From: Promicromonospora sp. Populi
GTDB lineage: Bacteria; Actinomycetota; Actinomycetes; Actinomycetales; Cellulomonadaceae
Reading direction: 5' to 3'
NCBI RefSeq assembly: GCF_041081105.1
Contig: NZ_CP163528.1
Coordinates: forward strand, 4,216,001 to 4,280,000
Length of the DNA stretch: 64,000 nucleotides
Shown here: in pieces, positions 1 to 64,000 of the stretch
Layout: every line of letters begins with the position of its first letter
Numbering within the stretch: the first letter of the stretch is position 1
Translations under genes and position numbers: made by a program
The notes under the pieces: generated by a model
What the model was told of the DNA's origin: nothing
What the model saw: the letters and a program-made list of their open reading frames with translations, nothing else
Databases searched by the model: none

Positions 1-1231
1 CCGCCAGGCCCACCTCGCCGACGGCGACGGTGGCGCCCGGCAGCGGCCTACCGGTGCGGGCGGACACGAGGGCGAGTGCCGCCGCGAGGTCCGACGCCGG
101 TTCGGTGATCCGAGCGCCGCCCACTGTCGAGGCGTAGACGTCCTGGTCGGCGAGCCGCAGCCCACCGTGCCGCTGGAGCACGGCGAGGATCATGGCGAGC
201 CGGCTGGAGTCGACGCCGCTGGTGGCGCGGCGCGGATTGGTCAGCGGGCTCGGGGCGACGAGGCCCTGGACCTCGACGGCGAGCGGGCGCCGTCCCTCCA
301 GCGTCACCGTGATGCACGACCCGGCGACCCCTGCACCGGCGTGCGACAGGAACAGGCCGGACGGGTCGGCCAGCCCGACGATCCCGTTCTCCGACAGGTC
401 GAAGCAGCCCACCTCGTCCGTGGGGCCATACCGATTCTTCACCGCGCGGATCATGCGTAGGCGGGAGTGCCGGTCGCCCTCGAACTGGCAGACCACGTCC
501 ACCAGGTGCTCGAGCGTGCGCGGTCCGGCGACCGAGCCGTCCTTGGTCACGTGCCCCACGAGGATCGTCGGGATCTGCCGCTCCTTGGCCACGGCGATCA
601 GCGCCGCGGCGACCTCCCGCACCTGGGAGACGCCGCCCGGTGCACCGTCGACCTGGGCGGACGAGATGGTCTGCACGGAGTCCACGACGAGCATGTCCGG
701 CTGGTTCGCCTCCAGGTGGCCGAGCACCGTCCCCAGGTCGGTCTCCGCCGCGAGCAGCAGCGTCCGCGAGAGCGCCCCGATCCGCTCGGCCCGCAGCCGC
801 ACCTGCGCGGCGGACTCCTCACCGGTCACGTACAGCACGGTGCGGGGCGACTCGAACCCGTGGGGGCCCAGGGCGCCGTCGGCCACGTTGCTCGCGACCG
901 CGAGCAGCAGGGTCGACTTGCCCACGCCCGGCTCGCCCGCGAGCAGGATCACCGCGCCCGGCACCAGCCCGCCGCCGAGCACCCGGTCGAACTCGCCGAC
1001 CCCGGTCGGGTTGGCGCGCGCCGACTCCACGTCGATGTCGGCGATGGGCCGGGCGGGCTCGCGTGCGGGGGACACGGCGGCCGTGCGCGGGCCGGACTGC
1101 GCCGGCCCGTCCTCGCTCACGGTGCCCCACGCCTGGCACTCCCCGCAGCGGCCGGCCCACTTGACGGTGGTCCAGCCGCACTCGGCGCAGCGGTACGCGG
1201 GCCGGGCCCGTTTGGAGGTCGATGAGGTCAC
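1..1231 (-). CDS. radA: DNA repair protein RadA (3' end outside window)
   Basis: RadA/Sms is a RecA-like ATPase that promotes branch migration and processing of recombination intermediates in the cytoplasm. About 410 codons are present and the C-terminal Lon-like domain runs off the left edge. The N-terminus carries a C4 zinc finger (CAECGW then CGECQAWG), followed by Walker A (GEPGVGKST) and the RadA-specific KNRYG motif. The GTG start at 1231 places the zinc finger about ten residues in, as usual for the family. No Shine-Dalgarno sequence is visible; TACCGT lies 7 nt before the GTG, which suggests a leaderless mRNA. It is divergent from the PAP2 gene at 1345. Confidence 0.93.
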   Translation of the reverse strand, partial: MTSSTSKRARPAYRCAECGWTTVKWAGRCGECQAWGTVSEDGPAQSGPRTAAVSPAREPARPIADIDVESARANPTGVGEFDRVLGGGLVPGAVILLAGEPGVGKSTLLLAVASNVADGALGPHGFESPRTVLYVTGEESAAQVRLRAERIGALSRTLLLAAETDLGTVLGHLEANQPDMLVVDSVQTISSAQVDGAPGGVSQVREVAAALIAVAKERQIPTILVGHVTKDGSVAGPRTLEHLVDVVCQFEGDRHSRLRMIRAVKNRYGPTDEVGCFDLSENGIVGLADPSGLFLSHAGAGVAGSCITVTLEGRRPLAVEVQGLVAPSPLTNPRRATSGVDSSRLAMILAVLQRHGGLRLADQDVYASTVGGARITEPASDLAAALALVSARTGRPLPGATVAVGEVGLA

Positions 1232-1344
1232 GAGGGGAACGGTACGTCGAGCCACTGACAAGGGCTCGTGGCATCCCCGTGAAGATCCCCCCGCGTCGCC
1301 GCGGACGGCCTCGGCGAGCTCGCCGAGCCAGGTACGTTGCGTTC

Positions 1345-2322
1345 ATGCCGGATCCGAACCGCACCCCGGCCCGCGCGGCCGGGCTCGTGGTGGCGTCGGC
1401 GGCGGCGCTCGGGGCCTGGCTCGTCTGGTGGGCGATGGTGACCACCTGGCCGGGGCAGCGGACCGAGGAGCGCGTCTTCGAGACGGCCGACCGGTTCCAG
1501 GACGTTGTCAACCACCTGGTGGAGCCGGTGCTGCTGCTCGGCTCGCCGCCGTGGCTCGTCGCCGGGTTCCTCGTGGTGTGCGGCATCGGGCTGCTGCGCC
1601 GGAGGTGGGTCGCCGCCGGCCTGGCGGCCGTCGTGATGCTGGGGTCGAACCTGACCACTCAGGTGGTAAAGGACGGCGTGCTCTACCGCACCGGCCTGCT
1701 CGGCGAGTGGAACCGCGACATCAACACCCTGCCGAGCGGCCACGTCACCGTGGTGGCGGCGGCCTGGGCGGCGCTGCTGCTCGTCACGCCGCGCGGCCGG
1801 CAGCCCGTAGTCGCGCTCGTCGGGGCCGTCGTGACCTGCGCCATGGCCCTGGCGACGGTCGCGGACCGCTGGCACCGGCCGTCCGACGTCGTCGCAGCCG
1901 TCCTGGTCGTCCTGGTGTGGGGGGCACTGGTGTGCGCGCTCGCGCCGGCGCGGTGGGCGGACCCGCTGCCGGGCCGCGATGCTCCCGGGGCGGACGCGGG
2001 TGCCAGCCCCGGCGCTGGCCTCACGACCTCGCGGGTCACCACCCTCCTCGGCGTCGTCGCGCTCCCGGCGGCCCTGCTCTCGGTCCTGGCCGCCGCCGCG
2101 ACCGAGGGCCGGGTGGACCTGCCGTGGGACGGCGGCCTCACCGCCTACGTGGGGGGCCTCCTCGCCGCGTGCGCCATCTCCGCCGCTGCGTTCGCAGTGC
2201 TGCTCCCGCTGTGCCAGGCCGCGGCTCGCCCGGTCGCTCCCAGCCCCGCCTCGGTCGCCGGCGGGCGTGCCTCCGCGCGGATGTCGGTGGCACGTCATAA
2301 GGTGCCGACTGAGCCACCGTGA
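1345..2322 (+). CDS. PAP2-family membrane phosphatase
   Basis: This is a 325-residue integral membrane protein of the PAP2 (type 2 phosphatidic acid phosphatase) superfamily, which dephosphorylates lipid phosphates or undecaprenyl pyrophosphate at the membrane. The visible signature is LPSGHVTVVAA (motif 2) followed by a DRWHRPSDVVAA-type motif 3; motif 1 (K-x6-RP) is weak or degenerate (a lysine in VVKDGVLYRTG). About eight hydrophobic segments are present, with a non-conserved C-terminal half of extra helices. ATG 1345 was preferred to upstream in-frame starts because TACGTT lies exactly 6 nt before it, as in a leaderless promoter. The substrate cannot be told from sequence. Confidence 0.8.
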   Translation: MPDPNRTPARAAGLVVASAAALGAWLVWWAMVTTWPGQRTEERVFETADRFQDVVNHLVEPVLLLGSPPWLVAGFLVVCGIGLLRRRWVAAGLAAVVMLGSNLTTQVVKDGVLYRTGLLGEWNRDINTLPSGHVTVVAAAWAALLLVTPRGRQPVVALVGAVVTCAMALATVADRWHRPSDVVAAVLVVLVWGALVCALAPARWADPLPGRDAPGADAGASPGAGLTTSRVTTLLGVVALPAALLSVLAAAATEGRVDLPWDGGLTAYVGGLLAACAISAAAFAVLLPLCQAAARPVAPSPASVAGGRASARMSVARHKVPTEPP

Positions 2323-2358
2323 CGTAACTCGTGGCCGGAGCACCAGGGGAGCCAGACC

Positions 2359-3012
2359 ATGACCGACCAGCGCGTGAACTCACCGCGCACCGGCGCGACA
2401 GCATCGGTCGCCGCGAGGAAGCCCTCGCCCGCCGTATACCGCCGTCGTCGGCTGGTCGTGGTCGTGGGCCTGCTCGTCGTTGTGCTCGGGCTGGTCCTCG
2501 TGGCGGGCTTCGTCTGGCCGGGCTTCTGGCGCGGTGAGTCGACGCCGCAGCCCGTCCCCACGGTGACCGTCACGGCTCCGGTGCCGACACCGACGGTCAG
2601 GGCGATGGAGCGTGGCGACGACGAGACCGCCTTCCAGCAGGCCCTCCCGTCCTCGGTGCTGCAGTTCGCGCTCGGTGCGCTCACCGAGGCCGGTGAGCCC
2701 AGGGAGCAGGGCGCCCTGGAGGCCTGGAACGCGGAGTACGCCGACGGCGGCCCGGGCGAGATAGCGCTCGTCGCGGGCCAGTGGTCGACGCCGGACGAGG
2801 CGGCCACCGCGGCCGCCGCCTGGACCGAGGCTGCCGGCGAGGTGGATCGCGAGGGCGACGTGCAGGTCGGCAACAACGTGGTCGGGCAGTACGCGATCGT
2901 GCCGATCGAGGGCGGCAGGGCCGTCGTCGTCTGGCAGAACGGGACCGCCGTGATGCAGGCGACCGGACCGGCCGACGCTACGGAGGCCTTCTACGCGGCG
3001 TTCCCCCTGTGA
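2359..3012 (+). CDS. Membrane-anchored protein of unknown function
   Basis: This 217-residue protein is not recognised as a member of a named family. It has a basic cytoplasmic N-terminus of about 30 residues, one strong transmembrane segment (about residues 32-55, rich in Val and Leu), a Pro/Thr/Val-rich linker (about 60-80), and an extracytoplasmic domain of about 130 residues. Clustered Ala/Glu residues and a VVWQNGTAVM segment suggest a small alpha/beta fold. It lies 36 nt after the PAP2 gene and 40 nt before proC. A role at the cell envelope is inferred from topology only. Confidence 0.75.
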   Translation: MTDQRVNSPRTGATASVAARKPSPAVYRRRRLVVVVGLLVVVLGLVLVAGFVWPGFWRGESTPQPVPTVTVTAPVPTPTVRAMERGDDETAFQQALPSSVLQFALGALTEAGEPREQGALEAWNAEYADGGPGEIALVAGQWSTPDEAATAAAAWTEAAGEVDREGDVQVGNNVVGQYAIVPIEGGRAVVVWQNGTAVMQATGPADATEAFYAAFPL

Positions 3013-3052
3013 CCCAGCAGGAGACTGTGTTCCAGCAAGAGACAATGGCGCT

Positions 3053-3856
3053 GTGAACCAGCGACTTGCAGTGCTCGGTGCCGGGAACATGGGCGAGGCG
3101 GTGCTCGCGGGCGCGCTCTCGGCGGGCTGGGCGGCCGCCGACGTCGTGGCCACCGTGCGCACCGAGGCCAAGGCCCAGCACCTGCGCGAGACGTACCAGG
3201 TGGCCACCACCAGCGATAACGTGGCCGCCGTCCGTGGCGCGGGTCTCGTCCTCGTGGGCGTGAAGCCGAAGGACGTCGGCGCCCTGCTCGACGAGGTCGC
3301 GCACGCGATCGATCCCGCCGCCGTGGTGGTCACAGTCGCGGCCGGCCACCCCGCGGCGTTCTACGAGGAGCGGCTGCCGGCCGGCACCGCCGTCGTGCGG
3401 ACCGTGCCCAACACGCCCGCCGCGATCGGCGCGGGCATCACGGCGATCGCGCCGGGGGCCGCCGCCACCGAGGCGCACCTCGAGGCGGTCGAGCACCTGC
3501 TCGCGGGCACCGGCGCGGTGGTCCGCGCCGCGGAGAAGGACCTGGACGCGGTCAGCGCGATCTCCGGATCCGGGCCCGCGTACGTCTTCTACGTCGCCGA
3601 TGCGCTCGCCGAGGCGGGTGTTTTGCTCGGCCTGACGCGCGACGTCGCGCGCCGCCTCGCGACCCAGACCCTGCTCGGCGCCTCCCGCCTCATGGACGAG
3701 TCCGGGGAGCATCCAGTCATCCTGCGCGAGAAGGTCACTTCCCCGGGCGGCACCACTGCGGCAGCCCTGCGGGCCCTGGACGACGGGGGTGTGCGCGCCT
3801 CGTTCCTGACCGCCGCTGCCGCTGCGCGTGACCGGGCCCGCGAGCTGGGTGGATGA
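3053..3856 (+). CDS. proC: Pyrroline-5-carboxylate reductase
   Basis: ProC catalyses the NAD(P)H-dependent last step of proline synthesis (pyrroline-5-carboxylate to proline) in the cytoplasm. The 267-residue product has the N-terminal Rossmann glycine motif GAGNMGEA and the conserved C-terminal P5CR segment ISGSGPAYVFY, followed by SPGGTTAAALRALD. Length is normal for the family. The GTG start at 3053 has GACAAT 6 nt upstream and no clear ribosome binding site, so it may be leaderless. Its stop overlaps the start of the following LacI gene (ATGA), although the two proteins have no obvious metabolic link. Confidence 0.95.
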   Translation: MNQRLAVLGAGNMGEAVLAGALSAGWAAADVVATVRTEAKAQHLRETYQVATTSDNVAAVRGAGLVLVGVKPKDVGALLDEVAHAIDPAAVVVTVAAGHPAAFYEERLPAGTAVVRTVPNTPAAIGAGITAIAPGAAATEAHLEAVEHLLAGTGAVVRAAEKDLDAVSAISGSGPAYVFYVADALAEAGVLLGLTRDVARRLATQTLLGASRLMDESGEHPVILREKVTSPGGTTAAALRALDDGGVRASFLTAAAAARDRARELGG

Positions 3857-4905
3857 TTCGTCCCGTGACCATGCCTCGACCCGCAACGACGCGGCCGCCC
3901 GCCATGGCCGACGTCGCCGCGCTTGCTGGTGTGTCCCACCAGACCGTCTCGCGGGTGCTCAACGGCCATCGGAGCGTGCGCCCCGCGACGCGGGAGAAGG
4001 TGCAGGCGGCGATCGCCGAGCTCGGCTACCGCCGGAACAGCGCGGCGCGCGCCCTGGTCACCGCACGGTCGACCACTGTCGGCGTGGTGACCACCGGTTC
4101 GCCGCTGTTCGGCCCGTCGAGCACGCTGATCGCGGTCGAGGAGGCGGCGCGCGAGCAGGGCTGGTACGTCAGCGTCGCCACCCTGCGACAGTACGACGCC
4201 GCCACCCTGCACGAGGCCCTGGAGCACTTCATGGCCCAGGCGGTCGAGGGCATAGTGGTCATCGCGCCACACAGCGACGTGGCCGACGCCGTGGACTCGT
4301 TCCGGGCGCCCGTGCCCGTGGTCATCATCGCGGCACGCGAGGTGCAGCCCGACCTGCCGACCATCCCGCTGGCCGTGGACCAGCGGGCGGGGGCCCGGCT
4401 CGCCGTCGAGCACCTGATCGAGCTGGGACACCGGCGGATCCTGCACGTCGCGGGCCCGCCGGACTGGCTGGACGCCGTGGAGCGCGAGGAGGCGTGGCGC
4501 GCCGTCCTCACCGAGCACGGCCTGCCCGTCGCCGAACCGGTCGCGGCGAGCTGGACCGCGGACAGCGGGTACACGGTCGGCCTGGACCTGGCGCAACGGA
4601 TCAAGGCCGGCGACGGCCCGACGGCGGTCTTCGCCGCCAACGACCAGCTTGCCCTCGGCCTGTTGCGCGCCTTCTGGGAGTGCGGCGTCTCGGTGCCCGA
4701 CGACGTCTCGGTGATCGGCTTCGACGACATCGACGGCTCCGGCCACTTCATCCCGCCGCTCACTACCGTGCGCCAGCCGTTCGTCGATCTCGGCCGGCGC
4801 AGCGTCGCGCTGCTCCTGGCGGCCGTCGACGGCGGCAAGCCCGCAGCCGAGCTGATCGCCCCCGAGCTGGTGGTGCGCAGGAGCGCCGCGGCGCCGCGCA
4901 AGTGA
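3853..4905 (+). CDS. LacI-family transcriptional regulator
   Basis: This is a 350-residue LacI/GalR regulator. The N-terminal helix-turn-helix and hinge helix are clear (MADVAALAGVSHQTVSRVLN, then LGYRRNSAARALVT), and a periplasmic-binding-protein-like effector domain fills the rest, ending with VIGFDDIDGSGHFIPPLTTV. ATG 3853 overlaps the proC stop; an in-frame ATG at 3871 is an alternative start. It stands directly before a CUT1 sugar transporter, and LacI-type operators occur upstream of that transporter (4977), araB (8336), the YtfQ-type transporter (13282) and the ChvE-type transporter (22828). It is the obvious candidate local repressor for arabinose or arabino-oligosaccharide genes; the effector is not predictable. 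Confidence 0.92.
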   Translation: MIRPVTMPRPATTRPPAMADVAALAGVSHQTVSRVLNGHRSVRPATREKVQAAIAELGYRRNSAARALVTARSTTVGVVTTGSPLFGPSSTLIAVEEAAREQGWYVSVATLRQYDAATLHEALEHFMAQAVEGIVVIAPHSDVADAVDSFRAPVPVVIIAAREVQPDLPTIPLAVDQRAGARLAVEHLIELGHRRILHVAGPPDWLDAVEREEAWRAVLTEHGLPVAEPVAASWTADSGYTVGLDLAQRIKAGDGPTAVFAANDQLALGLLRAFWECGVSVPDDVSVIGFDDIDGSGHFIPPLTTVRQPFVDLGRRSVALLLAAVDGGKPAAELIAPELVVRRSAAAPRK

Positions 4906-4931
4906 TCCCGGCCGGCTGAGGAAAGGGGGCG

Positions 4932-4990
4932 TTGACACGGTCTGCGGGGCGATGGCAGAGTCGCCGCGCACGAGGATGTTCACGTTCACA
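4932..4990 (+). promoter_or_regulatory. Promoter and LacI-type operator of the CUT1 sugar transporter
   Basis: A consensus -35 TTGACA (4932-4937) is followed after 18 nt by CAGAGT (4956-4961), a plausible -10. Just downstream, TGTTCACGTTCACA (4977-4990) shares the half-site CGTTCACA with the operator before the ChvE-type gene at 22834-22841. This position near the transcription start would suit repression by the neighbouring LacI protein. The rest of the 175-nt gap before the first permease is an untranslated leader. Confidence 0.6.
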
Positions 4991-5080
4991 TTCATCGTCG
5001 GGCGCCGTTGCCCGGCGCGTTCCAGGACATCGACGTCCAGGTGATTCCGGACATTGCGGTCCGGGGAAAGGGGAGCGCCA

Positions 5081-5968
5081 GTGCCTGGTCGCCGCCCTCC
5101 GAGCCGCCGCGTCTCCGCGGCGGGCTGGTCTTTCATCGCGCCCTTTCTGGTCACGTTCGCCTTTGTGTTCCTCGCCCCGGTGGTCTACTCGCTGTACCTG
5201 AGCCTGTTCCGCGACCAGCTCATGGGCGGGAACCAGTTCGTGGGGCTGACCAACTACACCGCCGCGCTGACCGACCCGAGGTTCTGGGAGGGCGCCGGTC
5301 GCGTCTTCCTGTTCCTCGTGGTGCAGGTGCCGATCATGCTGGCGGTCGCCCTGGCCGCCGCGCTCGCGATCGACAGCGGCCGGCTGTTCGGCAAGCGGTT
5401 CACTCGTATCGCGCTCTTTGTGCCCTACGCGGTGCCCGGCGTGGTGGCAGTACTCATGTGGGGCTTCCTGTACGGCGAGCGGATCGGGATGGTCGGCTGG
5501 CTCAACGAGACGCTGGGCTCGCAGGTGCTCGCCCCGCTCTCCAAGGAGTGGATCCTCGTCGCGATCGGCAACATCGTGACCTGGGAGTTCGCGGGCTACA
5601 ACATGCTCATCCTGTACTCGGCGCTGCGCACCGTGCCCGGCGAGCTGTACGAGGCGGCGGCCATCGACGGTGCGGGGCAGTGGCGGGTCATCGGCTCGGT
5701 GAAGCTGCCGGCCCTCCGCGGGGCCCTCGTGATCGCCACGATCTTCTCGATCATCGGCAGCTTCCAGCTCTTCAACGAGCCCAACATCCTGCAGGACATC
5801 GCGCCGACGCTCATCTCGTCGTCGTACACCCCCAACATCTATGCCTACAACCTCAGCTTCCGGGGGCAGCAGGTCAACTACGCGGCGACCGTCGCGATCA
5901 TCATGGGCGTGCTGACCGCGGTGATCGCCTACGTCGTCCAGCTCCGCGGCACCAGGAGGGACGACTGA
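5081..5968 (+). CDS. CUT1 sugar ABC transporter permease (MalF type)
   Basis: This 295-residue inner-membrane permease of a carbohydrate uptake (CUT1) importer has about six transmembrane helices. The cytoplasmic EAA loop, which contacts the ATPase, reads EAAAIDGAGQWRVIGSVKLP near residue 200. GTG 5081 was chosen because GGGGAAAGGGGAG lies just upstream; an earlier in-frame TTG at 5054 has no such site. It is the first gene of a permease-permease-binding protein operon downstream of a LacI gene. No ATPase gene is adjacent, so a shared MsiK/MalK-type ATPase encoded elsewhere is assumed. The substrate is inferred from the arabinose context only. Confidence 0.9.
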   Translation: MPGRRPPSRRVSAAGWSFIAPFLVTFAFVFLAPVVYSLYLSLFRDQLMGGNQFVGLTNYTAALTDPRFWEGAGRVFLFLVVQVPIMLAVALAAALAIDSGRLFGKRFTRIALFVPYAVPGVVAVLMWGFLYGERIGMVGWLNETLGSQVLAPLSKEWILVAIGNIVTWEFAGYNMLILYSALRTVPGELYEAAAIDGAGQWRVIGSVKLPALRGALVIATIFSIIGSFQLFNEPNILQDIAPTLISSSYTPNIYAYNLSFRGQQVNYAATVAIIMGVLTAVIAYVVQLRGTRRDD

Positions 5969-6828
5969 TGGCGCAATCCTTCGCGCAGCCGCGCAGGTCC
6001 GTGATCCTCACCGTGCTCATGGCGGGCCTGGTGGCCTACTCGTTGTTCCCGCTGCTGTGGCTGCTGATCAGCGCGACCAAGACGCAGGACATGCTCGGCG
6101 ACTCCTTCGGGCTGCTGCCCGCCGGGCCGTTCGCGCTGTTCGACAACATCGCCGAGGTGTTCACCCACCAGGACGGCATCTTCGCGCGCTGGTTCGGCAA
6201 CACGATCATCTATGTCGTGGCGGGCGCGGGTGGCGCCACCCTGCTGGCCACCCTCGGCGGCTACGGCCTGGCGAAGTACCGGTTCCGTGGGCGCGCAGCG
6301 ATCTTCGCCACGGTGCTGGGCGCGGTCGCCGTGCCGGGCACCGCGCTCGCCGTGCCGACATTCCTGATGTTCAGCGAGATCGGGCTGACCAACACCATGT
6401 GGTCGGTGATCCTGCCCACCCTGGTCTCCCCGTTCGGGATGTACCTGATGTGGGTCTTCGCCTCGGAGGCGATTCCCACCGAGCTGCTGGAGGCCGCCCG
6501 GGTCGACGGCGCGGGGGAGTGGCGCACGTTCTTCACCATCTCCCTGCGCCTGCTCGCACCGGGCGTCGTGACGGTCGGGCTGTTCGCGATCGTCGCCACG
6601 TGGAACAACTACTTCCTGCCGCTGATCATGCTGTCCGACAGGGAGCTGTACCCGCTGGCGATCGGGCTGGCGAGCTGGAACGCCGACGCGGTCGGCATCG
6701 GCGCGGCGCCCGTGTTCCACCTGGTCATCACGGGTGCGGTGATCACGATCCTGCCGATCGTGGCCGTGTTCCTGCTGTTGCAGCGCTACTGGCAGTCCGG
6801 CCTGAGCGCTGGAGGCGTCAAGGGATGA
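5968..6828 (+). CDS. CUT1 sugar ABC transporter permease (MalG type)
   Basis: This 286-residue second permease subunit pairs with the preceding gene; its ATG overlaps the upstream TGA by one base, which implies translational coupling. About six transmembrane helices are visible. The conserved EAA loop is EAARVDGAGEWRTFFTISLR, and the C-terminal segment ends with the usual short cytoplasmic tail (QRYWQSGLSAGGVKG). In this family the two permeases form the heterodimeric membrane channel. Confidence 0.9.
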   Translation: MAQSFAQPRRSVILTVLMAGLVAYSLFPLLWLLISATKTQDMLGDSFGLLPAGPFALFDNIAEVFTHQDGIFARWFGNTIIYVVAGAGGATLLATLGGYGLAKYRFRGRAAIFATVLGAVAVPGTALAVPTFLMFSEIGLTNTMWSVILPTLVSPFGMYLMWVFASEAIPTELLEAARVDGAGEWRTFFTISLRLLAPGVVTVGLFAIVATWNNYFLPLIMLSDRELYPLAIGLASWNADAVGIGAAPVFHLVITGAVITILPIVAVFLLLQRYWQSGLSAGGVKG

Positions 6829-6847
6829 ACTACCTCGAGGAGGGGTT

Positions 6848-8197
6848 ATGAACATCACGAGAAGCACAACCCGCGTCGCGGCTGCCGTGGCCACCGCGCT
6901 GCTGGCCACGACGCTGGCGGCCTGCTCCGGCGGCGATGGTGACGGCGGCGGGTCCGCCGAGGGTGCGACCGCCGAGGAGATCGAGGCCGCCCTCCAGGAG
7001 GGCGGCACCATCGACTACTGGACGTGGACGCCGCAGGCGGAGGAGCAGATCGAAGCCTTCGAGGCGGCCTACCCGAACATGACCGTGAACCTCACGGACA
7101 CCCAGGGCGGTGAGCAGCACAACACGGCACTGACAAACGCGATAGCTGCCGGGGAGGGAGTCCCCGACGTCGCGCAGCTCGAGTACCAGTCGGTGCCGCA
7201 GTTCCAGCTTCCCGGGCTGCTCACGGACCTGACCGCGTACGGCTTTGACGAGCACGAGGCGCTGTACACGCCGTCGACCTGGGGCTCCGTGGCCCAGGAC
7301 GACGGGGTCTGGGGGCTGCCGCAGGACTCGGGCCCGATGGCGCTGTTCTACAACCAGGAGGTCTTCGAGGCGAACGACCTCGTGGTCCCGGAGACGTGGG
7401 ACGAGTTCGTCGAGCAGGCGCAGAAGCTGAAGCAGTCCGATCCGGACAAGTTCCTGTTCAACGACGACGGCAACTCGGCCGGCAACGTCACCTCGCTGAT
7501 CTGGCAGGCCGGCGGCCACCCGTTCCAGGTGGACGGCGACACCGTCACGCTGGACCTGGCCGACGAGGGAACGCAGAAGTGGGCGGGGGTGTACCAGCAG
7601 CTGATCGACGACGACCTGATCTCGCACATCACCGGCTGGAGCGACGAGTGGTTCCAGGCGCTGGACGACGGCACCATCGCCGCGATGGTGGTGGGCGCCT
7701 GGATGCCGGGTGTGTTCGCTGACGGCGCCCCGCAGGCTTCAGGAAAGTGGCGCGTCGCCCCCATGCCGACCTACGACGGCACACCGGCCAACGCGGAGAA
7801 CGGCGGCTCGTCCGACGTGATCCCGGTCGGCGCCGACGACCCGGTCCTCGCTGCCGGGTTCCTGCAGTGGCTCAACGCCGACCCGGAGAGCATCAAGGTG
7901 TTCATGGACGCCGGTGGCTTCCCGGCCACGGTCGCGGAGCTGGGCGCGGAAGAGTTTCTGGGCTACGAGTCGCCGTACTTCGGCGGGCAGAAGATTAACG
8001 AGGTGCTCGCCGGCGGTGCTGAGGACGTGGTCGAGGGCTGGCAGTACCTGCCGTGGCAGTCGTACGCGAACAGCATCTTCCCGGACACCGTCGGCCAGGT
8101 GTACTTCGACCGGTCGTCAATGCTGGACGGGCTCGCTGCCTGGCAGGAGGAGAACGTCCGGTACGGCCAGGAGCAGGGATTCACGGTGAACGGCTGA
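6848..8197 (+). CDS. Sugar-binding lipoprotein of the CUT1 transporter
   Basis: This 449-residue family 1 extracellular solute-binding protein captures an oligosaccharide or sugar outside the membrane and delivers it to the two preceding permeases. It has a basic N-terminus and a lipobox (TTLAACSGG) giving a lipid-anchored cysteine near residue 26, then a Gly/Asp-rich linker and a typical cluster B binding-protein fold. An AGGAGG-like site (CGAGGAGGGG) precedes ATG 6848. The gene order is unusual, since most CUT1 operons start with the binding protein. It is followed within 34 nt by a 30-bp-stem hairpin. Confidence 0.9.
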   Translation: MNITRSTTRVAAAVATALLATTLAACSGGDGDGGGSAEGATAEEIEAALQEGGTIDYWTWTPQAEEQIEAFEAAYPNMTVNLTDTQGGEQHNTALTNAIAAGEGVPDVAQLEYQSVPQFQLPGLLTDLTAYGFDEHEALYTPSTWGSVAQDDGVWGLPQDSGPMALFYNQEVFEANDLVVPETWDEFVEQAQKLKQSDPDKFLFNDDGNSAGNVTSLIWQAGGHPFQVDGDTVTLDLADEGTQKWAGVYQQLIDDDLISHITGWSDEWFQALDDGTIAAMVVGAWMPGVFADGAPQASGKWRVAPMPTYDGTPANAENGGSSDVIPVGADDPVLAAGFLQWLNADPESIKVFMDAGGFPATVAELGAEEFLGYESPYFGGQKINEVLAGGAEDVVEGWQYLPWQSYANSIFPDTVGQVYFDRSSMLDGLAAWQEENVRYGQEQGFTVNG

Positions 8198-8230
8198 CAC
8201 CACTGATCGGTGCAGGGTCCCCAAAGAACA

Positions 8231-8310
8231 GGTCCGCGAAGTAGAGCGCCTGTCCGAGTCCTCCTTGTGTTACCTGGGGAGACTCGGACAGGCGCTCTGC
8301 TTCGCGGACC
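8231..8310. terminator. Very long hairpin after the CUT1 binding-protein gene
   Basis: Arms at 8231-8260 and 8281-8310 pair over 30 positions with a single mismatch (which is G-U in RNA), around a 20-nt loop. No U-tract follows. It begins 33 nt after the binding-protein stop codon and ends 26 nt before the araB operator. It probably acts as an intrinsic terminator or mRNA 3' stabiliser separating the transport operon from araBDA. Confidence 0.8.
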
Positions 8311-8335
8311 CGCTGCCCGGTTTCATCGGGCCTGA

Positions 8336-8349
8336 TGTGAGCGCTAACA
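8336..8349. promoter_or_regulatory. LacI-type operator of araBDA
   Basis: TGTGAGCGCTAACA is a near-perfect 14-bp palindrome with the CG centre typical of LacI/GalR operators. Its right half merges into TAACAT (8345-8350), a likely -10 hexamer, so a bound repressor would block the polymerase. The same arrangement is found before the YtfQ-type gene at 13282. About 100 nt of leader separates it from the araB start. Confidence 0.75.
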
Positions 8350-8448
8350 TTGTCCGTGGAGAGTAGCGGTCGGCCCACCGGGACGGTCGAGTGACGGTGT
8401 TACGAGCGACGCCACGCGACGGCGCGGGCAGGACGGAGCGTTCCCAAG

Positions 8449-10134
8449 ATGGTGGAGCGGCAGGACGAAGGCGGGGGCGGGTCCGCCGGGTTCCGGGAGG
8501 CAATCGAGCAGGGGCGGACCGCCCTCGGCATCGAGCTCGGCTCCACCAGGATCAAGGCGTGCCTCGTCGGCCCGGACAACACGCCGCTGGCGAGCGGCAG
8601 CCACGACTGGGAGAACCAGCTCGTCGACGGCACGTGGACCTACTCGCTGGACGCCGTCTGGTCCGGCCTGCAGGCCTCGGTCGCCGCCCTCCTGGCCGAC
8701 GTCGAGGGGCAGTACGGCGTGCGCCCCACCACCTTCGGCGCGCTCGGCGTCTCGGCGATGATGCACGGCTACCTGGCGTTCGACGACGCGGGCGAGCTGC
8801 TCGTGCCGTTCCGGACCTGGCGGAACACCAGCACAGAGCGGGCCGCGACCGAGCTGACCGGCCTGTTCGAGCACAACGTGCCGCTGCGCTGGTCGGTCGC
8901 TCATCTCTACCAGGCGATCCTCGACCAGGAGCCGCACGTGCCGCGGGTGCGGCACATGACCACGCTGGCCGGGTACGTGCACTGGCAGTTGACCGGGCGG
9001 CAGGTGCTCGGCGTGGGCGATGCCTCCGGCATGTTCCCGATCGACGTAGCGACGAAGGGTTACGACCAGCGGATGCTGGCCCAGTTCGACGAGCTGGTTC
9101 GCGGCCGCGCCACCGGTGCCCGCCCCGTCACCAGCCACGGCATCGCCGATCTGCTGCCGCGCGTCCTGCCCGCCGGAGCGGACGCCGGCATGCTGACCAC
9201 AGAGGGCGCGGTCCTGCTCGACCCGACCGGCACGCTCCGGCCCGGCATCCCGCTGTGCCCGCCCGAGGGTGACGCCGGGACCGGCATGGTCGCGACCAGC
9301 TCCGTGGCGCCGCGGACCGGCAACGTCAGCGCCGGCACCAGCATCTTCGCGATGGTCGTCCTGGAGCGGCCGCTGGAGCGGGTGCACCAGGAGCTGGATC
9401 TCGTCACCACCCCGGCCGGCGACCTCGTGGCGATGGTGCACTGCAACAACGGGGCCAGCGAGCTTGGTGCGTGGGCCGAGGTGTTCGGCCAGCTCACGGC
9501 CGCCCTGGGCCAGCCGGCCGAGCCGGGCGCAGTCTTCGGGGCGCTCCTGCGGTCGGCCCTGGACGGCGACGCCGACGGCGGCGGCCTGCTCGCCTACAAC
9601 TACCTGGCGGGGGAGCCCATCACCGGCCTGGAGGCGGGCCGCCCGCTGTTCACCCGTACGCCGGACAGCCGGTTCACCCTGGCGAACTTCGCGCGCACCC
9701 AGGTCTACAGCGTGTTCGGCACCCTGAGCCTGGGCATGCGCGTGCTGGCCGAGGAGCGGGTCGAGCTGGACGCGCTGTTCGCGCACGGCGGCCTGTTCAA
9801 GACCGAGGGTGTGGCCCAGCGGCTGCTGGCCGCCGCCCTCGGCGCGCCGGTCGCGGTGGGCCGGACGGCAGGCGAGGGCGGCGCCTGGGGCATCGCCCTG
9901 CTCGCCGCCTACCGGGCGTCCGCGGACGGCGCGGCCGCCCCCGGGCAGAGCCTGGGTGACTACCTGGACGCCGAGGTGTTCTCCGGCGCCGCGCTCGACG
10001 TCGTCCAGCCCGACGCCGACGACGTCGCGGGGTTCGCCGCCTTCCTGGAGCGCTACAGCGCGGGTTTGCCGATCGAGCGTGCCGCCGTCGACACGCTCCG
10101 CACCAGGGACACCACGCGGGAGGCAGAAGCATGA
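8449..10134 (+). CDS. araB: L-ribulokinase (FGGY-family carbohydrate kinase)
   Basis: AraB phosphorylates L-ribulose to L-ribulose 5-phosphate with ATP, the second step of bacterial arabinose catabolism. The 561-residue protein has the FGGY N-terminal phosphate-1 motif (GIELGSTRIKACLV) after a non-conserved Gly-rich extension of about 20 residues, the xylulokinase-like ALGVSAMMHG segment, and a C-terminal adenosine-binding region (FAHGGLFKTEGVAQRLLAAA). Sequence alone would also allow a xylulokinase-like kinase; its position in an operon with araD (4-nt overlap) and araA decides for ribulokinase. The ATG at 8449 has only a weak upstream purine stretch. Confidence 0.85.
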   Translation: MVERQDEGGGGSAGFREAIEQGRTALGIELGSTRIKACLVGPDNTPLASGSHDWENQLVDGTWTYSLDAVWSGLQASVAALLADVEGQYGVRPTTFGALGVSAMMHGYLAFDDAGELLVPFRTWRNTSTERAATELTGLFEHNVPLRWSVAHLYQAILDQEPHVPRVRHMTTLAGYVHWQLTGRQVLGVGDASGMFPIDVATKGYDQRMLAQFDELVRGRATGARPVTSHGIADLLPRVLPAGADAGMLTTEGAVLLDPTGTLRPGIPLCPPEGDAGTGMVATSSVAPRTGNVSAGTSIFAMVVLERPLERVHQELDLVTTPAGDLVAMVHCNNGASELGAWAEVFGQLTAALGQPAEPGAVFGALLRSALDGDADGGGLLAYNYLAGEPITGLEAGRPLFTRTPDSRFTLANFARTQVYSVFGTLSLGMRVLAEERVELDALFAHGGLFKTEGVAQRLLAAALGAPVAVGRTAGEGGAWGIALLAAYRASADGAAAPGQSLGDYLDAEVFSGAALDVVQPDADDVAGFAAFLERYSAGLPIERAAVDTLRTRDTTREAEA

Positions 10135-10847
10135 CGGGCAAGGCCCTGACCGACTACTCGCGAGCGGTCCAGGACAAGGTGGCGCGCGTCCGCGCCGTCG
10201 TCTCGGACCTGCATGCCGAGCTGCCGCGCTGGGACCTGGTGGTCTGGACCGCGGGCAACGTGTCGCAGCGGGTGCCGAACCTCGGTGTGCCGGACGGCAG
10301 CGCCGATCTGTTCGTCATCAAGCCCTCGGGCGTCTCCTACGACGACCTCACCCCCGCGGACATGGTGGTCTGCGACCTCGACGGCCACCTCGTGGACGGG
10401 GTCCGCGCGCCGTCGTCGGACACCGCTGCGCATGCCTATGTGTACCGGCACCTGCCCGAGGTGGGCGGGGTGGTGCACACGCACTCGACGTACGCGACGG
10501 CCTGGGCCGCGCGGGGCGAGGAGGTGCCGTGCGTGCTCACGATGATGGCCGACGAGTTCGGCGGCCCGATCCCCGTGGGCCCGTTCGCGATCATCGGCGA
10601 CGACTCGATCGGCCGGGGCATCGTCGAGACCCTCCGGGGCCACCGCAGCCCCGCCGTGCTGATGCGCAACCACGGCCCGTTCACCATCGGCCGCGACGCG
10701 AAGGCGGCGGTAAAGACCGCGGTGATGGTCGAGGAGGTCGCCCGCACGGTGCACATCGCCCGCCAGCTGGGCGACCCGCTCCCCATCGAGCAGGCACACA
10801 TCGACGCCCTGTACACCCGCTACCAGACCGCCTACGGCCAGCCCTGA
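10131..10847 (+). CDS. araD: L-ribulose-5-phosphate 4-epimerase
   Basis: AraD is a zinc-dependent class II aldolase-fold enzyme that converts L-ribulose 5-phosphate to D-xylulose 5-phosphate, which enters the pentose phosphate pathway. The 238-residue product shows the phosphate-binding KPSGVSYDDL motif, the metal-ligand histidines in VVHTHSTYATAWA, and the third ligand region MRNHGPFTIG. The ATG overlaps the araB stop by 4 nt, so the two are translationally coupled. A member of the 60-bp palindromic repeat begins 9 nt after its stop codon. Confidence 0.94.
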   Translation: MTGKALTDYSRAVQDKVARVRAVVSDLHAELPRWDLVVWTAGNVSQRVPNLGVPDGSADLFVIKPSGVSYDDLTPADMVVCDLDGHLVDGVRAPSSDTAAHAYVYRHLPEVGGVVHTHSTYATAWAARGEEVPCVLTMMADEFGGPIPVGPFAIIGDDSIGRGIVETLRGHRSPAVLMRNHGPFTIGRDAKAAVKTAVMVEEVARTVHIARQLGDPLPIEQAHIDALYTRYQTAYGQP

Positions 10848-10855
10848 CCCACCTG

Positions 10856-10916
10856 GTTGTGGGCGCGATCGTTGCGCCTAAAGCGGGCGCGAAGCCGCAA
10901 CGATCGCGCCCACAAC
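10856..10916. repeat. Palindromic repeat, copy 1 (araD-araA gap)
   Basis: Arms at 10856-10876 and 10896-10916 are perfectly complementary (21 bp) around a 19-nt loop containing CCTAAAGCGGGC. The core arm is TTGTGGGCGCGATCGTTGCG. Copies 2 (14380) and 3 (30042, inverted orientation) share the arm sequence and the loop length. It occupies most of the 84-nt gap between araD and araA, so it is likely transcribed and may act as a processing or attenuation site. Confidence 0.85.
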
Positions 10917-10931
10917 GAAAGGAAAACAGAG

Positions 10932-12443
10932 ATGTCGAAGCCCTACGCGGACCGTGAGGTCTGGTTCCTCACCGGGAGCCAGGACCTCTACGGCGAGGAG
11001 ACCCTCGCCCAGGTCGCGGAGCAGTCCCAGGAGGTCGCCCGGGCCCTGGCCGCGTCGTCGTACGTGCCGGTCGAGGTCGTGTGGAAGCCCGTCCTGAAGG
11101 ACTCGGCCTCGATCCGCCGCGCCATGCTGGAGGCGAACAGCGACGACAAGGTGCTGGGCGTCGTCACCTGGATGCACACCTTCAGCCCCGCGAAGATGTG
11201 GATCGCCGGCCTGGACGCGCTGCGCAAGCCGCTGCTGCACCTGCACACGCAGGCGAACGTCGAGCTCCCCTGGGACGAGATCGACATGGACTTCATGAAC
11301 CTCAACCAGGCCGCGCACGGCGACCGCGAGTACGCGTACCTCGCCACGCGGCTCGGGGTCGCGCGGACCACTGTGGTGGGCCACGTCTCCAACCCGGCAG
11401 TCACACACCGGGTCGGTACCTGGGTGCGCGGCGCGGCCGGCTGGGCCGCGACGCACGAGCTCAGGCTGGTGCGGTTCGGCGACAACATGCGCAACGTGGC
11501 GGTCACCGAGGGCGACAAGACCGAGGCCGAGCTGCGGTTCGGCGTCTCGGTGAACACACACGGCGTGAACGACCTGGTCGCGGCGGTGGACGCCGTCGAG
11601 GAGCCTGCGATCGACACGCTGGTGGCGGAGTACGAGGAGCGGTACGACGTCGCCCCCGAGCTGCGGGCCGGCGCCGAGCGGCACGACTCCCTGCGCTACG
11701 CCGCGCGCCAGGAGCTCGCGCTGCTCGGGTTCCTGGAGGCGGCCGGCGCCAAGGCGTTCACCACCAGCTTCGAGGACCTGGGCGCCCTGCGCCAGCTCCC
11801 CGGTCTGGCGGTCCAGCGCCTCATGGAGCAGGGCTACGGTTTCGGCGCCGAGGGCGACTGGAAGACGGCGGTGCTTGTGCGGGCGGCCAAGGTGATGGGG
11901 CTCGGCCTCCCCGGTGGCGCGAGCCTGATGGAGGACTACACCTACGACCTCACACCGGGCTCCGAGCTCGTCCTCGGCGCGCACATGCTGGAGGTCTGCC
12001 CGTCGCTGACCAGCACAAAGCCGCGCATCGAGGTCCACCCGCTCGCCATCGGCGGCAAGGAGGACCCGGTCCGGATGGTCTTCTCCGCCGACGCCGCCCA
12101 GGGCGCCGTCGTCGTCTCGCTCGCCGACATGCGCGACCGGTTCCGCCTGACGGCGAACGTGGTCGACGTCGTCACCCCGCCGCACGCCCTGCCGAACCTG
12201 CCCGTGGCGCACGCCATGTGGGCGCCGCGGCCGTCCTTCGAGATCTCCGCCGAGTCGTGGCTGACGGCGGGCGGCGCCCACCACACCGTCATGTCGACGG
12301 CCGCGGGCATCGAGGCGTTCGAGGTGTTCGCGAACATCGCGCGCACCGAGCTGCTGATCATCGACGAGGACACGACGCGCCGCGGCTTTGCCGACCAGGT
12401 CCGCCACAACCAGGCCTACTACCGCCTGGCCCAGCCCCTCTAG
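10932..12443 (+). CDS. araA: L-arabinose isomerase
   Basis: AraA converts L-arabinose to L-ribulose, the first step of the pathway, using a divalent metal. The 503-residue length matches the family. Visible signatures are [18 protein letters not shown] at the N-terminus, [15 protein letters not shown], the [21 protein letters not shown] segment and the C-terminal metal histidine region ([11 protein letters not shown]). ATG 10932 is preceded by a GAAAGGAAAACAGAG purine-rich site. It is the third gene of araBDA, separated from araD by palindromic repeat copy 1. Its stop overlaps by 4 nt the stop of the convergent GPP34 gene. Confidence 0.96.
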
Positions 12444-13126
12444 CTGCCGGACGAGGCCGCACCCGCGGCGGCCACGGTCACCGCGACCATCGCCGCGTTG
12501 ACCTCGTCGATCGCGCGCTTCACCGCGGCGCCGGCCCACTCCGACGCGGCGATCTCCTTGGCCCGGCGCTTCAGCGCGCGCCGGTCCTGCTCGGGGAAGA
12601 CCTTGCGGAGCAGGTCGGTCGCGAGCAGCAGCGAGACCAGGGCCGACGTCGGACCGTCGGCGTCCGCGCTCCCGGTCAGTGCGGCCAGCACCCGCTCGCG
12701 GACCGCGGCCTCTGGCGCCGGGTCGTGCGCCGGCCAGGTCGTGATCGGGAACAGCCCGAGCACCTTGACCTGCTCCTCGCGCAGCACGCCCCGGGCGGCC
12801 AGCCCCTGCTGCAGGGTCTGGCGCAGCCTCCGGCCGAAGCCGCCCTGCCCGATCTTCTGGATCGCCGCCTTGGGCCTGCGGTTGTCCAGCAGGTCGAGGA
12901 TCTCGCGCTGCACAGGGTCCGACGGCGTGGCGCGGCCGGCCGCGCGGAACCGGCCGCGCTGGCCGCCGTCCGCGCCGTCGGACACGGTGAGCGCACCGCG
13001 CAGCGTGAGCTCAGCCATGGACGCTCCGGCGAGGGCGAGCTGGAGGTGCTGCCCGCTGACCATCGGTCGACCCGAGGTGTCGTCGAGGGCGAGGAGCAGG
13101 TACTCCTCGGCGAGGCTGAGGTCCAC
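12440..13126 (-). CDS. GPP34/GOLPH3-family protein
   Basis: This 228-residue cytoplasmic protein belongs to the GPP34 (Golgi phosphoprotein 3-like) family, frequent in actinobacteria and of unknown bacterial function; eukaryotic members bind phosphoinositides. The start [21 protein letters not shown] and the later LTLRGAL and [13 protein letters not shown] segments follow the family pattern. GTG 13126 is preferred over upstream starts because GGGAGACG lies before it and the domain begins there. It is convergent with araA (overlapping stops) and sits between two arabinose-related units without an evident metabolic connection. Confidence 0.82.
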
Positions 13127-13281
13127 GGATCGTCTCCCGTTCGGCGGTGGTCGGTCTGTCAGGCCCCAGCAGATCATGGCCGGCCCGGGGGCGTGATCCG
13201 TCGCAAGGATGACCGCGAGCCCCGGGTCGGCGAGGCAGATTCGTTGCTCGATTGTGATGCCGTCCACTTTCGGCGCATTCA

Positions 13282-13295
13282 TGTTAGCGCTAACA
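13282..13295. promoter_or_regulatory. Perfect LacI-type operator before the YtfQ-type transporter
   Basis: TGTTAGCGCTAACA is a perfect 14-bp palindrome matching the core of LacI/GalR operators. Its right half overlaps a -10-like TAACAT (13291-13296). The gene starts at 13359 after a short leader. Together with 8336, 22828 and 4977 it defines a local set of related sites. The remaining gap between the divergent GPP34 gene (start 13126) and this site shows nothing else recognised. Confidence 0.85.
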
Positions 13296-13358
13296 TTTCT
13301 CGGGCAGGCAGGCATCTAGCACCCGCACGACGCCGTGCGGGGATCTCAAGGAGGAGAC

Positions 13359-14366
13359 ATGGCACGCACAACCCTGACCCGTACCGTCCTGGCCGCGGTG
13401 TCGGCAGCCTCGCTGTTCGCGCTCGGCGCGTGCAGCTCGGACGCAGGCACGCAGACCCCGGGCGGAAGCGAGTCCGGCGGCGGCGCCGACGACGGCGTCA
13501 TCACTCTCGGTTTCTCGCAGGTGGGCGCCGAGTCCGGGTGGCGCGCCGCCAACACGAAGTCCATCCAGGACACGCTCACCGAGGAGAACGGCTTCGAGCT
13601 CAAGTTCTCCGACGCGCAGCAGAAGCAGGAGAACCAGATCCAGGCCATCCGCTCCTACATCACGCAGGGCGTGGACGTCATCGCGTTCTCCCCGGTGGTC
13701 GAGACCGGCTGGGACGCCGTGCTCCAGGAGGCCAAGGCGGCAGGCATTCCCGTGATCCTCACGGACCGCGCCGTCGACTCCAGTGACGAGACGCTGTACG
13801 AGTCGTTCATCGGCTCCGACTTCGTGCTCGAGGGCGAGACGGCCGGACAGTGGGCGGTCGAGCAGTACGACGGCGAGGGCTACCAGGCCGTCGAGCTCCA
13901 GGGCACCACGGGCGCCGCCCCGGCGATCGACCGCAAGGAGGGCTTCGAGTCCGCCATCGAGGGCTCCGACATCGAGATCATCGACAGCCAGACGGGCAAC
14001 TTCACGCGGGCCGAGGGCAAGACCGTTATGGAGGGCTTCCTGAACGCCCACGACGACATCGACCTCGTGTTCGCGCACAACGACGACATGGGGCTCGGCG
14101 CGATCGAGGCCATCGAGGCCGCCGGCATGACGCCCGGCGAGGACATCAAGATCATCACGATCGACGCCGTCAAGGACGGCATGCAGGCGCTGGCCGACGG
14201 CAAGATCAACTACATCGTCGAGTGCAACCCGCTGCTCGGCCCGGACCTGGCGGAGATCGCCCAGAAGGTCCTCGCCGGCGAGGAGGTCGAGAAGCGCATC
14301 GTGGTCGAGGACCAGGCGTTCGACCAGGCCGCGGCGATCGAAGCGCTGCCGACGCGCGAGTACTGA
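13359..14366 (+). CDS. ytfQ: Furanose-type sugar-binding lipoprotein (YtfQ family)
   Basis: This 335-residue periplasmic-binding-protein-like lipoprotein matches the YtfQ type: FSQVGAESGWRAANTKSIQDT near the start of the mature region, then QENQIQAIRSYITQGVDVIAF. Escherichia coli YtfQ binds galactofuranose, and related Shewanella proteins serve arabinose. The lipobox is LGACSSD near residue 26. AAGGAGGAG lies 7 nt before ATG 13359. Given araBDA upstream and a secreted arabinofuranosidase downstream, L-arabinofuranose is the likely ligand (inference). Repeat copy 2 begins 13 nt after its stop, before the ATPase gene. Confidence 0.9.
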   Translation: MARTTLTRTVLAAVSAASLFALGACSSDAGTQTPGGSESGGGADDGVITLGFSQVGAESGWRAANTKSIQDTLTEENGFELKFSDAQQKQENQIQAIRSYITQGVDVIAFSPVVETGWDAVLQEAKAAGIPVILTDRAVDSSDETLYESFIGSDFVLEGETAGQWAVEQYDGEGYQAVELQGTTGAAPAIDRKEGFESAIEGSDIEIIDSQTGNFTRAEGKTVMEGFLNAHDDIDLVFAHNDDMGLGAIEAIEAAGMTPGEDIKIITIDAVKDGMQALADGKINYIVECNPLLGPDLAEIAQKVLAGEEVEKRIVVEDQAFDQAAAIEALPTREY

Positions 14367-14379
14367 CGCCCCGTCCCTC

Positions 14380-14446
14380 TTGGTTGTGGGCGTGACCGTT
14401 GCGCCCATACCGGGCACGTAGTCGCAACGATCACGCCCACGGCCAA
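14380..14446. repeat. Palindromic repeat, copy 2 (ytfQ-ytfR gap)
   Basis: Arms at 14380-14403 and 14423-14446 pair over 24 positions with one mismatch and two G-U pairs, around a 19-nt loop (CCCATACCGGGCACGTAGT). The core is the same TTGTGGGCGTGA-CGTTGCG sequence as copies 1 and 3. It lies between the binding-protein gene and the ATPase gene of one transport operon, where a stable hairpin would favour a higher level of binding-protein mRNA than of ATPase and permease mRNA. Confidence 0.85.
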
Positions 14447-14468
14447 GGGCCGAGCAAGAAGGTCGAGG

Positions 14469-15995
14469 ATGACCCAGCAGACAACAGCAGCCGTCGTCGA
14501 GATGACCGGCATCAGCGTCGAATTTCCCCCGGTGAAGGCCCTCGACGGGGTCGACTTCAGCCTGCGCCCCGGCGAGATCCACGCGCTCATGGGTGAGAAC
14601 GGCGCGGGCAAGTCCACCCTGATCAAGGCCCTCACGGGGATCCATACGCCGACGGCGGGGACGATCCGCGTCGACGGCGTCGAAAGGAGGTTCACCGGCC
14701 CCGCCGACGCCCGGGCCCACGGCGTCAGCACCGTGTACCAGGAGGTTAATCTCTGCGAGAACCTCACGGTCGCGGAGAACATCATGCTCGGCGCCGAGCC
14801 GCGGCTGCTGGGCGCCCTGCACTGGCCAGCGATGCGCCGGCAGGCGGCGAAGCACCTGGAGCGGATGGGCCTGACCATCGACCCGGCGTCGTCGCTGGGC
14901 TCGCACTCGCTGGCGGTGCAGCAGCTCGTCGCGATCTGCCGGGCCACGGTGAGCGACTGCAAGGTGCTGGTCCTCGACGAGCCCACCTCCAGCCTTGATA
15001 CCGACGAGGTGGAGCGCCTGTTCACCGTCATGCGCTCGCTGCGCGCCGACGGCGTGGCGATCCTGTTCGTGAGCCACTTCCTGGACCAGGTCTACGAGGT
15101 CTCCGACCGCATGACCGTGCTGCGCAACGGCGCTCTCGTGGGCGAGTTCGTCACCGCGGACCTGCCGGCCGCGGAGCTGGTGCAGCACATGATCGGCCGT
15201 TCCATGGACGTGCTGGAGGAGGTCGAGGAAGTCGTCGAGCGGGCCGAGCGGCCGGCCGGTGCCGCCCCGCTGCTGCAGGTGGTCGGGCTGGGTCGCAAGG
15301 GGTCCGTGCAGCCTTTCGACCTCGACCTCTACGAGGGAGAAGTTGTGGGCCTCGCCGGGCTGCTCGGCTCGGGCCGTACGGAGCTGGCGCGCCTCCTCAC
15401 GGGCGCCGACCGGGCCGACGCCGGCCAGACCCGCGTGGCCGGGAAGGTCACCAGGCTGCGGACTCCCCGCACGGCCATGGGCCACGGCATCGCGTACACG
15501 TCCGAGGATCGCAAGGGCGAGGGCGTCGTGGACGGCCTGACCGTGCGGGAGAACATAGTGCTCGCCCTCCAGGCGGAGCGCGGCTGGATGCGGCCGTTGC
15601 CCCGCAAGCAGGTCGACGAGCTGGTCGCGTCGTACATCCAGCGGCTCGGCATCCGACCCGCCAACCCAGAGGCGCTGCTGCGCAACCTGTCCGGCGGCAA
15701 CCAGCAGAAGGTGCTGCTCGCGCGGTGGCTCGCCACGTCGCCCCGGCTGCTCGTCCTGGACGAGCCGACGCGCGGCATCGACGTCGGCGCCAAGGCGGAG
15801 ATCCAGAAGCTCGTGGCCGACCTGGCCGCGGACGGCATGTCCGTCGTCTTCATCTCCGCGGAGCTCGAGGAGGTGCTGCGTCTCTCGCAGCGCATCGCCG
15901 TGCTGCGGGACCGCCGCAAGGTTGCGGAGATCGACGGAGCAGGAGCCACGATGAACCAGGTGGTCGAACTCATCGCAGGGGGTGGGGCAGCGTGA
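14469..15995 (+). CDS. ytfR: Sugar ABC transporter ATPase, duplicated domain (YtfR family)
   Basis: This 508-residue CUT2 ATPase has two fused nucleotide-binding domains. The first has Walker [10 protein letters not shown] and Walker B VLVLDEPTSSLD. The second has the usual degenerate P-loop (GLLGSGRTE) with a normal signature LSGGNQQKV and [12 protein letters not shown]. It powers uptake through the two following permeases. ATG 14469 has GGTCGAGG upstream. The stop overlaps the next gene's start by 4 nt. Confidence 0.93.
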   Translation: MTQQTTAAVVEMTGISVEFPPVKALDGVDFSLRPGEIHALMGENGAGKSTLIKALTGIHTPTAGTIRVDGVERRFTGPADARAHGVSTVYQEVNLCENLTVAENIMLGAEPRLLGALHWPAMRRQAAKHLERMGLTIDPASSLGSHSLAVQQLVAICRATVSDCKVLVLDEPTSSLDTDEVERLFTVMRSLRADGVAILFVSHFLDQVYEVSDRMTVLRNGALVGEFVTADLPAAELVQHMIGRSMDVLEEVEEVVERAERPAGAAPLLQVVGLGRKGSVQPFDLDLYEGEVVGLAGLLGSGRTELARLLTGADRADAGQTRVAGKVTRLRTPRTAMGHGIAYTSEDRKGEGVVDGLTVRENIVLALQAERGWMRPLPRKQVDELVASYIQRLGIRPANPEALLRNLSGGNQQKVLLARWLATSPRLLVLDEPTRGIDVGAKAEIQKLVADLAADGMSVVFISAELEEVLRLSQRIAVLRDRRKVAEIDGAGATMNQVVELIAGGGAA

Positions 15996-17059
15996 GCAAC
16001 CTGCTTCGCCACCACCTCTTCTGGCCGGTGACCGCCCTGGTCGCCCTGCTGGTCGCCAACACGGTCGCCCGGCCCAGCTTCCTCGCGATCACGGTCCGGG
16101 ACGGCCACCTGTTCGGCGCCCCGGTCGACATCCTGCGGACCACCGCGCCCCTGCTGCTGGTCGCCCTCGGCATGACGCTGGTCATCGCGACGCGCGGCAT
16201 CGACCTCTCGGTCGGCGCAGTGGTCGCGGTCTCGGGAGCGGTGGCGCTGTCGCACATCGCGTCGTCGCCGAATCCCGAGTCACCCGTCACCGTACTCACC
16301 GCCATCGGACTCGCCCTGGCACTGTGCCTGGTGCTGGGCGTGTGGAACGGGTTCCTGGTCTCGGTGCTCGGCATCCAGCCGATCATCGCCACGCTCATCC
16401 TGATGACGGCGGGCCGCGGCGTCGCCATGCTCATCACCGGCGGCATGATCACCACTATCAACAGCGCGCCGTTCAAGACGCTCGGCTCGGGATTCTGGCT
16501 GGGCCTGCCCGTGGCCGCCGTCATCGCGTTCGGCGTGTTCGCCGTGGTCGCGTTCGTGGTGCGGCGTACAGCGCTCGGCATGCTCCTGGAGGCGACGGGC
16601 ATCAACCCGTCCGCCAGCCGGCTGTCCGGCGTGCGGTCCAAGACGCTGACCTGGACCGTGTACACGGCGTCGGGCCTGTTCGCGGGTCTGGCGGGGCTGC
16701 TGATCAGCGCCGACACCATGGCCGCCGATGCCAACAACGCAGGCGTGTTCATCGAGCTCGACGCGATCCTCGCGGTGGTGATCGGTGGGACGGCGCTCTC
16801 TGGCGGCAAGTTCAACCTGTCGGGCACCCTGGTGGGCGCCCTCGTCATCGCGACCCTGGAGCGGACCGTCACCGTGCTCGGGGTCTCCCCGCTGGTCACG
16901 CCACTGTTCATGGCCCTCGTCGTCATCGCGGTGACGCTGCTGCAGTCGCCGCGGATGCGGGAACGGCTCATGGCCGCCACCCGGCGCCCGGTCGCAACGA
17001 CGCCGCCCGAGCCGCAGCCCGCTGCGCGCCCCGACTCGACGGAGGTGAAGGCCCGATGA
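15992..17059 (+). CDS. ytfT: Sugar ABC transporter permease (YtfT family)
   Basis: This 355-residue CUT2 permease has about nine or ten transmembrane segments. It carries the family motif ATRGIDLSVGAVVAVSG and the C-terminal IGGTALSGGKFNLSGTLVG loop. It begins with GTG overlapping the ATPase stop by 4 nt. A Pro/Ala/Arg-rich cytoplasmic tail of about 30 residues follows the last helix. It forms a heteromeric channel with the next gene product, as in the YtfT-YjfF pair. Confidence 0.92.
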   Translation: MSNLLRHHLFWPVTALVALLVANTVARPSFLAITVRDGHLFGAPVDILRTTAPLLLVALGMTLVIATRGIDLSVGAVVAVSGAVALSHIASSPNPESPVTVLTAIGLALALCLVLGVWNGFLVSVLGIQPIIATLILMTAGRGVAMLITGGMITTINSAPFKTLGSGFWLGLPVAAVIAFGVFAVVAFVVRRTALGMLLEATGINPSASRLSGVRSKTLTWTVYTASGLFAGLAGLLISADTMAADANNAGVFIELDAILAVVIGGTALSGGKFNLSGTLVGALVIATLERTVTVLGVSPLVTPLFMALVVIAVTLLQSPRMRERLMAATRRPVATTPPEPQPAARPDSTEVKAR

Positions 17060-18057
17060 CGACATCGGCCCCCGCTCGCGCGCCGCGCCGTGCGCTGAAG
17101 ATCCCCACCCGGCTGGACCGGCGCTACCTGCCGGTGGTCGGCACGTTCGTGGTGCTCGCGCTCATGCTGATCGTGGGTGGCAGCCGGTACGAGAACTTCC
17201 TCACGCCGGCCGTGATCTCCAACCTGTTCATCAACAACGCGCACCTCATAGTGCTCGCGGTGGGCATGACGTTCGTGATCCTCACCGGCGGCATCGACCT
17301 CTCGGTCGGGTCCGTCCTGGCGCTGTCCACGGTGGTCACCGCCGCACTGTTCCAGGCCGGCTGGCCGGGGGCAGCGGTCATCCCGCTCGCCGTCGGCGCC
17401 GGGACCGTGATCGGCCTGGCCCACGGCGTGATGGTGCACTACTTCCAGGTGCAGCCGTTCGTGGCGACCCTCGCGGGCATGTTCTTCGCACGCGGGCTGT
17501 GCTTCCTCATCGCGCCGGAGTCCATAGCCATCGACGACCCGGCGTTCGTGGCGCTCGCCGGCTGGGTCCAGATCTTCGGCGAGTGGCGCATGACCTCCAG
17601 CGTGCTCATCGGGCTGATCGTGGTGGGCCTCGGGTTCCTGGTGCTGCACTTCACGCGGTTCGGCCGCACGGTGTACGCGATCGGCGGCAGCGAGCAGTCC
17701 GCCCTGCTCATGGGCCTGCCCGTGGCCCGCACCAAGGTGCTCGCCTACGTGGTGAGCGGCACCTGCGCGGGGCTCGGCGGCCTGCTGTTCGCGATGTACT
17801 CCCGGTCCGGCTACTCGCTGACCGGCGTCGCCATGGAGCTCGACGCCATCGCGGCGGTCGTCATCGGCGGCACGCTGCTCACGGGCGGCACCGGGTTAGT
17901 GCTCGGCTCCGTGCTTGGCGTGCTGGTGCTCGGCTTGATCCAGACCATCATCACGTTCGAGGGCACCCTCAGCTCCTGGTGGACCAAGATCGTGATCGGC
18001 GTGCTGCTGCTCATCTTCGTGGCCCTCCAGCGGGTGCTGTCCCTCCGCAGGACGTAA
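17056..18057 (+). CDS. yjfF: Sugar ABC transporter permease (YjfF family)
   Basis: This 333-residue second CUT2 permease overlaps ytfT by 4 nt. The motif [19 protein letters not shown] and the GGTLLTGGTGLVLGSVLGVL segment are diagnostic of the branched ribose/galactofuranose permease family. Two different permease genes in one CUT2 operon is the specific mark of YtfQRT-YjfF systems and distinguishes them from ribose-type systems with a single permease. The unit ends at the perfect hairpin at 18067. Confidence 0.92.
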   Translation: MTTSAPARAPRRALKIPTRLDRRYLPVVGTFVVLALMLIVGGSRYENFLTPAVISNLFINNAHLIVLAVGMTFVILTGGIDLSVGSVLALSTVVTAALFQAGWPGAAVIPLAVGAGTVIGLAHGVMVHYFQVQPFVATLAGMFFARGLCFLIAPESIAIDDPAFVALAGWVQIFGEWRMTSSVLIGLIVVGLGFLVLHFTRFGRTVYAIGGSEQSALLMGLPVARTKVLAYVVSGTCAGLGGLLFAMYSRSGYSLTGVAMELDAIAAVVIGGTLLTGGTGLVLGSVLGVLVLGLIQTIITFEGTLSSWWTKIVIGVLLLIFVALQRVLSLRRT

Positions 18058-18066
18058 CCGGTACCC

Positions 18067-18107
18067 CGCCCCGGACTCGGCGTACCAGGTACGCCGAGTC
18101 CGGGGCG
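18067..18107. terminator. Perfect 20-bp hairpin closing the YtfQRT-YjfF operon
   Basis: Positions 18067-18086 and 18088-18107 are exact reverse complements around a single central base, so the whole is a 41-nt palindrome (in RNA the innermost pairs open as a loop). It begins 9 nt after the yjfF stop. No U-tract follows. It is likely a terminator between the transporter operon and the arabinofuranosidase gene. Confidence 0.8.
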
Positions 18108-18168
18108 CAGTACTGCCGGCCTTACCAGCGACCCACTCCACAGCGACGTGACGAAGGGATCGACAGAC

Positions 18169-21100
18169 ATGTCTTTGCAACGATACAAAAGAGGTGCGCT
18201 CGCGATGGGCGCGGTGCTCGCGGTGGGCCTGGCCGGGCTGGTCGTGGCGCCCGACGCCGACCCGGTCGCCTCCGCGGCCGAGCCGCCCGAAGCCGGCGAC
18301 GCCGCCTACTTCTTCCCCTACTTCACGGGGGAGTCGACGGCGGACGGCGAGACCATCTCGTTCGCCGTCTCGAACGGCCCGGACCCCCTGGAGTGGACCA
18401 CGCTGAACGGCGGCGACCCGGTCCTCACGTCCACCCTCGGTACCGAGGGTCTGCGCGACCCGTTCCTGATCCGCGGCGGGGACGGCACGTACTACCTGCT
18501 CGCGACGGACCTGCAGATCTACGGCGGCGGCAACTTCGGCGACGCGCAGGAGACGGGCAGCCGCTCGATCATGGTCTGGGAGTCCACCGACCTGGTGAGC
18601 TGGGGTGAGCAGCGCGAGATCGAGCTCGCCCCCGAGAACGCGGGCAACCTGTGGGCGCCCGAGGCGTACTGGGACGAGGCAGCCGGGGAGTTCGTCGTCT
18701 ATTGGGCCTCCGCCCTGTACCCGGCCGACGTCCCGCCCGCCGAGCGCGACATCCGGGACTCCTACCAGCGCATGCTGTACGCGACCACCACCGACTTCGA
18801 GACGTTCTCGGAGCCGCAGCCGTGGATCGACGAGCCGCAGGGCGACGGTCTCGGCATGATCGACTCGACGGTCCAGGAGGAGGACGGCGTCTACTACCGC
18901 CTCACCAAGGACGAGTCGTACATGGGGATGCGGCAGGAGTCGTCCACCGACCTGCGCCGCACGCAGGGCGTGTCCGACGGCGACGGCTGGGACCTCATCT
19001 CCGAGCGCGTCGGGTTCGGTCAGCCGAACCCGTGGGGCGGCACCTTCACCGGGGGTGAGGGGCCCACGCTGTTCCCGTCGCTCACCGACGACCGCTGGTT
19101 CCTGCTCCAGGACCAGCCGAGCTATCACGGTGGCCAGGGCTACATGCTCTTCGAGTCCGACGACCTGAGCAGCGGCGAGTGGGCGGCCAACCTCGACGCG
19201 ATCCTGCCGGCCAGCCCCCGGCACGGGACGGTCCTGCCGATCACCGCCGAGGAGCGGGCGGCACTGCTGGTGGCGTACCCGCCGGCCGAGGCCCCGGTCC
19301 AGGAGCACACGCTCGACGTCGACGCCGTGGCCGCGGGTACCGAGATGAGCGACGACCTGTACGGCGTCTTCTACGAGGACATCAACTACGCGGCCGACGG
19401 CGGCCTGTACGCCGAGCTGGTGCGCAACCGGTCCTTCGAGTTCGCGGCCACGGACAACCGGAACTTCACCGGCATGACGGGGTGGGACGTGGTGGAGCGC
19501 CGTGGGGCCACCGGCACCGCCCAGGTGCAGTCCGAGCGGGGAGAGTGGCTCGACGACGCGAACCGGGCCTACCTGACCGTCGAGGCCGACGGTCCCGGCG
19601 TCGGCGTGCGCAACGCGAGCTACAACGCGGGCTTCGCTGTCGAGAAGGGCGAGAAGTACGACTTCTCGGTGTTCGCGCGTGCCGAGCGCAAGCAGCGCCT
19701 CACCGTGCGCCTCGAGTCCCCGGACGGCGCGACGACGTACGCGTCGACCAGTGTCAACGTCAACGGCACCGACCGCTGGAAGAAGCACACGGCCAAGCTC
19801 ACCGCGAACGCGACCGTCGACGGCGCCCGGCTCGTGGTGACGGGCGGCGCGGCCGGCACGCTGCGGCTCGACATGGTCTCCCTGTTCCCGCGCGACACGT
19901 GGGAGGGTCCGGTCAACGGCCGCTCGGTGCTGCGCAAGGACCTCGCGCAGAAGGTGGCCGACCTGGAGCCGTCGTTCCTGCGCTTCCCCGGCGGCTGCGT
20001 CACCAACGTCGGCACCTTCGACACGTACCTGGAGTCGGACGGCGCGGACCGCCGTCGGACGTACCAGTGGAAGGAGACCATCGGGCCGGTCGAGAAGCGC
20101 CCGACCAACTGGAACTTCTGGGGCTACAACCAGACCTACGGCCTGGGCTACCTCGAGTACTTCCAGTTCGCCGAGGACCTGGGGGCGACGCCGCTGCCCG
20201 TGCTGTCCGTGGGCGCCAACGGCTGCGGCAGCAACATCCCCGAGATGACGGACGACGTCCGCATCGACCGCTGGGTGCAGGACACCGTCGACCTCATCGA
20301 GTTCGCCAACGGGTCGGTGGACACGGAGTGGGGCGCCAAGCGCGCAGCGCTGGGGCACCCCGACCCGTTCAGCCTGAAGTACATCGGGCTGGGCAACGAG
20401 GAGAACACCGACACCTTCCAGGCGAACTTCCCGCGGTTCCGGGACGCTGTCGAGGCGGCCCACCCCGAGGTCACCGTGATCTCGAACTCTGGCCCGGACG
20501 ACACCGGCGCCCGGTTCGACGAGCTGTGGGACTTCAACCGCGAGCAGGGCGTCGCGATGGTCGACGAGCACTACTACAACGACCCGTCGTGGTTCCTCAG
20601 CAACACCGAGCGCTACGACTCCTACGACCGCGAGGGCCCGCACGTGTTCCTCGGCGAGTACGCCTCGCGGGGCAACACCTGGGCCAACTCGCTGTCCGAG
20701 GCCGCGTACATGACCGGGATCGAGCGCAACGCCGACCTGGTGGAGCTTGCCTCGTACGCGCCGATGTTCGCCAACGAGGACCACGTCCAGTGGTCCCCGG
20801 ACCTGATGTGGTTCGACAACGACGAGTCGTGGGGCTCGACGTCGTACTACACGCAGCAGATGTTCATGACGAACACCGGCGACCAGGTGGTCCCGTCCAC
20901 GCACGACGGCCCGGAGGAGACCCCTGCGGACATCTCGGGCGGCGTCTTCCTGTCGACCTGGAACACCCAGGCCGCTTACGACGACGTGGTGGTCACCGAC
21001 AACGAGTCCGGCGAGGTGCTCTTCTCCGACGCGTTCGAGGACGGGTCGCAGTGGGCCCCGCAGTCCGGCACGTGGGCCGTGTCCGACGGCGAGTACGTGC

Positions 21101-21765
21101 AGTCGGCCGGGAACGTCACCGATGCCCGCTCGATCATCACCGACTCGTACACGAAGGACTGGGACAACTACACCCTGGAGCTCGACGCGCGGAAGCTGGG
21201 CGGCAGCGAGGCGTTCCTCGTCGGCTTCGCCGCGGGCGGCCGGGACGGCTTCTACTGGTGGAACCTCGGCGGGTGGAACAACACCCGGCAGGCGCTGCAG
21301 CGGGCCGACGGCGGCGGCGCGGGCGAGGTCGCGGCAGTGGAGGGGCACTCGCTGGAGACGGGCCGGGACTACCACGTGAAGGTGGTGGTCTCCGGACGCA
21401 CCATCAAGCTCTACCTCGACGGCGAGCTGCAGATGACCTACACCGAGCCGACCACCGAGTCGCTGTACCAGGTGGTCACCCGGGACGAGGAGACGGGTGA
21501 GCTGGTGCTCAAGGTCGTCAACCCGTACGAGTCCGTTGCCCGCACGGCGGTCTCGGTCGACGGGTACACGGTGGCCCCGGGGGCCGACGTCATCGAGATG
21601 AGCGGGGCGCCGTCGGCCACGAACACCAAGACCCAGCCCGAGCGGGTGGTGCCGGTCGAGGGTGCGACGACGCTCGACGTGGCACCGTCGGACGGCGGCT
21701 CGGGGTTCACGTACGACTTCCCGGCCCACTCGATCACGTTCCTCCGCCTGTCGGAGAACAGTTAG
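18169..21765 (+). CDS. Secreted two-catalytic-domain arabinofuranosidase (GH43-like + GH51)
   Basis: This 1198-residue enzyme is predicted to be exported: basic N-terminus, hydrophobic core and an ASA-AE cleavage-like site near residue 38. Residues about 40-375 form a GH43-like five-bladed propeller (EGLRDPFLIRGGDGTYYLLA, NLWAPEAYWD, GMIDSTVQEEDGVYY). Residues about 381 onward are GH51 alpha-L-arabinofuranosidase: YGVFYEDINYAADGG, then a CBM4/9-like insert (about 427-577), then the TIM barrel with acid/base E744 in LGNEEN and nucleophile E830 in LGEYAS. A LamG-like insert occupies about 925-1090. It should release L-arabinose from arabinan or arabinoxylan side chains. ATG 18169 is preferred to GTG 18148 because GAAGGG precedes it. 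Confidence 0.9.
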   Translation: MSLQRYKRGALAMGAVLAVGLAGLVVAPDADPVASAAEPPEAGDAAYFFPYFTGESTADGETISFAVSNGPDPLEWTTLNGGDPVLTSTLGTEGLRDPFLIRGGDGTYYLLATDLQIYGGGNFGDAQETGSRSIMVWESTDLVSWGEQREIELAPENAGNLWAPEAYWDEAAGEFVVYWASALYPADVPPAERDIRDSYQRMLYATTTDFETFSEPQPWIDEPQGDGLGMIDSTVQEEDGVYYRLTKDESYMGMRQESSTDLRRTQGVSDGDGWDLISERVGFGQPNPWGGTFTGGEGPTLFPSLTDDRWFLLQDQPSYHGGQGYMLFESDDLSSGEWAANLDAILPASPRHGTVLPITAEERAALLVAYPPAEAPVQEHTLDVDAVAAGTEMSDDLYGVFYEDINYAADGGLYAELVRNRSFEFAATDNRNFTGMTGWDVVERRGATGTAQVQSERGEWLDDANRAYLTVEADGPGVGVRNASYNAGFAVEKGEKYDFSVFARAERKQRLTVRLESPDGATTYASTSVNVNGTDRWKKHTAKLTANATVDGARLVVTGGAAGTLRLDMVSLFPRDTWEGPVNGRSVLRKDLAQKVADLEPSFLRFPGGCVTNVGTFDTYLESDGADRRRTYQWKETIGPVEKRPTNWNFWGYNQTYGLGYLEYFQFAEDLGATPLPVLSVGANGCGSNIPEMTDDVRIDRWVQDTVDLIEFANGSVDTEWGAKRAALGHPDPFSLKYIGLGNEENTDTFQANFPRFRDAVEAAHPEVTVISNSGPDDTGARFDELWDFNREQGVAMVDEHYYNDPSWFLSNTERYDSYDREGPHVFLGEYASRGNTWANSLSEAAYMTGIERNADLVELASYAPMFANEDHVQWSPDLMWFDNDESWGSTSYYTQQMFMTNTGDQVVPSTHDGPEETPADISGGVFLSTWNTQAAYDDVVVTDNESGEVLFSDAFEDGSQWAPQSGTWAVSDGEYVQSAGNVTDARSIITDSYTKDWDNYTLELDARKLGGSEAFLVGFAAGGRDGFYWWNLGGWNNTRQALQRADGGGAGEVAAVEGHSLETGRDYHVKVVVSGRTIKLYLDGELQMTYTEPTTESLYQVVTRDEETGELVLKVVNPYESVARTAVSVDGYTVAPGADVIEMSGAPSATNTKTQPERVVPVEGATTLDVAPSDGGSGFTYDFPAHSITFLRLSENS

Positions 21766-21780
21766 CCGTTTGCCCCCACG

Positions 21781-21808
21781 GGACCACCGTCAACCCGTAC
21801 GGTGGTCC
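21781..21808. terminator. Hairpin overlapping the alarmone synthetase promoter
   Basis: GGACCACCGT (21781-21790) pairs perfectly with ACGGTGGTCC (21799-21808) around an 8-nt loop. It may terminate the arabinofuranosidase mRNA 16 nt after its stop. The right arm also contains TACGGT (21798-21803), which lies 6 nt before the next gene's GTG and looks like a leaderless -10 element, so terminator and promoter appear superimposed. Confidence 0.6.
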
Positions 21809-21809
21809 C

Positions 21810-22589
21810 GTGAGCAAGTTGCCCGATGACGTCCGGGAACACCGCATACCCGATCCTGCTGAGCTTCGACAACTGGTGGCCGACCTGCGTCGGCTGGTGC
21901 TGACCTACAAGTTCGGCATCGACGAGGTCATGACCAAGGTCTCGATCCTGCGCGACGAGTTCCGGCACATGCAGAACTACAACCCCGTGGAGCACGTGGG
22001 GTCACGGCTCAAGTCGTTCGAGTCGATAGTCGCCAAGTGCCGGCGCAAGGGCATCCCGCTGACGCCGGAGAGCGTCCGGGCGCAGATGTTCGACATCGCC
22101 GGGGTGCGGATCACCTGCAGCTTCGTCAACGACATCTACCTCGTGCGCGACATGATCCTGAAGCAGTCGGACATGACGCTGCTGGAGGAGCGGGACTACA
22201 TCAAGCACCCGAAGGCGACCGGGTACAAGTCGCTGCACCTCATCGTGCAGATCCCCGTGTTCCTGTCCGACCGGGTCGAGAACGTGGTCGTCGAGATCCA
22301 GCTGCGCACCATCGCCATGGACTTCTGGGCCAGCCTGGAGCACAAGATCTACTACAAGTACGACGGCGACGTGCCCCGGCACCTCACCGACTCGCTCAAG
22401 CTCGCCGCGGACGTCGCCTGGTCGCTCGACACCTCGATGGAACGCATCCACGACGAGGTCAAGGCGATCTCGGGCGACGAGGAGCCGGTGGCGAGCCGGC
22501 ACAACCTGCACACCCCGGAGGAGATGCTGCGCGACTTCTGGCGCGCGGCCGAGGCGGACGGCGGCTTCGGCTTCGAGGGTGAGAGCTGA
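21810..22589 (+). CDS. Small alarmone synthetase (RelA/SpoT synthetase domain)
   Basis: This 259-residue single-domain GTP pyrophosphokinase is of the RelQ/RelP type. It makes (p)ppGpp from ATP and GDP/GTP in the cytoplasm and has neither the HD hydrolase nor the TGS/ACT regulatory domains. Visible motifs are SRLKSFESIVAKCRRKG, DIAGVRITC, HPKATGYKSLHLIV and EIQLRTIAMDFWASLEHKIYY. The GTG start at 21810 has no ribosome binding site and follows TACGGT by 6 nt, so leaderless initiation is likely. It sits alone between two sugar-uptake units, which is compatible with a nutrient-stress role but does not prove one. Confidence 0.92.
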   Translation: MSKLPDDVREHRIPDPAELRQLVADLRRLVLTYKFGIDEVMTKVSILRDEFRHMQNYNPVEHVGSRLKSFESIVAKCRRKGIPLTPESVRAQMFDIAGVRITCSFVNDIYLVRDMILKQSDMTLLEERDYIKHPKATGYKSLHLIVQIPVFLSDRVENVVVEIQLRTIAMDFWASLEHKIYYKYDGDVPRHLTDSLKLAADVAWSLDTSMERIHDEVKAISGDEEPVASRHNLHTPEEMLRDFWRAAEADGGFGFEGES

Positions 22590-22813
22590 CCTGCGCCATC
22601 GGCGTGAGGATGGCGTGCGCGTTCCCGATGTGCCTGCCGGACCCCTTGGCTTCACGATGTGGAGGCGGGTCTCGGGATTCCTTGACCAGGTTCTCAGCAG
22701 GTTGACGGTCTCGATGCCGTAACCATCCGAGAAGCACTCCTTACTTTTCCTCGACCACCACTACGGTGGTAGCGTCGCCGATCGATCGTGGCGGAGTTCA
22801 CCCCGGCGCGGTT
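22590..22813. other. Gap between alarmone synthetase and ChvE promoter
   Basis: About 220 nt without a convincing reading frame. The only structure seen is a short inverted repeat (ACCACC-ACTAC-GGTGGT) near 22757-22773. No repeat copy or RNA gene was recognised here. Confidence 0.4.
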
Positions 22814-22843
22814 TTGACCAACGCCTGTGTGAGCGTTCACAAT
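22814..22843 (+). promoter_or_regulatory. Promoter with LacI-type operator before the ChvE-type gene
   Basis: TTGACC (22814-22819) and CACAAT (22838-22843) are spaced by 18 nt. The palindrome TGTGAGCGTTCACA (22828-22841) fills the spacer and covers the -10, an ideal place for repression. A second, shorter inverted repeat TGTGTTCACA (22848-22857) follows at the expected start of transcription. The half-site CGTTCACA is identical to the one at 4983-4990. Confidence 0.75.
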
Positions 22844-22915
22844 CTGTTGTGTTCACATTTTGAAGTCGGCCGGGTCGCAGAGACGTTGCCCGGGCAAACT
22901 CGAAGAGGAGATGTC

Positions 22916-24079
22916 ATGGCAAGGAAGCTGTGGGCCAAGCGCGGTCTGGCCGCGCTGGCAACGGGCGCTGTGGCCGTGTCGCTCGCCGCATGTGGCGGAA
23001 GCGGCGCCGGTGGCGGTACCGATGACGGAGCCGGGGACGGCGAGGCCGGCGGTCTCGTCGGTGTCGCGATGCCGACCGAGACCTACGAGCGCTGGGTCGC
23101 CGACGGCGACGCCGTGGAGAGCGGCCTCGAGGCGGCTGGCTACGAGGTCGACCTGCAGTTCGCGGGTGACGACATCCCGACCCAGCAGCAGCAGATCGAC
23201 GCGATGATCAACAGCGGTGCCGAGGCGCTCATCATCGCCTCGATCGACGGCACCGCGCTGGGCAGCCAGCTCGAGGCCGCCGCTGCCTCGAACATCCCGG
23301 TGATCTCGTACGACCGCCTGATCCGCGACTCGGAGAACGTCGACTTCTACGTTACGTTCGACAACTACGAGGTCGGCGTGCAGCAGGGCACCTCGCTGCT
23401 GACCGGTCTGGGCGTGCTGGACGAGAGCGGCGAGCCGATCGCCGACGCGGGCCCGTTCAACATCGAGCTCTTCGCCGGTTCGCCGGACGACAACAACGCC
23501 GGGTTCTTCTTCGAGGGCGCGATGTCGGTGCTCCAGCCCTTCATCGACGACGGCACCGTGGTCGTGCCCTCGGGCCAGACCGAGTTCGGCACCGTCGCCA
23601 TCCAGCGCTGGGAGCAGGAGGGCGCGCAGACCCGCATGGAGGACCTCCTGACCTCCACGTACAGCGATGGCGACGCCGTCGTCAACGGTGTGCTCGCGCC
23701 CGCCGACGTGCTGTCGCGCGGCGTCATCACCGCCCTGCAGAACTCGGGCTACGGCGAGGGCGACCTCACCATCCCGATCGTCACCGGTCAGGACGCCGAG
23801 GCGGCGTCAGCCAGGCTGATCCGCGAAGGTGTGCAGTACTCGACGATCTTCAAGGACACGCGTCTGCTGGCCGACCAGGCCGTCACCGCGGCGACGGCGT
23901 TCCTCGAGGGCAACGAGCCCGAGGCGAACGACACGGAGACGTACGACAACGGCGTCCAGGTCGTGCCGTCGTTCCTGCTCCCCACGGTGATCGTCACCGC
24001 TGACAACCTCGATGCAGAGCTGATCGACTCGGGTTACCTCACCGAGGAAGAGGTCGCCTCCGGTCAGGTCGACGAGTAG
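22916..24079 (+). CDS. chvE: Multiple-monosaccharide-binding lipoprotein (ChvE family)
   Basis: This 387-residue cluster B solute-binding lipoprotein matches the ChvE/XylF type: VGVAMPTETYERWVADGD at the mature start, then YDRLIRDSENVDFYVTFDNY and the PIVTGQDAEAASARLIREG segment. Agrobacterium ChvE binds glucose, galactose, arabinose and xylose. The lipobox is SLAACGGS near residue 26. AGAGGAG lies 6 nt before ATG 22916. It heads a three-gene CUT2 operon controlled by the LacI-type operator at 22828 and is followed by a long hairpin. Confidence 0.92.
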   Translation: MARKLWAKRGLAALATGAVAVSLAACGGSGAGGGTDDGAGDGEAGGLVGVAMPTETYERWVADGDAVESGLEAAGYEVDLQFAGDDIPTQQQQIDAMINSGAEALIIASIDGTALGSQLEAAAASNIPVISYDRLIRDSENVDFYVTFDNYEVGVQQGTSLLTGLGVLDESGEPIADAGPFNIELFAGSPDDNNAGFFFEGAMSVLQPFIDDGTVVVPSGQTEFGTVAIQRWEQEGAQTRMEDLLTSTYSDGDAVVNGVLAPADVLSRGVITALQNSGYGEGDLTIPIVTGQDAEAASARLIREGVQYSTIFKDTRLLADQAVTAATAFLEGNEPEANDTETYDNGVQVVPSFLLPTVIVTADNLDAELIDSGYLTEEEVASGQVDE

Positions 24080-24121
24080 GCCTGACCTCCTCGCGACACC
24101 GGCTCGACACTGTCGCACCCT

Positions 24122-24168
24122 CGTGTCAGACCGTCAGGTCACCTTCCGTGGCCTGACGGTCTGGCACG
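24122..24168. terminator. Long hairpin between ChvE-type and ATPase genes
   Basis: Arms 24122-24142 and 24148-24168 pair over 21 positions with two G-U pairs and a 5-nt loop (CTTCC). It begins 42 nt after the binding-protein stop and about 80 nt before the ATPase start. As with copy 2 at 14380, its position inside a transport operon suggests partial termination or 3' protection of the binding-protein mRNA. Confidence 0.75.
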
Positions 24169-24249
24169 GCACTGCAGGGAGCGTGCTCGGCGTCGGCGTC
24201 GGGCATCCGTAACACCACCACTGGCGACAAGTACGCGACAAGGACTGGC

Positions 24250-25821
24250 ATGGCCGATTCGGCGCCGACCGACATCCTCGAGATGCGCGGCATCACCAAG
24301 ACATTCCCTGGGGTCAAGGCACTCCAGGACGTCAGCCTCACCGTCCGCCGGGGCGAGATCCACGGGATCTGCGGCGAGAACGGGGCTGGCAAGTCCACCC
24401 TGATGAAGGTGCTCTCAGGTGTGTACCCGTACGGCACCTATGAGGGCGACATCGTGCTCGACGGCGAGGCCGCCGAGTTCGGCAACATCAACGACTCCGA
24501 GGCGCGGGGCGTGGTGATCATCCACCAGGAGCTCGCGCTCGTCCCCTACCTGTCGATCGCCGAGAACATCTTTCTCGGGAACGAGCGCCGCCGTGGAGTC
24601 GGCGCCATCGACTGGAACCGGACCAACGCCGAGGCAGCAGTGCTGCTGGAGCGGGTGGGGCTCAGCGAGTCGCCGACCACGCCCATCTCCGCGCTCGGCG
24701 TCGGTAAGCAGCAGCTTGTCGAGATCGCCAAGGCGATCTCGAAGGACGTGCGGCTGCTCATCCTCGACGAGCCGACGGCGGCACTTAACGACAACGACTC
24801 CGAGCACCTGCTCGACCTGCTCCGTCAGTTCAAGGAACAGGGCATCACGTCGATCATGATCTCTCACAAGCTCGCCGAGATCGCCGAGATCGCCGACCGC
24901 ACGACGATCATCCGCGACGGCCGGTCGATCGAGACCTTCGACATCGCCGGCGCCGGCGCGTCGTCCGAGGCGATCCAGAACCGCATCATCCGCGGCATGG
25001 TGGGTCGAGACCTCGACAACCGCTACCCCGACCGCGAGTCGCACCCCGGTGAAGAGGTGCTGCGGATCGAGGACTGGACCGTGTACCACCCGACCCAGCC
25101 CGGGCGCATAGTCGTCGACGGTGCGAACCTGACCGTGCGGGCCGGCGAGGTGGTCGGCATCGCCGGCCTCATGGGCGCCGGGCGTACCGAGCTCGCGATG
25201 TCGCTCTTCGGCCGCTCCTACGGCCGGGACATCTCCGGGAAGGCTTATCTGCACGGCAAGGAGATCGCCGTCCAGAACGTGCCGGACGCGATCCAGGCCG
25301 GCATCGCGTACGTGTCGGAGGACCGCAAGCAGTACGGGCTCAACCTCATCGAGGACGTGAAGCGCAACATCTCGGCGGCCGGCCTCGGCAAGCTGTCGAA
25401 GTACGGCTTCGTGGACGAGAACGAGGAGCTCAAGGTCGCCGAGGAGTACCGCGAGTCCATGAACATCCGCACGCCCAACGTGCTGGTGGAGGTCGGCAAG
25501 CTCTCGGGCGGTAACCAGCAGAAGGTGGTGCTGTCCAAGTGGCTGTACACCGCACCTGAGGTGCTGATCCTCGACGAACCCACGCGGGGCATCGACGTCG
25601 GCGCCAAGTACGAGATCTACACCATCATCAACGAGCTGGTCGCGGCGGGGAAGGCCGTGCTGGTCATCTCCTCGGAGCTCCCCGAGCTCCTCGGGATCTG
25701 CGACCGCATCTACACCCTGGCCTTCGGCCGCATCACTGGCGAGGCCGACGTGGCCTCAGCCACCCAGGAAGGACTCATGGCTCTCATGACGCAGGAGACC
25801 AAGCAGGAGACGAAGGCATGA
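24250..25821 (+). CDS. mmsA: Multiple-monosaccharide ABC transporter ATPase (MmsA/GguA family)
   Basis: This 523-residue CUT2 ATPase has two nucleotide-binding domains. Domain 1 has GENGAGKST and [12 protein letters not shown]. Domain 2 has [32 protein letters not shown] and [12 protein letters not shown]. It energises sugar import through the following permease. The ATG at 24250 has AAGGAC upstream. Overlap of 4 nt with the permease implies coupled translation. It is similar to but distinct from the YtfR-type ATPase at 14469; this window therefore encodes two CUT2 systems. Confidence 0.93.
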
Positions 25822-26999
25822 CCGGCATCGCGAATCTCAGAGAGCTGTTCACGCGCAATATCCGCACCAGCGGCATCTACATCGCGTTCGTGCTGATCAT
25901 CGCGCTGTTCACCGTGCTGACGGATGGCAGGCTGCTCAGTGACCGGAACCTGACGACTCTCGTTCTTCAGTTCTCATACATCCTCATCCTCGCCATCGGC
26001 ATGGTCATCATCATCATCGGCGGGCACATCGACCTGTCGGTAGGGTCGGTGGTAGCACTGACTGGTGCGGTAGCCGCCGTCGTCGTGATCCGGAACGGCC
26101 TGCCCTGGTGGGTCGGAGTGCTCGCCGCGCTGGGTACCGGTCTGCTGGTCGGTGCCTGGCAAGGGTTCTGGGTGGCGTACGTCGGGATCCCGGCATTCAT
26201 CGTGACGCTGGCTGGCATGCTGCTGTTCCGCGGCCTCACCCTCGATGTGCTCAACAACGTCTCGCTCTCGCCGTTCCCGGCGGAGTACAACTCGATCGCC
26301 ACCGGCTTTGTCCCCGCGCTGCTCGGCGGCTACGGGTACGACACGTTCACACTCGTTATCTTCGCGATCGGTGTACTGGGCTTCGCGTACAACTCGTGGC
26401 GCAACCGCCGCGCGCGTATCGAGTACAAGCAGACCGTCGAAGCGCCGGTGCTGTTCGTGCTGAAGCTCGTGGTCGTCGCGGCCGTCGTTATGTGGTTCGC
26501 GTACAACCTCGCCACATACCGCGGCTTGCCCGCGGTGCTGATTGTCCTGGCCGTGCTGGTTTTGGCGTATACGCTGGTCACCAAGCACAGCGTGTTCGGT
26601 CGCCACGTCTACGCCATCGGCGGCAACCTCGCCGCGGCACAGTTGTCTGGTGTGCGTGTTAAGCGCGTGAACTTCTGGATGTTCGTGAACATGGGCTTCC
26701 TGGCTGCAGTGGCCGGAATCGTGTTCTCGGCCCGGTCGGATACGGCTCAGCCAGCGGCGGGCAACATGTTTGAGCTCGACGCGATCGCGGCGTGCTTCAT
26801 CGGTGGTGCCGCGGTGACCGGCGGTATCGGCACCGTGACCGGCGCGATGGTCGGTGGCCTGATCATGGCCGTCATGTCCAATGGAATGTCGCTAATGGGC
26901 ATCGACCAGTCGACGCAGCAGATTGTCAAGGGCATCGTGCTGCTGCTGGCCGTGGCGTTCGACGTCTGGAACAAGAAGCGGGCCGCCGCCGCCCGCTGA
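25818..26999 (+). CDS. mmsB: Multiple-monosaccharide ABC transporter permease (MmsB/GguB family)
   Basis: This 393-residue CUT2 permease with about ten transmembrane segments has the [19 protein letters not shown] motif and the C-terminal [21 protein letters not shown] loop. The central insertion of roughly 60 residues ([19 protein letters not shown]) is characteristic of GguB-type permeases and accounts for the greater length than YtfT or YjfF. It is followed after 14 nt by a 15-bp hairpin that likely terminates the operon. Confidence 0.92.
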
Positions 27000-27013
27000 G
27001 TGTTCAGAGATGA

Positions 27014-27053
27014 GTTCGCCGACGGGCAACACGCACGGTGCCCGTCGGCGAAC
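27014..27053. terminator. 15-bp hairpin at the end of the ChvE-type operon
   Basis: Arms 27014-27028 and 27039-27053 are exact complements around a 10-nt loop. It lies between the permease stop (26999) and the stop of the convergent gene (27057), so it can terminate transcription from both sides. Confidence 0.8.
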
Positions 27054-27056
27054 CTG

Positions 27057-27831
27057 TCACGAGATGGTGACCGACTTCTTCGGCAGCGCGTCCGGGGCGA
27101 AGGAATGAGAGCGGTCGCCGGAGTGGATTATCAACTTAGTGAGTTCATTGGTCATCGTGATCGTCGGGTAGATCGGCTGATTAAGTACTGGCGTCTCCGT
27201 GAATTTCCCAATCGACCATGTAGCCATGGTGCCTGTCGACGTGATCGTGAACTGATCGGTCGTAACTGTGTTCGTTGTGTAGTTGCGGTACGCCCATAGC
27301 TTGTTCACGTTTGGGAGTGTCGGGGTGTAGCTGATCCCCCACGGGAAGCTGACGCTCAGGCAGTCACCGCACGCCTCCCCATATTGGGTGTTGTCCGTCC
27401 ATGCCGTCGTCAGCTCGACACGTGCCGACGGTAGCGGCTGGAGTACTCTGCCGGTTCCGCAGTGGTCGTAGAACTGGACGACTGTCGTCGGAGAGAGCAG
27501 TCCAGGCCTTGCGATCCAGCGCATAATTTGCGTGTTGTCGGTAGTCATATAGGCTATCGGTCTGATAGGTGATGTTGCCGAATTCTTTGACGACGACGCA
27601 TCGGTTCAGCGCTTCGTAATTGGTCGTCTTGGAATAGTAGTGAGTTTTGCTGATCCACTCTGACGGCGCCCGAGCGGGTGCGGGCTTGTCTGCCGCCGTG
27701 GCTGTGGATGTCGTAGCGGACGTCGAGTTGTCCGTCCATGCCGTCGTTGTGGCCTGAGCTGATGTGATGGTGGCGCCGAGTAGTGCGGTCACGACCATGA
27801 CCACGAGACTGACGGTTCTCAGTCGTCGCAT
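27057..27831 (-). pseudogene. Frameshifted secreted-protein gene of low GC content
   Basis: Two overlapping frames look like one gene split by a frameshift. The first (27831 down to 27364) encodes a signal peptide (MRRLRTVSLVVMVVTALLGA, cleavage near TSAQA) and about 80 plausible residues. The second (27548 down to 27057) continues with a natural-looking sequence (VVQFYDHCGTG, CGDCLSVSFPWGISYTP). The switch lies somewhere in 27480-27548. The reconstructed product would be about 255 residues, secreted, with no family recognised. Base composition is clearly lower in GC than the surroundings, which suggests acquisition. A 21-bp direct repeat encoding TTAWTDN occurs at 27390-27410 and 27728-27748. 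It could be decayed, or the frameshift could be a sequencing error. Confidence 0.55.
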
Positions 27832-28038
27832 GCTTGCCCTCCTGCTCCTCTGGTGAGGACGGATGTGCCCTCACATCGGGATCATATGGTTAAAGCGGGC
27901 ATACGGGCCAATATACTTGAAGACCACGATACTTCACGGTTGGTGCAAAATGCCGATATTGGCGGTCGGTCCATGTGGACCGGTGCCCGGGCGACTGCAG
28001 TAGGGGCTACGGGTTGTCGGGCAGGGAGAATGGTTGGC

Positions 28039-28662
28039 ATGCCTGACAAGATCGTGCCCGTCAACGCTTCAAGCCGCCGCGGCCGGCGTCCCGCCGGTCA
28101 GGACGCCCGCGCCGACATCCTCGCCGCCGCGCTCGAGGAGTTCGTCGACCGCGGGTACGAGGCGTCCTCCCTGCGGTCGGTCGCCCGCCGGGCCGGGGTG
28201 GACCCGGGCACGGTGCGGCACTGGTTCCCGGACAAGCCGCGGCTGCTGACCGCGGCGCTCGGCGTCTCGGGGATCGAGCCGGACAAGGTGGTGGAGCGGG
28301 TCACGGCCGGTCCGGTCGAGACCCTCGGGGAGCGCCTCCTGGAGGCGGTGGTCGGCATGTGGGACTTCGACGGCGGTGACACCGTCCGCGTGGTCATCCC
28401 GGCGATCATGTCCGATGCCGGGCTGCGCAGCCTGCTGCCCCAGTTCATCGGTGCGGCCATCATGGCGCCGGTCATGCGCGCCATCGACGCGCCCGACGCC
28501 CCGCTGCGCACCGCGCTGGTGGCCTCGCAGCTTTCGGGGGTGCTGCTGACCCGGTACCTGATCCCGCTGGACCCGTTGGCCTCGCTCGCGCCGGACCAGG
28601 TGGCGCGGCTCGTGGGGCCGACCATCCAGCACTACCTCACCGGCCCGCTCCCGGCCCCGTAG
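28039..28662 (+). CDS. TetR-family transcriptional regulator
   Basis: This 207-residue TetR regulator has a helix-turn-helix at about residues 15-60 (ADILAAALEEFVDRGYEAS, then VARRAGVDPGTVRHWFPDK) and a TetR_C-like ligand domain (tail ending LVGPTIQHYLTG). ATG 28039 has GGGAG 10 nt upstream; ATG 28030 is a less likely in-frame alternative. It is divergent from the frameshifted secreted-protein gene across about 200 nt of AT-richer DNA, and convergent with the phytase gene (stops 6 nt apart). The likely target is itself or the divergent gene. Confidence 0.88.
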   Translation: MPDKIVPVNASSRRGRRPAGQDARADILAAALEEFVDRGYEASSLRSVARRAGVDPGTVRHWFPDKPRLLTAALGVSGIEPDKVVERVTAGPVETLGERLLEAVVGMWDFDGGDTVRVVIPAIMSDAGLRSLLPQFIGAAIMAPVMRAIDAPDAPLRTALVASQLSGVLLTRYLIPLDPLASLAPDQVARLVGPTIQHYLTGPLPAP

Positions 28663-28668
28663 AAGAGG

Positions 28669-29973
28669 TCAGTGCAGGCGCAGGGCCCGTGCGACGTCGC
28701 CCCAGTGCACGTACGAGAAGCCCGTCGCGTCGCGCTCCGGGTCCGTGTCCGGGCCGGTCTCGGGCTCGTCGTGCGTCACCAGCAGGCCGGACCGGTACTC
28801 GCCCACTGGCGCGTTGGAGACCGCCAGCCCGTCCGAGCCGTTGACGTCGTCCACGCCGTCGCCCGCGACCCGGAACGTGCCGAGCGAGCGGTTCTTGCCG
28901 GTCAGGGCGTAGACGCCGTAGGTGTCGTCGCCCTGGCTGGACACGATCACGTAGCCCGTGCCGCCGCGGCCGTACCAGATGTCCACACCCTCGGCGTCGG
29001 CGGTCAGGTTCTTGCCCCCGTACGACGGCGCTTCCGGGTCCACGGGGGCGCATTCCTCGGTCTCGGGGTCGTAGGCGTCGTGCACGCCGAAGTCCGTGAC
29101 CTTGTCGACCAGGCGCGGCTTGCCCGAGCCCAGCGGCAGCGGCACCCGCCACAGGCCGACGTCCTCCTGCGTGGCGTACAGCGTGCCGGTGTGGCGGTCC
29201 ACGGCGACGCCCTCCAGCTGCGGCCCCACCCCGGGCTCCTCGCACGGCACCCAGGTGGTGCCGTCGGGCAGGCGGAACTCGCCGGGCATCGTCAGGTGCT
29301 CGACGTCGGTGTAGCCCACGCCACCCGGGCCGGTGGTGATGCGGGCCGTGGCGATAGTGGTGCTCCCCTCCTGGGTCACCACCGCATACGTCTCGCCGCG
29401 GCGGGGCTGGTAGACGGCCAGGCCGTACGCGGTCTGGTCCTCGGCGACCGTCTCCCGGTCCGGGCTGAACAGGAACTCCAGCTCGGGCGCGGTGACCTCG
29501 GCCAGCGGCGTTGCGGCGTCGGCCCCTGCGGGGTCGATCGCGAAGAAGCGGATCTGGTCGTTGTACCGGTCCGAGACGACGGCGACGTCCGTCGGCGTGC
29601 CGTCCACGTCCAGGCCGTAGGCGATGTCCACGTTGTTGTACCGGCCGGAGACGCCGTCCGCGCGCGGGGCCGGCGTGGCCGGGACCGACTGCAGCTCGGT
29701 CGCGGCCACGTCATAGACCCGCAGGCCCCCCTCCTTGGCCGTCGCGACGACGATCGAGCGCTCCGAGTCATCGGGGTGCACCCAGATGGCGGGGTCGTCG
29801 CCGGACGCGTTGCCGCCGGCCTCGTCGTCGTACAGCGGGGCCGTCTCCACCGAGGTGGTGACGGTCGCGGGGCCGGACCCCGGTCGCCCGGACCCGCCGC
29901 TAGCGGCCGCGGCAGGTGCGAGCAGGGGCAGGACCAGCAGGGCGGCCGACAGGCCGACGAAGCGACGTCGCAT
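28669..29973 (-). CDS. Secreted beta-propeller phytase
   Basis: This 434-residue exported 3-phytase-like protein would hydrolyse phytate outside the cell, releasing phosphate with calcium dependence. The signal peptide is MRRRFVGLSAALLVLPLLAP with an AAAASG cleavage region near residue 26. Beta-propeller phytase repeats are visible: GDDPAIWVHPDD, RYNNVDIAYGLDVDG, VVSDRYNDQIRFFAID, QLEGVAVDRHTGTLYATQED, DAEGVDIWYG and SSQGDDTYGVYALTG. ATG 29973 follows GGGAG by 9 nt. Copy 3 of the palindromic repeat is about 70 nt upstream. It is probably its own transcription unit. Confidence 0.9.
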   Translation of the reverse strand: MRRRFVGLSAALLVLPLLAPAAAASGGSGRPGSGPATVTTSVETAPLYDDEAGGNASGDDPAIWVHPDDSERSIVVATAKEGGLRVYDVAATELQSVPATPAPRADGVSGRYNNVDIAYGLDVDGTPTDVAVVSDRYNDQIRFFAIDPAGADAATPLAEVTAPELEFLFSPDRETVAEDQTAYGLAVYQPRRGETYAVVTQEGSTTIATARITTGPGGVGYTDVEHLTMPGEFRLPDGTTWVPCEEPGVGPQLEGVAVDRHTGTLYATQEDVGLWRVPLPLGSGKPRLVDKVTDFGVHDAYDPETEECAPVDPEAPSYGGKNLTADAEGVDIWYGRGGTGYVIVSSQGDDTYGVYALTGKNRSLGTFRVAGDGVDDVNGSDGLAVSNAPVGEYRSGLLVTHDEPETGPDTDPERDATGFSYVHWGDVARALRLH

Positions 29974-30041
29974 GCGCAGAGGCTCCCGCACCCAAGTGAC
30001 GCGAACCTGAACCCCAAACGAACACAAACCCGACCATTTGC

Positions 30042-30098
30042 TGTGGGCGTGATCGTTGCGACTACCCGCCCGCTTTAGGCGCAACGATCACGCCCACA
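30042..30098. repeat. Palindromic repeat, copy 3 (inverted orientation)
   Basis: Arms 30042-30060 and 30080-30098 pair perfectly (19 bp) around a 19-nt loop. The loop's reverse complement, CCTAAAGCGGGCGGGTAGT, matches the copy 1 loop for its first 12 bases and the end of the copy 2 loop, so the element is inserted in the opposite orientation. It lies 9 nt past the acuC stop codon on the minus strand, the same position relative to an upstream gene as copies 1 and 2. Confidence 0.85.
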
Positions 30099-30107
30099 AG
30101 CAACGGG

Positions 30108-31283
30108 TCAGTCCAGGAGGGGGTCCAGGCCCCAGAGGGGAAAGGTCGCGCGACGGGTCGCCTGGACTGCGCGGTCCACGGCGTCGGCAGGGTCGTAGCC
30201 GTCGCGCCAGCGGCGGAACGGCACCTCCGCGGAGCCGAGCGTGCGCGCGGCCTCCAGGCCCAGGCCCTCGACGACGGCGCGCCACGCGGCGGGCAGCTCG
30301 GCCCCGCGCGCCAGCGGCGTGTGTGCGGCTTCGGCGACGAGCGCCGTCCAGACGAGCGGCACGACGTCGGTCACCGCGTAACCGCCGCCGCCCAGGGCGA
30401 GCCAGCGGCCGTCGGCGTGCTCGTGCGCGAGCGCGTGCGCCCACTGCTGGGCGGTCCACTGCGCGTCCACCGAGACGTTCAGGTTCGAGAGCGGGTCCCG
30501 CCCGTGCGCGTCGCAGCCGTGCTGGGAGACGATCGCCTGCGGGCGGTGCTCCCGGATCAGCGCTGGCACGACGGCGTCGATCGCCCGCAGCCAGTCCGGG
30601 CCCGAGGTGCGGGCCGGGACGGGGATATTGACGGCGGTGCCCTCTGCGGGGCCCGGGCTGCCGACGTCGGCCGAGGCGCCCGTGCCGGGGAACAGGGTGC
30701 GGCCGTCCTCGTGGATCGAGACGGTCAGCACGCGCGGGTCGTCCCAGAAGATCGCCTCCACGCCGTCGCCGTGATGGGCGTCGAAGTCGAGGTAAGCGAC
30801 ACGCTCCGCGCCCAGGTCCAGCAGGCGCCGGATGGCCGCGGCGGCGTCGTTGTAGACGCAGAAGCCCGAAGCAGCGCCCGGCATCGCGTGGTGCATGCCC
30901 CCGGCGACGTTCACGCCGTGCGCGATCTCGCCGGTCCAGAGCGCGTCGGCCAGCTCCACGGACCCGCCGAGCTGGCGGGCCGCGGCCTCGTGCATCCCGA
31001 CGAACAGGGGGTCGTCGTCGGTGCCGAGGCCCCGCAGGAGATTGGGCTCCAGCGTGGTCCCGGCGTGCCGGACGGCGGCCACGTAGTCGGCGTCGTGCAC
31101 CGTCTCGATGACGGAGTCTGTCGCGGGCTCGGCCTCCACCACCTCGAGCGTGGGCTGGTCCAGCAGGCCGAACGCCTCGACGAGCCGCATCGTCAGGTCG
31201 AGGCGGGCCGGGGCCATGGGGTGCCCGGGGCCGAAGTCGTACTCGAGGAGTCGCGGACTCCAGACCAGCCGGGCGAGATGCAC
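30108..31283 (-). CDS. acuC: Acetoin-utilisation-type deacetylase (histone deacetylase family)
   Basis: This 391-residue zinc-dependent deacetylase is of the AcuC type, which in Bacillus deacetylates and activates acetyl-CoA synthetase. Signature residues are visible: HDADYVAAV, NVAGGMHHAMPGAASGFCVYND (active-site HH), YLDFDAHHGDGVEAIFWDDPRV (zinc ligands D, H) and LALGGGGYAV. No ribosome binding site is seen; TACCGT lies exactly 6 nt before GTG 31283, so the mRNA is likely leaderless. Its 3' end is followed by palindromic repeat copy 3. Confidence 0.92.
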   Translation of the reverse strand: MHLARLVWSPRLLEYDFGPGHPMAPARLDLTMRLVEAFGLLDQPTLEVVEAEPATDSVIETVHDADYVAAVRHAGTTLEPNLLRGLGTDDDPLFVGMHEAAARQLGGSVELADALWTGEIAHGVNVAGGMHHAMPGAASGFCVYNDAAAAIRRLLDLGAERVAYLDFDAHHGDGVEAIFWDDPRVLTVSIHEDGRTLFPGTGASADVGSPGPAEGTAVNIPVPARTSGPDWLRAIDAVVPALIREHRPQAIVSQHGCDAHGRDPLSNLNVSVDAQWTAQQWAHALAHEHADGRWLALGGGGYAVTDVVPLVWTALVAEAAHTPLARGAELPAAWRAVVEGLGLEAARTLGSAEVPFRRWRDGYDPADAVDRAVQATRRATFPLWGLDPLLD

Positions 31284-31385
31284 GCGCCCACGGTAACGGA
31301 CGCGAACTGTGCCGGGCGCTGTGGCTCAGGCGCCGTCGGCGAGGTAATCTTGGTGTTGCCACCCCCTGCGGGGGGAGAGGAAGTG

Positions 31386-31423
31386 AAGCCGGGAACTCCC
31401 GCCGGACGACGGGATCCCGGCTT
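31386..31423. terminator. Hairpin between DUF3800-like gene and acuC
   Basis: AAGCCGGGA (31386-31394) pairs with TCCCGGCTT (31415-31423), and an inner CCCG/CGGG helix extends it. It lies 9 nt beyond the stop codon of the minus-strand DUF3800-like gene and is a plausible terminator for it. Confidence 0.6.
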
Positions 31424-31431
31424 TCGCGTGT

Positions 31432-32037
31432 TCAGAGCTGGATCTCGATCTCGTCGATTCCCGGACCCAGGGAGTCGCGTATATCGAGGTTGGAGCCCCG
31501 CCGCGCCTGTCCGACCGCGCCGGCGACTGCATCCGCCACCCAGAGCATCGGCTCGTCCGTGGGAAGCGCGAAGTCGATGTGGAGCGCAGCGGGCATCGCT
31601 TGCTTGGCGTGCAGCGCTGCGAACATCCTCCTGTCGCGAGTGTTCAGGGACTGGGTTCGGGACTCGAGCCAGACCCTGGAGACGTCCAGCATGCCCAGCT
31701 CGAACACGAGGCGTTCCAGGCAGAGGCGGCGGGCACGTTCTTGTTTCTTCGCGTCGATGGGCGCGCCAACAACGACGACGTGCACCAGATCGTGCTCCGC
31801 GATGGCAGACGCGATCTTGGCACGCCGTGGCGCCGACTCGTCTCGCCAGTGGAGCCGGCGCGTTCCCTTGAGGAGCAGGCCGCGCAGGTTGTCTCGCATC
31901 GGGTCGCATGCTGTTGGACTGGCTACCGCCGCCGCGAGCAGATAGAGCCCGTCACGGTCCCGGCTCGGCATCTGCATCGACTCGTCCACCCATGCGTGCA
32001 GAACTAAGTCACCTGTCAGCGCGTACTCCTTTTCCAC
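31432..32037 (-). CDS. DUF3800-like protein
   Basis: This 201-residue protein begins LHAWVDESMQM and continues YLLAAAVASPTACDPMRDNL, the N-terminal pattern of DUF3800 (an RNase H-like fold family of unknown function often found in accessory regions). Later acidic residues (ESRTQ, HIDFALPTDEPMLWVADAVAGAV) may complete the presumed metal site. The GTG start at 32037 has no convincing ribosome binding site, so the start is uncertain. GC is lower than in neighbouring genes, and a perfect 14-bp palindrome lies 21 nt upstream. The family assignment rests on short motifs only. Confidence 0.65.
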   Translation of the reverse strand: MEKEYALTGDLVLHAWVDESMQMPSRDRDGLYLLAAAVASPTACDPMRDNLRGLLLKGTRRLHWRDESAPRRAKIASAIAEHDLVHVVVVGAPIDAKKQERARRLCLERLVFELGMLDVSRVWLESRTQSLNTRDRRMFAALHAKQAMPAALHIDFALPTDEPMLWVADAVAGAVGQARRGSNLDIRDSLGPGIDEIEIQL

Positions 32038-32057
32038 CGACGGATCATTGCGCAGAA

Positions 32058-32071
32058 AGCATGATCATGCT
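32058..32071. promoter_or_regulatory. Perfect 14-bp palindrome upstream of the DUF3800-like gene
   Basis: AGCATGATCATGCT is a perfect inverted repeat in the 174-nt gap between the divergent DUF3800-like gene and trkH. A second, imperfect one (GTTGCTTATACGCAAC) begins about 13 nt further on, near 32084. They could be operators for an unknown regulator. No regulator gene is adjacent. Confidence 0.45.
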
Positions 32072-32211
32072 CGCTCAAACAGCGTTGCTTATACGCAACA
32101 GCCATCAGAGGATCGTCGCCGTCGGCCACCCCGGGTTTCTGCTCAGCGCGGGGCGCGCGACGTGGCACAGTAGGGCGTCGATCGTCGAGATGTGGGGGAG
32201 GAACGGGTCAG

Positions 32212-33612
32212 ATGGCGCCGAGCCTGCGGCACCGGTTGTACGGGGTGCGAGAGCTGGTGGACGAGCTGGCCTTCCGTGCCCCGGCACGCCTGGCCGTCAC
32301 GGTCTTCGCGGGCGTAGTCGCTGTGTTCGCCCTGCTCCTGCTGGTGCCGTTCGCGACCGCCGACGGCCAGGGCGCGAGCTTTGTCGATGCTGTGTTCACC
32401 GCGGTCTCCGCCGTGTGTGTCACGGGGCTCGTCGTGCAGGACACGGCGACCTACTGGTCGCTGTACGGGCAGATAGTCATTCTCGCCGGCATCAAGGTGG
32501 GCGGCTTCGGCATCATGACCGTCGCCTCGCTGCTCGGCATGATGGTGTCGCGCAAGATCGGGCTGACGCAGAAGCTGCTCACCGCGTCGGAGACCAAGAC
32601 GAGCCGCCTGGGCGACATCGGTTCGCTGATCCGGGTCATCATCGTCACCGCCACCACGCTCGAGCTGTCGATCGCCCTGCTGCTCTTCCCCCGGTTCCTG
32701 GTGATCGAGGGCAACGTGGGCACCGCTGCCTGGCACTCGCTGTTCTACGGGATCTCGGCGTTCAACAACGCCGGGTTCGTGCCCACCACCGAGGGCCTGA
32801 TGCCGCACGTCGGTGACTGGACGCTCGTGCTGCCCATCGCCCTCGGTGTGTTCATCGGTGCGCTCGGGTTCCCCGTCATCCTCAATGTCCAGCGCGCCCT
32901 GTCCCGGCCTGGTCGACGCTGGCGCAGCTGGACCAAGCGGCTCTCCCTGCACAGCAAGCTCACACTCGTGACCAGCGGCATCCTGTTCGTCGTCGGTGCG
33001 CTGCTGATCCTGGTGCTGGAGTGGACCAACCCCGCCACGTTCGGGCCACTGAGCTTCGGGGAGAAGCTGCTGGCGGCCGTGTTCGCCGGCATCATGCCGC
33101 GCTCCGGAGGGTTCAGCACCGTCGACGTCGGGGCCATGACCGAGTCGAGCTGGCTCATCCAGGACGCTCTGATGTTCGTGGGTGGCGGTTCGGCGTCGAC
33201 CGCCGGCGGTATCAAGGTGACCACGCTCGCCGTCATGCTGCTCGCGATCGTCGCCGAGGCGCGCGGTGACCGGGACATCGAGGCGTTCGGCCGCCGCATC
33301 CCGCGGGACGTGCTGCGGCTGTCGATCGCCGTCGTGTTCACGGGGGCGAGCATCGTGCTGGTCTCGTGCGTGGCGCTGCTGCAGGTGACCGACCTCCCCC
33401 TGTCCCAGGTGCTGTTCGAGGTCCTGTCGGCGTTCGCGACCGTCGGGCTGTCGACGGGGATCACTCCCGGCCTGCCGGACGCCGGGAAGTACGTGCTGGC
33501 GGTCCTGATGTTCGTGGGGCGCACCGGGGCGGTGACCGTCGTGGCGGTGCTGGCGCTGCGCGACCGGCGGCGCATCGTACGCTTCCCCGAGGAACGACCG
33601 ATCATCGGGTGA
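32212..33612 (+). CDS. trkH: TrkH-family potassium uptake channel subunit
   Basis: This 466-residue membrane subunit of a Trk/Ktr K+ uptake system has four pore-loop repeats, visible as VCVTGLVVQDTATYW, SAFNNAGFVPTTEGL, GIMPRSGGFSTVDVGAM and FATVGLSTGITPGLPD, each with the selectivity-filter glycine. ATG 32212 follows GGAGGAACGG. It is followed 126 nt later by the cytoplasmic NAD-binding partner gene, and the two together form the channel-regulator complex. Confidence 0.93.
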   Translation: MAPSLRHRLYGVRELVDELAFRAPARLAVTVFAGVVAVFALLLLVPFATADGQGASFVDAVFTAVSAVCVTGLVVQDTATYWSLYGQIVILAGIKVGGFGIMTVASLLGMMVSRKIGLTQKLLTASETKTSRLGDIGSLIRVIIVTATTLELSIALLLFPRFLVIEGNVGTAAWHSLFYGISAFNNAGFVPTTEGLMPHVGDWTLVLPIALGVFIGALGFPVILNVQRALSRPGRRWRSWTKRLSLHSKLTLVTSGILFVVGALLILVLEWTNPATFGPLSFGEKLLAAVFAGIMPRSGGFSTVDVGAMTESSWLIQDALMFVGGGSASTAGGIKVTTLAVMLLAIVAEARGDRDIEAFGRRIPRDVLRLSIAVVFTGASIVLVSCVALLQVTDLPLSQVLFEVLSAFATVGLSTGITPGLPDAGKYVLAVLMFVGRTGAVTVVAVLALRDRRRIVRFPEERPIIG

Positions 33613-33738
33613 GGCCGGAGTGCAGTGCAGGGTGAGGGCCGAGGAACGAGGCACTCGCCCGGAACGGAACGCAGGTCTCACCCGAAAGAAGGCATCGGGT
33701 AGCAGCGAACGAGCCACACGTGGCGAGAGAGGAACATC

Positions 33739-34407
33739 GTGCCGGAGAAGAAGCCCGACCGGGATGCGGGTGTGCTGGTGATCGGCCTCGGCCGGTTCGG
33801 GTCGGCGATCGGCGCGACTCTGGACCGCCTGGGCCAGGACGTGCTCGCCGTCGAGCAGAACCCCACGCTGGTGGCCCAGTGGTCCGGGCGCCTGCCGCTG
33901 GTGGAGGCCGACGCGTCCAACCCGGAGGCGCTGGAGCAGCTCGGTGCGAAGGACTATGCGGTAGCGGTGGTGGGTGTCGGCTCGTCTCTGGAAGCGTCCG
34001 TGCTGATCACGGGCAACCTGGTGGACCTCGGCACGCCGCAGATCTGGGCCAAGGCGATCTCCGCGGAGCACGGCCGCATCCTGACCCGTATCGGCGCCCA
34101 CCACGTGGTCTTCCCGGAGACCGACGCCGGTTCGCGGGTGGCCCACCTCGTGAGCGGCAAGCTGCTCGACTACATCGAGGTCGAGGACGGCTTCACCATC
34201 GTGAAGATGCGCCCGCCGAGGGAGGCGCAGGGCTTCACGCTGGCGCAGTCGAACATCCGCAAGCGGTACGGGATCACGGTGATCGGCGTGAAGTCGCCGG
34301 GCGTGGACTTCGTGTACGCGACGCCGGAGACCCGGGTCTCCGCGAACGACCTGCTCGTGTGCTCGGGCCACGCCGAGCTGCTGGAGCGGTTCGCCGCGCG
34401 GCCGTGA
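33739..34407 (+). CDS. trkA: TrkA/KtrA-family NAD-binding regulatory subunit
   Basis: This 222-residue cytoplasmic RCK protein gates the TrkH channel in response to nucleotides. The N-domain has the Rossmann motif VIGLGRFGSAIGATLDRLGQDVLAV, and the C-terminal TrkA_C domain starts near residue 145 (IEVEDGFTIVKMRPP). Sequence length corresponds to a single RCK unit. GTG 33739 has AGAGAGGAA upstream. The 126-nt gap to trkH contains a GGGTGAG/CTCACCC inverted repeat (33630-33636 with 33677-33683). Confidence 0.92.
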   Translation: MPEKKPDRDAGVLVIGLGRFGSAIGATLDRLGQDVLAVEQNPTLVAQWSGRLPLVEADASNPEALEQLGAKDYAVAVVGVGSSLEASVLITGNLVDLGTPQIWAKAISAEHGRILTRIGAHHVVFPETDAGSRVAHLVSGKLLDYIEVEDGFTIVKMRPPREAQGFTLAQSNIRKRYGITVIGVKSPGVDFVYATPETRVSANDLLVCSGHAELLERFAARP

Positions 34408-34612
34408 CGGTCCGTCAGGCCGGGTTCGGCGCACCTCACAGCCCGCCGATTACGGGGCGCGCGATTGAGCGGGTAACCTAGGGAGCGGATTCCCTTTCGT
34501 GTTGGTCGGCCATCGTCTTTTCTGGCGTCACTGTCCCGGACCAACCGTGGACCATTTCGCCGAGCGGCCCGTCGTTGGGCTGCCGCCGACCGATCGAACA
34601 TTGCGAGGACCT

Positions 34613-34711
34613 ATGGGCTCCGTCATCAAGAAGCGCCGCAAGCGTATGGCCAAGAAGAAGCACCGCAAGCTGCTTCGCAAGACGCGCCACCAGCGCCGCA
34701 ACAAGAAGTGA
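34613..34711 (+). CDS. Small ribosomal protein bS22 (AURKAIP1/COX24-domain)
   Basis: This 32-residue, extremely basic protein (MGSVIKKRRKRMAKKKHRKL and so on) matches the actinobacterial small-subunit protein bS22 described in mycobacterial ribosomes, annotated elsewhere as an AURKAIP1/COX24 domain protein. GCGAGGAC lies upstream of ATG 34613. A promoter-like TTACGG (34450-34455) and TAACCT (34474-34479) with 18-nt spacing precedes a leader of about 130 nt. A canonical terminator follows. It is a single-gene transcription unit. Confidence 0.92.
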   Translation: MGSVIKKRRKRMAKKKHRKLLRKTRHQRRNKK

Positions 34712-34740
34712 CGCGCGCGCCGTCGGGCGCGTGACGTGCA

Positions 34741-34770
34741 GGCCCGGTCCTTAAGGACCGGGCCTGTTTT
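34741..34770 (+). terminator. Rho-independent terminator of the bS22 gene
   Basis: GGCCCGGTCC (34741-34750) pairs with GGACCGGGCC (34755-34764) around TTAA, followed by TGTTTT. This is the only hairpin in the window with a classical U-tract. Confidence 0.92.
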
Positions 34771-34830
34771 ATCTGGGTCCCCGGCTGACAGACAGTCGGG
34801 CGTGAGCGAGTCCTGACAGGCAGTCGGCGG

Positions 34831-35628
34831 CTAGCGCTGCCCGCGCAGCCGGCGGCGTGCCGCCCGCAGGACCAGACCGAATACCCACGCGGCGCCCGCC
34901 CACGAGGCGGTCCGCACCCCGCGCCCGGCCACGCGCTGCGACCGTCCGCGGAACTCGCGGATGGGCCAGCCCACCTCCTGGGCGTGCCGGCGCAGCCGCA
35001 GGTCGGGGTTGATCGGGCAGGGGTGGCCCACGGACCGCATCATCGGCAGGTCGTTCAGCGAGTCCCCGTACGCGTAGCTCTCCTCCAGGTCGATCTCCTG
35101 GACTTCCGCGAGCCCGACGATGGCGTCCGCCTTGGCCTGGCCGTGCATGAGGTCACCCGTGAGCCGGCCGGTGTAGAACCCGTCCTTGTGCTCGGCGACG
35201 GTGCCGAGCCCGCCCGTCGCGCCCAGCCGCCGGGCGATGAGCTGGGCGATCTCCACCGGGGTGGCGGTGACTAGCCACACCTGGTGGCCCGCTGCGAGGT
35301 GCTCGTCGAGCAGGCGGCGCGTGCCGGGGTAGATCCGCAGCGAAAGGACGGCGTCCCACACCTCCTCGCCGAGGGTGGCGATCTCCGCGACGCTGCGACC
35401 GGCGATGAGCGACAGGGCGCGATTGCGCACCTGGTCGATCTGTTCCCGGTTCTCGCCCCACATCAGGTACCGGGCCTGGACCAGGGCAAACCTCAGGATG
35501 TCTCGTGTACCGAAGAACTTGCGCTGGTACGCGGACTTAGCCAGGTGAAATGCGCTCGCCCCGCGGATGATCGTGTTGTCGACGTCGAAGAACGCCGCGG
35601 TGGCGGACGAGGGGTGCGTCGACGGCAT
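34831..35628 (-). CDS. HAD-IB family hydrolase (SerB-like phosphatase)
   Basis: This 265-residue haloacid-dehalogenase-superfamily phosphatase has motif I AAFFDVDNTIIRGAS (nucleophile Asp), motif II VWLVTATPVE, the lysine near KADAIVGL, and motif IV YAYGDSLNDLPMM. Actinobacterial paralogues are annotated HAD-IB and are related to phosphoserine phosphatase; the substrate is unknown. The C-terminal 30 residues are a hydrophobic-basic tail (WVFGLVLRAARRRLRGQR) that may associate with the membrane. ATG 35628 is chosen because TAGAGT lies 7 nt upstream, a leaderless pattern; the in-frame GTG at 35637 is an alternative. Confidence 0.9.
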   Translation of the reverse strand: MPSTHPSSATAAFFDVDNTIIRGASAFHLAKSAYQRKFFGTRDILRFALVQARYLMWGENREQIDQVRNRALSLIAGRSVAEIATLGEEVWDAVLSLRIYPGTRRLLDEHLAAGHQVWLVTATPVEIAQLIARRLGATGGLGTVAEHKDGFYTGRLTGDLMHGQAKADAIVGLAEVQEIDLEESYAYGDSLNDLPMMRSVGHPCPINPDLRLRRHAQEVGWPIREFRGRSQRVAGRGVRTASWAGAAWVFGLVLRAARRRLRGQR

Positions 35629-35706
35629 GGGGGTCACTCTATCCGCGTGCCACACCGCGCAAGTCCTCATCGCGCACCCCCGCGGATCGGCTGGTAGAAC
35701 CGGGGA

Positions 35707-36378
35707 GTGACGCACAGGACCGAGGCACCGGACCGGGCCGCCCTCGCGCGATTCCTCCATCTGCTGGTCGCCGTGCTAGCCCTCGGCGGCTTTGCGATCG
35801 AGCTCTTCGTCGCGATCACCGGCGGCCCCGGGATCGCCCCGACGCACGCCGAACGCATAGTGCGGCTCTTCAGCTACTTCACCATCGAGTCGAACCTGCT
35901 GATCGGCGGGGTCTCGCTGGCGCTGGCACTGGACCCGCGCCGGGACGGGCCGGTCTTCCGCGTGCTGCGCCTGGATGCCCTGCTGTGCATAGCGGTCACC
36001 GGGGTCGTCTACAACACGGTGCTGCGCGGGCTCGTAGAACTGACCGGGGCCGGGATGGTGTCGAACACGATGCTGCACGTCCTGTCGCCGCTGTTCGCCG
36101 TCATCGTCTGGGTGTGGGCCGGGCCGCGGCCCCGCGTGACCGCCTCGACTGTGTGGTGGTCGGTCGCCTATCCGATCGCCTGGCTCGTCTACACCTTCGT
36201 CCGCGGGGCGGCCACGGGCTGGTACCCGTACCCGTTCCTCGACGTCAACACCCTCGGCTACTCCGGCGCGCTGACCAGCGCCGCGATCATCTCGGTCCTC
36301 TTCCTCGCCCTGGCCTGGGGCGTGCGCTGGCTGGATGGGCGGCTGCCCGACACGGACCGGTCGGCGCCGCGCACGTGA
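35707..36378 (+). CDS. Pr6Pr-family membrane protein
   Basis: This 223-residue protein with six predicted transmembrane helices belongs to the Pr6Pr (FAR-17a/AIG1-like) family of unknown function. Typical segments are FSYFTIESNLLIGGVSLALA, VVYNTVLRGLVELTG, NTMLHVLSPLFAVIVWV and GAATGWYPYPFLDVNTLGY. GTG 35707 follows TAGAAC by 6 nt, so it may be leaderless. It is divergent from the HAD gene (78-nt gap) and followed 14 nt later by the glutaredoxin-like gene. Confidence 0.85.
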   Translation: MTHRTEAPDRAALARFLHLLVAVLALGGFAIELFVAITGGPGIAPTHAERIVRLFSYFTIESNLLIGGVSLALALDPRRDGPVFRVLRLDALLCIAVTGVVYNTVLRGLVELTGAGMVSNTMLHVLSPLFAVIVWVWAGPRPRVTASTVWWSVAYPIAWLVYTFVRGAATGWYPYPFLDVNTLGYSGALTSAAIISVLFLALAWGVRWLDGRLPDTDRSAPRT

Positions 36379-36392
36379 CGTAGCCTCGGGGC

Positions 36393-36641
36393 GTGACAAC
36401 TCCCGCCGAGGCCCGTGTAGTCCTGTACACCCGCGAGTCGTGTCACCTGTGCGAGGACGCACGTGCCGTCGTCGTGCAGGTGTGCGAGGGTGCGGGGGCC
36501 GCGTGGCGGGAGATAGACATCGACAGCGCGCCCGCGCTGCGGGAGAAGTACGGGGAGTACGTCCCCGTGGTCGAGGTGGACGGGGTCCAGCAAGGTTTCT
36601 GGCGCGTGGACGGTGCGCGCCTGGCCCGCCTCCTGGCATGA
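36393..36641 (+). CDS. Glutaredoxin-like protein (DUF836 type)
   Basis: This 82-residue thioredoxin-fold protein has the redox motif CHLC at residues 17-20 (RESCHLCEDA) and the cis-proline region EYVPVVEVDG. A thiol-disulfide role in the cytoplasm is likely. TAGCCT lies exactly 6 nt before GTG 36393, pointing to a leaderless mRNA. It is immediately upstream of rex (61 nt), an arrangement common in actinobacteria. Confidence 0.9.
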   Translation: MTTPAEARVVLYTRESCHLCEDARAVVVQVCEGAGAAWREIDIDSAPALREKYGEYVPVVEVDGVQQGFWRVDGARLARLLA

Positions 36642-36701
36642 TCATCCCGGCAGTGTGTGCGTACGCCCGCGACACGGTGGTCGCGGGGAGGGGAGCAGCA
36701 C

Positions 36702-37349
36702 GTGGTCGAACTCAGTGACGGGACAGTTCCCGCGGCAACCGTAGGGAGGCTGCCGTACTACTTGCGCGCCCTGCGTGACCTCGCGGCCGAGGGGGTGGGG
36801 CTCACCTCCTCGACGGAGCTCGCGGAACGCTCGGGCGTGAGCTCGGCGCAGCTGCGCAAGGATCTGTCGTACCTGGGTTCGTTCGGCACGCGCGGCGTCG
36901 GGTACGACGTCGAGTCGCTCGCCTCGTACATCACCGTCGCCCTGGGCCTCGAGACCGAGCACCGGCTCGCGATCGTCGGCATCGGCAACCTCGGGCACGC
37001 CCTGGCGAACTACTCCGGGTACACCACGCGCGGCTTCCAGGTCGTGGCGCTGCTCGATGCGTCGTCCGACGTCGTGGGTACTCGCGTGGCCGGCGTGACT
37101 GTTGAGCACGTCCGCGGCGTGGCCGACGTCATCCAGCGCGAGCGCGTGTCGATGGTGGTGCTCGCGCTGCCCGGGCACGTAGCCCAGGACGTGGCCGACG
37201 CCGTGGTCGGCGCGGGTGTCCGCGAGATCCTCAACTTCGCGCCGATCTCGCTCCAGGTGCCGGACGACGTAGTGGTGCGGTCGGTCGACGTCGGCGGTGA
37301 GCTGCAGATCCTGGCATTCCACGCGGCAACCCGCGCCGCGGCGCTCTGA
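36702..37349 (+). CDS. rex: Redox-sensing transcriptional repressor Rex
   Basis: Rex represses respiratory and fermentative genes and is released from DNA by high NADH/NAD+. The 215-residue protein has an N-terminal winged helix (ATVGRLPYYLRALRDL, VSSAQLRKDLSYLGSFGTRG) and a Rossmann NADH domain (LAIVGIGNLGHALANY) ending with the dimer-exchange helix. GTG 36702 has GGGGAGGGG upstream; the longer frame from 36657 adds residues not typical of the family. A Rex-type operator is found in this window before the reductase/nuo operon at 59873. Confidence 0.96.
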   Translation: MVELSDGTVPAATVGRLPYYLRALRDLAAEGVGLTSSTELAERSGVSSAQLRKDLSYLGSFGTRGVGYDVESLASYITVALGLETEHRLAIVGIGNLGHALANYSGYTTRGFQVVALLDASSDVVGTRVAGVTVEHVRGVADVIQRERVSMVVLALPGHVAQDVADAVVGAGVREILNFAPISLQVPDDVVVRSVDVGGELQILAFHAATRAAAL

Positions 37350-37416
37350 CGCCTCGCTGACCCGGCGCGCCGGGCTCGTCGTCGCGACCGCCAGCACTGC
37401 CAGCGATACTGAAAAG

Positions 37417-37477
37417 GTTCAACAGGCTCAGGACGGCCGTAATCCCGTGGATTACGGCCGTCCTGAGCCTGTTGAAC
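37417..37477. terminator. 29-bp perfect hairpin between rex and the YceI gene
   Basis: Arms 37417-37445 and 37449-37477 are exactly complementary over 29 bp with a 3-nt core. It lies between the convergent rex and YceI genes and so serves as a bidirectional terminator. It is preceded by GAAAA (37411-37415), which gives a U-tract only on the minus-strand transcript. Confidence 0.85.
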
Positions 37478-37500
37478 GCGAGTCAGCCCTACGAGAGAGG

Positions 37501-38052
37501 TCAGCCCTTGGCGATCGCGCTGACGTCCAGCGAGATCTTGACCTTCTCGCTGACCAGGAAGCCGCCGGTCTCCAGCGTGGCGTTCCAGGTCAGGTCGAAC
37601 TCCTTGCGGTTGATCTCGAGCGCGGCCTCGAAGCCGATGCGGTCGTTGCCGAACGGGTCCCGGGCGGTGCCGGTGAACTCGGTCTTCAGCTCGACACCCT
37701 TGGTGATCCCGTTGACGGTGAGGTCACCCGAGATGACGTAGTCGTCGCCGTCTGCCCGGATGCCGGTGGACGCGAAGGTCCAGGTCGGCTTCTCCTCGGC
37801 GTGCCAGAAGTCGGCGCTCTTCAGGTGGCCGTCCCGGCCGGCGTCGCCCGTGTTGACCGACCGCGCGTCGAGCTCGGCGGTGACGCTCGACGACTCCAGG
37901 TCCTCGCCGACGGTGATGCTGCCCGAGGTGACCGCGATGGTGCCGCGCACCTTCGCGATGCCCGCGTGGCGGGCGGTGAAGGCGGCGGTGGTGTGGGAGA
38001 GGTCGAGCTCGTACGTGCCGGGGGTGAGGCCTGCGGGAAGCGGGGTGGCCAT
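37501..38052 (-). CDS. YceI-family lipocalin-like protein
   Basis: This 183-residue protein is of the YceI family (an eight-stranded lipocalin-like barrel that binds polyisoprenoids or amphiphiles). Family features are PGTYELDLSHTTAAFTARHAG, KSADFWHAEEKPTWTFAST and DLTVNGITKGVELKTEF. No signal peptide is seen, as in many actinobacterial homologues. AAGGAG lies before ATG 38052. It is divergent from a MarR-type regulator with an operator-like palindrome between them, the usual arrangement of a MarR-controlled gene. Confidence 0.93.
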   Translation of the reverse strand: MATPLPAGLTPGTYELDLSHTTAAFTARHAGIAKVRGTIAVTSGSITVGEDLESSSVTAELDARSVNTGDAGRDGHLKSADFWHAEEKPTWTFASTGIRADGDDYVISGDLTVNGITKGVELKTEFTGTARDPFGNDRIGFEAALEINRKEFDLTWNATLETGGFLVSEKVKISLDVSAIAKG

Positions 38053-38089
38053 GAGAAGGACTCCTTGTTGATGCGGCGATTTGGGTAGA

Positions 38090-38107
38090 TAGTTGAGGGA
38101 TCAACTA
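38090..38107. promoter_or_regulatory. Putative MarR operator
   Basis: TAGTTGA-GGGA-TCAACTA is a perfect 7+7 bp inverted repeat in the 165-nt gap between the divergent YceI and MarR genes, 38 nt upstream of the YceI start. Size and symmetry fit MarR-family operators. A second TTGAT (38068-38072) lies closer to YceI. Confidence 0.65.
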
Positions 38108-38217
38108 GTCACGATGAGATCCAACATAGCTGGTCCCGTAACGTATTCCCAGAGCGTGTTCGAGCCGGCGCAGATCATCTTCCTGACGGCTCGGCGAGTA
38201 CGAAGGCGGTGAACGAC

Positions 38218-38730
38218 ATGGCAGCACAGACGGTCGAGGAACGCGACATCTGGCTGACCGAGGAGCAGCAGGGCTCCTGGCGGCACTATCTCGAGGGCAC
38301 CGCCCGGTTCGTGGAGGCGCTCGGCGCCGTCCACGACCGGACCCTCGACCTCTCGCTCGGCGAGTACAGCCTGCTGGTCCAGCTCTCCGAGGCGCCGGAA
38401 CGCACCATGCGCATGTCGACGCTCGCGGACGGCCTCGTGCTGTCCCGCAGCCGGCTCACCCACACGGTCTCGCGGATGGAGGCCCGTGGGCTGGTCCGGC
38501 GGTGCGCGGCGCAGGGCGACCGGCGCGGGGTGAACTGCACCATGACCGACGCCGGTTACGCCGCCCTCGAGGCCGCCGCGCCCGGGCACGTGACCGCGGT
38601 GCGCCGGATCATGGTCGAGGCGCTGGAGCCCGAAGAGTTCGAGCTGCTCGGCCGCATCATGGCCAAGGTCGCGGCGTCGTCGAAGGAGTCGGGCGGCACG
38701 GAGGAGGGCCTCACGGCCCTCTGCGACTGA
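38218..38730 (+). CDS. MarR-family transcriptional regulator
   Basis: This 170-residue winged-helix regulator has the MarR core LGEYSLLVQLSEAPERTMRM, the recognition region LVLSRSRLTHTVSRMEARGL and the wing RCAAQGDRRGVNCTMTDAG. ATG 38218 has GAAGG 11 nt upstream; an in-frame GTG at 38209 is possible. It probably controls the divergent YceI gene and itself. The ligand is unknown. It reads toward the cytochrome c operon, separated by about 100 nt. Confidence 0.92.
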   Translation: MAAQTVEERDIWLTEEQQGSWRHYLEGTARFVEALGAVHDRTLDLSLGEYSLLVQLSEAPERTMRMSTLADGLVLSRSRLTHTVSRMEARGLVRRCAAQGDRRGVNCTMTDAGYAALEAAAPGHVTAVRRIMVEALEPEEFELLGRIMAKVAASSKESGGTEEGLTALCD

Positions 38731-38829
38731 CCCTTCGCGCCGGCGCCGGGCGCAGCTGCCGGCGGGAGATGACGTAATCCACACCTGGGCGGTCACAGGC
38801 ATCCAGGGTCGAATGGGAGACTGGGCGTC

Positions 38830-39474
38830 ATGGTTTCCACGACGGTTCACCTGCTTCGTCACGGCGAGGTGTACAACCCCGAGGGCGTCCTGTACGGGCG
38901 GCTGCCCGGATACCGGCTCTCCGACCGCGGCCAGGCGATGGCGAAGATCGTCGCCGACCACCTCACCAGCACCGGCCGGGACGTGACCCGAGTGGTCGCC
39001 TCCCCGATGCAGCGCGCGCAGGAGACCGCCGCACCCGTCGCGCAGGGCTTCGGCCTGGAGCTCGCGACGGACGACCGCATCATCGAGGCGGCCAACCGGT
39101 TCGAGGGGCTGCAGGTCGGCGGAGGCGGGGGCGCGCTCAAGAGCCCGCGGAACTGGCCGTACATGTGGAACCCGTTCCGCCCGTCTTGGGGCGAGCCGTA
39201 CACGGAGCAGGTCGAGCGCATGCGCAGCGCCGTCGAGGACGCGCGCAAGGCCGCCGAGGGCCACGAGATCGTGCTGGTCAGCCACCAGCTGCCGATCTGG
39301 CTCACCCGCCGGGCGTTCGAGGGCGGCACGCTCTGGCACGACCCGCGCAGCCGCCAGTGCAACCTGGCGTCCCTGACCTCCCTGCACTTCGAGGACGACC
39401 GGTTCGTCGGCCTGCACTACACGGAGCCCGCCGCGGAGCTCTACGACGGCGCGAGCAAGGTCGCCGGCGCGTGA
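38830..39474 (+). CDS. Histidine phosphatase family protein
   Basis: This 214-residue phosphoglycerate-mutase-like phosphatase has the catalytic RHG motif (HLLRHGEVYNP), the second arginine in VVASPMQRAQETA, and the distal histidine in VLVSHQLPIWL. Its stop codon overlaps the ATG of the ResA gene by one base, so it is the first gene of the cytochrome c maturation operon, an arrangement seen in many actinobacteria. Its substrate is not known. Confidence 0.92.
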   Translation: MVSTTVHLLRHGEVYNPEGVLYGRLPGYRLSDRGQAMAKIVADHLTSTGRDVTRVVASPMQRAQETAAPVAQGFGLELATDDRIIEAANRFEGLQVGGGGGALKSPRNWPYMWNPFRPSWGEPYTEQVERMRSAVEDARKAAEGHEIVLVSHQLPIWLTRRAFEGGTLWHDPRSRQCNLASLTSLHFEDDRFVGLHYTEPAAELYDGASKVAGA

Positions 39475-40070
39475 TGCGCGGCAAGACCTTCAAGGTCGTC
39501 CAGTGGGTAGTGGTCGTCGGCATCGTGCTCGGTCTGGTGGTCTCGCTCGCGGCGTGCGCCCCGGAGGAATCCGGTGCCGCGGACGTCGTCGGGCAGGGAT
39601 ATGTCTCCGGCGACGGGTCGGTGCAGACGTACGACGTCGGAGAGCGCGAGGGCCCCGTCACCGTCACGGGTACCGACTTCGAGGGCAACAGCGTAGACAC
39701 GGCCGACTGGGCCGGCGACGTCGTCGTGGTGAACACCTGGTACGCCTCGTGCGCGCCGTGCCGGGCCGAGGCGCCCGACCTCGTGGAGCTGGCCGGCTCG
39801 ATGGACGGCGTGCAGTTCCTCGGCATCAACACCGAGGACGACGCCGGCGCCGCGCAGGCGTTCCAGCGCACCTTCGACGTGCCCTACCCGAGCATCGAGG
39901 ACCGCAGCGGCGCGGTGATCGCCGGCCTGTCCGGCGTTGTGCCGCTGCAGGCCGTCCCGTCCACCGTGCTGCTGGACCCGGAGGGCTACGTGGCCGCCCG
40001 CGTCATCGGGCAGGCGGAACGGTCCACCCTGGAAGCCCTCATCGACGAGGTCCTGGCGGAGGCCGCCTGA
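39474..40070 (+). CDS. resA: ResA/TlpA-type thiol-disulfide lipoprotein
   Basis: This 198-residue extracytoplasmic thioredoxin-like protein reduces apocytochrome c thiols during System II cytochrome c maturation. It has an N-terminal membrane segment with a lipobox (SLAACAPE) and the active site C93-A-P-C96 (ASCAPCRAEAPDL), followed by the cis-proline loop LQAVPSTVLLDPEG. ATG 39474 overlaps the upstream stop by one base, and its own stop overlaps the CcdA start by one base. Confidence 0.94.
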   Translation: MRGKTFKVVQWVVVVGIVLGLVVSLAACAPEESGAADVVGQGYVSGDGSVQTYDVGEREGPVTVTGTDFEGNSVDTADWAGDVVVVNTWYASCAPCRAEAPDLVELAGSMDGVQFLGINTEDDAGAAQAFQRTFDVPYPSIEDRSGAVIAGLSGVVPLQAVPSTVLLDPEGYVAARVIGQAERSTLEALIDEVLAEAA

Positions 40071-40903
40071 TGCTTCCCGGCAGTCCTTCCGGTGCCATCG
40101 CGACCGCAGTCGGCGACGGGCTCGCGGTCACCGCGTTCAGCGGTTCCCTGCTGCTGGCCGTACCCGTGGCGGTGCTGGCGGGCCTCGTGTCGTTCGCCTC
40201 TCCCTGCGTGCTGCCCCTCGTGCCCGGGTACCTCGGGTACGTGAGCGGCATGGCCGCCGCCTCGATGAACGCGACCGCCGAGGCCGGCGGGACCGGCGGG
40301 GCCGTGACCACGCGCGTCAAGCCCGCCCGCTCCCGCGTTGTCGGCGGCGTGGCGCTGTTCGTGCTCGGCTTCACCGTCGTGTTCGTCTCGTTCGGAGCGG
40401 CGTTCGGCGGCCTGGGGGCCTACCTGGTGCGCTGGGAGGACGTCATCACCCGCGTGCTCGGCGCCGTGGTGATCCTGCTCGGCCTCGGGTTCCTCGGCGC
40501 GGTCCCGTTCCTGCAGCGCGAGGCGCGGTTCCACCTGACGCCGCGCGCCGGCCTGTGGGGCGCGCCGCTGCTCGGCGTTGTGTTCGGGCTGGGCTGGACG
40601 CCGTGCATCGGCCCCACCCTCGGCGCCGTGCAGGCGCTCGCGATCGATGAGGCGTCGGCGGGCCGGGGTGCCCTGCTCAGCGTCGCGTACTGCGTGGGCC
40701 TGGGCGTGCCGTTCCTGCTCGTGGCCCTCGGGCTGGGGAGCTCGGAGCGCATGATGGACTTCCTGCGCCGGCACCGCCTCGCGGCGCTGCGGATCGGCGG
40801 CGGGCTGCTGGTGCTGGTCGGGCTGCTGCTGGTCACGGGCCTGTGGACCCGGATCACCGGGGCCATGCAGCTCTGGATCGGCGGATTTGAGACGGTGATC
40901 TGA
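40070..40903 (+). CDS. ccdA: CcdA-type cytochrome c biogenesis transmembrane protein
   Basis: This 277-residue membrane protein has about six helices and transfers reducing equivalents from cytoplasmic thioredoxin to ResA. The paired cysteines are in FASPCVLPLVPGYLGYVSG and in GWTPCIGPTLGAV. Its start and stop each overlap neighbouring genes by one base, which implies strict translational coupling in the operon. Confidence 0.94.
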   Translation: MLPGSPSGAIATAVGDGLAVTAFSGSLLLAVPVAVLAGLVSFASPCVLPLVPGYLGYVSGMAAASMNATAEAGGTGGAVTTRVKPARSRVVGGVALFVLGFTVVFVSFGAAFGGLGAYLVRWEDVITRVLGAVVILLGLGFLGAVPFLQREARFHLTPRAGLWGAPLLGVVFGLGWTPCIGPTLGAVQALAIDEASAGRGALLSVAYCVGLGVPFLLVALGLGSSERMMDFLRRHRLAALRIGGGLLVLVGLLLVTGLWTRITGAMQLWIGGFETVI

Positions 40904-42675
40904 TGGCCAGGCGTACGAGCGGGCAGGGGACCTACGTCCCCGAGGGGATCGCTGACGAGTTCACGCAGGGGGCGCCGGCGGGCGAGCCGCCGTCGTCGGG
41001 CGAGCCGCCGTCGTCCGAGGACAAGCAGCAGAAGCCGGACCGGCCCACCCCGCCCGCGCTGGGGCTGGTGGGCACGCTGCGCTGGATGTGGCGGCAGCTC
41101 ACCTCGATGCGCGTGGCGCTGATGCTGCTGATGCTGCTCGCCGTCGCGGCGGTCCCCGGGTCGGTCCTGCCGCAGCGCAACCAGGACGCGGCAGGTGTGA
41201 TCGAGTACCTCGCCGACCACCCGACGGCGGGGGACTGGCTCGACCGGGCCGGGTTCTTCGACGTCTACTCCTCGGTCTGGTTCTCCGCGATCTACATCCT
41301 GCTGTTCATCTCGCTCGTGGGCTGCATCCTGCCGCGGTCGATGGCGCACTACCGGGCCCTGCGCGGCCGCCCGCCGCGCGTCCCGTCCAGGTTCAACCGG
41401 TTCCCGGCCAAGGCCACCGCGACCACCAGCGCCTCGCCCGAGGAGGCGGCCGACGCGATCGCCGCCCGCCTGCGCGGCAAGATCTCCTGGCTGCCCCTGT
41501 TCCGGGTGGACCGGGGCGAGGAGGCCGCGCGCGGGTCGCGACCGGCGTCGGCCACCGTGAGCGGTGAGCGGGGCTACCTGCGCGAGACCGGCAACCTGGT
41601 GTTCCACCTGGCGCTGGTGGGCCTGCTCGTGTCCGTCGCGACGGGCCAGCTGCTGCACTACCGCGGCCAGGCGATCGTCACCGAGGGGCGCGGGTTCGCG
41701 AACGCGGTGGTGGACTACGACACCTTCGAGAAGGGGTCGTGGTTCCGGCCCGAGTCGCTGGTGCCGTTCTCGATGACGCTCGATAACTTCGAGTCGGAGT
41801 TCGCGAGCGACACCGTCGCATTCGCGCAGGCGCGCGACTTCACGGCGCACGTGACCGTGACGGAGCCGTCCGGCGAGCAGCGGCCCGAGCAGATCAAGGT
41901 GAACCACCCGGTAGTCGTGGACGGCGCCAAGATCTACCTGCAGGGCAACGGCTTCGCCCCCGAGATCACCGTGCACGACGCCGAGGGCGAGATCGCCTTC
42001 GCCGGACGCGTGACGTTCATCCCCGAGGACACGATGTACACGTCCCGCGGCGTGGTGAAGGTGCCGGACGTGTCCCCGGGGCTCGACCAGATCGGGCTCG
42101 TCGGCTACTTCCTGCCGACCGCGGAGGTCAACGCCGACGGGTCCGCCCGCTCGGCGTTCCCGCAGCCGGTCGACCCGCTGCTCGTGCTCGAGGTGTACAC
42201 GGGCGACCTGGGGCTCGACGACGGCTCCCCGCAGAACGTGTACGAGCTCGACACCGCGTCGCTCACCCCCGCCGTCGACGAGTCCGGCGCGCGCATCAAG
42301 GTGCTCGCGCGGCCCGGCGAGACCGTCGAGCTCCCGGACGGGCTCGGCACCCTGACTCTCGGCGAGGACCTGCCGCGCTACGTGGCGCTCGACCTGCGGC
42401 ACGACCCGTCGCTCACCTTTGTGCTCGTGTTCGCGCTGCTCGCGCTCGGCGGGCTCATCGTCTCGCTCTTCACGCCCAGGCGGCGCGTCTGGGCGCGGGC
42501 GTACGTCGCACAGGATGGGGCTACGGTGGTCGAGGTCGCGGGGCTCGCCCGCGGGGACGACGTCGGCCTGCAGGCCGAGGTCGACCGTGCGCTTGCGGCG
42601 GTACCTGAGCCCCTGGTCGAACAAGACCCGGTGGACGAGCCTGTCGAGACCCAGATCCGATCGGAAAAGGACTGA
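40903..42675 (+). CDS. resB: ResB-type cytochrome c biogenesis protein
   Basis: This 590-residue ResB/Ccs1 subunit of the System II haem lyase has a Pro/Glu/Ser-rich cytoplasmic N-terminus (about 50 residues) and transmembrane helices near residues 65-85 and 125-150. A large extracytoplasmic domain (about 260-500) follows, with a last helix near 505-525 and a cytoplasmic tail. The ETGNLVFHLALVGLL segment contains a histidine typical of the family. It forms the haem delivery complex with the next gene product. Confidence 0.93.
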   Translation: MARRTSGQGTYVPEGIADEFTQGAPAGEPPSSGEPPSSEDKQQKPDRPTPPALGLVGTLRWMWRQLTSMRVALMLLMLLAVAAVPGSVLPQRNQDAAGVIEYLADHPTAGDWLDRAGFFDVYSSVWFSAIYILLFISLVGCILPRSMAHYRALRGRPPRVPSRFNRFPAKATATTSASPEEAADAIAARLRGKISWLPLFRVDRGEEAARGSRPASATVSGERGYLRETGNLVFHLALVGLLVSVATGQLLHYRGQAIVTEGRGFANAVVDYDTFEKGSWFRPESLVPFSMTLDNFESEFASDTVAFAQARDFTAHVTVTEPSGEQRPEQIKVNHPVVVDGAKIYLQGNGFAPEITVHDAEGEIAFAGRVTFIPEDTMYTSRGVVKVPDVSPGLDQIGLVGYFLPTAEVNADGSARSAFPQPVDPLLVLEVYTGDLGLDDGSPQNVYELDTASLTPAVDESGARIKVLARPGETVELPDGLGTLTLGEDLPRYVALDLRHDPSLTFVLVFALLALGGLIVSLFTPRRRVWARAYVAQDGATVVEVAGLARGDDVGLQAEVDRALAAVPEPLVEQDPVDEPVETQIRSEKD

Positions 42676-42677
42676 AC

Positions 42678-43712
42678 ATGGAGCTGGCAAACCTGAGTGT
42701 GCTGCTCGTCTGGGGCGCCGCGACGGCGCTCGCCGTCGCACTCATCGCGTTCGCGGTCGACCTGGCGCGCCTGTCGGGCGCGAAGATCGACGCCCGGGAC
42801 GCGGCCCGGGACGCGGCAAAGGACCGGGAGAAGGTGGCTGCCGGCGTCGGGGCTCCGGTCGACGCGCCGGTCTCGCCGTACGGTCCGGACGACGTGATGC
42901 CCCACGATGCGGTGCCGGGCGACGCCGGGCCGGGCCCGGTCGCCGGGCCGGTGAGCCGCAAGCTTGCCGGGGTGGGCATGTCCGTGACCTGGCTGGCCGC
43001 CGTGCTGCTGCTCGTCGCGATCGTGCTGCGCGGCATCGCGGCCGGGCGCACCCCGTGGGCCAACATGTACGAGTTCGCGCTGGTCGGCACGTTCGTTGCC
43101 GTCTCGGTGTTCGTCGGCGTGAACACCCGGCGCGACGTGCGGTTCCTCGGCGCGTTCGTGTCCGGCATCGGCGTGCTGTTCCTCGTGCTGGCGCAGGAGC
43201 AGTTCTTCGTCGCGGCGATGGGCGTGCAGCCCGCGCTGCAGCGGTACTGGCTGGTGATCCACGTGGGTGTCGCCATCTGCGCCACCGGCATCTTCACGGT
43301 CGCGTTCGTGACGTCGGTGCTGCAGCTCCTGCGGGACCGCCGGGACAACGGCTCCGCCGTGCTGGGCAGCGGGCGCTGGGGCTGGCTCGACCACACTCCC
43401 GCGCCGGCCGCCCTGGAGTCGCTCTCGTTCCGGCTGAACTCGGTCGCGTTCGTGCTGTGGACCTTCACGCTCATCGGCGGCGCCATCTGGGCCGAGGACG
43501 CCTGGGGTCGCTACTGGGGCTGGGACCCCAAGGAGGTCTGGAGCTTCATCGTGTGGGTGGTCTACGCGGCCTACCTGCACGCGCGCACCACGCGCGGCTG
43601 GTCCGGGACGCGCGCGGCGTGGTTCGTCGTGGCCGGTTACGCGTGCGTGCTGTTCAACTTCACTGGCGTGAACCTGATCTTCAACGGCCTGCACTCGTAC
43701 TCGGGCCTGTAA
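42678..43712 (+). CDS. ccsB: CcsB/CcsA cytochrome c synthase subunit
   Basis: This 344-residue haem-handling membrane protein of System II has about eight transmembrane helices. The haem-binding WWD-type signature is WGRYWGWDPKEVWSFIVWVV, flanked by conserved histidines (LVIHVGVAICATG near residue 195, and YLHART and NGLHSYSGL near the C-terminus). ATG 42678 lies 2 nt after the ResB stop. It is the last gene of the phosphatase-resA-ccdA-resB-ccsB operon. Confidence 0.94.
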   Translation: MELANLSVLLVWGAATALAVALIAFAVDLARLSGAKIDARDAARDAAKDREKVAAGVGAPVDAPVSPYGPDDVMPHDAVPGDAGPGPVAGPVSRKLAGVGMSVTWLAAVLLLVAIVLRGIAAGRTPWANMYEFALVGTFVAVSVFVGVNTRRDVRFLGAFVSGIGVLFLVLAQEQFFVAAMGVQPALQRYWLVIHVGVAICATGIFTVAFVTSVLQLLRDRRDNGSAVLGSGRWGWLDHTPAPAALESLSFRLNSVAFVLWTFTLIGGAIWAEDAWGRYWGWDPKEVWSFIVWVVYAAYLHARTTRGWSGTRAAWFVVAGYACVLFNFTGVNLIFNGLHSYSGL

Positions 43713-43747
43713 CCCGGCCGTGGGCGGCGACCTCTTGTGCTCCGCGG

Positions 43748-44137
43748 TCAGCCGTTTTCGGCGTCGTCGTCCTTTGCGTCCTGGCGGCCGCGGGCCTCGC
43801 GTTCGCGCTTGCGCTTCTCCTGCTCCAGCGCCCAGAGGAACTCGGGGTCGTCGTCGGGAGCGACGGGGCCGGCGGGGCGGCGCGGACCGGGCCGGGAGGG
43901 CGGCGCCGGGCGGCTGCCGCCGGTACCTGGCCCGGACGACGGGCGCGGGCCGGACCGGCGACCGCTGATGCGCACCACGATCCAGGAGATCGCCCCGAGC
44001 AGGGGCAGGAGCACGATCAGGAGCACCCAGAGCCACCGGGGCAGCCCGCCGCGTTCGTCCTCCTCGGAGCCCCAGACGTCGACGAGGGCATACACCATGA
44101 GTCCGACGATGACCAAGATCAGGAATACCTGCCGCAT
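43748..44137 (-). CDS. PLDc_N-domain small membrane protein
   Basis: This 129-residue protein has two transmembrane helices (about 1-22 and 35-58), with GLPRWLWVLLIVLLPLLGAI typical of the phospholipase D N-terminal (PLDc_N) domain and no catalytic HKD motif. A Pro/Arg/Gly-rich cytoplasmic linker and a charged C-terminus (FLWALEQEKRKREREARG) follow. TAGGCT lies 6 nt before ATG 44137, so it may be leaderless. It is convergent with ccsB. Function is unknown. Confidence 0.82.
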   Translation of the reverse strand: MRQVFLILVIVGLMVYALVDVWGSEEDERGGLPRWLWVLLIVLLPLLGAISWIVVRISGRRSGPRPSSGPGTGGSRPAPPSRPGPRRPAGPVAPDDDPEFLWALEQEKRKREREARGRQDAKDDDAENG

Positions 44138-44286
44138 TACACCAGCCTACGGTGGGTGGGCGTGGGTAGGTCACCAAGGGGGGTGACCTTCGCCCGCTGG
44201 TCGCGCGTCCCGGGGGCGTCGCTCACTCGGGCGTCGCCGTCCGGGTGAGGTCCCGGGTGGGTCCACGCCCGGCCTACCATGGGTAG

Positions 44287-44571
44287 GTGCCCCTCGTGAT
44301 CTACACCCTGCTCCGCGTCGCGCTCTTCGGCGCGGCTCTCGGCCTGCTCTACCTGGTCGGCCTGCGGGGCTGGTTGCTGCCGCTCGTCGCGGTAGTGGTC
44401 GCGCTGGCCGTGTCCTACCTGACGCTGCGCAAGCCGCGGGACGCCGCGACCGCGTGGATGGCGGGCCGGGTCGAGCGCCGCGCCGCAGCGCGCGCCGCGG
44501 CCCCGAAGGTCGACGCCGACGCCGCCCACGAGGACGCGCAGGTCGACGAGAAGCTCAGCACCGACCGTTAG
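44287..44571 (+). CDS. DUF4229-type small membrane protein
   Basis: This 94-residue protein has two adjacent hydrophobic helices (about 3-22 and 25-45) and then a charged, Ala-rich tail. It resembles DUF4229 proteins, which in actinobacteria often sit beside menaquinone genes, as here (menA follows convergently). TACCAT lies exactly 6 nt before GTG 44287, giving a likely leaderless start. Confidence 0.8.
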   Translation: MPLVIYTLLRVALFGAALGLLYLVGLRGWLLPLVAVVVALAVSYLTLRKPRDAATAWMAGRVERRAAARAAAPKVDADAAHEDAQVDEKLSTDR

Positions 44572-44581
44572 TCCCGTTCGG

Positions 44582-45451
44582 TCAGAGCGAGAGGCCGAAC
44601 CAGAGCAGCAGGCCGTAGCCCAGCTCGTACAGCCCCGTCCCGGCCAGCACCGGGATCAGCAGCTTCCCGCGCGCCCCGGCGAGCACGGGGATGGTCAGCA
44701 GCGTGGCCGGCCCGAGCAGCAGCAGCACCACGAGCGTCCACGGCGCCCAGAACGCGCACACCGCGCCGAGCAGCACCGGGACCCAGATCATGGCGATGTA
44801 CGCCCGGCGTGCCCGGTAGTCACCGAGCCGCACCGCGAGCGTGCGCTTGCCCGCCAGGACGTCGGTAGGGATGTCCCGCAGGTTGTTCACCATGAGCAGC
44901 GCGCACGCGATGAGCCCCACGCCGACGGCGCCGAGCACCGCGGGCCACGTGATCCGGTCGGCCTGCGTGTAGGTGGTACCGAGCACCGCGACCAGGCCGA
45001 AGAACACGAACACGGCCACCTCGCCCAGCCCCCGGTAGCCGTACGGCTGCTTGCCGCCCGTGTAGTACCAGGCGGCGGCCACGCACACCGCGCCGACCGC
45101 GAGCAGCCACCAGTGCCCCGACACCGCGCTGAGCGCCAGGCCGAGCAGCATGGCGACGCCGAACGCGACGAACGCGCCGCGCTTCACCGCGCCGGGGGCC
45201 GCGGCGCCGGACGCGGTGAGCCGCATCGGGCCGACCCGGTCGAGGTCCGTGCCGCGCACACCGTCCGAGTAGTCGTTGGCGAAGTTGACGCCGATCTGCA
45301 GGGCGAGCGCTACACCCAGCGCCAGGAGCGCCGGCAGCCAGGCGGCGGAGTCGACCTGGGCGGCAGCGCCCGTGCCCACCATGACCGGTGCCGCCGCCGC
45401 CGGCAGCGTGCGGGGCCGTGCCCCGGAGATCCACTCGGCGGCAGTCGCCAT
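44582..45451 (-). CDS. menA: 1,4-dihydroxy-2-naphthoate polyprenyltransferase
   Basis: MenA attaches the isoprenoid chain to dihydroxynaphthoate at the membrane, giving demethylmenaquinone. The 289-residue UbiA-superfamily protein has eight to nine helices and the diphosphate/Mg2+ motifs NFANDYSDGVRGTD and NNLRDIPTDVLAGKRTLAVR. ATG 45451 was chosen because the family N-terminus (EWISGARPRTLPAA) begins within seven residues. It is 79 nt downstream of menE on the same strand. Confidence 0.95.
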   Translation of the reverse strand: MATAAEWISGARPRTLPAAAAPVMVGTGAAAQVDSAAWLPALLALGVALALQIGVNFANDYSDGVRGTDLDRVGPMRLTASGAAAPGAVKRGAFVAFGVAMLLGLALSAVSGHWWLLAVGAVCVAAAWYYTGGKQPYGYRGLGEVAVFVFFGLVAVLGTTYTQADRITWPAVLGAVGVGLIACALLMVNNLRDIPTDVLAGKRTLAVRLGDYRARRAYIAMIWVPVLLGAVCAFWAPWTLVVLLLLGPATLLTIPVLAGARGKLLIPVLAGTGLYELGYGLLLWFGLSL

Positions 45452-45530
45452 CAGCTCGTCCTTCGTTCGTGGGGTTCGTGGGGTGTGCCCGGCGTCCGGG
45501 CCTGTGCGCGGTCCTGGCGGAGGAACGAAG

Positions 45531-46775
45531 TCATGGTCGCACGGGTTCCCGGGCTGCCTCGGCGCGCACGACGGCGTCCCGGACCGCGCGCCGGTCGACC
45601 TTGCCCGGACCGCGCGTCGGCAGGGTCGCGGTGACATATACCCGGCGCGGGGCGGACGGTGCCCCCAGCCGCTGCGCGACGGCGGAGCGCAGCCCGGAGA
45701 GCAGCTCCGGACCGCCGTCGGCCAGGTCCCTTCCCGCGGGCGCGCCGTCCCGGACTGCGAGGACGGCGACGACGGCCTGGCCCCACTCGTCGTCGGGCAC
45801 GCCGACGACGCAGGCCTCGCCCGGGGTGCCGAGCTCCGCGAGACATTCCGCTATCGCGTCCTCGACGGCGGGCGGGGCGACGTTGACCCCGCCGGTGAGG
45901 ATCACGTCGTCCGCCCGGCCGAGGATCGTCAGCCGGCCGTCGTCCAGGCGGCCCAGGTCGGAGGTGCGGAACCAGCGGGTGCCGTCGGGGTCGGTGCGGA
46001 ACGCGGCCGACGTGGCGTCGGGGTCGCCCACGTAACCCTCGGCGAGCACGGGACCGGCCAGCTCGACGACGCCCGTACCGGTGCTCAAGCTGACGGTCCC
46101 GGTCCCGGTCCCGGTCCCGACCCCGCCGTCGTCGGCCAGGCGGACGCGGACGCCCGCGAGCGGGACGCCGTCGTACACGCAGCCGCCGCTCGTCTCGGAC
46201 ATCCCGTACGTGGTGACGACCCGGACGCCCGCGGCCCGGGCCCGCGCCAGCAGGGGCGCGGGTGTCGCGGCACCGCCGACGAGCACGGCGTCGAACCGTG
46301 CGAGGGCGTCCAGGCCGGCCGCGGCGCCGTCGTCGGCAGCGGTGACCAGGCGGTGCAGCTGGGTAGGGACCAGGGAGACGTACGCACGCGTGCCGTGCGC
46401 GAGAAAGTCGGCGGCAAGTGCCGCGAACTCCTCCGGGGTGAAGCGGTCCAGCGCGCCCACGCGCACCTCCGTGCCCGCGATCACCGACCGGTTGATGACC
46501 TGGATGCCCGCGACGTGGGTGGGGGGCAGCACGAGCAGCCAGCGTCCCGGGCCGCCGAGCCGGTCGTGCGTGGCCTCGGCCGAGGCGCGCAGGGCGGCAG
46601 CGCTCAGCGCGACCTCGCGGGGGTTTCCCGTGGAACCGGAGGTCCGCAGCACGAGCGCCGTGCCTGGCGGTATCGCGCCGTCGGAGAGGCGGGGCTGCGG
46701 CGCGTAGGCGGAGCCCCCGTCGAGGGCGTCCCGGACGGCGCGGACGACGTCGGTCACGGGGTTGATCGAGGCCAT
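45531..46775 (-). CDS. menE: o-Succinylbenzoate-CoA ligase
   Basis: MenE activates o-succinylbenzoate with CoA and ATP in menaquinone synthesis. The 414-residue ANL-superfamily enzyme has the AMP-binding loop LRTSGSTGNPREVALSA, the TYGMSETSGG motif, DLGRLDDGRLTILGRADD and a C-terminal PTRGPGKVDRRAVRD lysine segment. It is shorter than Escherichia coli MenE but normal for actinobacteria. TACCCT stands 6 nt before ATG 46775, so it is likely leaderless. Confidence 0.93.
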   Translation of the reverse strand: MASINPVTDVVRAVRDALDGGSAYAPQPRLSDGAIPPGTALVLRTSGSTGNPREVALSAAALRASAEATHDRLGGPGRWLLVLPPTHVAGIQVINRSVIAGTEVRVGALDRFTPEEFAALAADFLAHGTRAYVSLVPTQLHRLVTAADDGAAAGLDALARFDAVLVGGAATPAPLLARARAAGVRVVTTYGMSETSGGCVYDGVPLAGVRVRLADDGGVGTGTGTGTVSLSTGTGVVELAGPVLAEGYVGDPDATSAAFRTDPDGTRWFRTSDLGRLDDGRLTILGRADDVILTGGVNVAPPAVEDAIAECLAELGTPGEACVVGVPDDEWGQAVVAVLAVRDGAPAGRDLADGGPELLSGLRSAVAQRLGAPSAPRRVYVTATLPTRGPGKVDRRAVRDAVVRAEAAREPVRP

Positions 46776-46887
46776 CTCATGAGGGTAAGCGTGCCTCGGG
46801 GATCGGCGACCACGCGGTCGGTAGGGTGTGCGCCACGCTGATCGCCCCGGGAGGGCTCGGGTGCGCACGCTCGTTTCAGGAGAACAG

Positions 46888-47979
46888 ATGACGACCCGCT
46901 CGACGACGGCACCGCTCACCGACGGGGCGGCCAGGCTGGTGCTCGCGTTGGGGCTCGCGCTAGGGCTGGCCGGCTGCAGCCTCGTCGGCCCCGAGGAGCC
47001 CTTGCCGACACCCACCACTACGGTCGACGCTCCCGTGCAGGGCGCCCGGAGCGCGCCGCCGGAGCCGGACGTGCCCGTCGTCTGGCCGCTCACCGGGGTG
47101 GAGACGCGGAGTGTGGCGGACCGCCCGGCGGTGTCGGTGAAGATCGAGAACTCCGCGGCCGCGCGGCCACAGCGTGGGCTGGTGGAGGCCGACATCGTGT
47201 GGGAGGAGGTCGTCGAGGGCGGCATCAGCCGGTTCGTGGCGACCTACCACTCGAACATCCCGGACGTCGTGGAGCCGGTGCGCTCGGTGCGGCCGATGGA
47301 CCCCGCCATCGTGGCGCCGCTCGGCGGTGTGCTGGCGTTCTCGGGCGGGCAGTACGCCTTCATCGCCGCGGTGCAGCGGTACGGCACGCAGACGATCATC
47401 ATGGACGACGGCGACCCCGGCTTCACGCGCGACCCCGGCCGGCTCGCGCCGCACAACGTGATCGGGAGCCCGCCGACCTTCCTCGAACAGGCCGGCAGCC
47501 AGCGAACGAGCCCGCCGCCCGCGCAGTTCGAGTACGCGCGCGAGGTCGGCCAGGGCACGGCGCCGCGTTCGGGCAGCCCCACGCAGGAGGTGGACGTGCT
47601 GCTGTCCCCGGCGCAGCGCAGCGTCTGGACCTGGGACCCGGAGAGCGAGCGATACCTGCGCAGCGAGGGTTCGGCGCCGTCCGTCGCCGCCGATGGCACG
47701 CGGCACTCCGCCCGGAACGTGCTCGTGCTGTCCACCCAGGTGTTCAACACCAACTTCGTGGATCCGGCCGGCACCCCCGTGCCGGAGCACCGGCTCGCAG
47801 GCAGCGGCGGCGCCGGGACGCTTGTCTCGATGGGGCACAGCATCCCTGTGCGCTGGTCCAAGGAGGACCACCGGTCGCCCATCGTGGTCACGAGCCATGG
47901 CCAGGAGGTGCAGCTCGACCCGGGCAACACCTGGATCGAGCTGGTCCCGGCCGGTTCGGGGAGCTGGACGACGAACTGA
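46888..47979 (+). CDS. DUF3048-domain lipoprotein (YerB-like)
   Basis: This 363-residue exported lipoprotein has signal segment LVLALGLALGLAGCS with the lipobox cysteine near residue 31. The DUF3048 core follows: WPLTGVETRSVADRPAVSVK, then RPQRGLVEADIVWEEVVEGG, RFVATYHSN and VRSVRPMD. A C-terminal domain (VQLDPGNTWIELVPAGSG) completes it. CAGGAGAACAG precedes ATG 46888. Bacillus YerB is the nearest named relative; the function is unknown. It lies between menE and menB but on the opposite strand. Confidence 0.88.
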   Translation: MTTRSTTAPLTDGAARLVLALGLALGLAGCSLVGPEEPLPTPTTTVDAPVQGARSAPPEPDVPVVWPLTGVETRSVADRPAVSVKIENSAAARPQRGLVEADIVWEEVVEGGISRFVATYHSNIPDVVEPVRSVRPMDPAIVAPLGGVLAFSGGQYAFIAAVQRYGTQTIIMDDGDPGFTRDPGRLAPHNVIGSPPTFLEQAGSQRTSPPPAQFEYAREVGQGTAPRSGSPTQEVDVLLSPAQRSVWTWDPESERYLRSEGSAPSVAADGTRHSARNVLVLSTQVFNTNFVDPAGTPVPEHRLAGSGGAGTLVSMGHSIPVRWSKEDHRSPIVVTSHGQEVQLDPGNTWIELVPAGSGSWTTN

Positions 47980-48017
47980 CCGGCGCCAGCAGTACGGGCT
48001 TCTGGTGAGTACCGGCC

Positions 48018-48970
48018 CTAGTAGTAGTAGGGGAACGCCGACCAGTCCGGGTCGCGACGTTCCAGGAACGCCTCCTTGCCCTCGACCGCCTCGTCGGTCA
48101 TGTACGCCAGCCGTGTGGCCTCGCCGGCGAACACCTGCTGGCCGGCGATGCCGTCGTCGGCGGCGTTGAAAGCGAACTTCAGCATCCGGATGGCCTGCGG
48201 CGACTTGGTCGCGATGATGCGGGCGTACTCCAGCGCCAGCCCCTCCAGGTCGTCGTGGGCGGCGACCTCGTTGACGGAGCCCCAGCGCTCGGCGTCGTCG
48301 GCGGAGTACTCGCGGGCGAGGAAGAAGACCTCGCGGGCACGCTTCTGCCCGATCTGGCGGGCGAAGTAGGCCGAGCCGTACCCGGCGTCGAACGAGCCGA
48401 CGTCGGCGTCGGTCTGCTTGAACCTGCCGTGCTCGCGGCACGCGACAGTGAGGTCGGCGACGACGTGCAGGGAGTGCCCCCGCCGGCTGCCCAGCCGTCG
48501 ACTACCGCGACGACCACCTTGGGCATGGTCCGGATCAGGCGCTGCACCTCCAGGATGTGCAGGCGGCCTGCCTTGGCCGGGTCGATCGAGTCGGCGTTCT
48601 CACCCTCGGCGTAGCGGTAGCCGTCGCGGCCGCGGATGCGCTGGTCGCCGCCGCTGCAGAACGCCCAGCCGCCGTCCTTGGGGGAGGGGCCGTTGCCGGT
48701 CAGCAGCACCGTGCCGACGTCGGACGTCATGCGCGCGTGGTCCATGACCCGGTACAGCTCGTCGACCGTGTGCGGGCGGAAGGCGTTGCGGACCTCCGGG
48801 CGGTCGAACGCGATGCGGACCACCGGCAGGTCGCGCGGCTCGGGGCCGCTGCGGTCTACGCCGCGGTGGTACGTGAGGTCCGTCAGGTCCTCGAAGCCGG
48901 CGACGGTGCGCCAGCGCTGCGGGTCGAACGTCTCGGAGACTTGCTGGGGCAGTTCGGTGCTCGTGCTCAC
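48018..48970 (-). pseudogene. menB: 1,4-dihydroxy-2-naphthoyl-CoA synthase with a one-base frameshift
   Basis: MenB closes the naphthoate ring from o-succinylbenzoyl-CoA. The first frame (48970 down to about 48480) is normal through GGWAFCSGGDQRIRGRDGY and VVAVVDGWAAGGG. The conserved continuation HSLHVVADLTVACREHGRF is found only in the next frame and runs intact to a normal C-terminus (DPDWSAFPYYY, stop 48018-48020). One G is missing from the G5 run opposite 48477-48481; a G6 would restore 317 residues. Since the rest of the men pathway is intact, a homopolymer sequencing error is more likely than loss. TAGGCT lies 7 nt before GTG 48970. Confidence 0.85.
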
Positions 48971-49020
48971 GCGGGAAAGCCTAGGCGGTGCGGGCCGCCA
49001 GACGGCGCCCCTCGGCGGGC

Positions 49021-49148
49021 GTGACTTCGGTCAGTTGCCCCGGCGCCATCGTGACTTCGGTCGGTTGCTCTGAGATCGGTCAATCAACTGACCGATCTCA
49101 GAGCAACTGACCGATCTCATGCGGCCGGCGGAGCAACCGACCGAAGTC
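49021..49148. repeat. Nested and alternative inverted repeats between menB and menC
   Basis: GTGACTTCGGTC-GTTGC occurs twice in direct order (49021-49038 and 49051-49068). The second copy can pair with 49131-49148 (perfect 18 bp, 49053-49070) or, as part of 49057-49082, with 49089-49114 (26 bp, one G-U). The two hairpins exclude each other. The element sits between divergent men genes, upstream of both predicted leaderless starts. Confidence 0.7.
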
Positions 49149-49188
49149 GCGACCCAGTAAGCGGCCCGTGGGTCGTTAGCCTGGGACC

Positions 49189-50169
49189 GTGCTGCTGATC
49201 GGGGAACCCGTCGTCTGGTCCACGCCTCTGCGGACCCGCTTTCGCGGGATCGACGTGCGCGACGGCGTACTCCTGCGCGGCCCCGCCGGCTGGGGCGAGC
49301 TGTCGCCCTTCTGGGACTACGACGACGAGGAGTCCTCGACCTGGCTGCGCGCGGCGCACGAGGCGGCGTTCCTCGGCTGGCCCGAACCGGTCCGGCAGAG
49401 CGTGCCGGTCAACGTGACCGTCCCCGCCGTCGGGCCGGAGCGGGCGCGCGAGATAGTGCTCGCATCAGGTGGGTGCCGCACCGCCAAGGTCAAGGTCGCC
49501 CAGCGCGGCCCCGACGGGACGCTCGAACCCGTGGGTGCCGAGGTGGACCGGGTTGCCGCCGTCCGCGAGGCACTGGGGCCCGACGGCGCGATCCGGGTCG
49601 ACGCCAACGCCGCCTGGACGCCCGACGAGGCCCTGACGCACCTGGCCGAGATCGACCGAGCGGCCGGTGGGCTCGAGTACGTCGAGCAGCCCTGCGCCGA
49701 AGTTGACGAGCTGGCCCTGGTGCGCCGCAAGCAGGACGTGCCCGTCGCCGCCGACGAGTCGATCCGCCGCGCCGCCGACCCGATGCGCGTGGTCCGCGAG
49801 GAGGCCGCCGACATAGTGGTCCTCAAGGTCCAGCCCCTCGGCGGCGTCCGTGCCTGCCTCGACCTCGCCGAACAGGTCGGCCTCCCCGTCGTCGTCTCGT
49901 CCGCCCTGGAGAGCTCGGTCGGCCTCGCCGCCGGCATCGCGCTGGCCGCGGCCCTGCCCGAGCTGCCCTACGCCTGCGGGCTAGCGACCGCCCAGCTGCT
50001 GGTGCACGACGTCGTCGCCGAGCCCCTGCTGCCCACAGACGGCGCGCTCCCCGTCCGCCGCCCCGAGCCCTCGCCCGAGGCGCTCGCGGCCACATTCCCC
50101 GACGGCCCGACGACGAAGCGCTGGCTCGCCCGGTACCACCGCCTGACCCGGATCCTGGAGGACGTATGA
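49189..50169 (+). CDS. menC: o-Succinylbenzoate synthase
   Basis: MenC dehydrates SHCHC to o-succinylbenzoate. The 326-residue enolase-superfamily enzyme has the KxK catalytic motif (RTAKVKVAQ), metal-ligand regions RVDANAAWTPDEAL and YVEQPCAEV, and the second catalytic lysine in DIVVLKVQPLGGV. TAGCCT is exactly 6 nt before GTG 49189. Its stop overlaps the menD start by 4 nt. Confidence 0.93.
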   Translation: MLLIGEPVVWSTPLRTRFRGIDVRDGVLLRGPAGWGELSPFWDYDDEESSTWLRAAHEAAFLGWPEPVRQSVPVNVTVPAVGPERAREIVLASGGCRTAKVKVAQRGPDGTLEPVGAEVDRVAAVREALGPDGAIRVDANAAWTPDEALTHLAEIDRAAGGLEYVEQPCAEVDELALVRRKQDVPVAADESIRRAADPMRVVREEAADIVVLKVQPLGGVRACLDLAEQVGLPVVVSSALESSVGLAAGIALAAALPELPYACGLATAQLLVHDVVAEPLLPTDGALPVRRPEPSPEALAATFPDGPTTKRWLARYHRLTRILEDV

Positions 50170-51998
50170 CGATCCCGCCCGCCGTGACCGCCGCCCGTGC
50201 ACTGGTCGCTGACCTGGTCACCCGGGGTGTGCAGGACGCGGTGCTCGCGCCCGGCTCGCGCAGCGCCCCCCTCGCGTACGCCCTCGCGGAGGCGGCCGAC
50301 GCCGGCCGCCTCACGCTGCACGTCCGGATCGACGAGCGGGCGGCGGGTTTCCTCGCGCTGGGCCTGTCGAAGGGCACAGAGGGCTCGCCGGTTGCCGTCG
50401 TCACGACTTCGGGGACCGCCGTCGCCAACCTGCACCCCGCCGTGCTGGAGGCGAGCCACACCGGGCTGCCGCTGATCCTGCTCACCGCCGACCGGCCACA
50501 CGAGCTGCGCGGTACCGGCGCGTCGCAGACCACCGACCAGGTCGGGATCTTCGGCTCGGCGGTGCGGTTCGCGGCGGACGTGCCGGCGCCGTCGGGTGTC
50601 GCGGGGTCGAGCGTGGCGCCCGCGTCGGGCGCCGCGCCCGACGCCCCGCCCGCGCCCGACCTCCGGGACCTGCGGAACATCGCCGCCCGCGCCGTCAGCG
50701 CCGCCCTGGGTTTCCGCTCGGGGCACCCCGGTCCGGTGCACCTCAACCTGGCGTTCCGGGACCCGCTGGCGCCGTCGACCCCGCTACCCGGCCCGCCCGC
50801 GGACACCGAGCAGGAGGGCTACCCGCGGCCGGACCCGCCGCTCGTCGTGCCGGTGCTGCAGCAGAACTTCGCCTCGCCGGCGCTCCCCGGCGACCCGGCA
50901 CGCACCGTCGTCGTCGCGGGGGACGGGGCGGGCCCCGAGGCCCGGCAGCTCGCCGAGGCGCGGGGCTGGCCGCTGTTCGCGGAGCCGTCGTCGGGCGCGA
51001 CTGGCGGGCCCAACGCGATAGCGGCCTACCGGCTGCTGCTCGGTTCCACCGAGCTCGCCGAGGACATCGAGCAGGTGGTGGTCCTTGGCCGGCCCACGCT
51101 GTCGCGTCCGGTGCAACGGCTGCTCGGCCGCCCCGACGTCGCGGTCACCGTGGTGGCGCCAGGTGCGGGTCCCTGGCCTGACGCGGCCCGCAACGCCGCC
51201 GTCGTCCTACCGGGTCTGGCGCCGTTCTGGTTCGAGCAGGACGCGGCGGAGGAACCGCAGGAGCCGCAGCCGGCCCAGGAGCCGCGGGAGTTCCTGGCCC
51301 GCTGGCAGGCCGCCGGCGCGCGGGTGGCGCAGGTCCTGCGTGACGTGACCAGCGACGACGCCGTCATCGGCGGGCCCACCGCGCTGTCCGTGGCGCGGGC
51401 AGTGGCCGGTGTGCTCGGTCCGGACGACCTGCTGGTGGTCGGCTCGTCCAACCCCGTACGAGACCTCGAGCTCGCGCTCGGCCTCGACGGCCCCGGCCCC
51501 GCGGTCCTCGCCAACCGGGGGCTCGCGGGTATCGACGGCACCGTGTCCACGGCGGTCGGCGTCGCGCTGTCGGCCGCTCGCCGCGGCCTGCGCACCCGTG
51601 CGCTCCTGGGCGACCTCACGTTCCTGCACGACGTCGGCGGCCTGCTGCGCGGGCCCGACGAGCCCCCGGTAGACCTGGAGATAGTTGTGGTGAACGACGA
51701 CGGCGGCTCCATCTTCGCGACCCTGGAGCACGGCGCCCTTGCCGGGACCGGCAACGTCGCGAGCGCTACGTTCGAGCGGGTCTTCGGCACCCCGCACGGG
51801 TCGAACCTGGCGCAGCTGTGCGCGGGCTACGGCGTGGACCACCAGCTCGTGAAGGACGTGCCGACCCTGCGGCACGCGCTCCAGGCACCAAGCCACGGCA
51901 TCCAGGTGATCGAGGTGCGGGTGCCGCGCGCGGACCGCTACGAAGAGACGCAGGCCCTGGCTCGCCGCGTGGTAGAGGCCGCCGCCCAGACCCGTTGA
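50166..51998 (+). CDS. menD: SEPHCHC synthase (MenD)
   Basis: MenD is the thiamine-diphosphate-dependent enzyme that joins isochorismate and 2-oxoglutarate in the first committed step of menaquinone synthesis. At 610 residues it is of family length. Signatures are GVQDAVLAPGSRSAPLAYAL, HVRIDERAAGFLALGLSKG, TTSGTAVANLHPAVLEA, and a ThDP-binding region GDLTFLHDVGGLL ending in IVVVNDDGGSIF. ATG 50166 overlaps menC. An Ala/Pro/Ser-rich insertion (about residues 138-165) is unusual but typical of high-GC homologues. Confidence 0.94.
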   Translation: MTIPPAVTAARALVADLVTRGVQDAVLAPGSRSAPLAYALAEAADAGRLTLHVRIDERAAGFLALGLSKGTEGSPVAVVTTSGTAVANLHPAVLEASHTGLPLILLTADRPHELRGTGASQTTDQVGIFGSAVRFAADVPAPSGVAGSSVAPASGAAPDAPPAPDLRDLRNIAARAVSAALGFRSGHPGPVHLNLAFRDPLAPSTPLPGPPADTEQEGYPRPDPPLVVPVLQQNFASPALPGDPARTVVVAGDGAGPEARQLAEARGWPLFAEPSSGATGGPNAIAAYRLLLGSTELAEDIEQVVVLGRPTLSRPVQRLLGRPDVAVTVVAPGAGPWPDAARNAAVVLPGLAPFWFEQDAAEEPQEPQPAQEPREFLARWQAAGARVAQVLRDVTSDDAVIGGPTALSVARAVAGVLGPDDLLVVGSSNPVRDLELALGLDGPGPAVLANRGLAGIDGTVSTAVGVALSAARRGLRTRALLGDLTFLHDVGGLLRGPDEPPVDLEIVVVNDDGGSIFATLEHGALAGTGNVASATFERVFGTPHGSNLAQLCAGYGVDHQLVKDVPTLRHALQAPSHGIQVIEVRVPRADRYEETQALARRVVEAAAQTR

Positions 51999-52101
51999 GC
52001 CACCATTCAGCGGGGGCTCGGGATATGCAGGTAACTCACAGACTTGTCCAAGGGTTGCGCAAGGAAGGGGGTGTCAACTGGTTACGACTTCAAGGAGGGT
52101 C

Positions 52102-53706
52102 ATGATGACCGAGCAGAACAGCACAACTCCGCAGCCGGACCAGCAGCCGCCCGCGGCGCCGCCGACGCAGCAGGTGCCGCCGGTAGTGCAGCCCGTCGCG
52201 CCGCCTTCCGTGCAGCCGACACAGCAGCTGCCGGTTGCCGCACCGACGACCGCACACGACGCTGCGGCCGAGCAGGCTCCGAAGCCTGCGGAGCCGCCGG
52301 CCCCGGTTCCGGCTCCGCAGCACTCCCCGGCTCCCCAGACGACGCCGGCCCAGCACCCGGTGCCCGCGCAGAACGCGGCCTCGACCACGAGCCCGTCGCC
52401 GGTCTACGTGAACCCGTACGCCACCCCGGCGACCGCGACGGCGACGGCGACCGACGGATCGAAGACGAAGAACCGCACCTGGGTACCCGTGGTCAGCGCC
52501 GCGGCCGCGGCCGCGCTGCTGGCCAGCCTGGGTACGGCCGGGGCGATCTCGCTCACGAGCAACTCGGACACGGCGGCTTCCCTCGCCGACGTCGGCCAGT
52601 CGACCAGCCAGAACGTCCCGGTGGCCGACTCGACGGTGGAGAACCCGAACTGGACGGCTGTCACCTCCGCGGTGCAGGAGTCCGTGGTCGCGATCCAGGT
52701 GGAGAGCCAGGCCGGCGGTGCTGAGGGTTCCGGCGTCGTGCTGGACTCCGACGGCCGCGTGCTGACCAACAACCACGTGGTCGCCGACGCGACGTCGGTG
52801 CAGGTCACGCTGAGCGACGGTCGTGTGTACGACGCCGAGATCGTCGGCACGGACCCGACCAGCGACCTCGCCGTCGTGCAGCTGACGGACCCGCCGTCGG
52901 ACCTGCAGGCCGCTACCTTCGCCGACTCGTCCGAGGTTGTGGTGGGCGAGCCGGTGCTGGCCCTCGGCAACCCGCTGGGCCTGGCGAACACCGCCACGAC
53001 GGGCATCGTGTCCGCCCTGGACCGCCCGGTCACGGCCAGCGCCGAGGACGGTTCCAGCGCGGTGGTCACCAACGCCATCCAGATCGACGCCGCGGTGAAC
53101 CCGGGTAACTCGGGTGGGCCGCTGTTCAACGCGTCGGGCGAGGTCATCGGCATCACGTCCTCGATCGCCACCCTGTCGAGCGGGCTGTCGTCGAGCACCT
53201 CGGGCTCGATCGGCCTGGGCTTCGCCATCCCGTCCAACCTGGCCACGCAGATCAGTGCTCAGCTCGTCGAGGACGGCACCGCCGAGCACGCGTTCCTCGG
53301 TGTCTCGCTGGAGGACGCCACCGCTACCGCGGACGGCGTGACGCGCCGGGGCGCCGGCGTCGCGAGCGTCGTCGCCGACTCGCCGGCCGGAGACGCGGGC
53401 ATCCAGGAGGGCGACGTGATCGTCGCCATCGACGGCGATGCGGTCAACGGACCCGAGTCGCTCACGGCGTTCGTGCGGGAGAAGGCGGTAGGTGACGAGG
53501 CGGTGCTCACTGTGGTCCGTGACGGCAGCACGCAGGAGATCACCGTGACCCTGGCGGTCCTGGACGAGGCGGCCACGGAGGAACCGGCCACGCCGCAGGA
53601 GCAGACGGTTCCTCCCCAGGAGGACAGCTCGGGCTCCAGCACGGACCCGACCCAGCCGGGCAACATCCCGGACTGGCTGCAGGAGCTCCTGCCCAACCAG
53701 GGCTGA
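52102..53706 (+). CDS. HtrA/DegP-type serine protease with PDZ domain
   Basis: This 534-residue membrane-anchored quality-control protease has a Pro/Gln/Ala-rich cytoplasmic N-terminus (about 120 residues), one transmembrane helix (about 126-152), a trypsin-like domain with H225 (TNNHVVAD), D255 (SDLAVVQL) and S337 (NPGNSGGPLF), and one PDZ domain (about 400-490). The C-terminus is Pro/Ser-rich. AAGGAGGG precedes the ATG pair at 52102/52105; the second ATG has better spacing. The long disordered N-terminus is typical of actinobacterial PepD/HtrA proteins. It is followed by the hairpin at 53747. Confidence 0.93.
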   Translation: MMTEQNSTTPQPDQQPPAAPPTQQVPPVVQPVAPPSVQPTQQLPVAAPTTAHDAAAEQAPKPAEPPAPVPAPQHSPAPQTTPAQHPVPAQNAASTTSPSPVYVNPYATPATATATATDGSKTKNRTWVPVVSAAAAAALLASLGTAGAISLTSNSDTAASLADVGQSTSQNVPVADSTVENPNWTAVTSAVQESVVAIQVESQAGGAEGSGVVLDSDGRVLTNNHVVADATSVQVTLSDGRVYDAEIVGTDPTSDLAVVQLTDPPSDLQAATFADSSEVVVGEPVLALGNPLGLANTATTGIVSALDRPVTASAEDGSSAVVTNAIQIDAAVNPGNSGGPLFNASGEVIGITSSIATLSSGLSSSTSGSIGLGFAIPSNLATQISAQLVEDGTAEHAFLGVSLEDATATADGVTRRGAGVASVVADSPAGDAGIQEGDVIVAIDGDAVNGPESLTAFVREKAVGDEAVLTVVRDGSTQEITVTLAVLDEAATEEPATPQEQTVPPQEDSSGSSTDPTQPGNIPDWLQELLPNQG

Positions 53707-53746
53707 CCCCCACCCCGGCCGACCTGTCAGACCTGTCAGACCCGCT

Positions 53747-53780
53747 AGACCCCCAGATCACTTCCGTGACCTGGGGGTCT
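53747..53780. terminator. Hairpin terminator after the HtrA gene
   Basis: AGACCCCCAGATCA (53747-53760) pairs with TGACCTGGGGGTCT (53767-53780) over 14 positions (one G-U) with the loop CTTCCG. A tandem GACCTGTCA repeat (53721-53740) precedes it. Confidence 0.8.
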
Positions 53781-53835
53781 GACGCGTATTCGCGTTCAGC
53801 GGGTGAACTTGGCCGCGCAGGTCTAAGTTGGCCGC

Positions 53836-54336
53836 GTGTCTGGGACGTACACCGTGGTCAGAACCCTCGGCCGAGCGGATGTCGCACACGACATCCTGGA
53901 GGAGCTGCCGGAGTGGTTCGGTATCGACAGGTTCACGCACGAGTATGTCGAGGCGGCAGCCAAGTTCCCCAACTACGTTGCGGTCGGTCCGGAGTCCGGC
54001 ATCGGGCCCGACGGCGGGGCGGTCGCCTTCGAGGACGTGCTCGGTGTGCTGCTGCTCGACCAGCGCTATCCGACGTCGGCCGAGGTGCACCTGCTCGCCG
54101 TCCGGCGTAAGCACCACCGCGCGGGGATCGGGCGCACGCTCCTGGAGCGCGTCGAGAACGACCTCCGTGCCCAGGGTGTGCGGCTGCTGAGCGTGAAGAC
54201 GCTGGGCCCGTCGGCCTACGATCCCGGGTTCGACCAGACCCGCGCCTTCTACACCGCGTGCGGCTTCCACCCGGTCGAGGAGTTCCCCGACCTCTGGGCG
54301 GACAGCCCCTGTCTCCTGATGGTCAAGGTGCTCTGA
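53836..54336 (+). CDS. GNAT-family N-acetyltransferase
   Basis: This 166-residue acetyl-CoA-dependent acetyltransferase has motif A VHLLAVRRKHHRAGIGRTLL with the pyrophosphate-binding R-x-x-G-x-G/A pattern, then RLLSVKTLGPS and FDQTRAFYTACGFHPVEEF (motif B). The substrate is unknown. TAAGTT lies exactly 6 nt before GTG 53836, with no ribosome binding site, so it is probably leaderless. It is convergent with the TetR gene. Confidence 0.9.
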   Translation: MSGTYTVVRTLGRADVAHDILEELPEWFGIDRFTHEYVEAAAKFPNYVAVGPESGIGPDGGAVAFEDVLGVLLLDQRYPTSAEVHLLAVRRKHHRAGIGRTLLERVENDLRAQGVRLLSVKTLGPSAYDPGFDQTRAFYTACGFHPVEEFPDLWADSPCLLMVKVL

Positions 54337-54373
54337 ATGTTCAAGGTGCGCTGAGCGCTGCTCAGAGCTTGGC

Positions 54374-55003
54374 TCAGAGCTTGGCCGGAACCCCGAACAG
54401 CCGCTCGGAGACGCCCGGCACGGCGGCGGCAACAACACCGCCGAGGCTGCGCTCCAGGTACCCGACAAGGTCCTCGGCGGCGAGGTCGGAGTTGATCCCG
54501 CCGTCGACCAGGGCCTGCTCGGCCAGCGCCACCCAGGAACGCGCGGCGATGCGCAGCAGCTCGGTGTCGGGAACGCCCAGCTCCAGGAGCACGGCGAGGG
54601 CGCGTTCCGTCTGCTCGCGGCGCGCGTCCTCGATGACCGCGCGCACCTCCTCGTCGCCGCTGGCGTCGCCGCGGACGAGCGAGTAGAAGGTCGGCCCGTG
54701 CTCCCGGACGTACGCGACGAGCCGGGTCAGCGTGCTGGTCAGGCGCTCGGCCGGCGGGAGGTCGAGGTGGGGCTCCGAGGCATGCAGCATCGAGTCGCGC
54801 GCGCGGCGCACGATCTCGTGGTGCAGGCCGTTCTTGGAGCCGAAGTAGTAGTAGACGAGACCTGTCGAGACACCGGCTTCGGCGGCGATCTCTTCGACAG
54901 TCACCTCGGCCAGGGGACGGTCCGCGAGAGTCGCGACACCCAGTGCCACGAGCTGGTTCCGGCGTTCCTCCGGGCGGAGTCTCGTACGTCGGGCTGTTGC
55001 CAT
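54374..55003 (-). CDS. TetR-family transcriptional regulator
   Basis: This 209-residue regulator has a helix-turn-helix LAEVTVEEIAAEAGVSTGLVYYYF and a TetR_C-type ligand domain ending GVSERLFGVPAKL. TATGCT lies 6 nt before ATG 55003. A 12-bp tandem duplication (GCTCAGAGCTTG twice, about 54359-54382) covers its last codons and stop. It is divergent from the DUF6230/DUF6114 pair, which is its likely target; TetR plus DUF6230 plus DUF6114 is a recurrent neighbourhood in streptomycetes. Confidence 0.9.
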   Translation of the reverse strand: MATARRTRLRPEERRNQLVALGVATLADRPLAEVTVEEIAAEAGVSTGLVYYYFGSKNGLHHEIVRRARDSMLHASEPHLDLPPAERLTSTLTRLVAYVREHGPTFYSLVRGDASGDEEVRAVIEDARREQTERALAVLLELGVPDTELLRIAARSWVALAEQALVDGGINSDLAAEDLVGYLERSLGGVVAAAVPGVSERLFGVPAKL

Positions 55004-55049
55004 GTACCGAGCATATCCGGCATGCTTTGCGGCGCTGTCAGCGCCCCAA

Positions 55050-55079
55050 TTGACGCTCAGTCAGTAATCGCGCTAACGT
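55050..55079 (+). promoter_or_regulatory. Promoter of the DUF6230-DUF6114 unit
   Basis: TTGACG (55050-55055) and TAACGT (55074-55079) are spaced by 18 nt, 54 nt before the ATG. The spacer contains an imperfect inverted repeat (ATTGAC...GTCAGTAAT) that could be the site of the divergent TetR protein. Confidence 0.55.
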
Positions 55080-55132
55080 CGCGACGGGACGACGACGTTG
55101 TCGGCCACCCATTGGCATCGAGGGGAACACCA

Positions 55133-55726
55133 ATGAAGCTCAGCAAGCTCACGGGGTCGCGCAAGGGTCGCGTGGCTCTTGCAGTCATCCCGGTCACGAT
55201 CGCCGCCAGCGTGCTGCTCGGTGGGGTTGCGCAGGGCGCAGTGCCCGTCTCGTTCGCCATCTCGGGCAGCGAGTTCAAGATCGGCGCCGACCAGCTCGTC
55301 GGTACCGGCTTCTCGCAGTACGCGGGTGTGGCCACGGCGTCGGACGGCACGCAGCACCCCGCCGCCATCGCGAACATAGCTGACGCGCAGCTCTACAACC
55401 TGTGCCAGTCGGTAGTCCAGGAGACGCCGCTCGGCACCGTCGGCCTGCTGATCTCGGCGGGCACCGGCGAGGAGCCCGCGCTGGCGACCGACCTGCAGAT
55501 CGGCATGAGCGACCTGTCGGGCACCGCGGTCTTCAAGAACATCCGCATCGGTGTCGACGCCTCGACCGTGAACACGACCGAGAAGGGCGACGCCGGCGAC
55601 TTCGCCATGGACTCCGACTCGATCGACATCGACGGTCTCCAGCAGGTGTCGTGGAGCACGCAGGCCGCCGTCTTCCAGCTCACGGACCTCAGCCTCCAGA
55701 TCACGGACGGCACCGAGTGCTTCTGA
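55133..55726 (+). CDS. DUF6230-family exported protein
   Basis: This 197-residue protein has a signal-like N-terminus (KGRVALAVIPVTIAASVLLG, cleavage near AQGAVP) and a body typical of DUF6230 proteins: PVSFAISGSEFKIGADQL, YNLCQSVVQETPLG and AVFKNIRIGVDAS. Two cysteines (about residues 87 and 196) could form a disulfide. GAGGGGAA precedes ATG 55133. It is followed by and slightly overlaps the DUF6114 gene. Function is unknown; annotations as cholesterol esterase in streptomycetes are not supported by a catalytic motif here. Confidence 0.8.
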   Translation: MKLSKLTGSRKGRVALAVIPVTIAASVLLGGVAQGAVPVSFAISGSEFKIGADQLVGTGFSQYAGVATASDGTQHPAAIANIADAQLYNLCQSVVQETPLGTVGLLISAGTGEEPALATDLQIGMSDLSGTAVFKNIRIGVDASTVNTTEKGDAGDFAMDSDSIDIDGLQQVSWSTQAAVFQLTDLSLQITDGTECF

Positions 55727-57444
55727 GTCCGGGTGACGGCCAGGAGGACGTCGGCCGCCCCGGACTTCGCTCGAAGCTGGCTGACTGGCGCAGGGAATTT
55801 CGTCCCTGGCGCGAGCAGCGGCCGTTCGTCGGGGGTGTGCTGGTAGTTCTCGCGGGCCTGGAGATGATCCTGTCCGGCCCCATCAGGCTGGACCAGCTCG
55901 GTATGAACATCGTGCTGCAGTTCGGGGTGGAGGGGGCGCAGGCGACGATCCTGCCGCTCACGCTCGTGCTGCTCGGGATCCTGGTGATCGCCCAGCCCGT
56001 GCACCGGATCTTCTACGGCGTGATCGCGCTCGCGATCTCCGTCTACTCGATCGCCGGCGTAAACCTCGGCGGCTGGGTCGTCGGGTTCCTGCTCGGCGTG
56101 ATCGGCGGCGTCATCGTCGTCTCGTGGGCGCCGCCCGAGCAGGTGGATGCGGCCGACGACGCAGGTGACGTCGACGACGCAGGTGCGGCCGACGACGCCG
56201 GGGCGGCCGATACGACGGCGGGCGCTGAGCCGACCGAGGAGCCGGTTGCTGAGCCGACCGAGGAGCAGAGCGACGGCGATGCGCCGCCTGCGGAGGACGA
56301 CGCTCCGGCGTCGGCCGCGCCAGCGGAAGAGACACCCGAGACGGAACCGGCCACGGGTACAAAGCCCGCGCCCAAGCCGGAGACCCTCAGCAGTGCGCTG
56401 CGCGCCCTGTCTCAGAAGTCCGCGGCGGTTGTGCTGGCCGGCGCGATGGCGCTCGGCGGTTCGAGCCTGCCCGCCTCGGCGGCCGACGCCGGGGTCCAGC
56501 AGGACGACTCGCTCTGGTGCGTGATCCTCGGTGCTTGCGACGACCCGGACCCTGACCCGTCCGAGTCGCCCACCGCCTCGCCGTCACCAGGTGCGTCGGA
56601 GCCCGCCGACGACGGCGACAGCGAGGACCCGGCAGACGGCGGCGACGTCGTCCCCGACCCGACTGACCCCACCAACCCGACCGACCCGACCGACCCGAGC
56701 GGCGGCGACACCGACCAGGGCGACGCCCCCGGCAGCAGCGCGGGCGACGACGAGGCCGAGTGCCAGGAGCCGACGCAGGACGGCGAGGTGCCGCCGGAGG
56801 AGGCGGACGCGGCGCCGTCCGACCCGTGCGGCGAGATCGACCCGCAAGCGACGATCGAGGAAGCGCTCCAGACCGAGCTCGGCACCTGCGTCAAGGTGAC
56901 GTTCGGCGGCAAGTTCGACCTCAACATCGACCTGCCCGGCCAGTGCGGCGCGAGGGAGGACGGTTCGGTCTTCTCGCTCCCGGCCGACCTGGAGAGCACG
57001 GACCTGACGATCCCGCTGACCGGCATCAACGGCATCGGCCTGGCGAACGTGCCGGTCAAGGGCGCCGGCGAGCGCCGCGACGCCATCAAGATCTCGGCCG
57101 ACAAGGTGGTCGTCGACGGGTTCTGGCTCAAGTCGTACGCGTACGACGACGGCACGGTGGCCGGTACGGACACCCGGGCGAACTTCGTCTCGCTCGAGGG
57201 CAACGCGCAGATGTACGTGTCCTCGATCCACGCGAACCTGCCTGATGGGCAGGACCTCCTCGAGGTGGCCACCGCGGTGCTCGACGGCGCTTCGCTGATC
57301 GAGATCGTGCTGACCGCCACGGATGCGCGCATGGGTTTCCTGGGCGCGACGTCCGACGTCCAGGTGTGGGACAACTTCCGCGAGCAGGTCTGGGGCGACG
57401 AGACAAACCCGATCGGCAAGGGCCCGGAGGCAGGTGACCCCTGA
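55717..57444 (+). CDS. DUF6114 membrane protein fused to an exported C-terminal domain
   Basis: This 575-residue product in one open frame starts from GTG 55717, which overlaps the upstream gene by 10 nt (start uncertain). Residues about 28-135 are a four-helix DUF6114 membrane domain (RPFVGGVLVVLAGLEMILSG, GWVVGFLLGVIGGVIVVSW). An acidic Ala/Asp/Glu linker (about 145-215) leads to an internal signal-like helix (about 234-255, SAAVVLAGAMALGGSSLPAS), a Pro/Asp/Thr-rich stretch, and a C-terminal domain (about 370-575) with two or more cysteines, of no recognised family. The C-terminal domain would be extracytoplasmic. Function is unknown. Confidence 0.75.
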   Translation: MLLSPGDGQEDVGRPGLRSKLADWRREFRPWREQRPFVGGVLVVLAGLEMILSGPIRLDQLGMNIVLQFGVEGAQATILPLTLVLLGILVIAQPVHRIFYGVIALAISVYSIAGVNLGGWVVGFLLGVIGGVIVVSWAPPEQVDAADDAGDVDDAGAADDAGAADTTAGAEPTEEPVAEPTEEQSDGDAPPAEDDAPASAAPAEETPETEPATGTKPAPKPETLSSALRALSQKSAAVVLAGAMALGGSSLPASAADAGVQQDDSLWCVILGACDDPDPDPSESPTASPSPGASEPADDGDSEDPADGGDVVPDPTDPTNPTDPTDPSGGDTDQGDAPGSSAGDDEAECQEPTQDGEVPPEEADAAPSDPCGEIDPQATIEEALQTELGTCVKVTFGGKFDLNIDLPGQCGAREDGSVFSLPADLESTDLTIPLTGINGIGLANVPVKGAGERRDAIKISADKVVVDGFWLKSYAYDDGTVAGTDTRANFVSLEGNAQMYVSSIHANLPDGQDLLEVATAVLDGASLIEIVLTATDARMGFLGATSDVQVWDNFREQVWGDETNPIGKGPEAGDP

Positions 57445-57472
57445 CCGGTCGTTTGTTGCCCACAGCCATGGG

Positions 57473-58933
57473 TTAGGTGGGGGTGGCGCCCAGGGCGTAG
57501 CGCATCGGTTCCAGCTTGGCTTCCGATTCCGCCAGCTCTGCCTGGGGGTCCGAGGCTGCGACTATGCCGCAGCCCGCGAAGAGGCGGATGTGATGGCGGT
57601 CGGTGGGGGAGATCTCGGCCGACCGCAGGGCGATGCCCCACTCGCCGTCCCCGTCGGCACCGACCCAGCCCACGGGCCCCGCGTACCGGGCGCGGTCCAG
57701 GCCTTCGATCTCGCGGATGAGGCTGCGCGCGACATTGGTCGGTGTGCCGCAGACGGCGGCGCTCGGGTGCAGCGCGGCGGCCAGCGAGAGCGACGACGGC
57801 GGCCGCGGCCCGGACCCGGCGATCTGGTCCGTCAGGACGCCCGTGACGTCGGTCGCCAGGTGCATCACGTTCGGCAGGTGCAGCACGAACGGCGCCTCGG
57901 GCACGTTCATCGACGAGCAGAACGGCTCCAGCGCTGCGGCCACGGACCGCACCGCGAACTCGTGCTCCTCCAGGTCCTTCGAGGAGCGCGCGAGCTGGGC
58001 GGCGTGCAGCAGGTCGGCGTCGGCCGGGGCCGTGGGTGCGTCCGGTCCGTGCTCGCGGCGGATCGTCCCCGCCAGCACGCGTGACGCGACCAGGCCCTTC
58101 TCGCTGCGGACCAGCAGCTCCGGCGTCGCGCCGACCATGCCGTCCACGCTGAACGCCCAGCAGGCGTCGTACGTCGAGGCGAGCCGGCCGAGCAGGTGCC
58201 GTGTGTCGAGCGGGTGCTCCGCCGTCGCGACGACGTCGCGCGCCAGCACCACCTTGTCGAGCTCGCCGGTCTGGATCCGGGCGATCCCCTCCGCGACCAC
58301 TGCCGGCCAGTCCGCGGCGCCCACGGCGCCGTCGGCCAGGACCACCGTGCCCGGTTCCGTGACCGGCTGGTAGGGGTAGGCGGACAGGAGGTCCTCGCCT
58401 ACCGGTGCCGACCGGTCGCCCACAAGGGAGATCGTGGTCATCCAGGCGTGCCCGCCCCGCCGCCCGACGACGACGCGCGGCACGATCAGCACGCCACTGG
58501 CCCGCGCCGGGTCCTCGGACTCGTCGCCCGGGGTGACGTCATCGAACGCGAAGCTGCCGAACGCGACGAGGCCGCTGCCGGGCAGGGCCACGTCGTCGTG
58601 CACGACGGCGCGGTCGAGCACCTGGCGCCAGGCGCCGTCGGCGTCGGCGAACCGACCGGGGCCGAAGGTCTCGAAGCGCAGGGCCTCGCCCCAGCCGACG
58701 AGCCCGTCGCCGTGCCGCACCCAGGCGAGCGCGTTGGTGTCGGGGAGCCGGTCGATCAGGGCGGTCGGGCCGTCCGGGAGGTCGTCGAGCGCGACTGTGC
58801 GCACAACGAGCTGGGGTCCCCACGGCGCGCCGGGCGGCCGGTCGGGCGCTGGCGGCGCGACGGCGGTCCAGGTCGCGTACGGGTCGGCGCCGGCTGCCGC
58901 ATCCGGGGTGCGTCCGGCAGGTGAAACGATCAT
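57473..58933 (-). CDS. menF: Isochorismate synthase
   Basis: This 486-residue chorismate-utilising enzyme converts chorismate to isochorismate for MenD. Motifs are [68 protein letters not shown] and [20 protein letters not shown]. Because entC and menF products share these motifs, a siderophore role is not excluded, but the surrounding men genes support menF. TATCCT lies 7 nt before ATG 58933, so it may be leaderless. It is divergent from menG. Confidence 0.9.
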
Positions 58934-58979
58934 CCGCTTCAGGATAAGGGCGCGCAGGGGCACCCCGGTGCGTGAGATT

Positions 58980-59032
58980 GACCATGCAGTTGCTGCCAGA
59001 CATCGCGTCTGCCTGGCAGCAGCTGCATGGTC
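58980..59032. repeat. 20-bp hairpin between divergent menF and menG
   Basis: Arms 58980-58999 and 59013-59032 pair over 20 positions with one G-U, around a 13-nt loop. It is not downstream of either gene: menF starts at 58933 and menG at 59082, so it cannot be a simple terminator for them. It could be a two-sided operator-like element or an extragenic palindrome. Confidence 0.75.
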
Positions 59033-59081
59033 GGCCAAGCCCGGGAGCGGGCCGCCTCCGGTGACGTGGAACTATGGGCGT

Positions 59082-59777
59082 ATGTCTCGCGCAAGCCTGG
59101 AGAAGAAGCCGGCCGAGGTCGCGTCGATGTTCGACGGGATCGCCGCCCGCTACGACCTGACGAACGACCTGATCTCCCTGGGCCAGGACCGGCGTTGGCG
59201 CCGGCTCACGGTCGACGCGGTCGCCGCGATGCCCGGCGAGCGTGTGCTCGACCTCGCCGCGGGCACCGGGACCAGCAGCGAGCCGTTCGCCGCCGACGGT
59301 GCGTTCGTGGTCCCGTCCGACTTCTCGATCGGCATGCTCCAGGTCGGCAAGGAGCGCCGCCCGGACCTGCCGTTCGTCGCGGGCGACGCCACCAAGCTGC
59401 CCTTCGCGGACGAGTCCTTCGACGCCGTGACCATCAGCTTCGGCCTGCGCAACGTCGTGGACACGAGCGCCGCGCTGAGCGAGATGCTGCGGGTTGTCCG
59501 GCCGGGCGGGCGTGTGGTGATCTGCGAGTTCTCCACCCCCACATGGGCCCCGTTCCGGAAGGTCTACCAGGAGTACCTGATGCGCGCGCTGCCCGTGGTG
59601 GCCAGCGCCGTGACGCGCGACAAGGGCTCGTACGACTATCTCGCCGAGTCCATCCGCACCTGGCACACCCAGGTCGAGCTCGCCCGCCTCCTGCTCGACG
59701 CCGGCTGGGAGCACGCGGCCTACCGCAACGTGTCGGGCGGCGTCGTGGCGCTGCACCGGGCGGTCCGCCCGGCCTGA
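59082..59777 (+). CDS. menG: Demethylmenaquinone methyltransferase
   Basis: MenG (UbiE family) methylates demethylmenaquinone with SAM in the last step to menaquinone. The 231-residue protein has [40 protein letters not shown] (SAM motif I), [15 protein letters not shown] and [25 protein letters not shown] lies 6 nt before ATG 59082 and no ribosome binding site is visible. It is followed by the Rex-controlled reductase/nuo unit. Confidence 0.95.
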
Positions 59778-59859
59778 CCCCGACCCCCTCCTCACTACCC
59801 CCCACGGGGCGACCTTCAAGTAAGGGGAACCTTCCTACACAATCCCCCCTAAGTGTGGC

Positions 59860-59890
59860 TAGGGTGTCGGTGTTGTGACAGGGTTCACAA
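59860..59890 (+). promoter_or_regulatory. Promoter and Rex operator of the reductase-nuo operon
   Basis: TTGTGACAGGGTTCACAA (59873-59890) has perfect outer half-sites TTGTGA and TCACAA with a 6-nt centre and agrees with the Rex operator consensus of actinobacteria. A -10-like TAGGGT (59860-59865) places the transcription start within the operator, where Rex would block initiation. Streptomyces Rex is known to control nuo and cydABCD; the rex gene itself is at 36702 in this window. Confidence 0.82.
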
Positions 59891-59969
59891 GGACTTGTCA
59901 GGTAGTCCGGCCGAACCCAGCACAACAAGGTCAGCAACGACCGGCGGCGGGTTCCCAACGGGGGTGAAC

Positions 59970-61277
59970 GTGCGAACAGCGAGACGCGACGACGCGGATG
60001 TCATCGTGGTGGGTGCCGGCCCTGCCGGCTCGTCCACCGCGCACTGGTGCGCGGCCGCGGGTCTCGACGTGCTGCTCCTGGAAAAGGGCGAGTTTCCCCG
60101 GGACAAGATCTGCGGCGACGGCCTGACGCCGCGCGCCGTGGCCGAGCTGGTCCGCATGGGCGTGCCGACCCGCGAGGAGGACGGCTGGATCCGCAACCGC
60201 GGCCTGCGTGTCCACGGCGGCGGTCGCTCCTACGAGCTGGACTGGCCCAGCCTCACCACCTACCCGGGTTACGGCATGGCCAAGTCCCGCATGACGCTGG
60301 ACCAGACCCTGGCCCAGCACGCGCAGGCGAGCGGCGCCAAGCTGCTGCAGCGCACCAAGGTCACCGGCCCGCTCCGCGACGCCGACGGCGGCCGCGTGGT
60401 CGGCGTCACCGCCCAGCCGCTGGACGCGAACGGCCGCGCGGAGGGACCTGCCAAGGAGTTCCGTGCCCCCGTTGTCGTGGCGGCCGACGGCGTCAGCTCG
60501 CGCTTCGCGCTCGGCGTCGGGCGGGAGCGCCGCGACGACCGGCCCATGGGTACCGCGGTGCGCGCCTACTACCGCACCGCGCGCCACGACGACCCCTTCA
60601 TGGAGTCCCACCTGGAGCTGTGGGACGGCGAGCCGGGCAAGAGCGCCCTGCTCCCCGGCTACGGCTGGATCTTCCCGCTCGGCGACGGCACGGTGAACGT
60701 CGGCCTCGGCAGCGTGAGCTCCACGCCCGCTCGCCAGTCCAAGGCGGGCATCGACTACCGGCGTCTGATGGAGACCTGGCTGGAGAAGAGCGCACCGGCG
60801 GGCTGGGACCTGGTGCACGAGCCGGAGCGCGGACCCATCCGCGGCGCGGCCCTGCCCATGGGTTTCAACCGCAGCCCGCTGTACGCGGACGGTGTGCTCC
60901 TGGCCGGCGACTCCGCCGGCATGGTGAGCCCGTTCAACGGTGAGGGCATCGCGTACGGGCTGCAGGCCGGGCGGGTCGCCGCCGACGCGATCAGCCAGGC
61001 GCGCCACAAGAGCACCGACGCGGCCCGCGAGGCCACGCTCGGTACGTACGCGGACCGCATGCGGGACGACCTCGGCGGGTACTACACCCTGGGCCGCTGG
61101 TTCGTGCGGCTCATCGAGCACCCGGAGATCATGCGGGTCTGCGTCCGGTACGGGCTGCCGCGCAAGGTCGTCATGCAGTTCACGCTCAAGCTCCTGTCGG
61201 ACTGCTACGAGCCCCACGGCGGCGACTGGGTCGACCGCGTCATCGCGGGCCTGACCAGGGTGGTCCCGAACGCATGA
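59970..61277 (+). CDS. Geranylgeranyl reductase family flavoprotein (MenJ-like)
   Basis: This 435-residue FAD enzyme is of the geranylgeranyl reductase family. The FAD-binding motif is DVIVVGAGPAGSSTAHWC near the N-terminus, then FPRDKICGDGLTPRAV (the family's CGDGL signature) and the GDSAGMVSPFNGEGIAYGLQ segment. In mycobacteria the related MenJ saturates one isoprene unit of menaquinone; the position between menG and nuo supports that role. GTG 59970 has GGGGG 5 nt upstream; GTG 59964 is an alternative. It is the first gene of a unit running into nuoA-D. Confidence 0.9.
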   Translation: MRTARRDDADVIVVGAGPAGSSTAHWCAAAGLDVLLLEKGEFPRDKICGDGLTPRAVAELVRMGVPTREEDGWIRNRGLRVHGGGRSYELDWPSLTTYPGYGMAKSRMTLDQTLAQHAQASGAKLLQRTKVTGPLRDADGGRVVGVTAQPLDANGRAEGPAKEFRAPVVVAADGVSSRFALGVGRERRDDRPMGTAVRAYYRTARHDDPFMESHLELWDGEPGKSALLPGYGWIFPLGDGTVNVGLGSVSSTPARQSKAGIDYRRLMETWLEKSAPAGWDLVHEPERGPIRGAALPMGFNRSPLYADGVLLAGDSAGMVSPFNGEGIAYGLQAGRVAADAISQARHKSTDAAREATLGTYADRMRDDLGGYYTLGRWFVRLIEHPEIMRVCVRYGLPRKVVMQFTLKLLSDCYEPHGGDWVDRVIAGLTRVVPNA

Positions 61278-61320
61278 GCATCACGTCCATGAAGGGCAAG
61301 TCGTCCATGAAGGGCACAGC

Positions 61321-61680
61321 ATGAACCCCTACGTACCCGTCCTGATCCTCATGGCGATCGGGGCTGTCCTGGCGCTCGGTGGAGTCGGCGCGAGCGCGAT
61401 CATCGGCCCGAAGCGGTACAACCGCGCCAAGCTCGACTCGTACGAGTGCGGCATCGAGCCGACGCCGCACGCGGTGGGCGGCGGGCGGCTGCCGATCAAG
61501 TACTACCTGGTGGCGATGACATTCATCGTCTTCGACATCGAGGTCGTCTTTCTCTACCCCTGGGCCGTGGACTTCACGACGCTCGCGACGTTCGGCCTGG
61601 TGGCGATGCTGGCGTTCCTGGCGTTGATCACCGTGCCGTTCGTCTACGAGTGGCGCCGCGGCGGCTTCGACTGGGTCTGA
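61321..61680 (+). CDS. nuoA: NADH-quinone oxidoreductase subunit A
   Basis: NuoA is a small membrane subunit of complex I. The 119-residue protein has three transmembrane helices. It carries the conserved [19 protein letters not shown] loop with its cysteine and the [28 protein letters not shown] segment (split here only for description). ATG 61321 follows AAGGGCACAGC. A 13-bp direct repeat (TCCATGAAGGGCA, twice) fills the 43-nt gap after the reductase gene. Confidence 0.96.
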
Positions 61681-61757
61681 CAGACAGCGACTTCATGCGC
61701 GGCGCCTGACGGCGCGGCGCAGCGACGCCGGGCGGGGCCCGGCAGCTAGGAGGGGAC

Positions 61758-62309
61758 ATGGGTGTCGAGGAAGCACCGTCAGGGTTCCTGCTGACGACGA
61801 TCGAGGATCTCGCCGGGTACCTGCGCAAGGCTTCGGTGTGGCCGGTCACGTTCGGCCTGGCCTGTTGCGCCATCGAGATGATGGCGGCGGGTGCGTCGCG
61901 GTTCGACCTGTCGCGGTTCGGCATGGAGGTCTTCCGCGCGTCGCCGCGCCAGGCCGACCTGATGATCGTGGCCGGCCGGGTGAGCCAGAAGATGGCCCCG
62001 GTGGTGCGCCAGGTGTACGACCAGATGAGCGAGCCCAAGTGGGTGCTCTCCATGGGCGTGTGCGCGTCGTCCGGCGGGATGTTCAACAACTACGCGATCG
62101 TGCAGGGCGTCGACCACGTGATCCCGGTCGACATCTACCTGCCCGGCTGCCCGCCGCGCCCGGAGATGCTGATCAACGCGATCCTGGCGCTGCACGACCA
62201 GATCCAGAAGGAGCCGCTCGGCGTCAACCGCATCGAGGCGGCGCGCGCCGCCGAGGCGGCCGCGATGGAGGCCACCCCGACCTTCGAGATGAAGGGCCTG
62301 CTGCGATGA
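61758..62309 (+). CDS. nuoB: NADH-quinone oxidoreductase subunit B
   Basis: NuoB carries the terminal 4Fe-4S cluster N2 that reduces quinone. The 183-residue protein shows the ligands in [15 protein letters not shown] (two adjacent Cys), [15 protein letters not shown] and [23 protein letters not shown] precedes ATG 61758. Its stop overlaps the nuoC start by 4 nt. Confidence 0.97.
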
Positions 62310-63052
62310 GCGAGGTCACGCCGGCCGGCGACCAGGGCGTGCAGCCCCCGGAGGGGGCGGCCACGCTCGAGATCGTCGAGGTCAAGCGCGGCATGTTCGG
62401 CGCAGGCGGCTCGGGCGACACGTCCGGCTACGGCGGCCTGATCACCCCGATCGCGATGCCCGCGGCGTCGGCCCGGCCCTACGGGAGCTGGTTCGACCAG
62501 GTGGTCGACGTGCTGATCGAGGTGCTCACCGAGGCGGGCGTCTCCCCGCAGGAAGCCATCGAGCGGGTGGTCGTGGACCTGCACGGCGCCGACAGCGCGG
62601 ACGCGCAGCAGGCGGAGCTGACGATCAACGTCGCCCGCGGGCACATCGTCGCCGTCTGCCAGGCGCTGCGAGACGACCAGGACCTCCGGTTCGAGCTGTC
62701 GCTCGGCGTCAGCGGCGTGCACTACCCGCACGACGCCGGGCGCGAGCTGCACGCCGTCTACCACCTGGCCTCCATCACGAACTCGCGTCGGCTGCGCCTG
62801 GAGGTCACGGCCCCCGACGACGACCCGCACATCCCGTCGACAACGTTCGTCTACCCGTCCAACGACTGGCACGAGCGCGAGACCTACGACTTCTTCGGGA
62901 TCGTCTTCGACGGACACCCCGCCCTGACCCGCATCGAGATGCCGGACGACTGGGTGGGCCACCCGCAGCGCAAGGACTACCCGCTCGGCGGCATCCCCGT
63001 CGAGTACAAGGGGGCCACGGTGCCCCCGCCGGACACGAGGAGGAGCTACTGA
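62306..63052 (+). CDS. nuoC: NADH-quinone oxidoreductase subunit C
   Basis: This 248-residue peripheral-arm subunit (30-kDa family) has the signature [19 protein letters not shown], with [14 protein letters not shown] near the end. The N-terminal 65 residues (Gly/Ala-rich, with a [15 protein letters not shown] segment) extend beyond the conserved domain, as is common in actinobacteria. It overlaps nuoB by 4 nt and nuoD by one base. Confidence 0.96.
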
Positions 63053-64000
63053 TGAGCGCTCCGACAGACCACCGGCCGCGCGCCCCGCACGCGACCAGGC
63101 CCGCCGGGAACGAGGACATGTCGTCGACGGTGCGCGCCTTCGAGGCATACGGCGACGGCGACTGGGACGACATCGCGCGCGAGGCGATCGGCGAGGAGCG
63201 GATCGTCGTCAACATGGGCCCCCAGCACCCGTCCACGCACGGGGTGCTGCGCCTGATGCTGGAGATCGACGGCGAGACCGTCACCGAGGCCCGCGCCGGC
63301 ATCGGCTACCTGCACACGGGCATCGAGAAGAACATGGAGTTCCGGACGTGGACGCAGGGCACCACGTTCTGCACCCGCATGGACTACGTGGCGCCCCTGT
63401 TCCAGGAGGCCGCCTACTGCCTCGCGGTCGAGAAGCTCCTCGGCATCACCGACGACGTGCCCGAGCGCGCCTCCGTGATCCGGGTCCTGATGATGGAGCT
63501 CAACCGGATCTCCTCCCACCTGGTCTGCCTCGGCACCGGCGGCAACGAGATGGGCGCCACCACCGTGATGACCATCGGGTTCACCGCCCGCGAGGAGATC
63601 CTGCGGCTTTTCGAGGCCGTCACCGGCCTGCGCATGAACCACGCGTACATCCGTCCCGGCGGAGTCGCGGTGGACACCCCCGAGGGCTTCACCACCCAGG
63701 CTCGCGCGGCGCTCAAGAACGTGCGCGGCTACCTCAAGCAGCTCGGCGACCTCATGCTCGCCAACCCGATCTTCAAGGCCCGCCTGACCGACGTCGGCGT
63801 GCTGAACCTGACCGGGTGCATGGCGCTCGCGGTGACCGGCCCCGTGCTGCGCTCCACGGGCCTGCCGTACGACGTCCGCAAGGACAACCCGTACTGCGGC
63901 TACGAGACGTACGACTTCGACGTCCCCACCGCCAAGGGCGCCGACTGCTACGACCGGGTCGTGCTCCGCGTCGAGGAGTGCTACCAGTCCCTGAAGATCG
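63052..64000 (+). CDS. nuoD: NADH-quinone oxidoreductase subunit D (3' end outside window)
   Basis: NuoD is the 49-kDa subunit that forms the quinone-binding pocket with NuoB. The first 316 residues are present: an actinobacterial N-terminal extension (about 50 residues), [56 protein letters not shown] and [11 protein letters not shown] 63052 overlaps the nuoC stop by one base, with GAGGAGG upstream. The operon presumably continues to nuoN beyond the window. Confidence 0.96.

Follow-up and report, generated by a model that had tools for sequence, protein, structure and literature searches.

A 67-bp palindromic element, present in three copies in a 64-kb stretch of Promicromonospora DNA (the window), is dispersed through the host genome (5.22 Mb, a single contig), nearly always lies directly behind a stop codon, and alternates with unrelated hairpins at orthologous sites of sister species. 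It is probably a clade-specific, REP-like palindrome without a RAYT transposase that acts as a transcript 3′-end hairpin and whose arms and loop are shaped by template switching.

Sequence comparison indicated that the three window copies represent one element, each exactly 67 bp long, in which two 24-nt arms with few mismatches flank an asymmetric loop of 19 nt, the same size in all three. The original prediction had described this loop correctly, but its arms of 19–21 bp and its overall length of ~60 bp were too short. Copy 1 (10853..10919, plus strand; left arm 10853..10876, loop 10877..10895, right arm 10896..10919) occupies the gap between an araD-like gene (10131..10847, plus strand; domain family match to Aldolase_II, PF00596) and araA for L-arabinose isomerase (10932..12443, plus strand; family match). 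Copy 2 (14380..14446, plus strand) is found between a gene for a sugar-binding protein of the ytfQ/chvE type (13335..14366, plus strand; family match to Peripla_BP_4) and that for an ABC transporter ATPase (14469..15995, plus strand; family match), and copy 3 (30037..30103, minus strand as read from the loop) lies 3′ of an acuC-like deacetylase gene (30108..31283, minus strand; family match to PF00850) and ahead of a phytase-like gene (28672..29973, minus strand; family match to PF02333). Genes were called by a codon-usage caller trained on the window instead of being taken from the annotation. The linkers from stop codon to element measure 5 nt (araD), 13 nt (the binding protein gene) and 4 nt (acuC), and, read by its loop, each of the three copies is oriented like its upstream gene. 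The 24-nt arm consensus is TTGGTTGTGGGCGYGATCGTTGCG with its complement and the 19-nt loop consensus is CCTAAAACGGGCGCGTAGT; no extension of the palindrome beyond the arms was found. The arms pair in 92.5% of cells across 20 copies, the predicted hairpin energies of the window copies range from -43 to -49 kcal/mol, and their folding z-scores from -6.4 to -8.3 on both strands, with none of 200 shuffles equally stable.

Scanning of the whole own genome for the arm with up to two mismatches returned 94 matches, compared with 6 for a reversed control pattern. A covariance model built from 20 copies located 36 places in this genome, having scored 150 of 6682 first-look candidates, so that weak copies may be missed; 34 of these places reached E <= 3e-7, and 31 of the 34 were exactly 67 bp. 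The three copies first noticed are real, and they belong to a family larger than first described rather than being the only ones in the genome. In P. soli (G004), 193 arm matches, halved, correspond to ~97 copies, with 0 matches of the control pattern, and among the matches listed there the perfect arms formed 35 pairs, of which 34 enclosed a 19-nt loop and the other a run of N. When 84,980 species genomes were scanned with an exact pattern, 40 stretches were obtained, all from three Promicromonospora, namely sp. AC04 (G002), P. panici (G008) and P. soli. Strong matches (E <= 1e-13) were obtained in 8 of 200 family genomes, comprising 7 of the 13 Promicromonospora and one single match in another genus; the other 6 of the 13 carried zero or one match. 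An unrooted three-gene tree (2,919 sites) separated these six from the seven element-rich genomes with a support of 0.91, and the element is restricted to one part of the tree of the genus. Within the window no Rfam family matched above the gathering threshold, and identity with a known RNA family, which had been named as a possible refutation, was rejected. A phage or plasmid origin was likewise rejected, because the plasmid, phage and viral collections held no match to the element at the thresholds applied. No paper on the element in Promicromonospora or actinobacteria was found in the literature, an absence from print that was weakly tested.

Since the pattern through which the 40 stretches were obtained fixes most of the loop, loop conservation was taken from 32 own-genome copies alignable without gaps. 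The loop positions C25, C26, C32, G33, G34 and C36 showed a conservation of 0.97–1.0, on a par with the arm core, and the final seven loop positions one of 0.47–0.81. The conserved loop positions go beyond what a plain hairpin requires, a point that counts against a simple 3′-end hairpin.

Placement relative to genes was determined for 111 distinct copies from sampled loci of seven genomes. Counting as misses the four copies without a stop-side neighbour, 99 of the 111 lay within 15 nt of a stop codon, compared with 7.4% of random intergenic points (664 kb, including the 64-kb window itself), and the median distance was 5 nt for the 107 copies with such a neighbour. No copy lay within a called gene, and three stop distances were negative, representing small overlaps with called genes. 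Convergent genes flanked 60 copies, co-directional genes 42 and divergent genes 4, and the remaining 5 lay at stretch ends and were left unclassed. Convergent gaps thus held 60 of 106 copies versus 9.3% of intergenic base pairs (binomial p 5e-34, with copies treated as independent though some are orthologous), and divergent gaps 4 of 106 versus 41%. In the own genome, 15 of 32 intergenic copies were convergent versus 7% of intergenic base pairs, after three of 35 had been left out, two as loop-less or truncated and not alignable without gaps and one as a weak match in a gene. Forty-five of the 60 convergent copies had stop codons on both sides, each within 15 nt, and their linkers were richer in C than the equivalent positions behind other genes. 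The summed linkers of the convergent copies had a median of 12 (n=60), compared with 37 for element-free convergent gaps (n=89; p 3e-4), as would be expected if the element had replaced the spacer and not simply been inserted into it. In co-directional gaps, orientation relative to the genes showed no significant bias (26 versus 16, p 0.16), and in the own genome 13 of 16 such copies were on the same strand as the genes. These results bear out the original prediction of a dispersed palindromic family that occurs in both orientations, numbers tens of copies and sits shortly after stop codons, and the placement makes a role of the element at RNA 3′-ends likely.

The same distribution might be left by a functionless selfish palindrome whose copies survive behind stop codons because insertions elsewhere are selected against, and the multiple copies and the limitation to part of the genus would suit it. 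We regard this as rather unlikely: 34 of the 42 co-directional copies lay within 15 nt of the stop codon, compared with 9.6% of points, despite the room available downstream, which is tighter than tolerance alone suggests.

Comparison of orthologous sites in the genus indicated that the element changes places with other hairpins. In 12 of 13 genomes araD and araA overlap by 4 bp and the element is absent; only in the window genome does it replace the last araD codons, breaking the overlap. This recent replacement of a gene tail also speaks for a selfish palindrome. Between the binding protein and ATPase genes the element was found in three genomes (in G001 with a 15-nt loop) and other hairpins in the remaining ten, so that a predicted hairpin of one of several unrelated sequences was present in all 13, with z <= -3.3 in 12 and -1.5 in one; its persistence there despite sequence replacement argues against a purely selfish element. 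In G003 and G012, remnants resembling the element's arms surround a different palindrome at this site. The acuC–phytase order was conserved in ten genomes, two with the element, three with another palindrome and five with none recognised, and a different gene followed acuC in G001, G005 and G007; copy 3 has a same-family ortholog in P. panici only. Over 88 ortholog comparisons, which are not independent and whose class of none includes imperfect hairpins below threshold, 37 showed none, 28 another hairpin and 23 the same family. A hairpin scan of 400 kb in each of four genomes and of 171 kb in a fifth detected several repeated palindromes of unrelated sequence, most of them in intergenic regions and often between convergent genes; intergenic hairpins belonging to repeated groups, as defined by shared 10-mers, amounted to 38 of 58 in G005, 5 of 18 in G004, 7 of 11 in G010, 11 of 27 in G032 and 0 of 14 in G022. 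An outer stretch, TGTGGGCG, is common to some palindromes of other genera of the family, with differing inner arms and loops. The element is best read as one of several families of palindromic 3′-end hairpins in these genomes.

Site replacement also bears on the idea that the element is a dispersed protein-binding site, for a nucleoid protein, a termination factor or DNA uptake, kept by its protein reader. Loop and arm positions that hardly vary within the own genome, together with the fixed 19-nt spacing, would be expected of such a site. Sister species, however, carry other palindromes or nothing at the same locus, six of the 13 genus genomes have at most one match, and known uptake sequences occur in far more copies than this element. 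We therefore give this explanation little credence.

At the RNA level, no U-tract follows the three window hairpins and a simple terminator scan flagged none of them, so the canonical intrinsic terminator was rejected for these copies, and termination, if any, would be non-canonical. In the arms, mismatches of the G-T type were about as frequent as those of the A-C type (75 versus 68 cells overall, and 26 versus 29 within the own genome), a balance that does not point to selection for RNA pairing on a particular strand. For strand-specific pairing in alignment A2, 17 to 122 of 500 shuffles reached the observed value, depending on which of five measures was used. Given this weak support from A2 and the balanced mismatches, the match between the arms was dropped as proof of RNA selection; the lack of a strand-specific signal is a further point on the side of a selfish palindrome.

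A RAYT partner, which had been envisaged at the outset, was rejected for the genus, as the Y1 transposase domain (PF01797) was detected in none of the 13 genus genomes and in 5 of 14 control genomes. The MITE-like character that had also been considered did not hold up for target duplications: direct repeats of k = 3–9 flanking the copies were not above those of shuffled partners (109 of 111 copies; 2 left out). Movement as a MITE by a classical transposase recognising the arms would still find some footing in the ends, which form terminal inverted repeats of 24 nt, and in the presence of the outer TGTGGGCG in palindromes of other genera, as expected of recognised ends. At orthologous sites, however, the spacer is replaced and not cleanly interrupted, and the plasmid, phage and viral collections, at the thresholds applied, held no match. 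All perfect arms in the own genome are partnered at the element's spacing, and the three single imperfect arms inspected there are located within or next to genes that encode no transposase domain; no autonomous element with the same ends was recognised in that genome. Altogether we give a MITE little credence. An IS110 domain occurred in 4 of the 13 genomes, of which two are rich and two poor in the element, and IS110 was rejected as a partner because its distribution does not correlate with that of the element.

Changes within the element were followed in the 12 orthologous same-family pairs found in the loci sampled. Three of the 12 had opposite orientations, and after flipping, their loops matched with 2, 1 and 5 differences, compared with 14 otherwise. 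In one of these pairs the ortholog's loop was the nearest among the loops of all other copies, and an in-place flip is clear; in the other two its similarity ranked 3 and 30, and these are less certain, re-insertion being possible. Joint differences at paired arm positions numbered 10, versus 5.7 expected when columns were permuted separately (p 0.004); a pooled Fisher test (expected 2.0, p 2e-6) overstates this co-change because few columns vary. Five of the 10 joint differences fell in one variable column, and five were Watson-Crick in both species. Template switching between short inverted repeats homogenises arms and inverts spacers, as described in the available parts of two reports (PMC8604942, PMC8794818), and joint arm change is the pattern it would cause. 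We infer that template switching accounts for both the likeness of the arms and the flips.

The reading we favour, that of a RAYT-less, REP-like 3′-end hairpin, would then work as follows. The element has been copied to dozens of Promicromonospora gene 3′-ends, where it replaces a short spacer or another hairpin directly 3′ of a stop codon. When transcribed, it would form a very stable hairpin a few nucleotides past the stop codon, which may block transcription, 3′-5′ RNA decay or both, and between convergent genes could do so from two sides; inside operons, as between the binding protein and ATPase genes, it might perhaps serve as a device for differential expression. Template switching during replication, not an invertase, would keep the arms alike and occasionally flip the loop. 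In a more speculative version, which we think has only a small chance of being right, the unrelated palindrome families would be competing mobile terminators, copied onto the same gene ends by transposase-independent, hairpin-guided replication, displacing or nesting in one another, and would be recognised through the conserved asymmetric loop. Should the placement at 3′-ends be functional, these palindromes would be exchangeable transcript-end modules whose sequence is swapped wholesale while the hairpin persists, and comparing sister species would allow the evolution of terminators to be followed. Finding a REP-like family in a genus without RAYT also raises anew the matter of the spread of such palindromes, for which Promicromonospora, with genomes that have the element and genomes that do not, provides a comparison set.

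Among known systems, the GTAG/CGTC REPs, as far as the accessible text describes them (PMC3733652), resemble the element in being short dispersed palindromes of mostly co-directional and convergent gaps, with several families per genome and a possible RNA role. They measure 20–40 bp, with stems of 6–13 bp (GTAG) or 8–9 bp (CGTC) and an unpaired tag, and the phyla named in that portion do not include Actinobacteria. The element is likewise a dispersed, multi-copy extragenic palindrome, but it is larger (67 bp), with 24-nt arms and a 19-nt loop, and is untagged, GTAG occurring in 5 and CGTC in 18 of 111 copies within 8 nt outside either end on either strand. It is not a GTAG/CGTC REP, and identity as a MITE is not supported. 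REPINs and RAYT-mobilised REPs (PMC3116915, PMC2817692) are also non-autonomous, multi-copy palindromes, whereas all 13 genus genomes here lack the Y1 domain. E. coli REPs are reported to lower translation when fewer than 16 nt separate them from a stop codon, and 446 of 4,072 predicted REPs lie that near, versus 99 of 111 here, the two sets being defined differently (PMC12306157, from the part at hand). The Ype, Efa and Bor stem-loop families are similarly repeated and favour gene 3′-ends, but differ in sequence and host, and loop inversion is not described for them in the available text, by which stem-loops generally favour convergent gaps (PMC1590033). Judging from such excerpts, bacteria in general carry stem-loops close to stop codons and between convergent genes, and the placement per se is not new. 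The hairpins maintained by template switching share inversion of loop or spacer and, putatively, arm homogenisation, and in the passages available they are rRNA, microRNA or yeast coding loci (PMC8794818, PMC8604942), whereas the element forms dispersed repeats. What sets it apart is the combination of tight placement at stop codons, a long loop of fixed length, replacement at orthologous sites and changes of orientation.

The 64-kb window holds three of the 34 copies of the element in its own genome (between 10853 and 30103), which is more than expected from an even spread. Apparent reduced forms of the element were also found on the fetched DNA stretches: a loop-less mini palindrome at 1555-1594 of L267 and a mini palindrome consisting of the outer arms only at 1516-1545 of L269, both of which are apparently derivatives of the element. 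On stretch L048, a short tandem array of outer-arm-like pieces (TCCGTTGTGGGCAGCC) was observed upstream of, and adjoining, a full copy.

At the gap between the sugar-binding-protein gene and the ABC ATPase gene, palindromes look nested one inside another at the same gene end in three compared genomes, G010 (L203), G003 (L207), and G012 (L205). Genome G032 (L127, L129, and L133) carries a further group of palindromes, whose 30-nt loop has the same sequence in two copies and a similar one in a third, but whose outer arms are different. Palindrome families unrelated to the element were located behind stop codons in genome G005 (L104-L123), including a group of 18 GTGTCAGACG...CAGGTC palindromes with loops of 4-8 nt in 400 kb, and a group of eight CCTTTGAGACCTAAGTTTCTTCGC palindromes.
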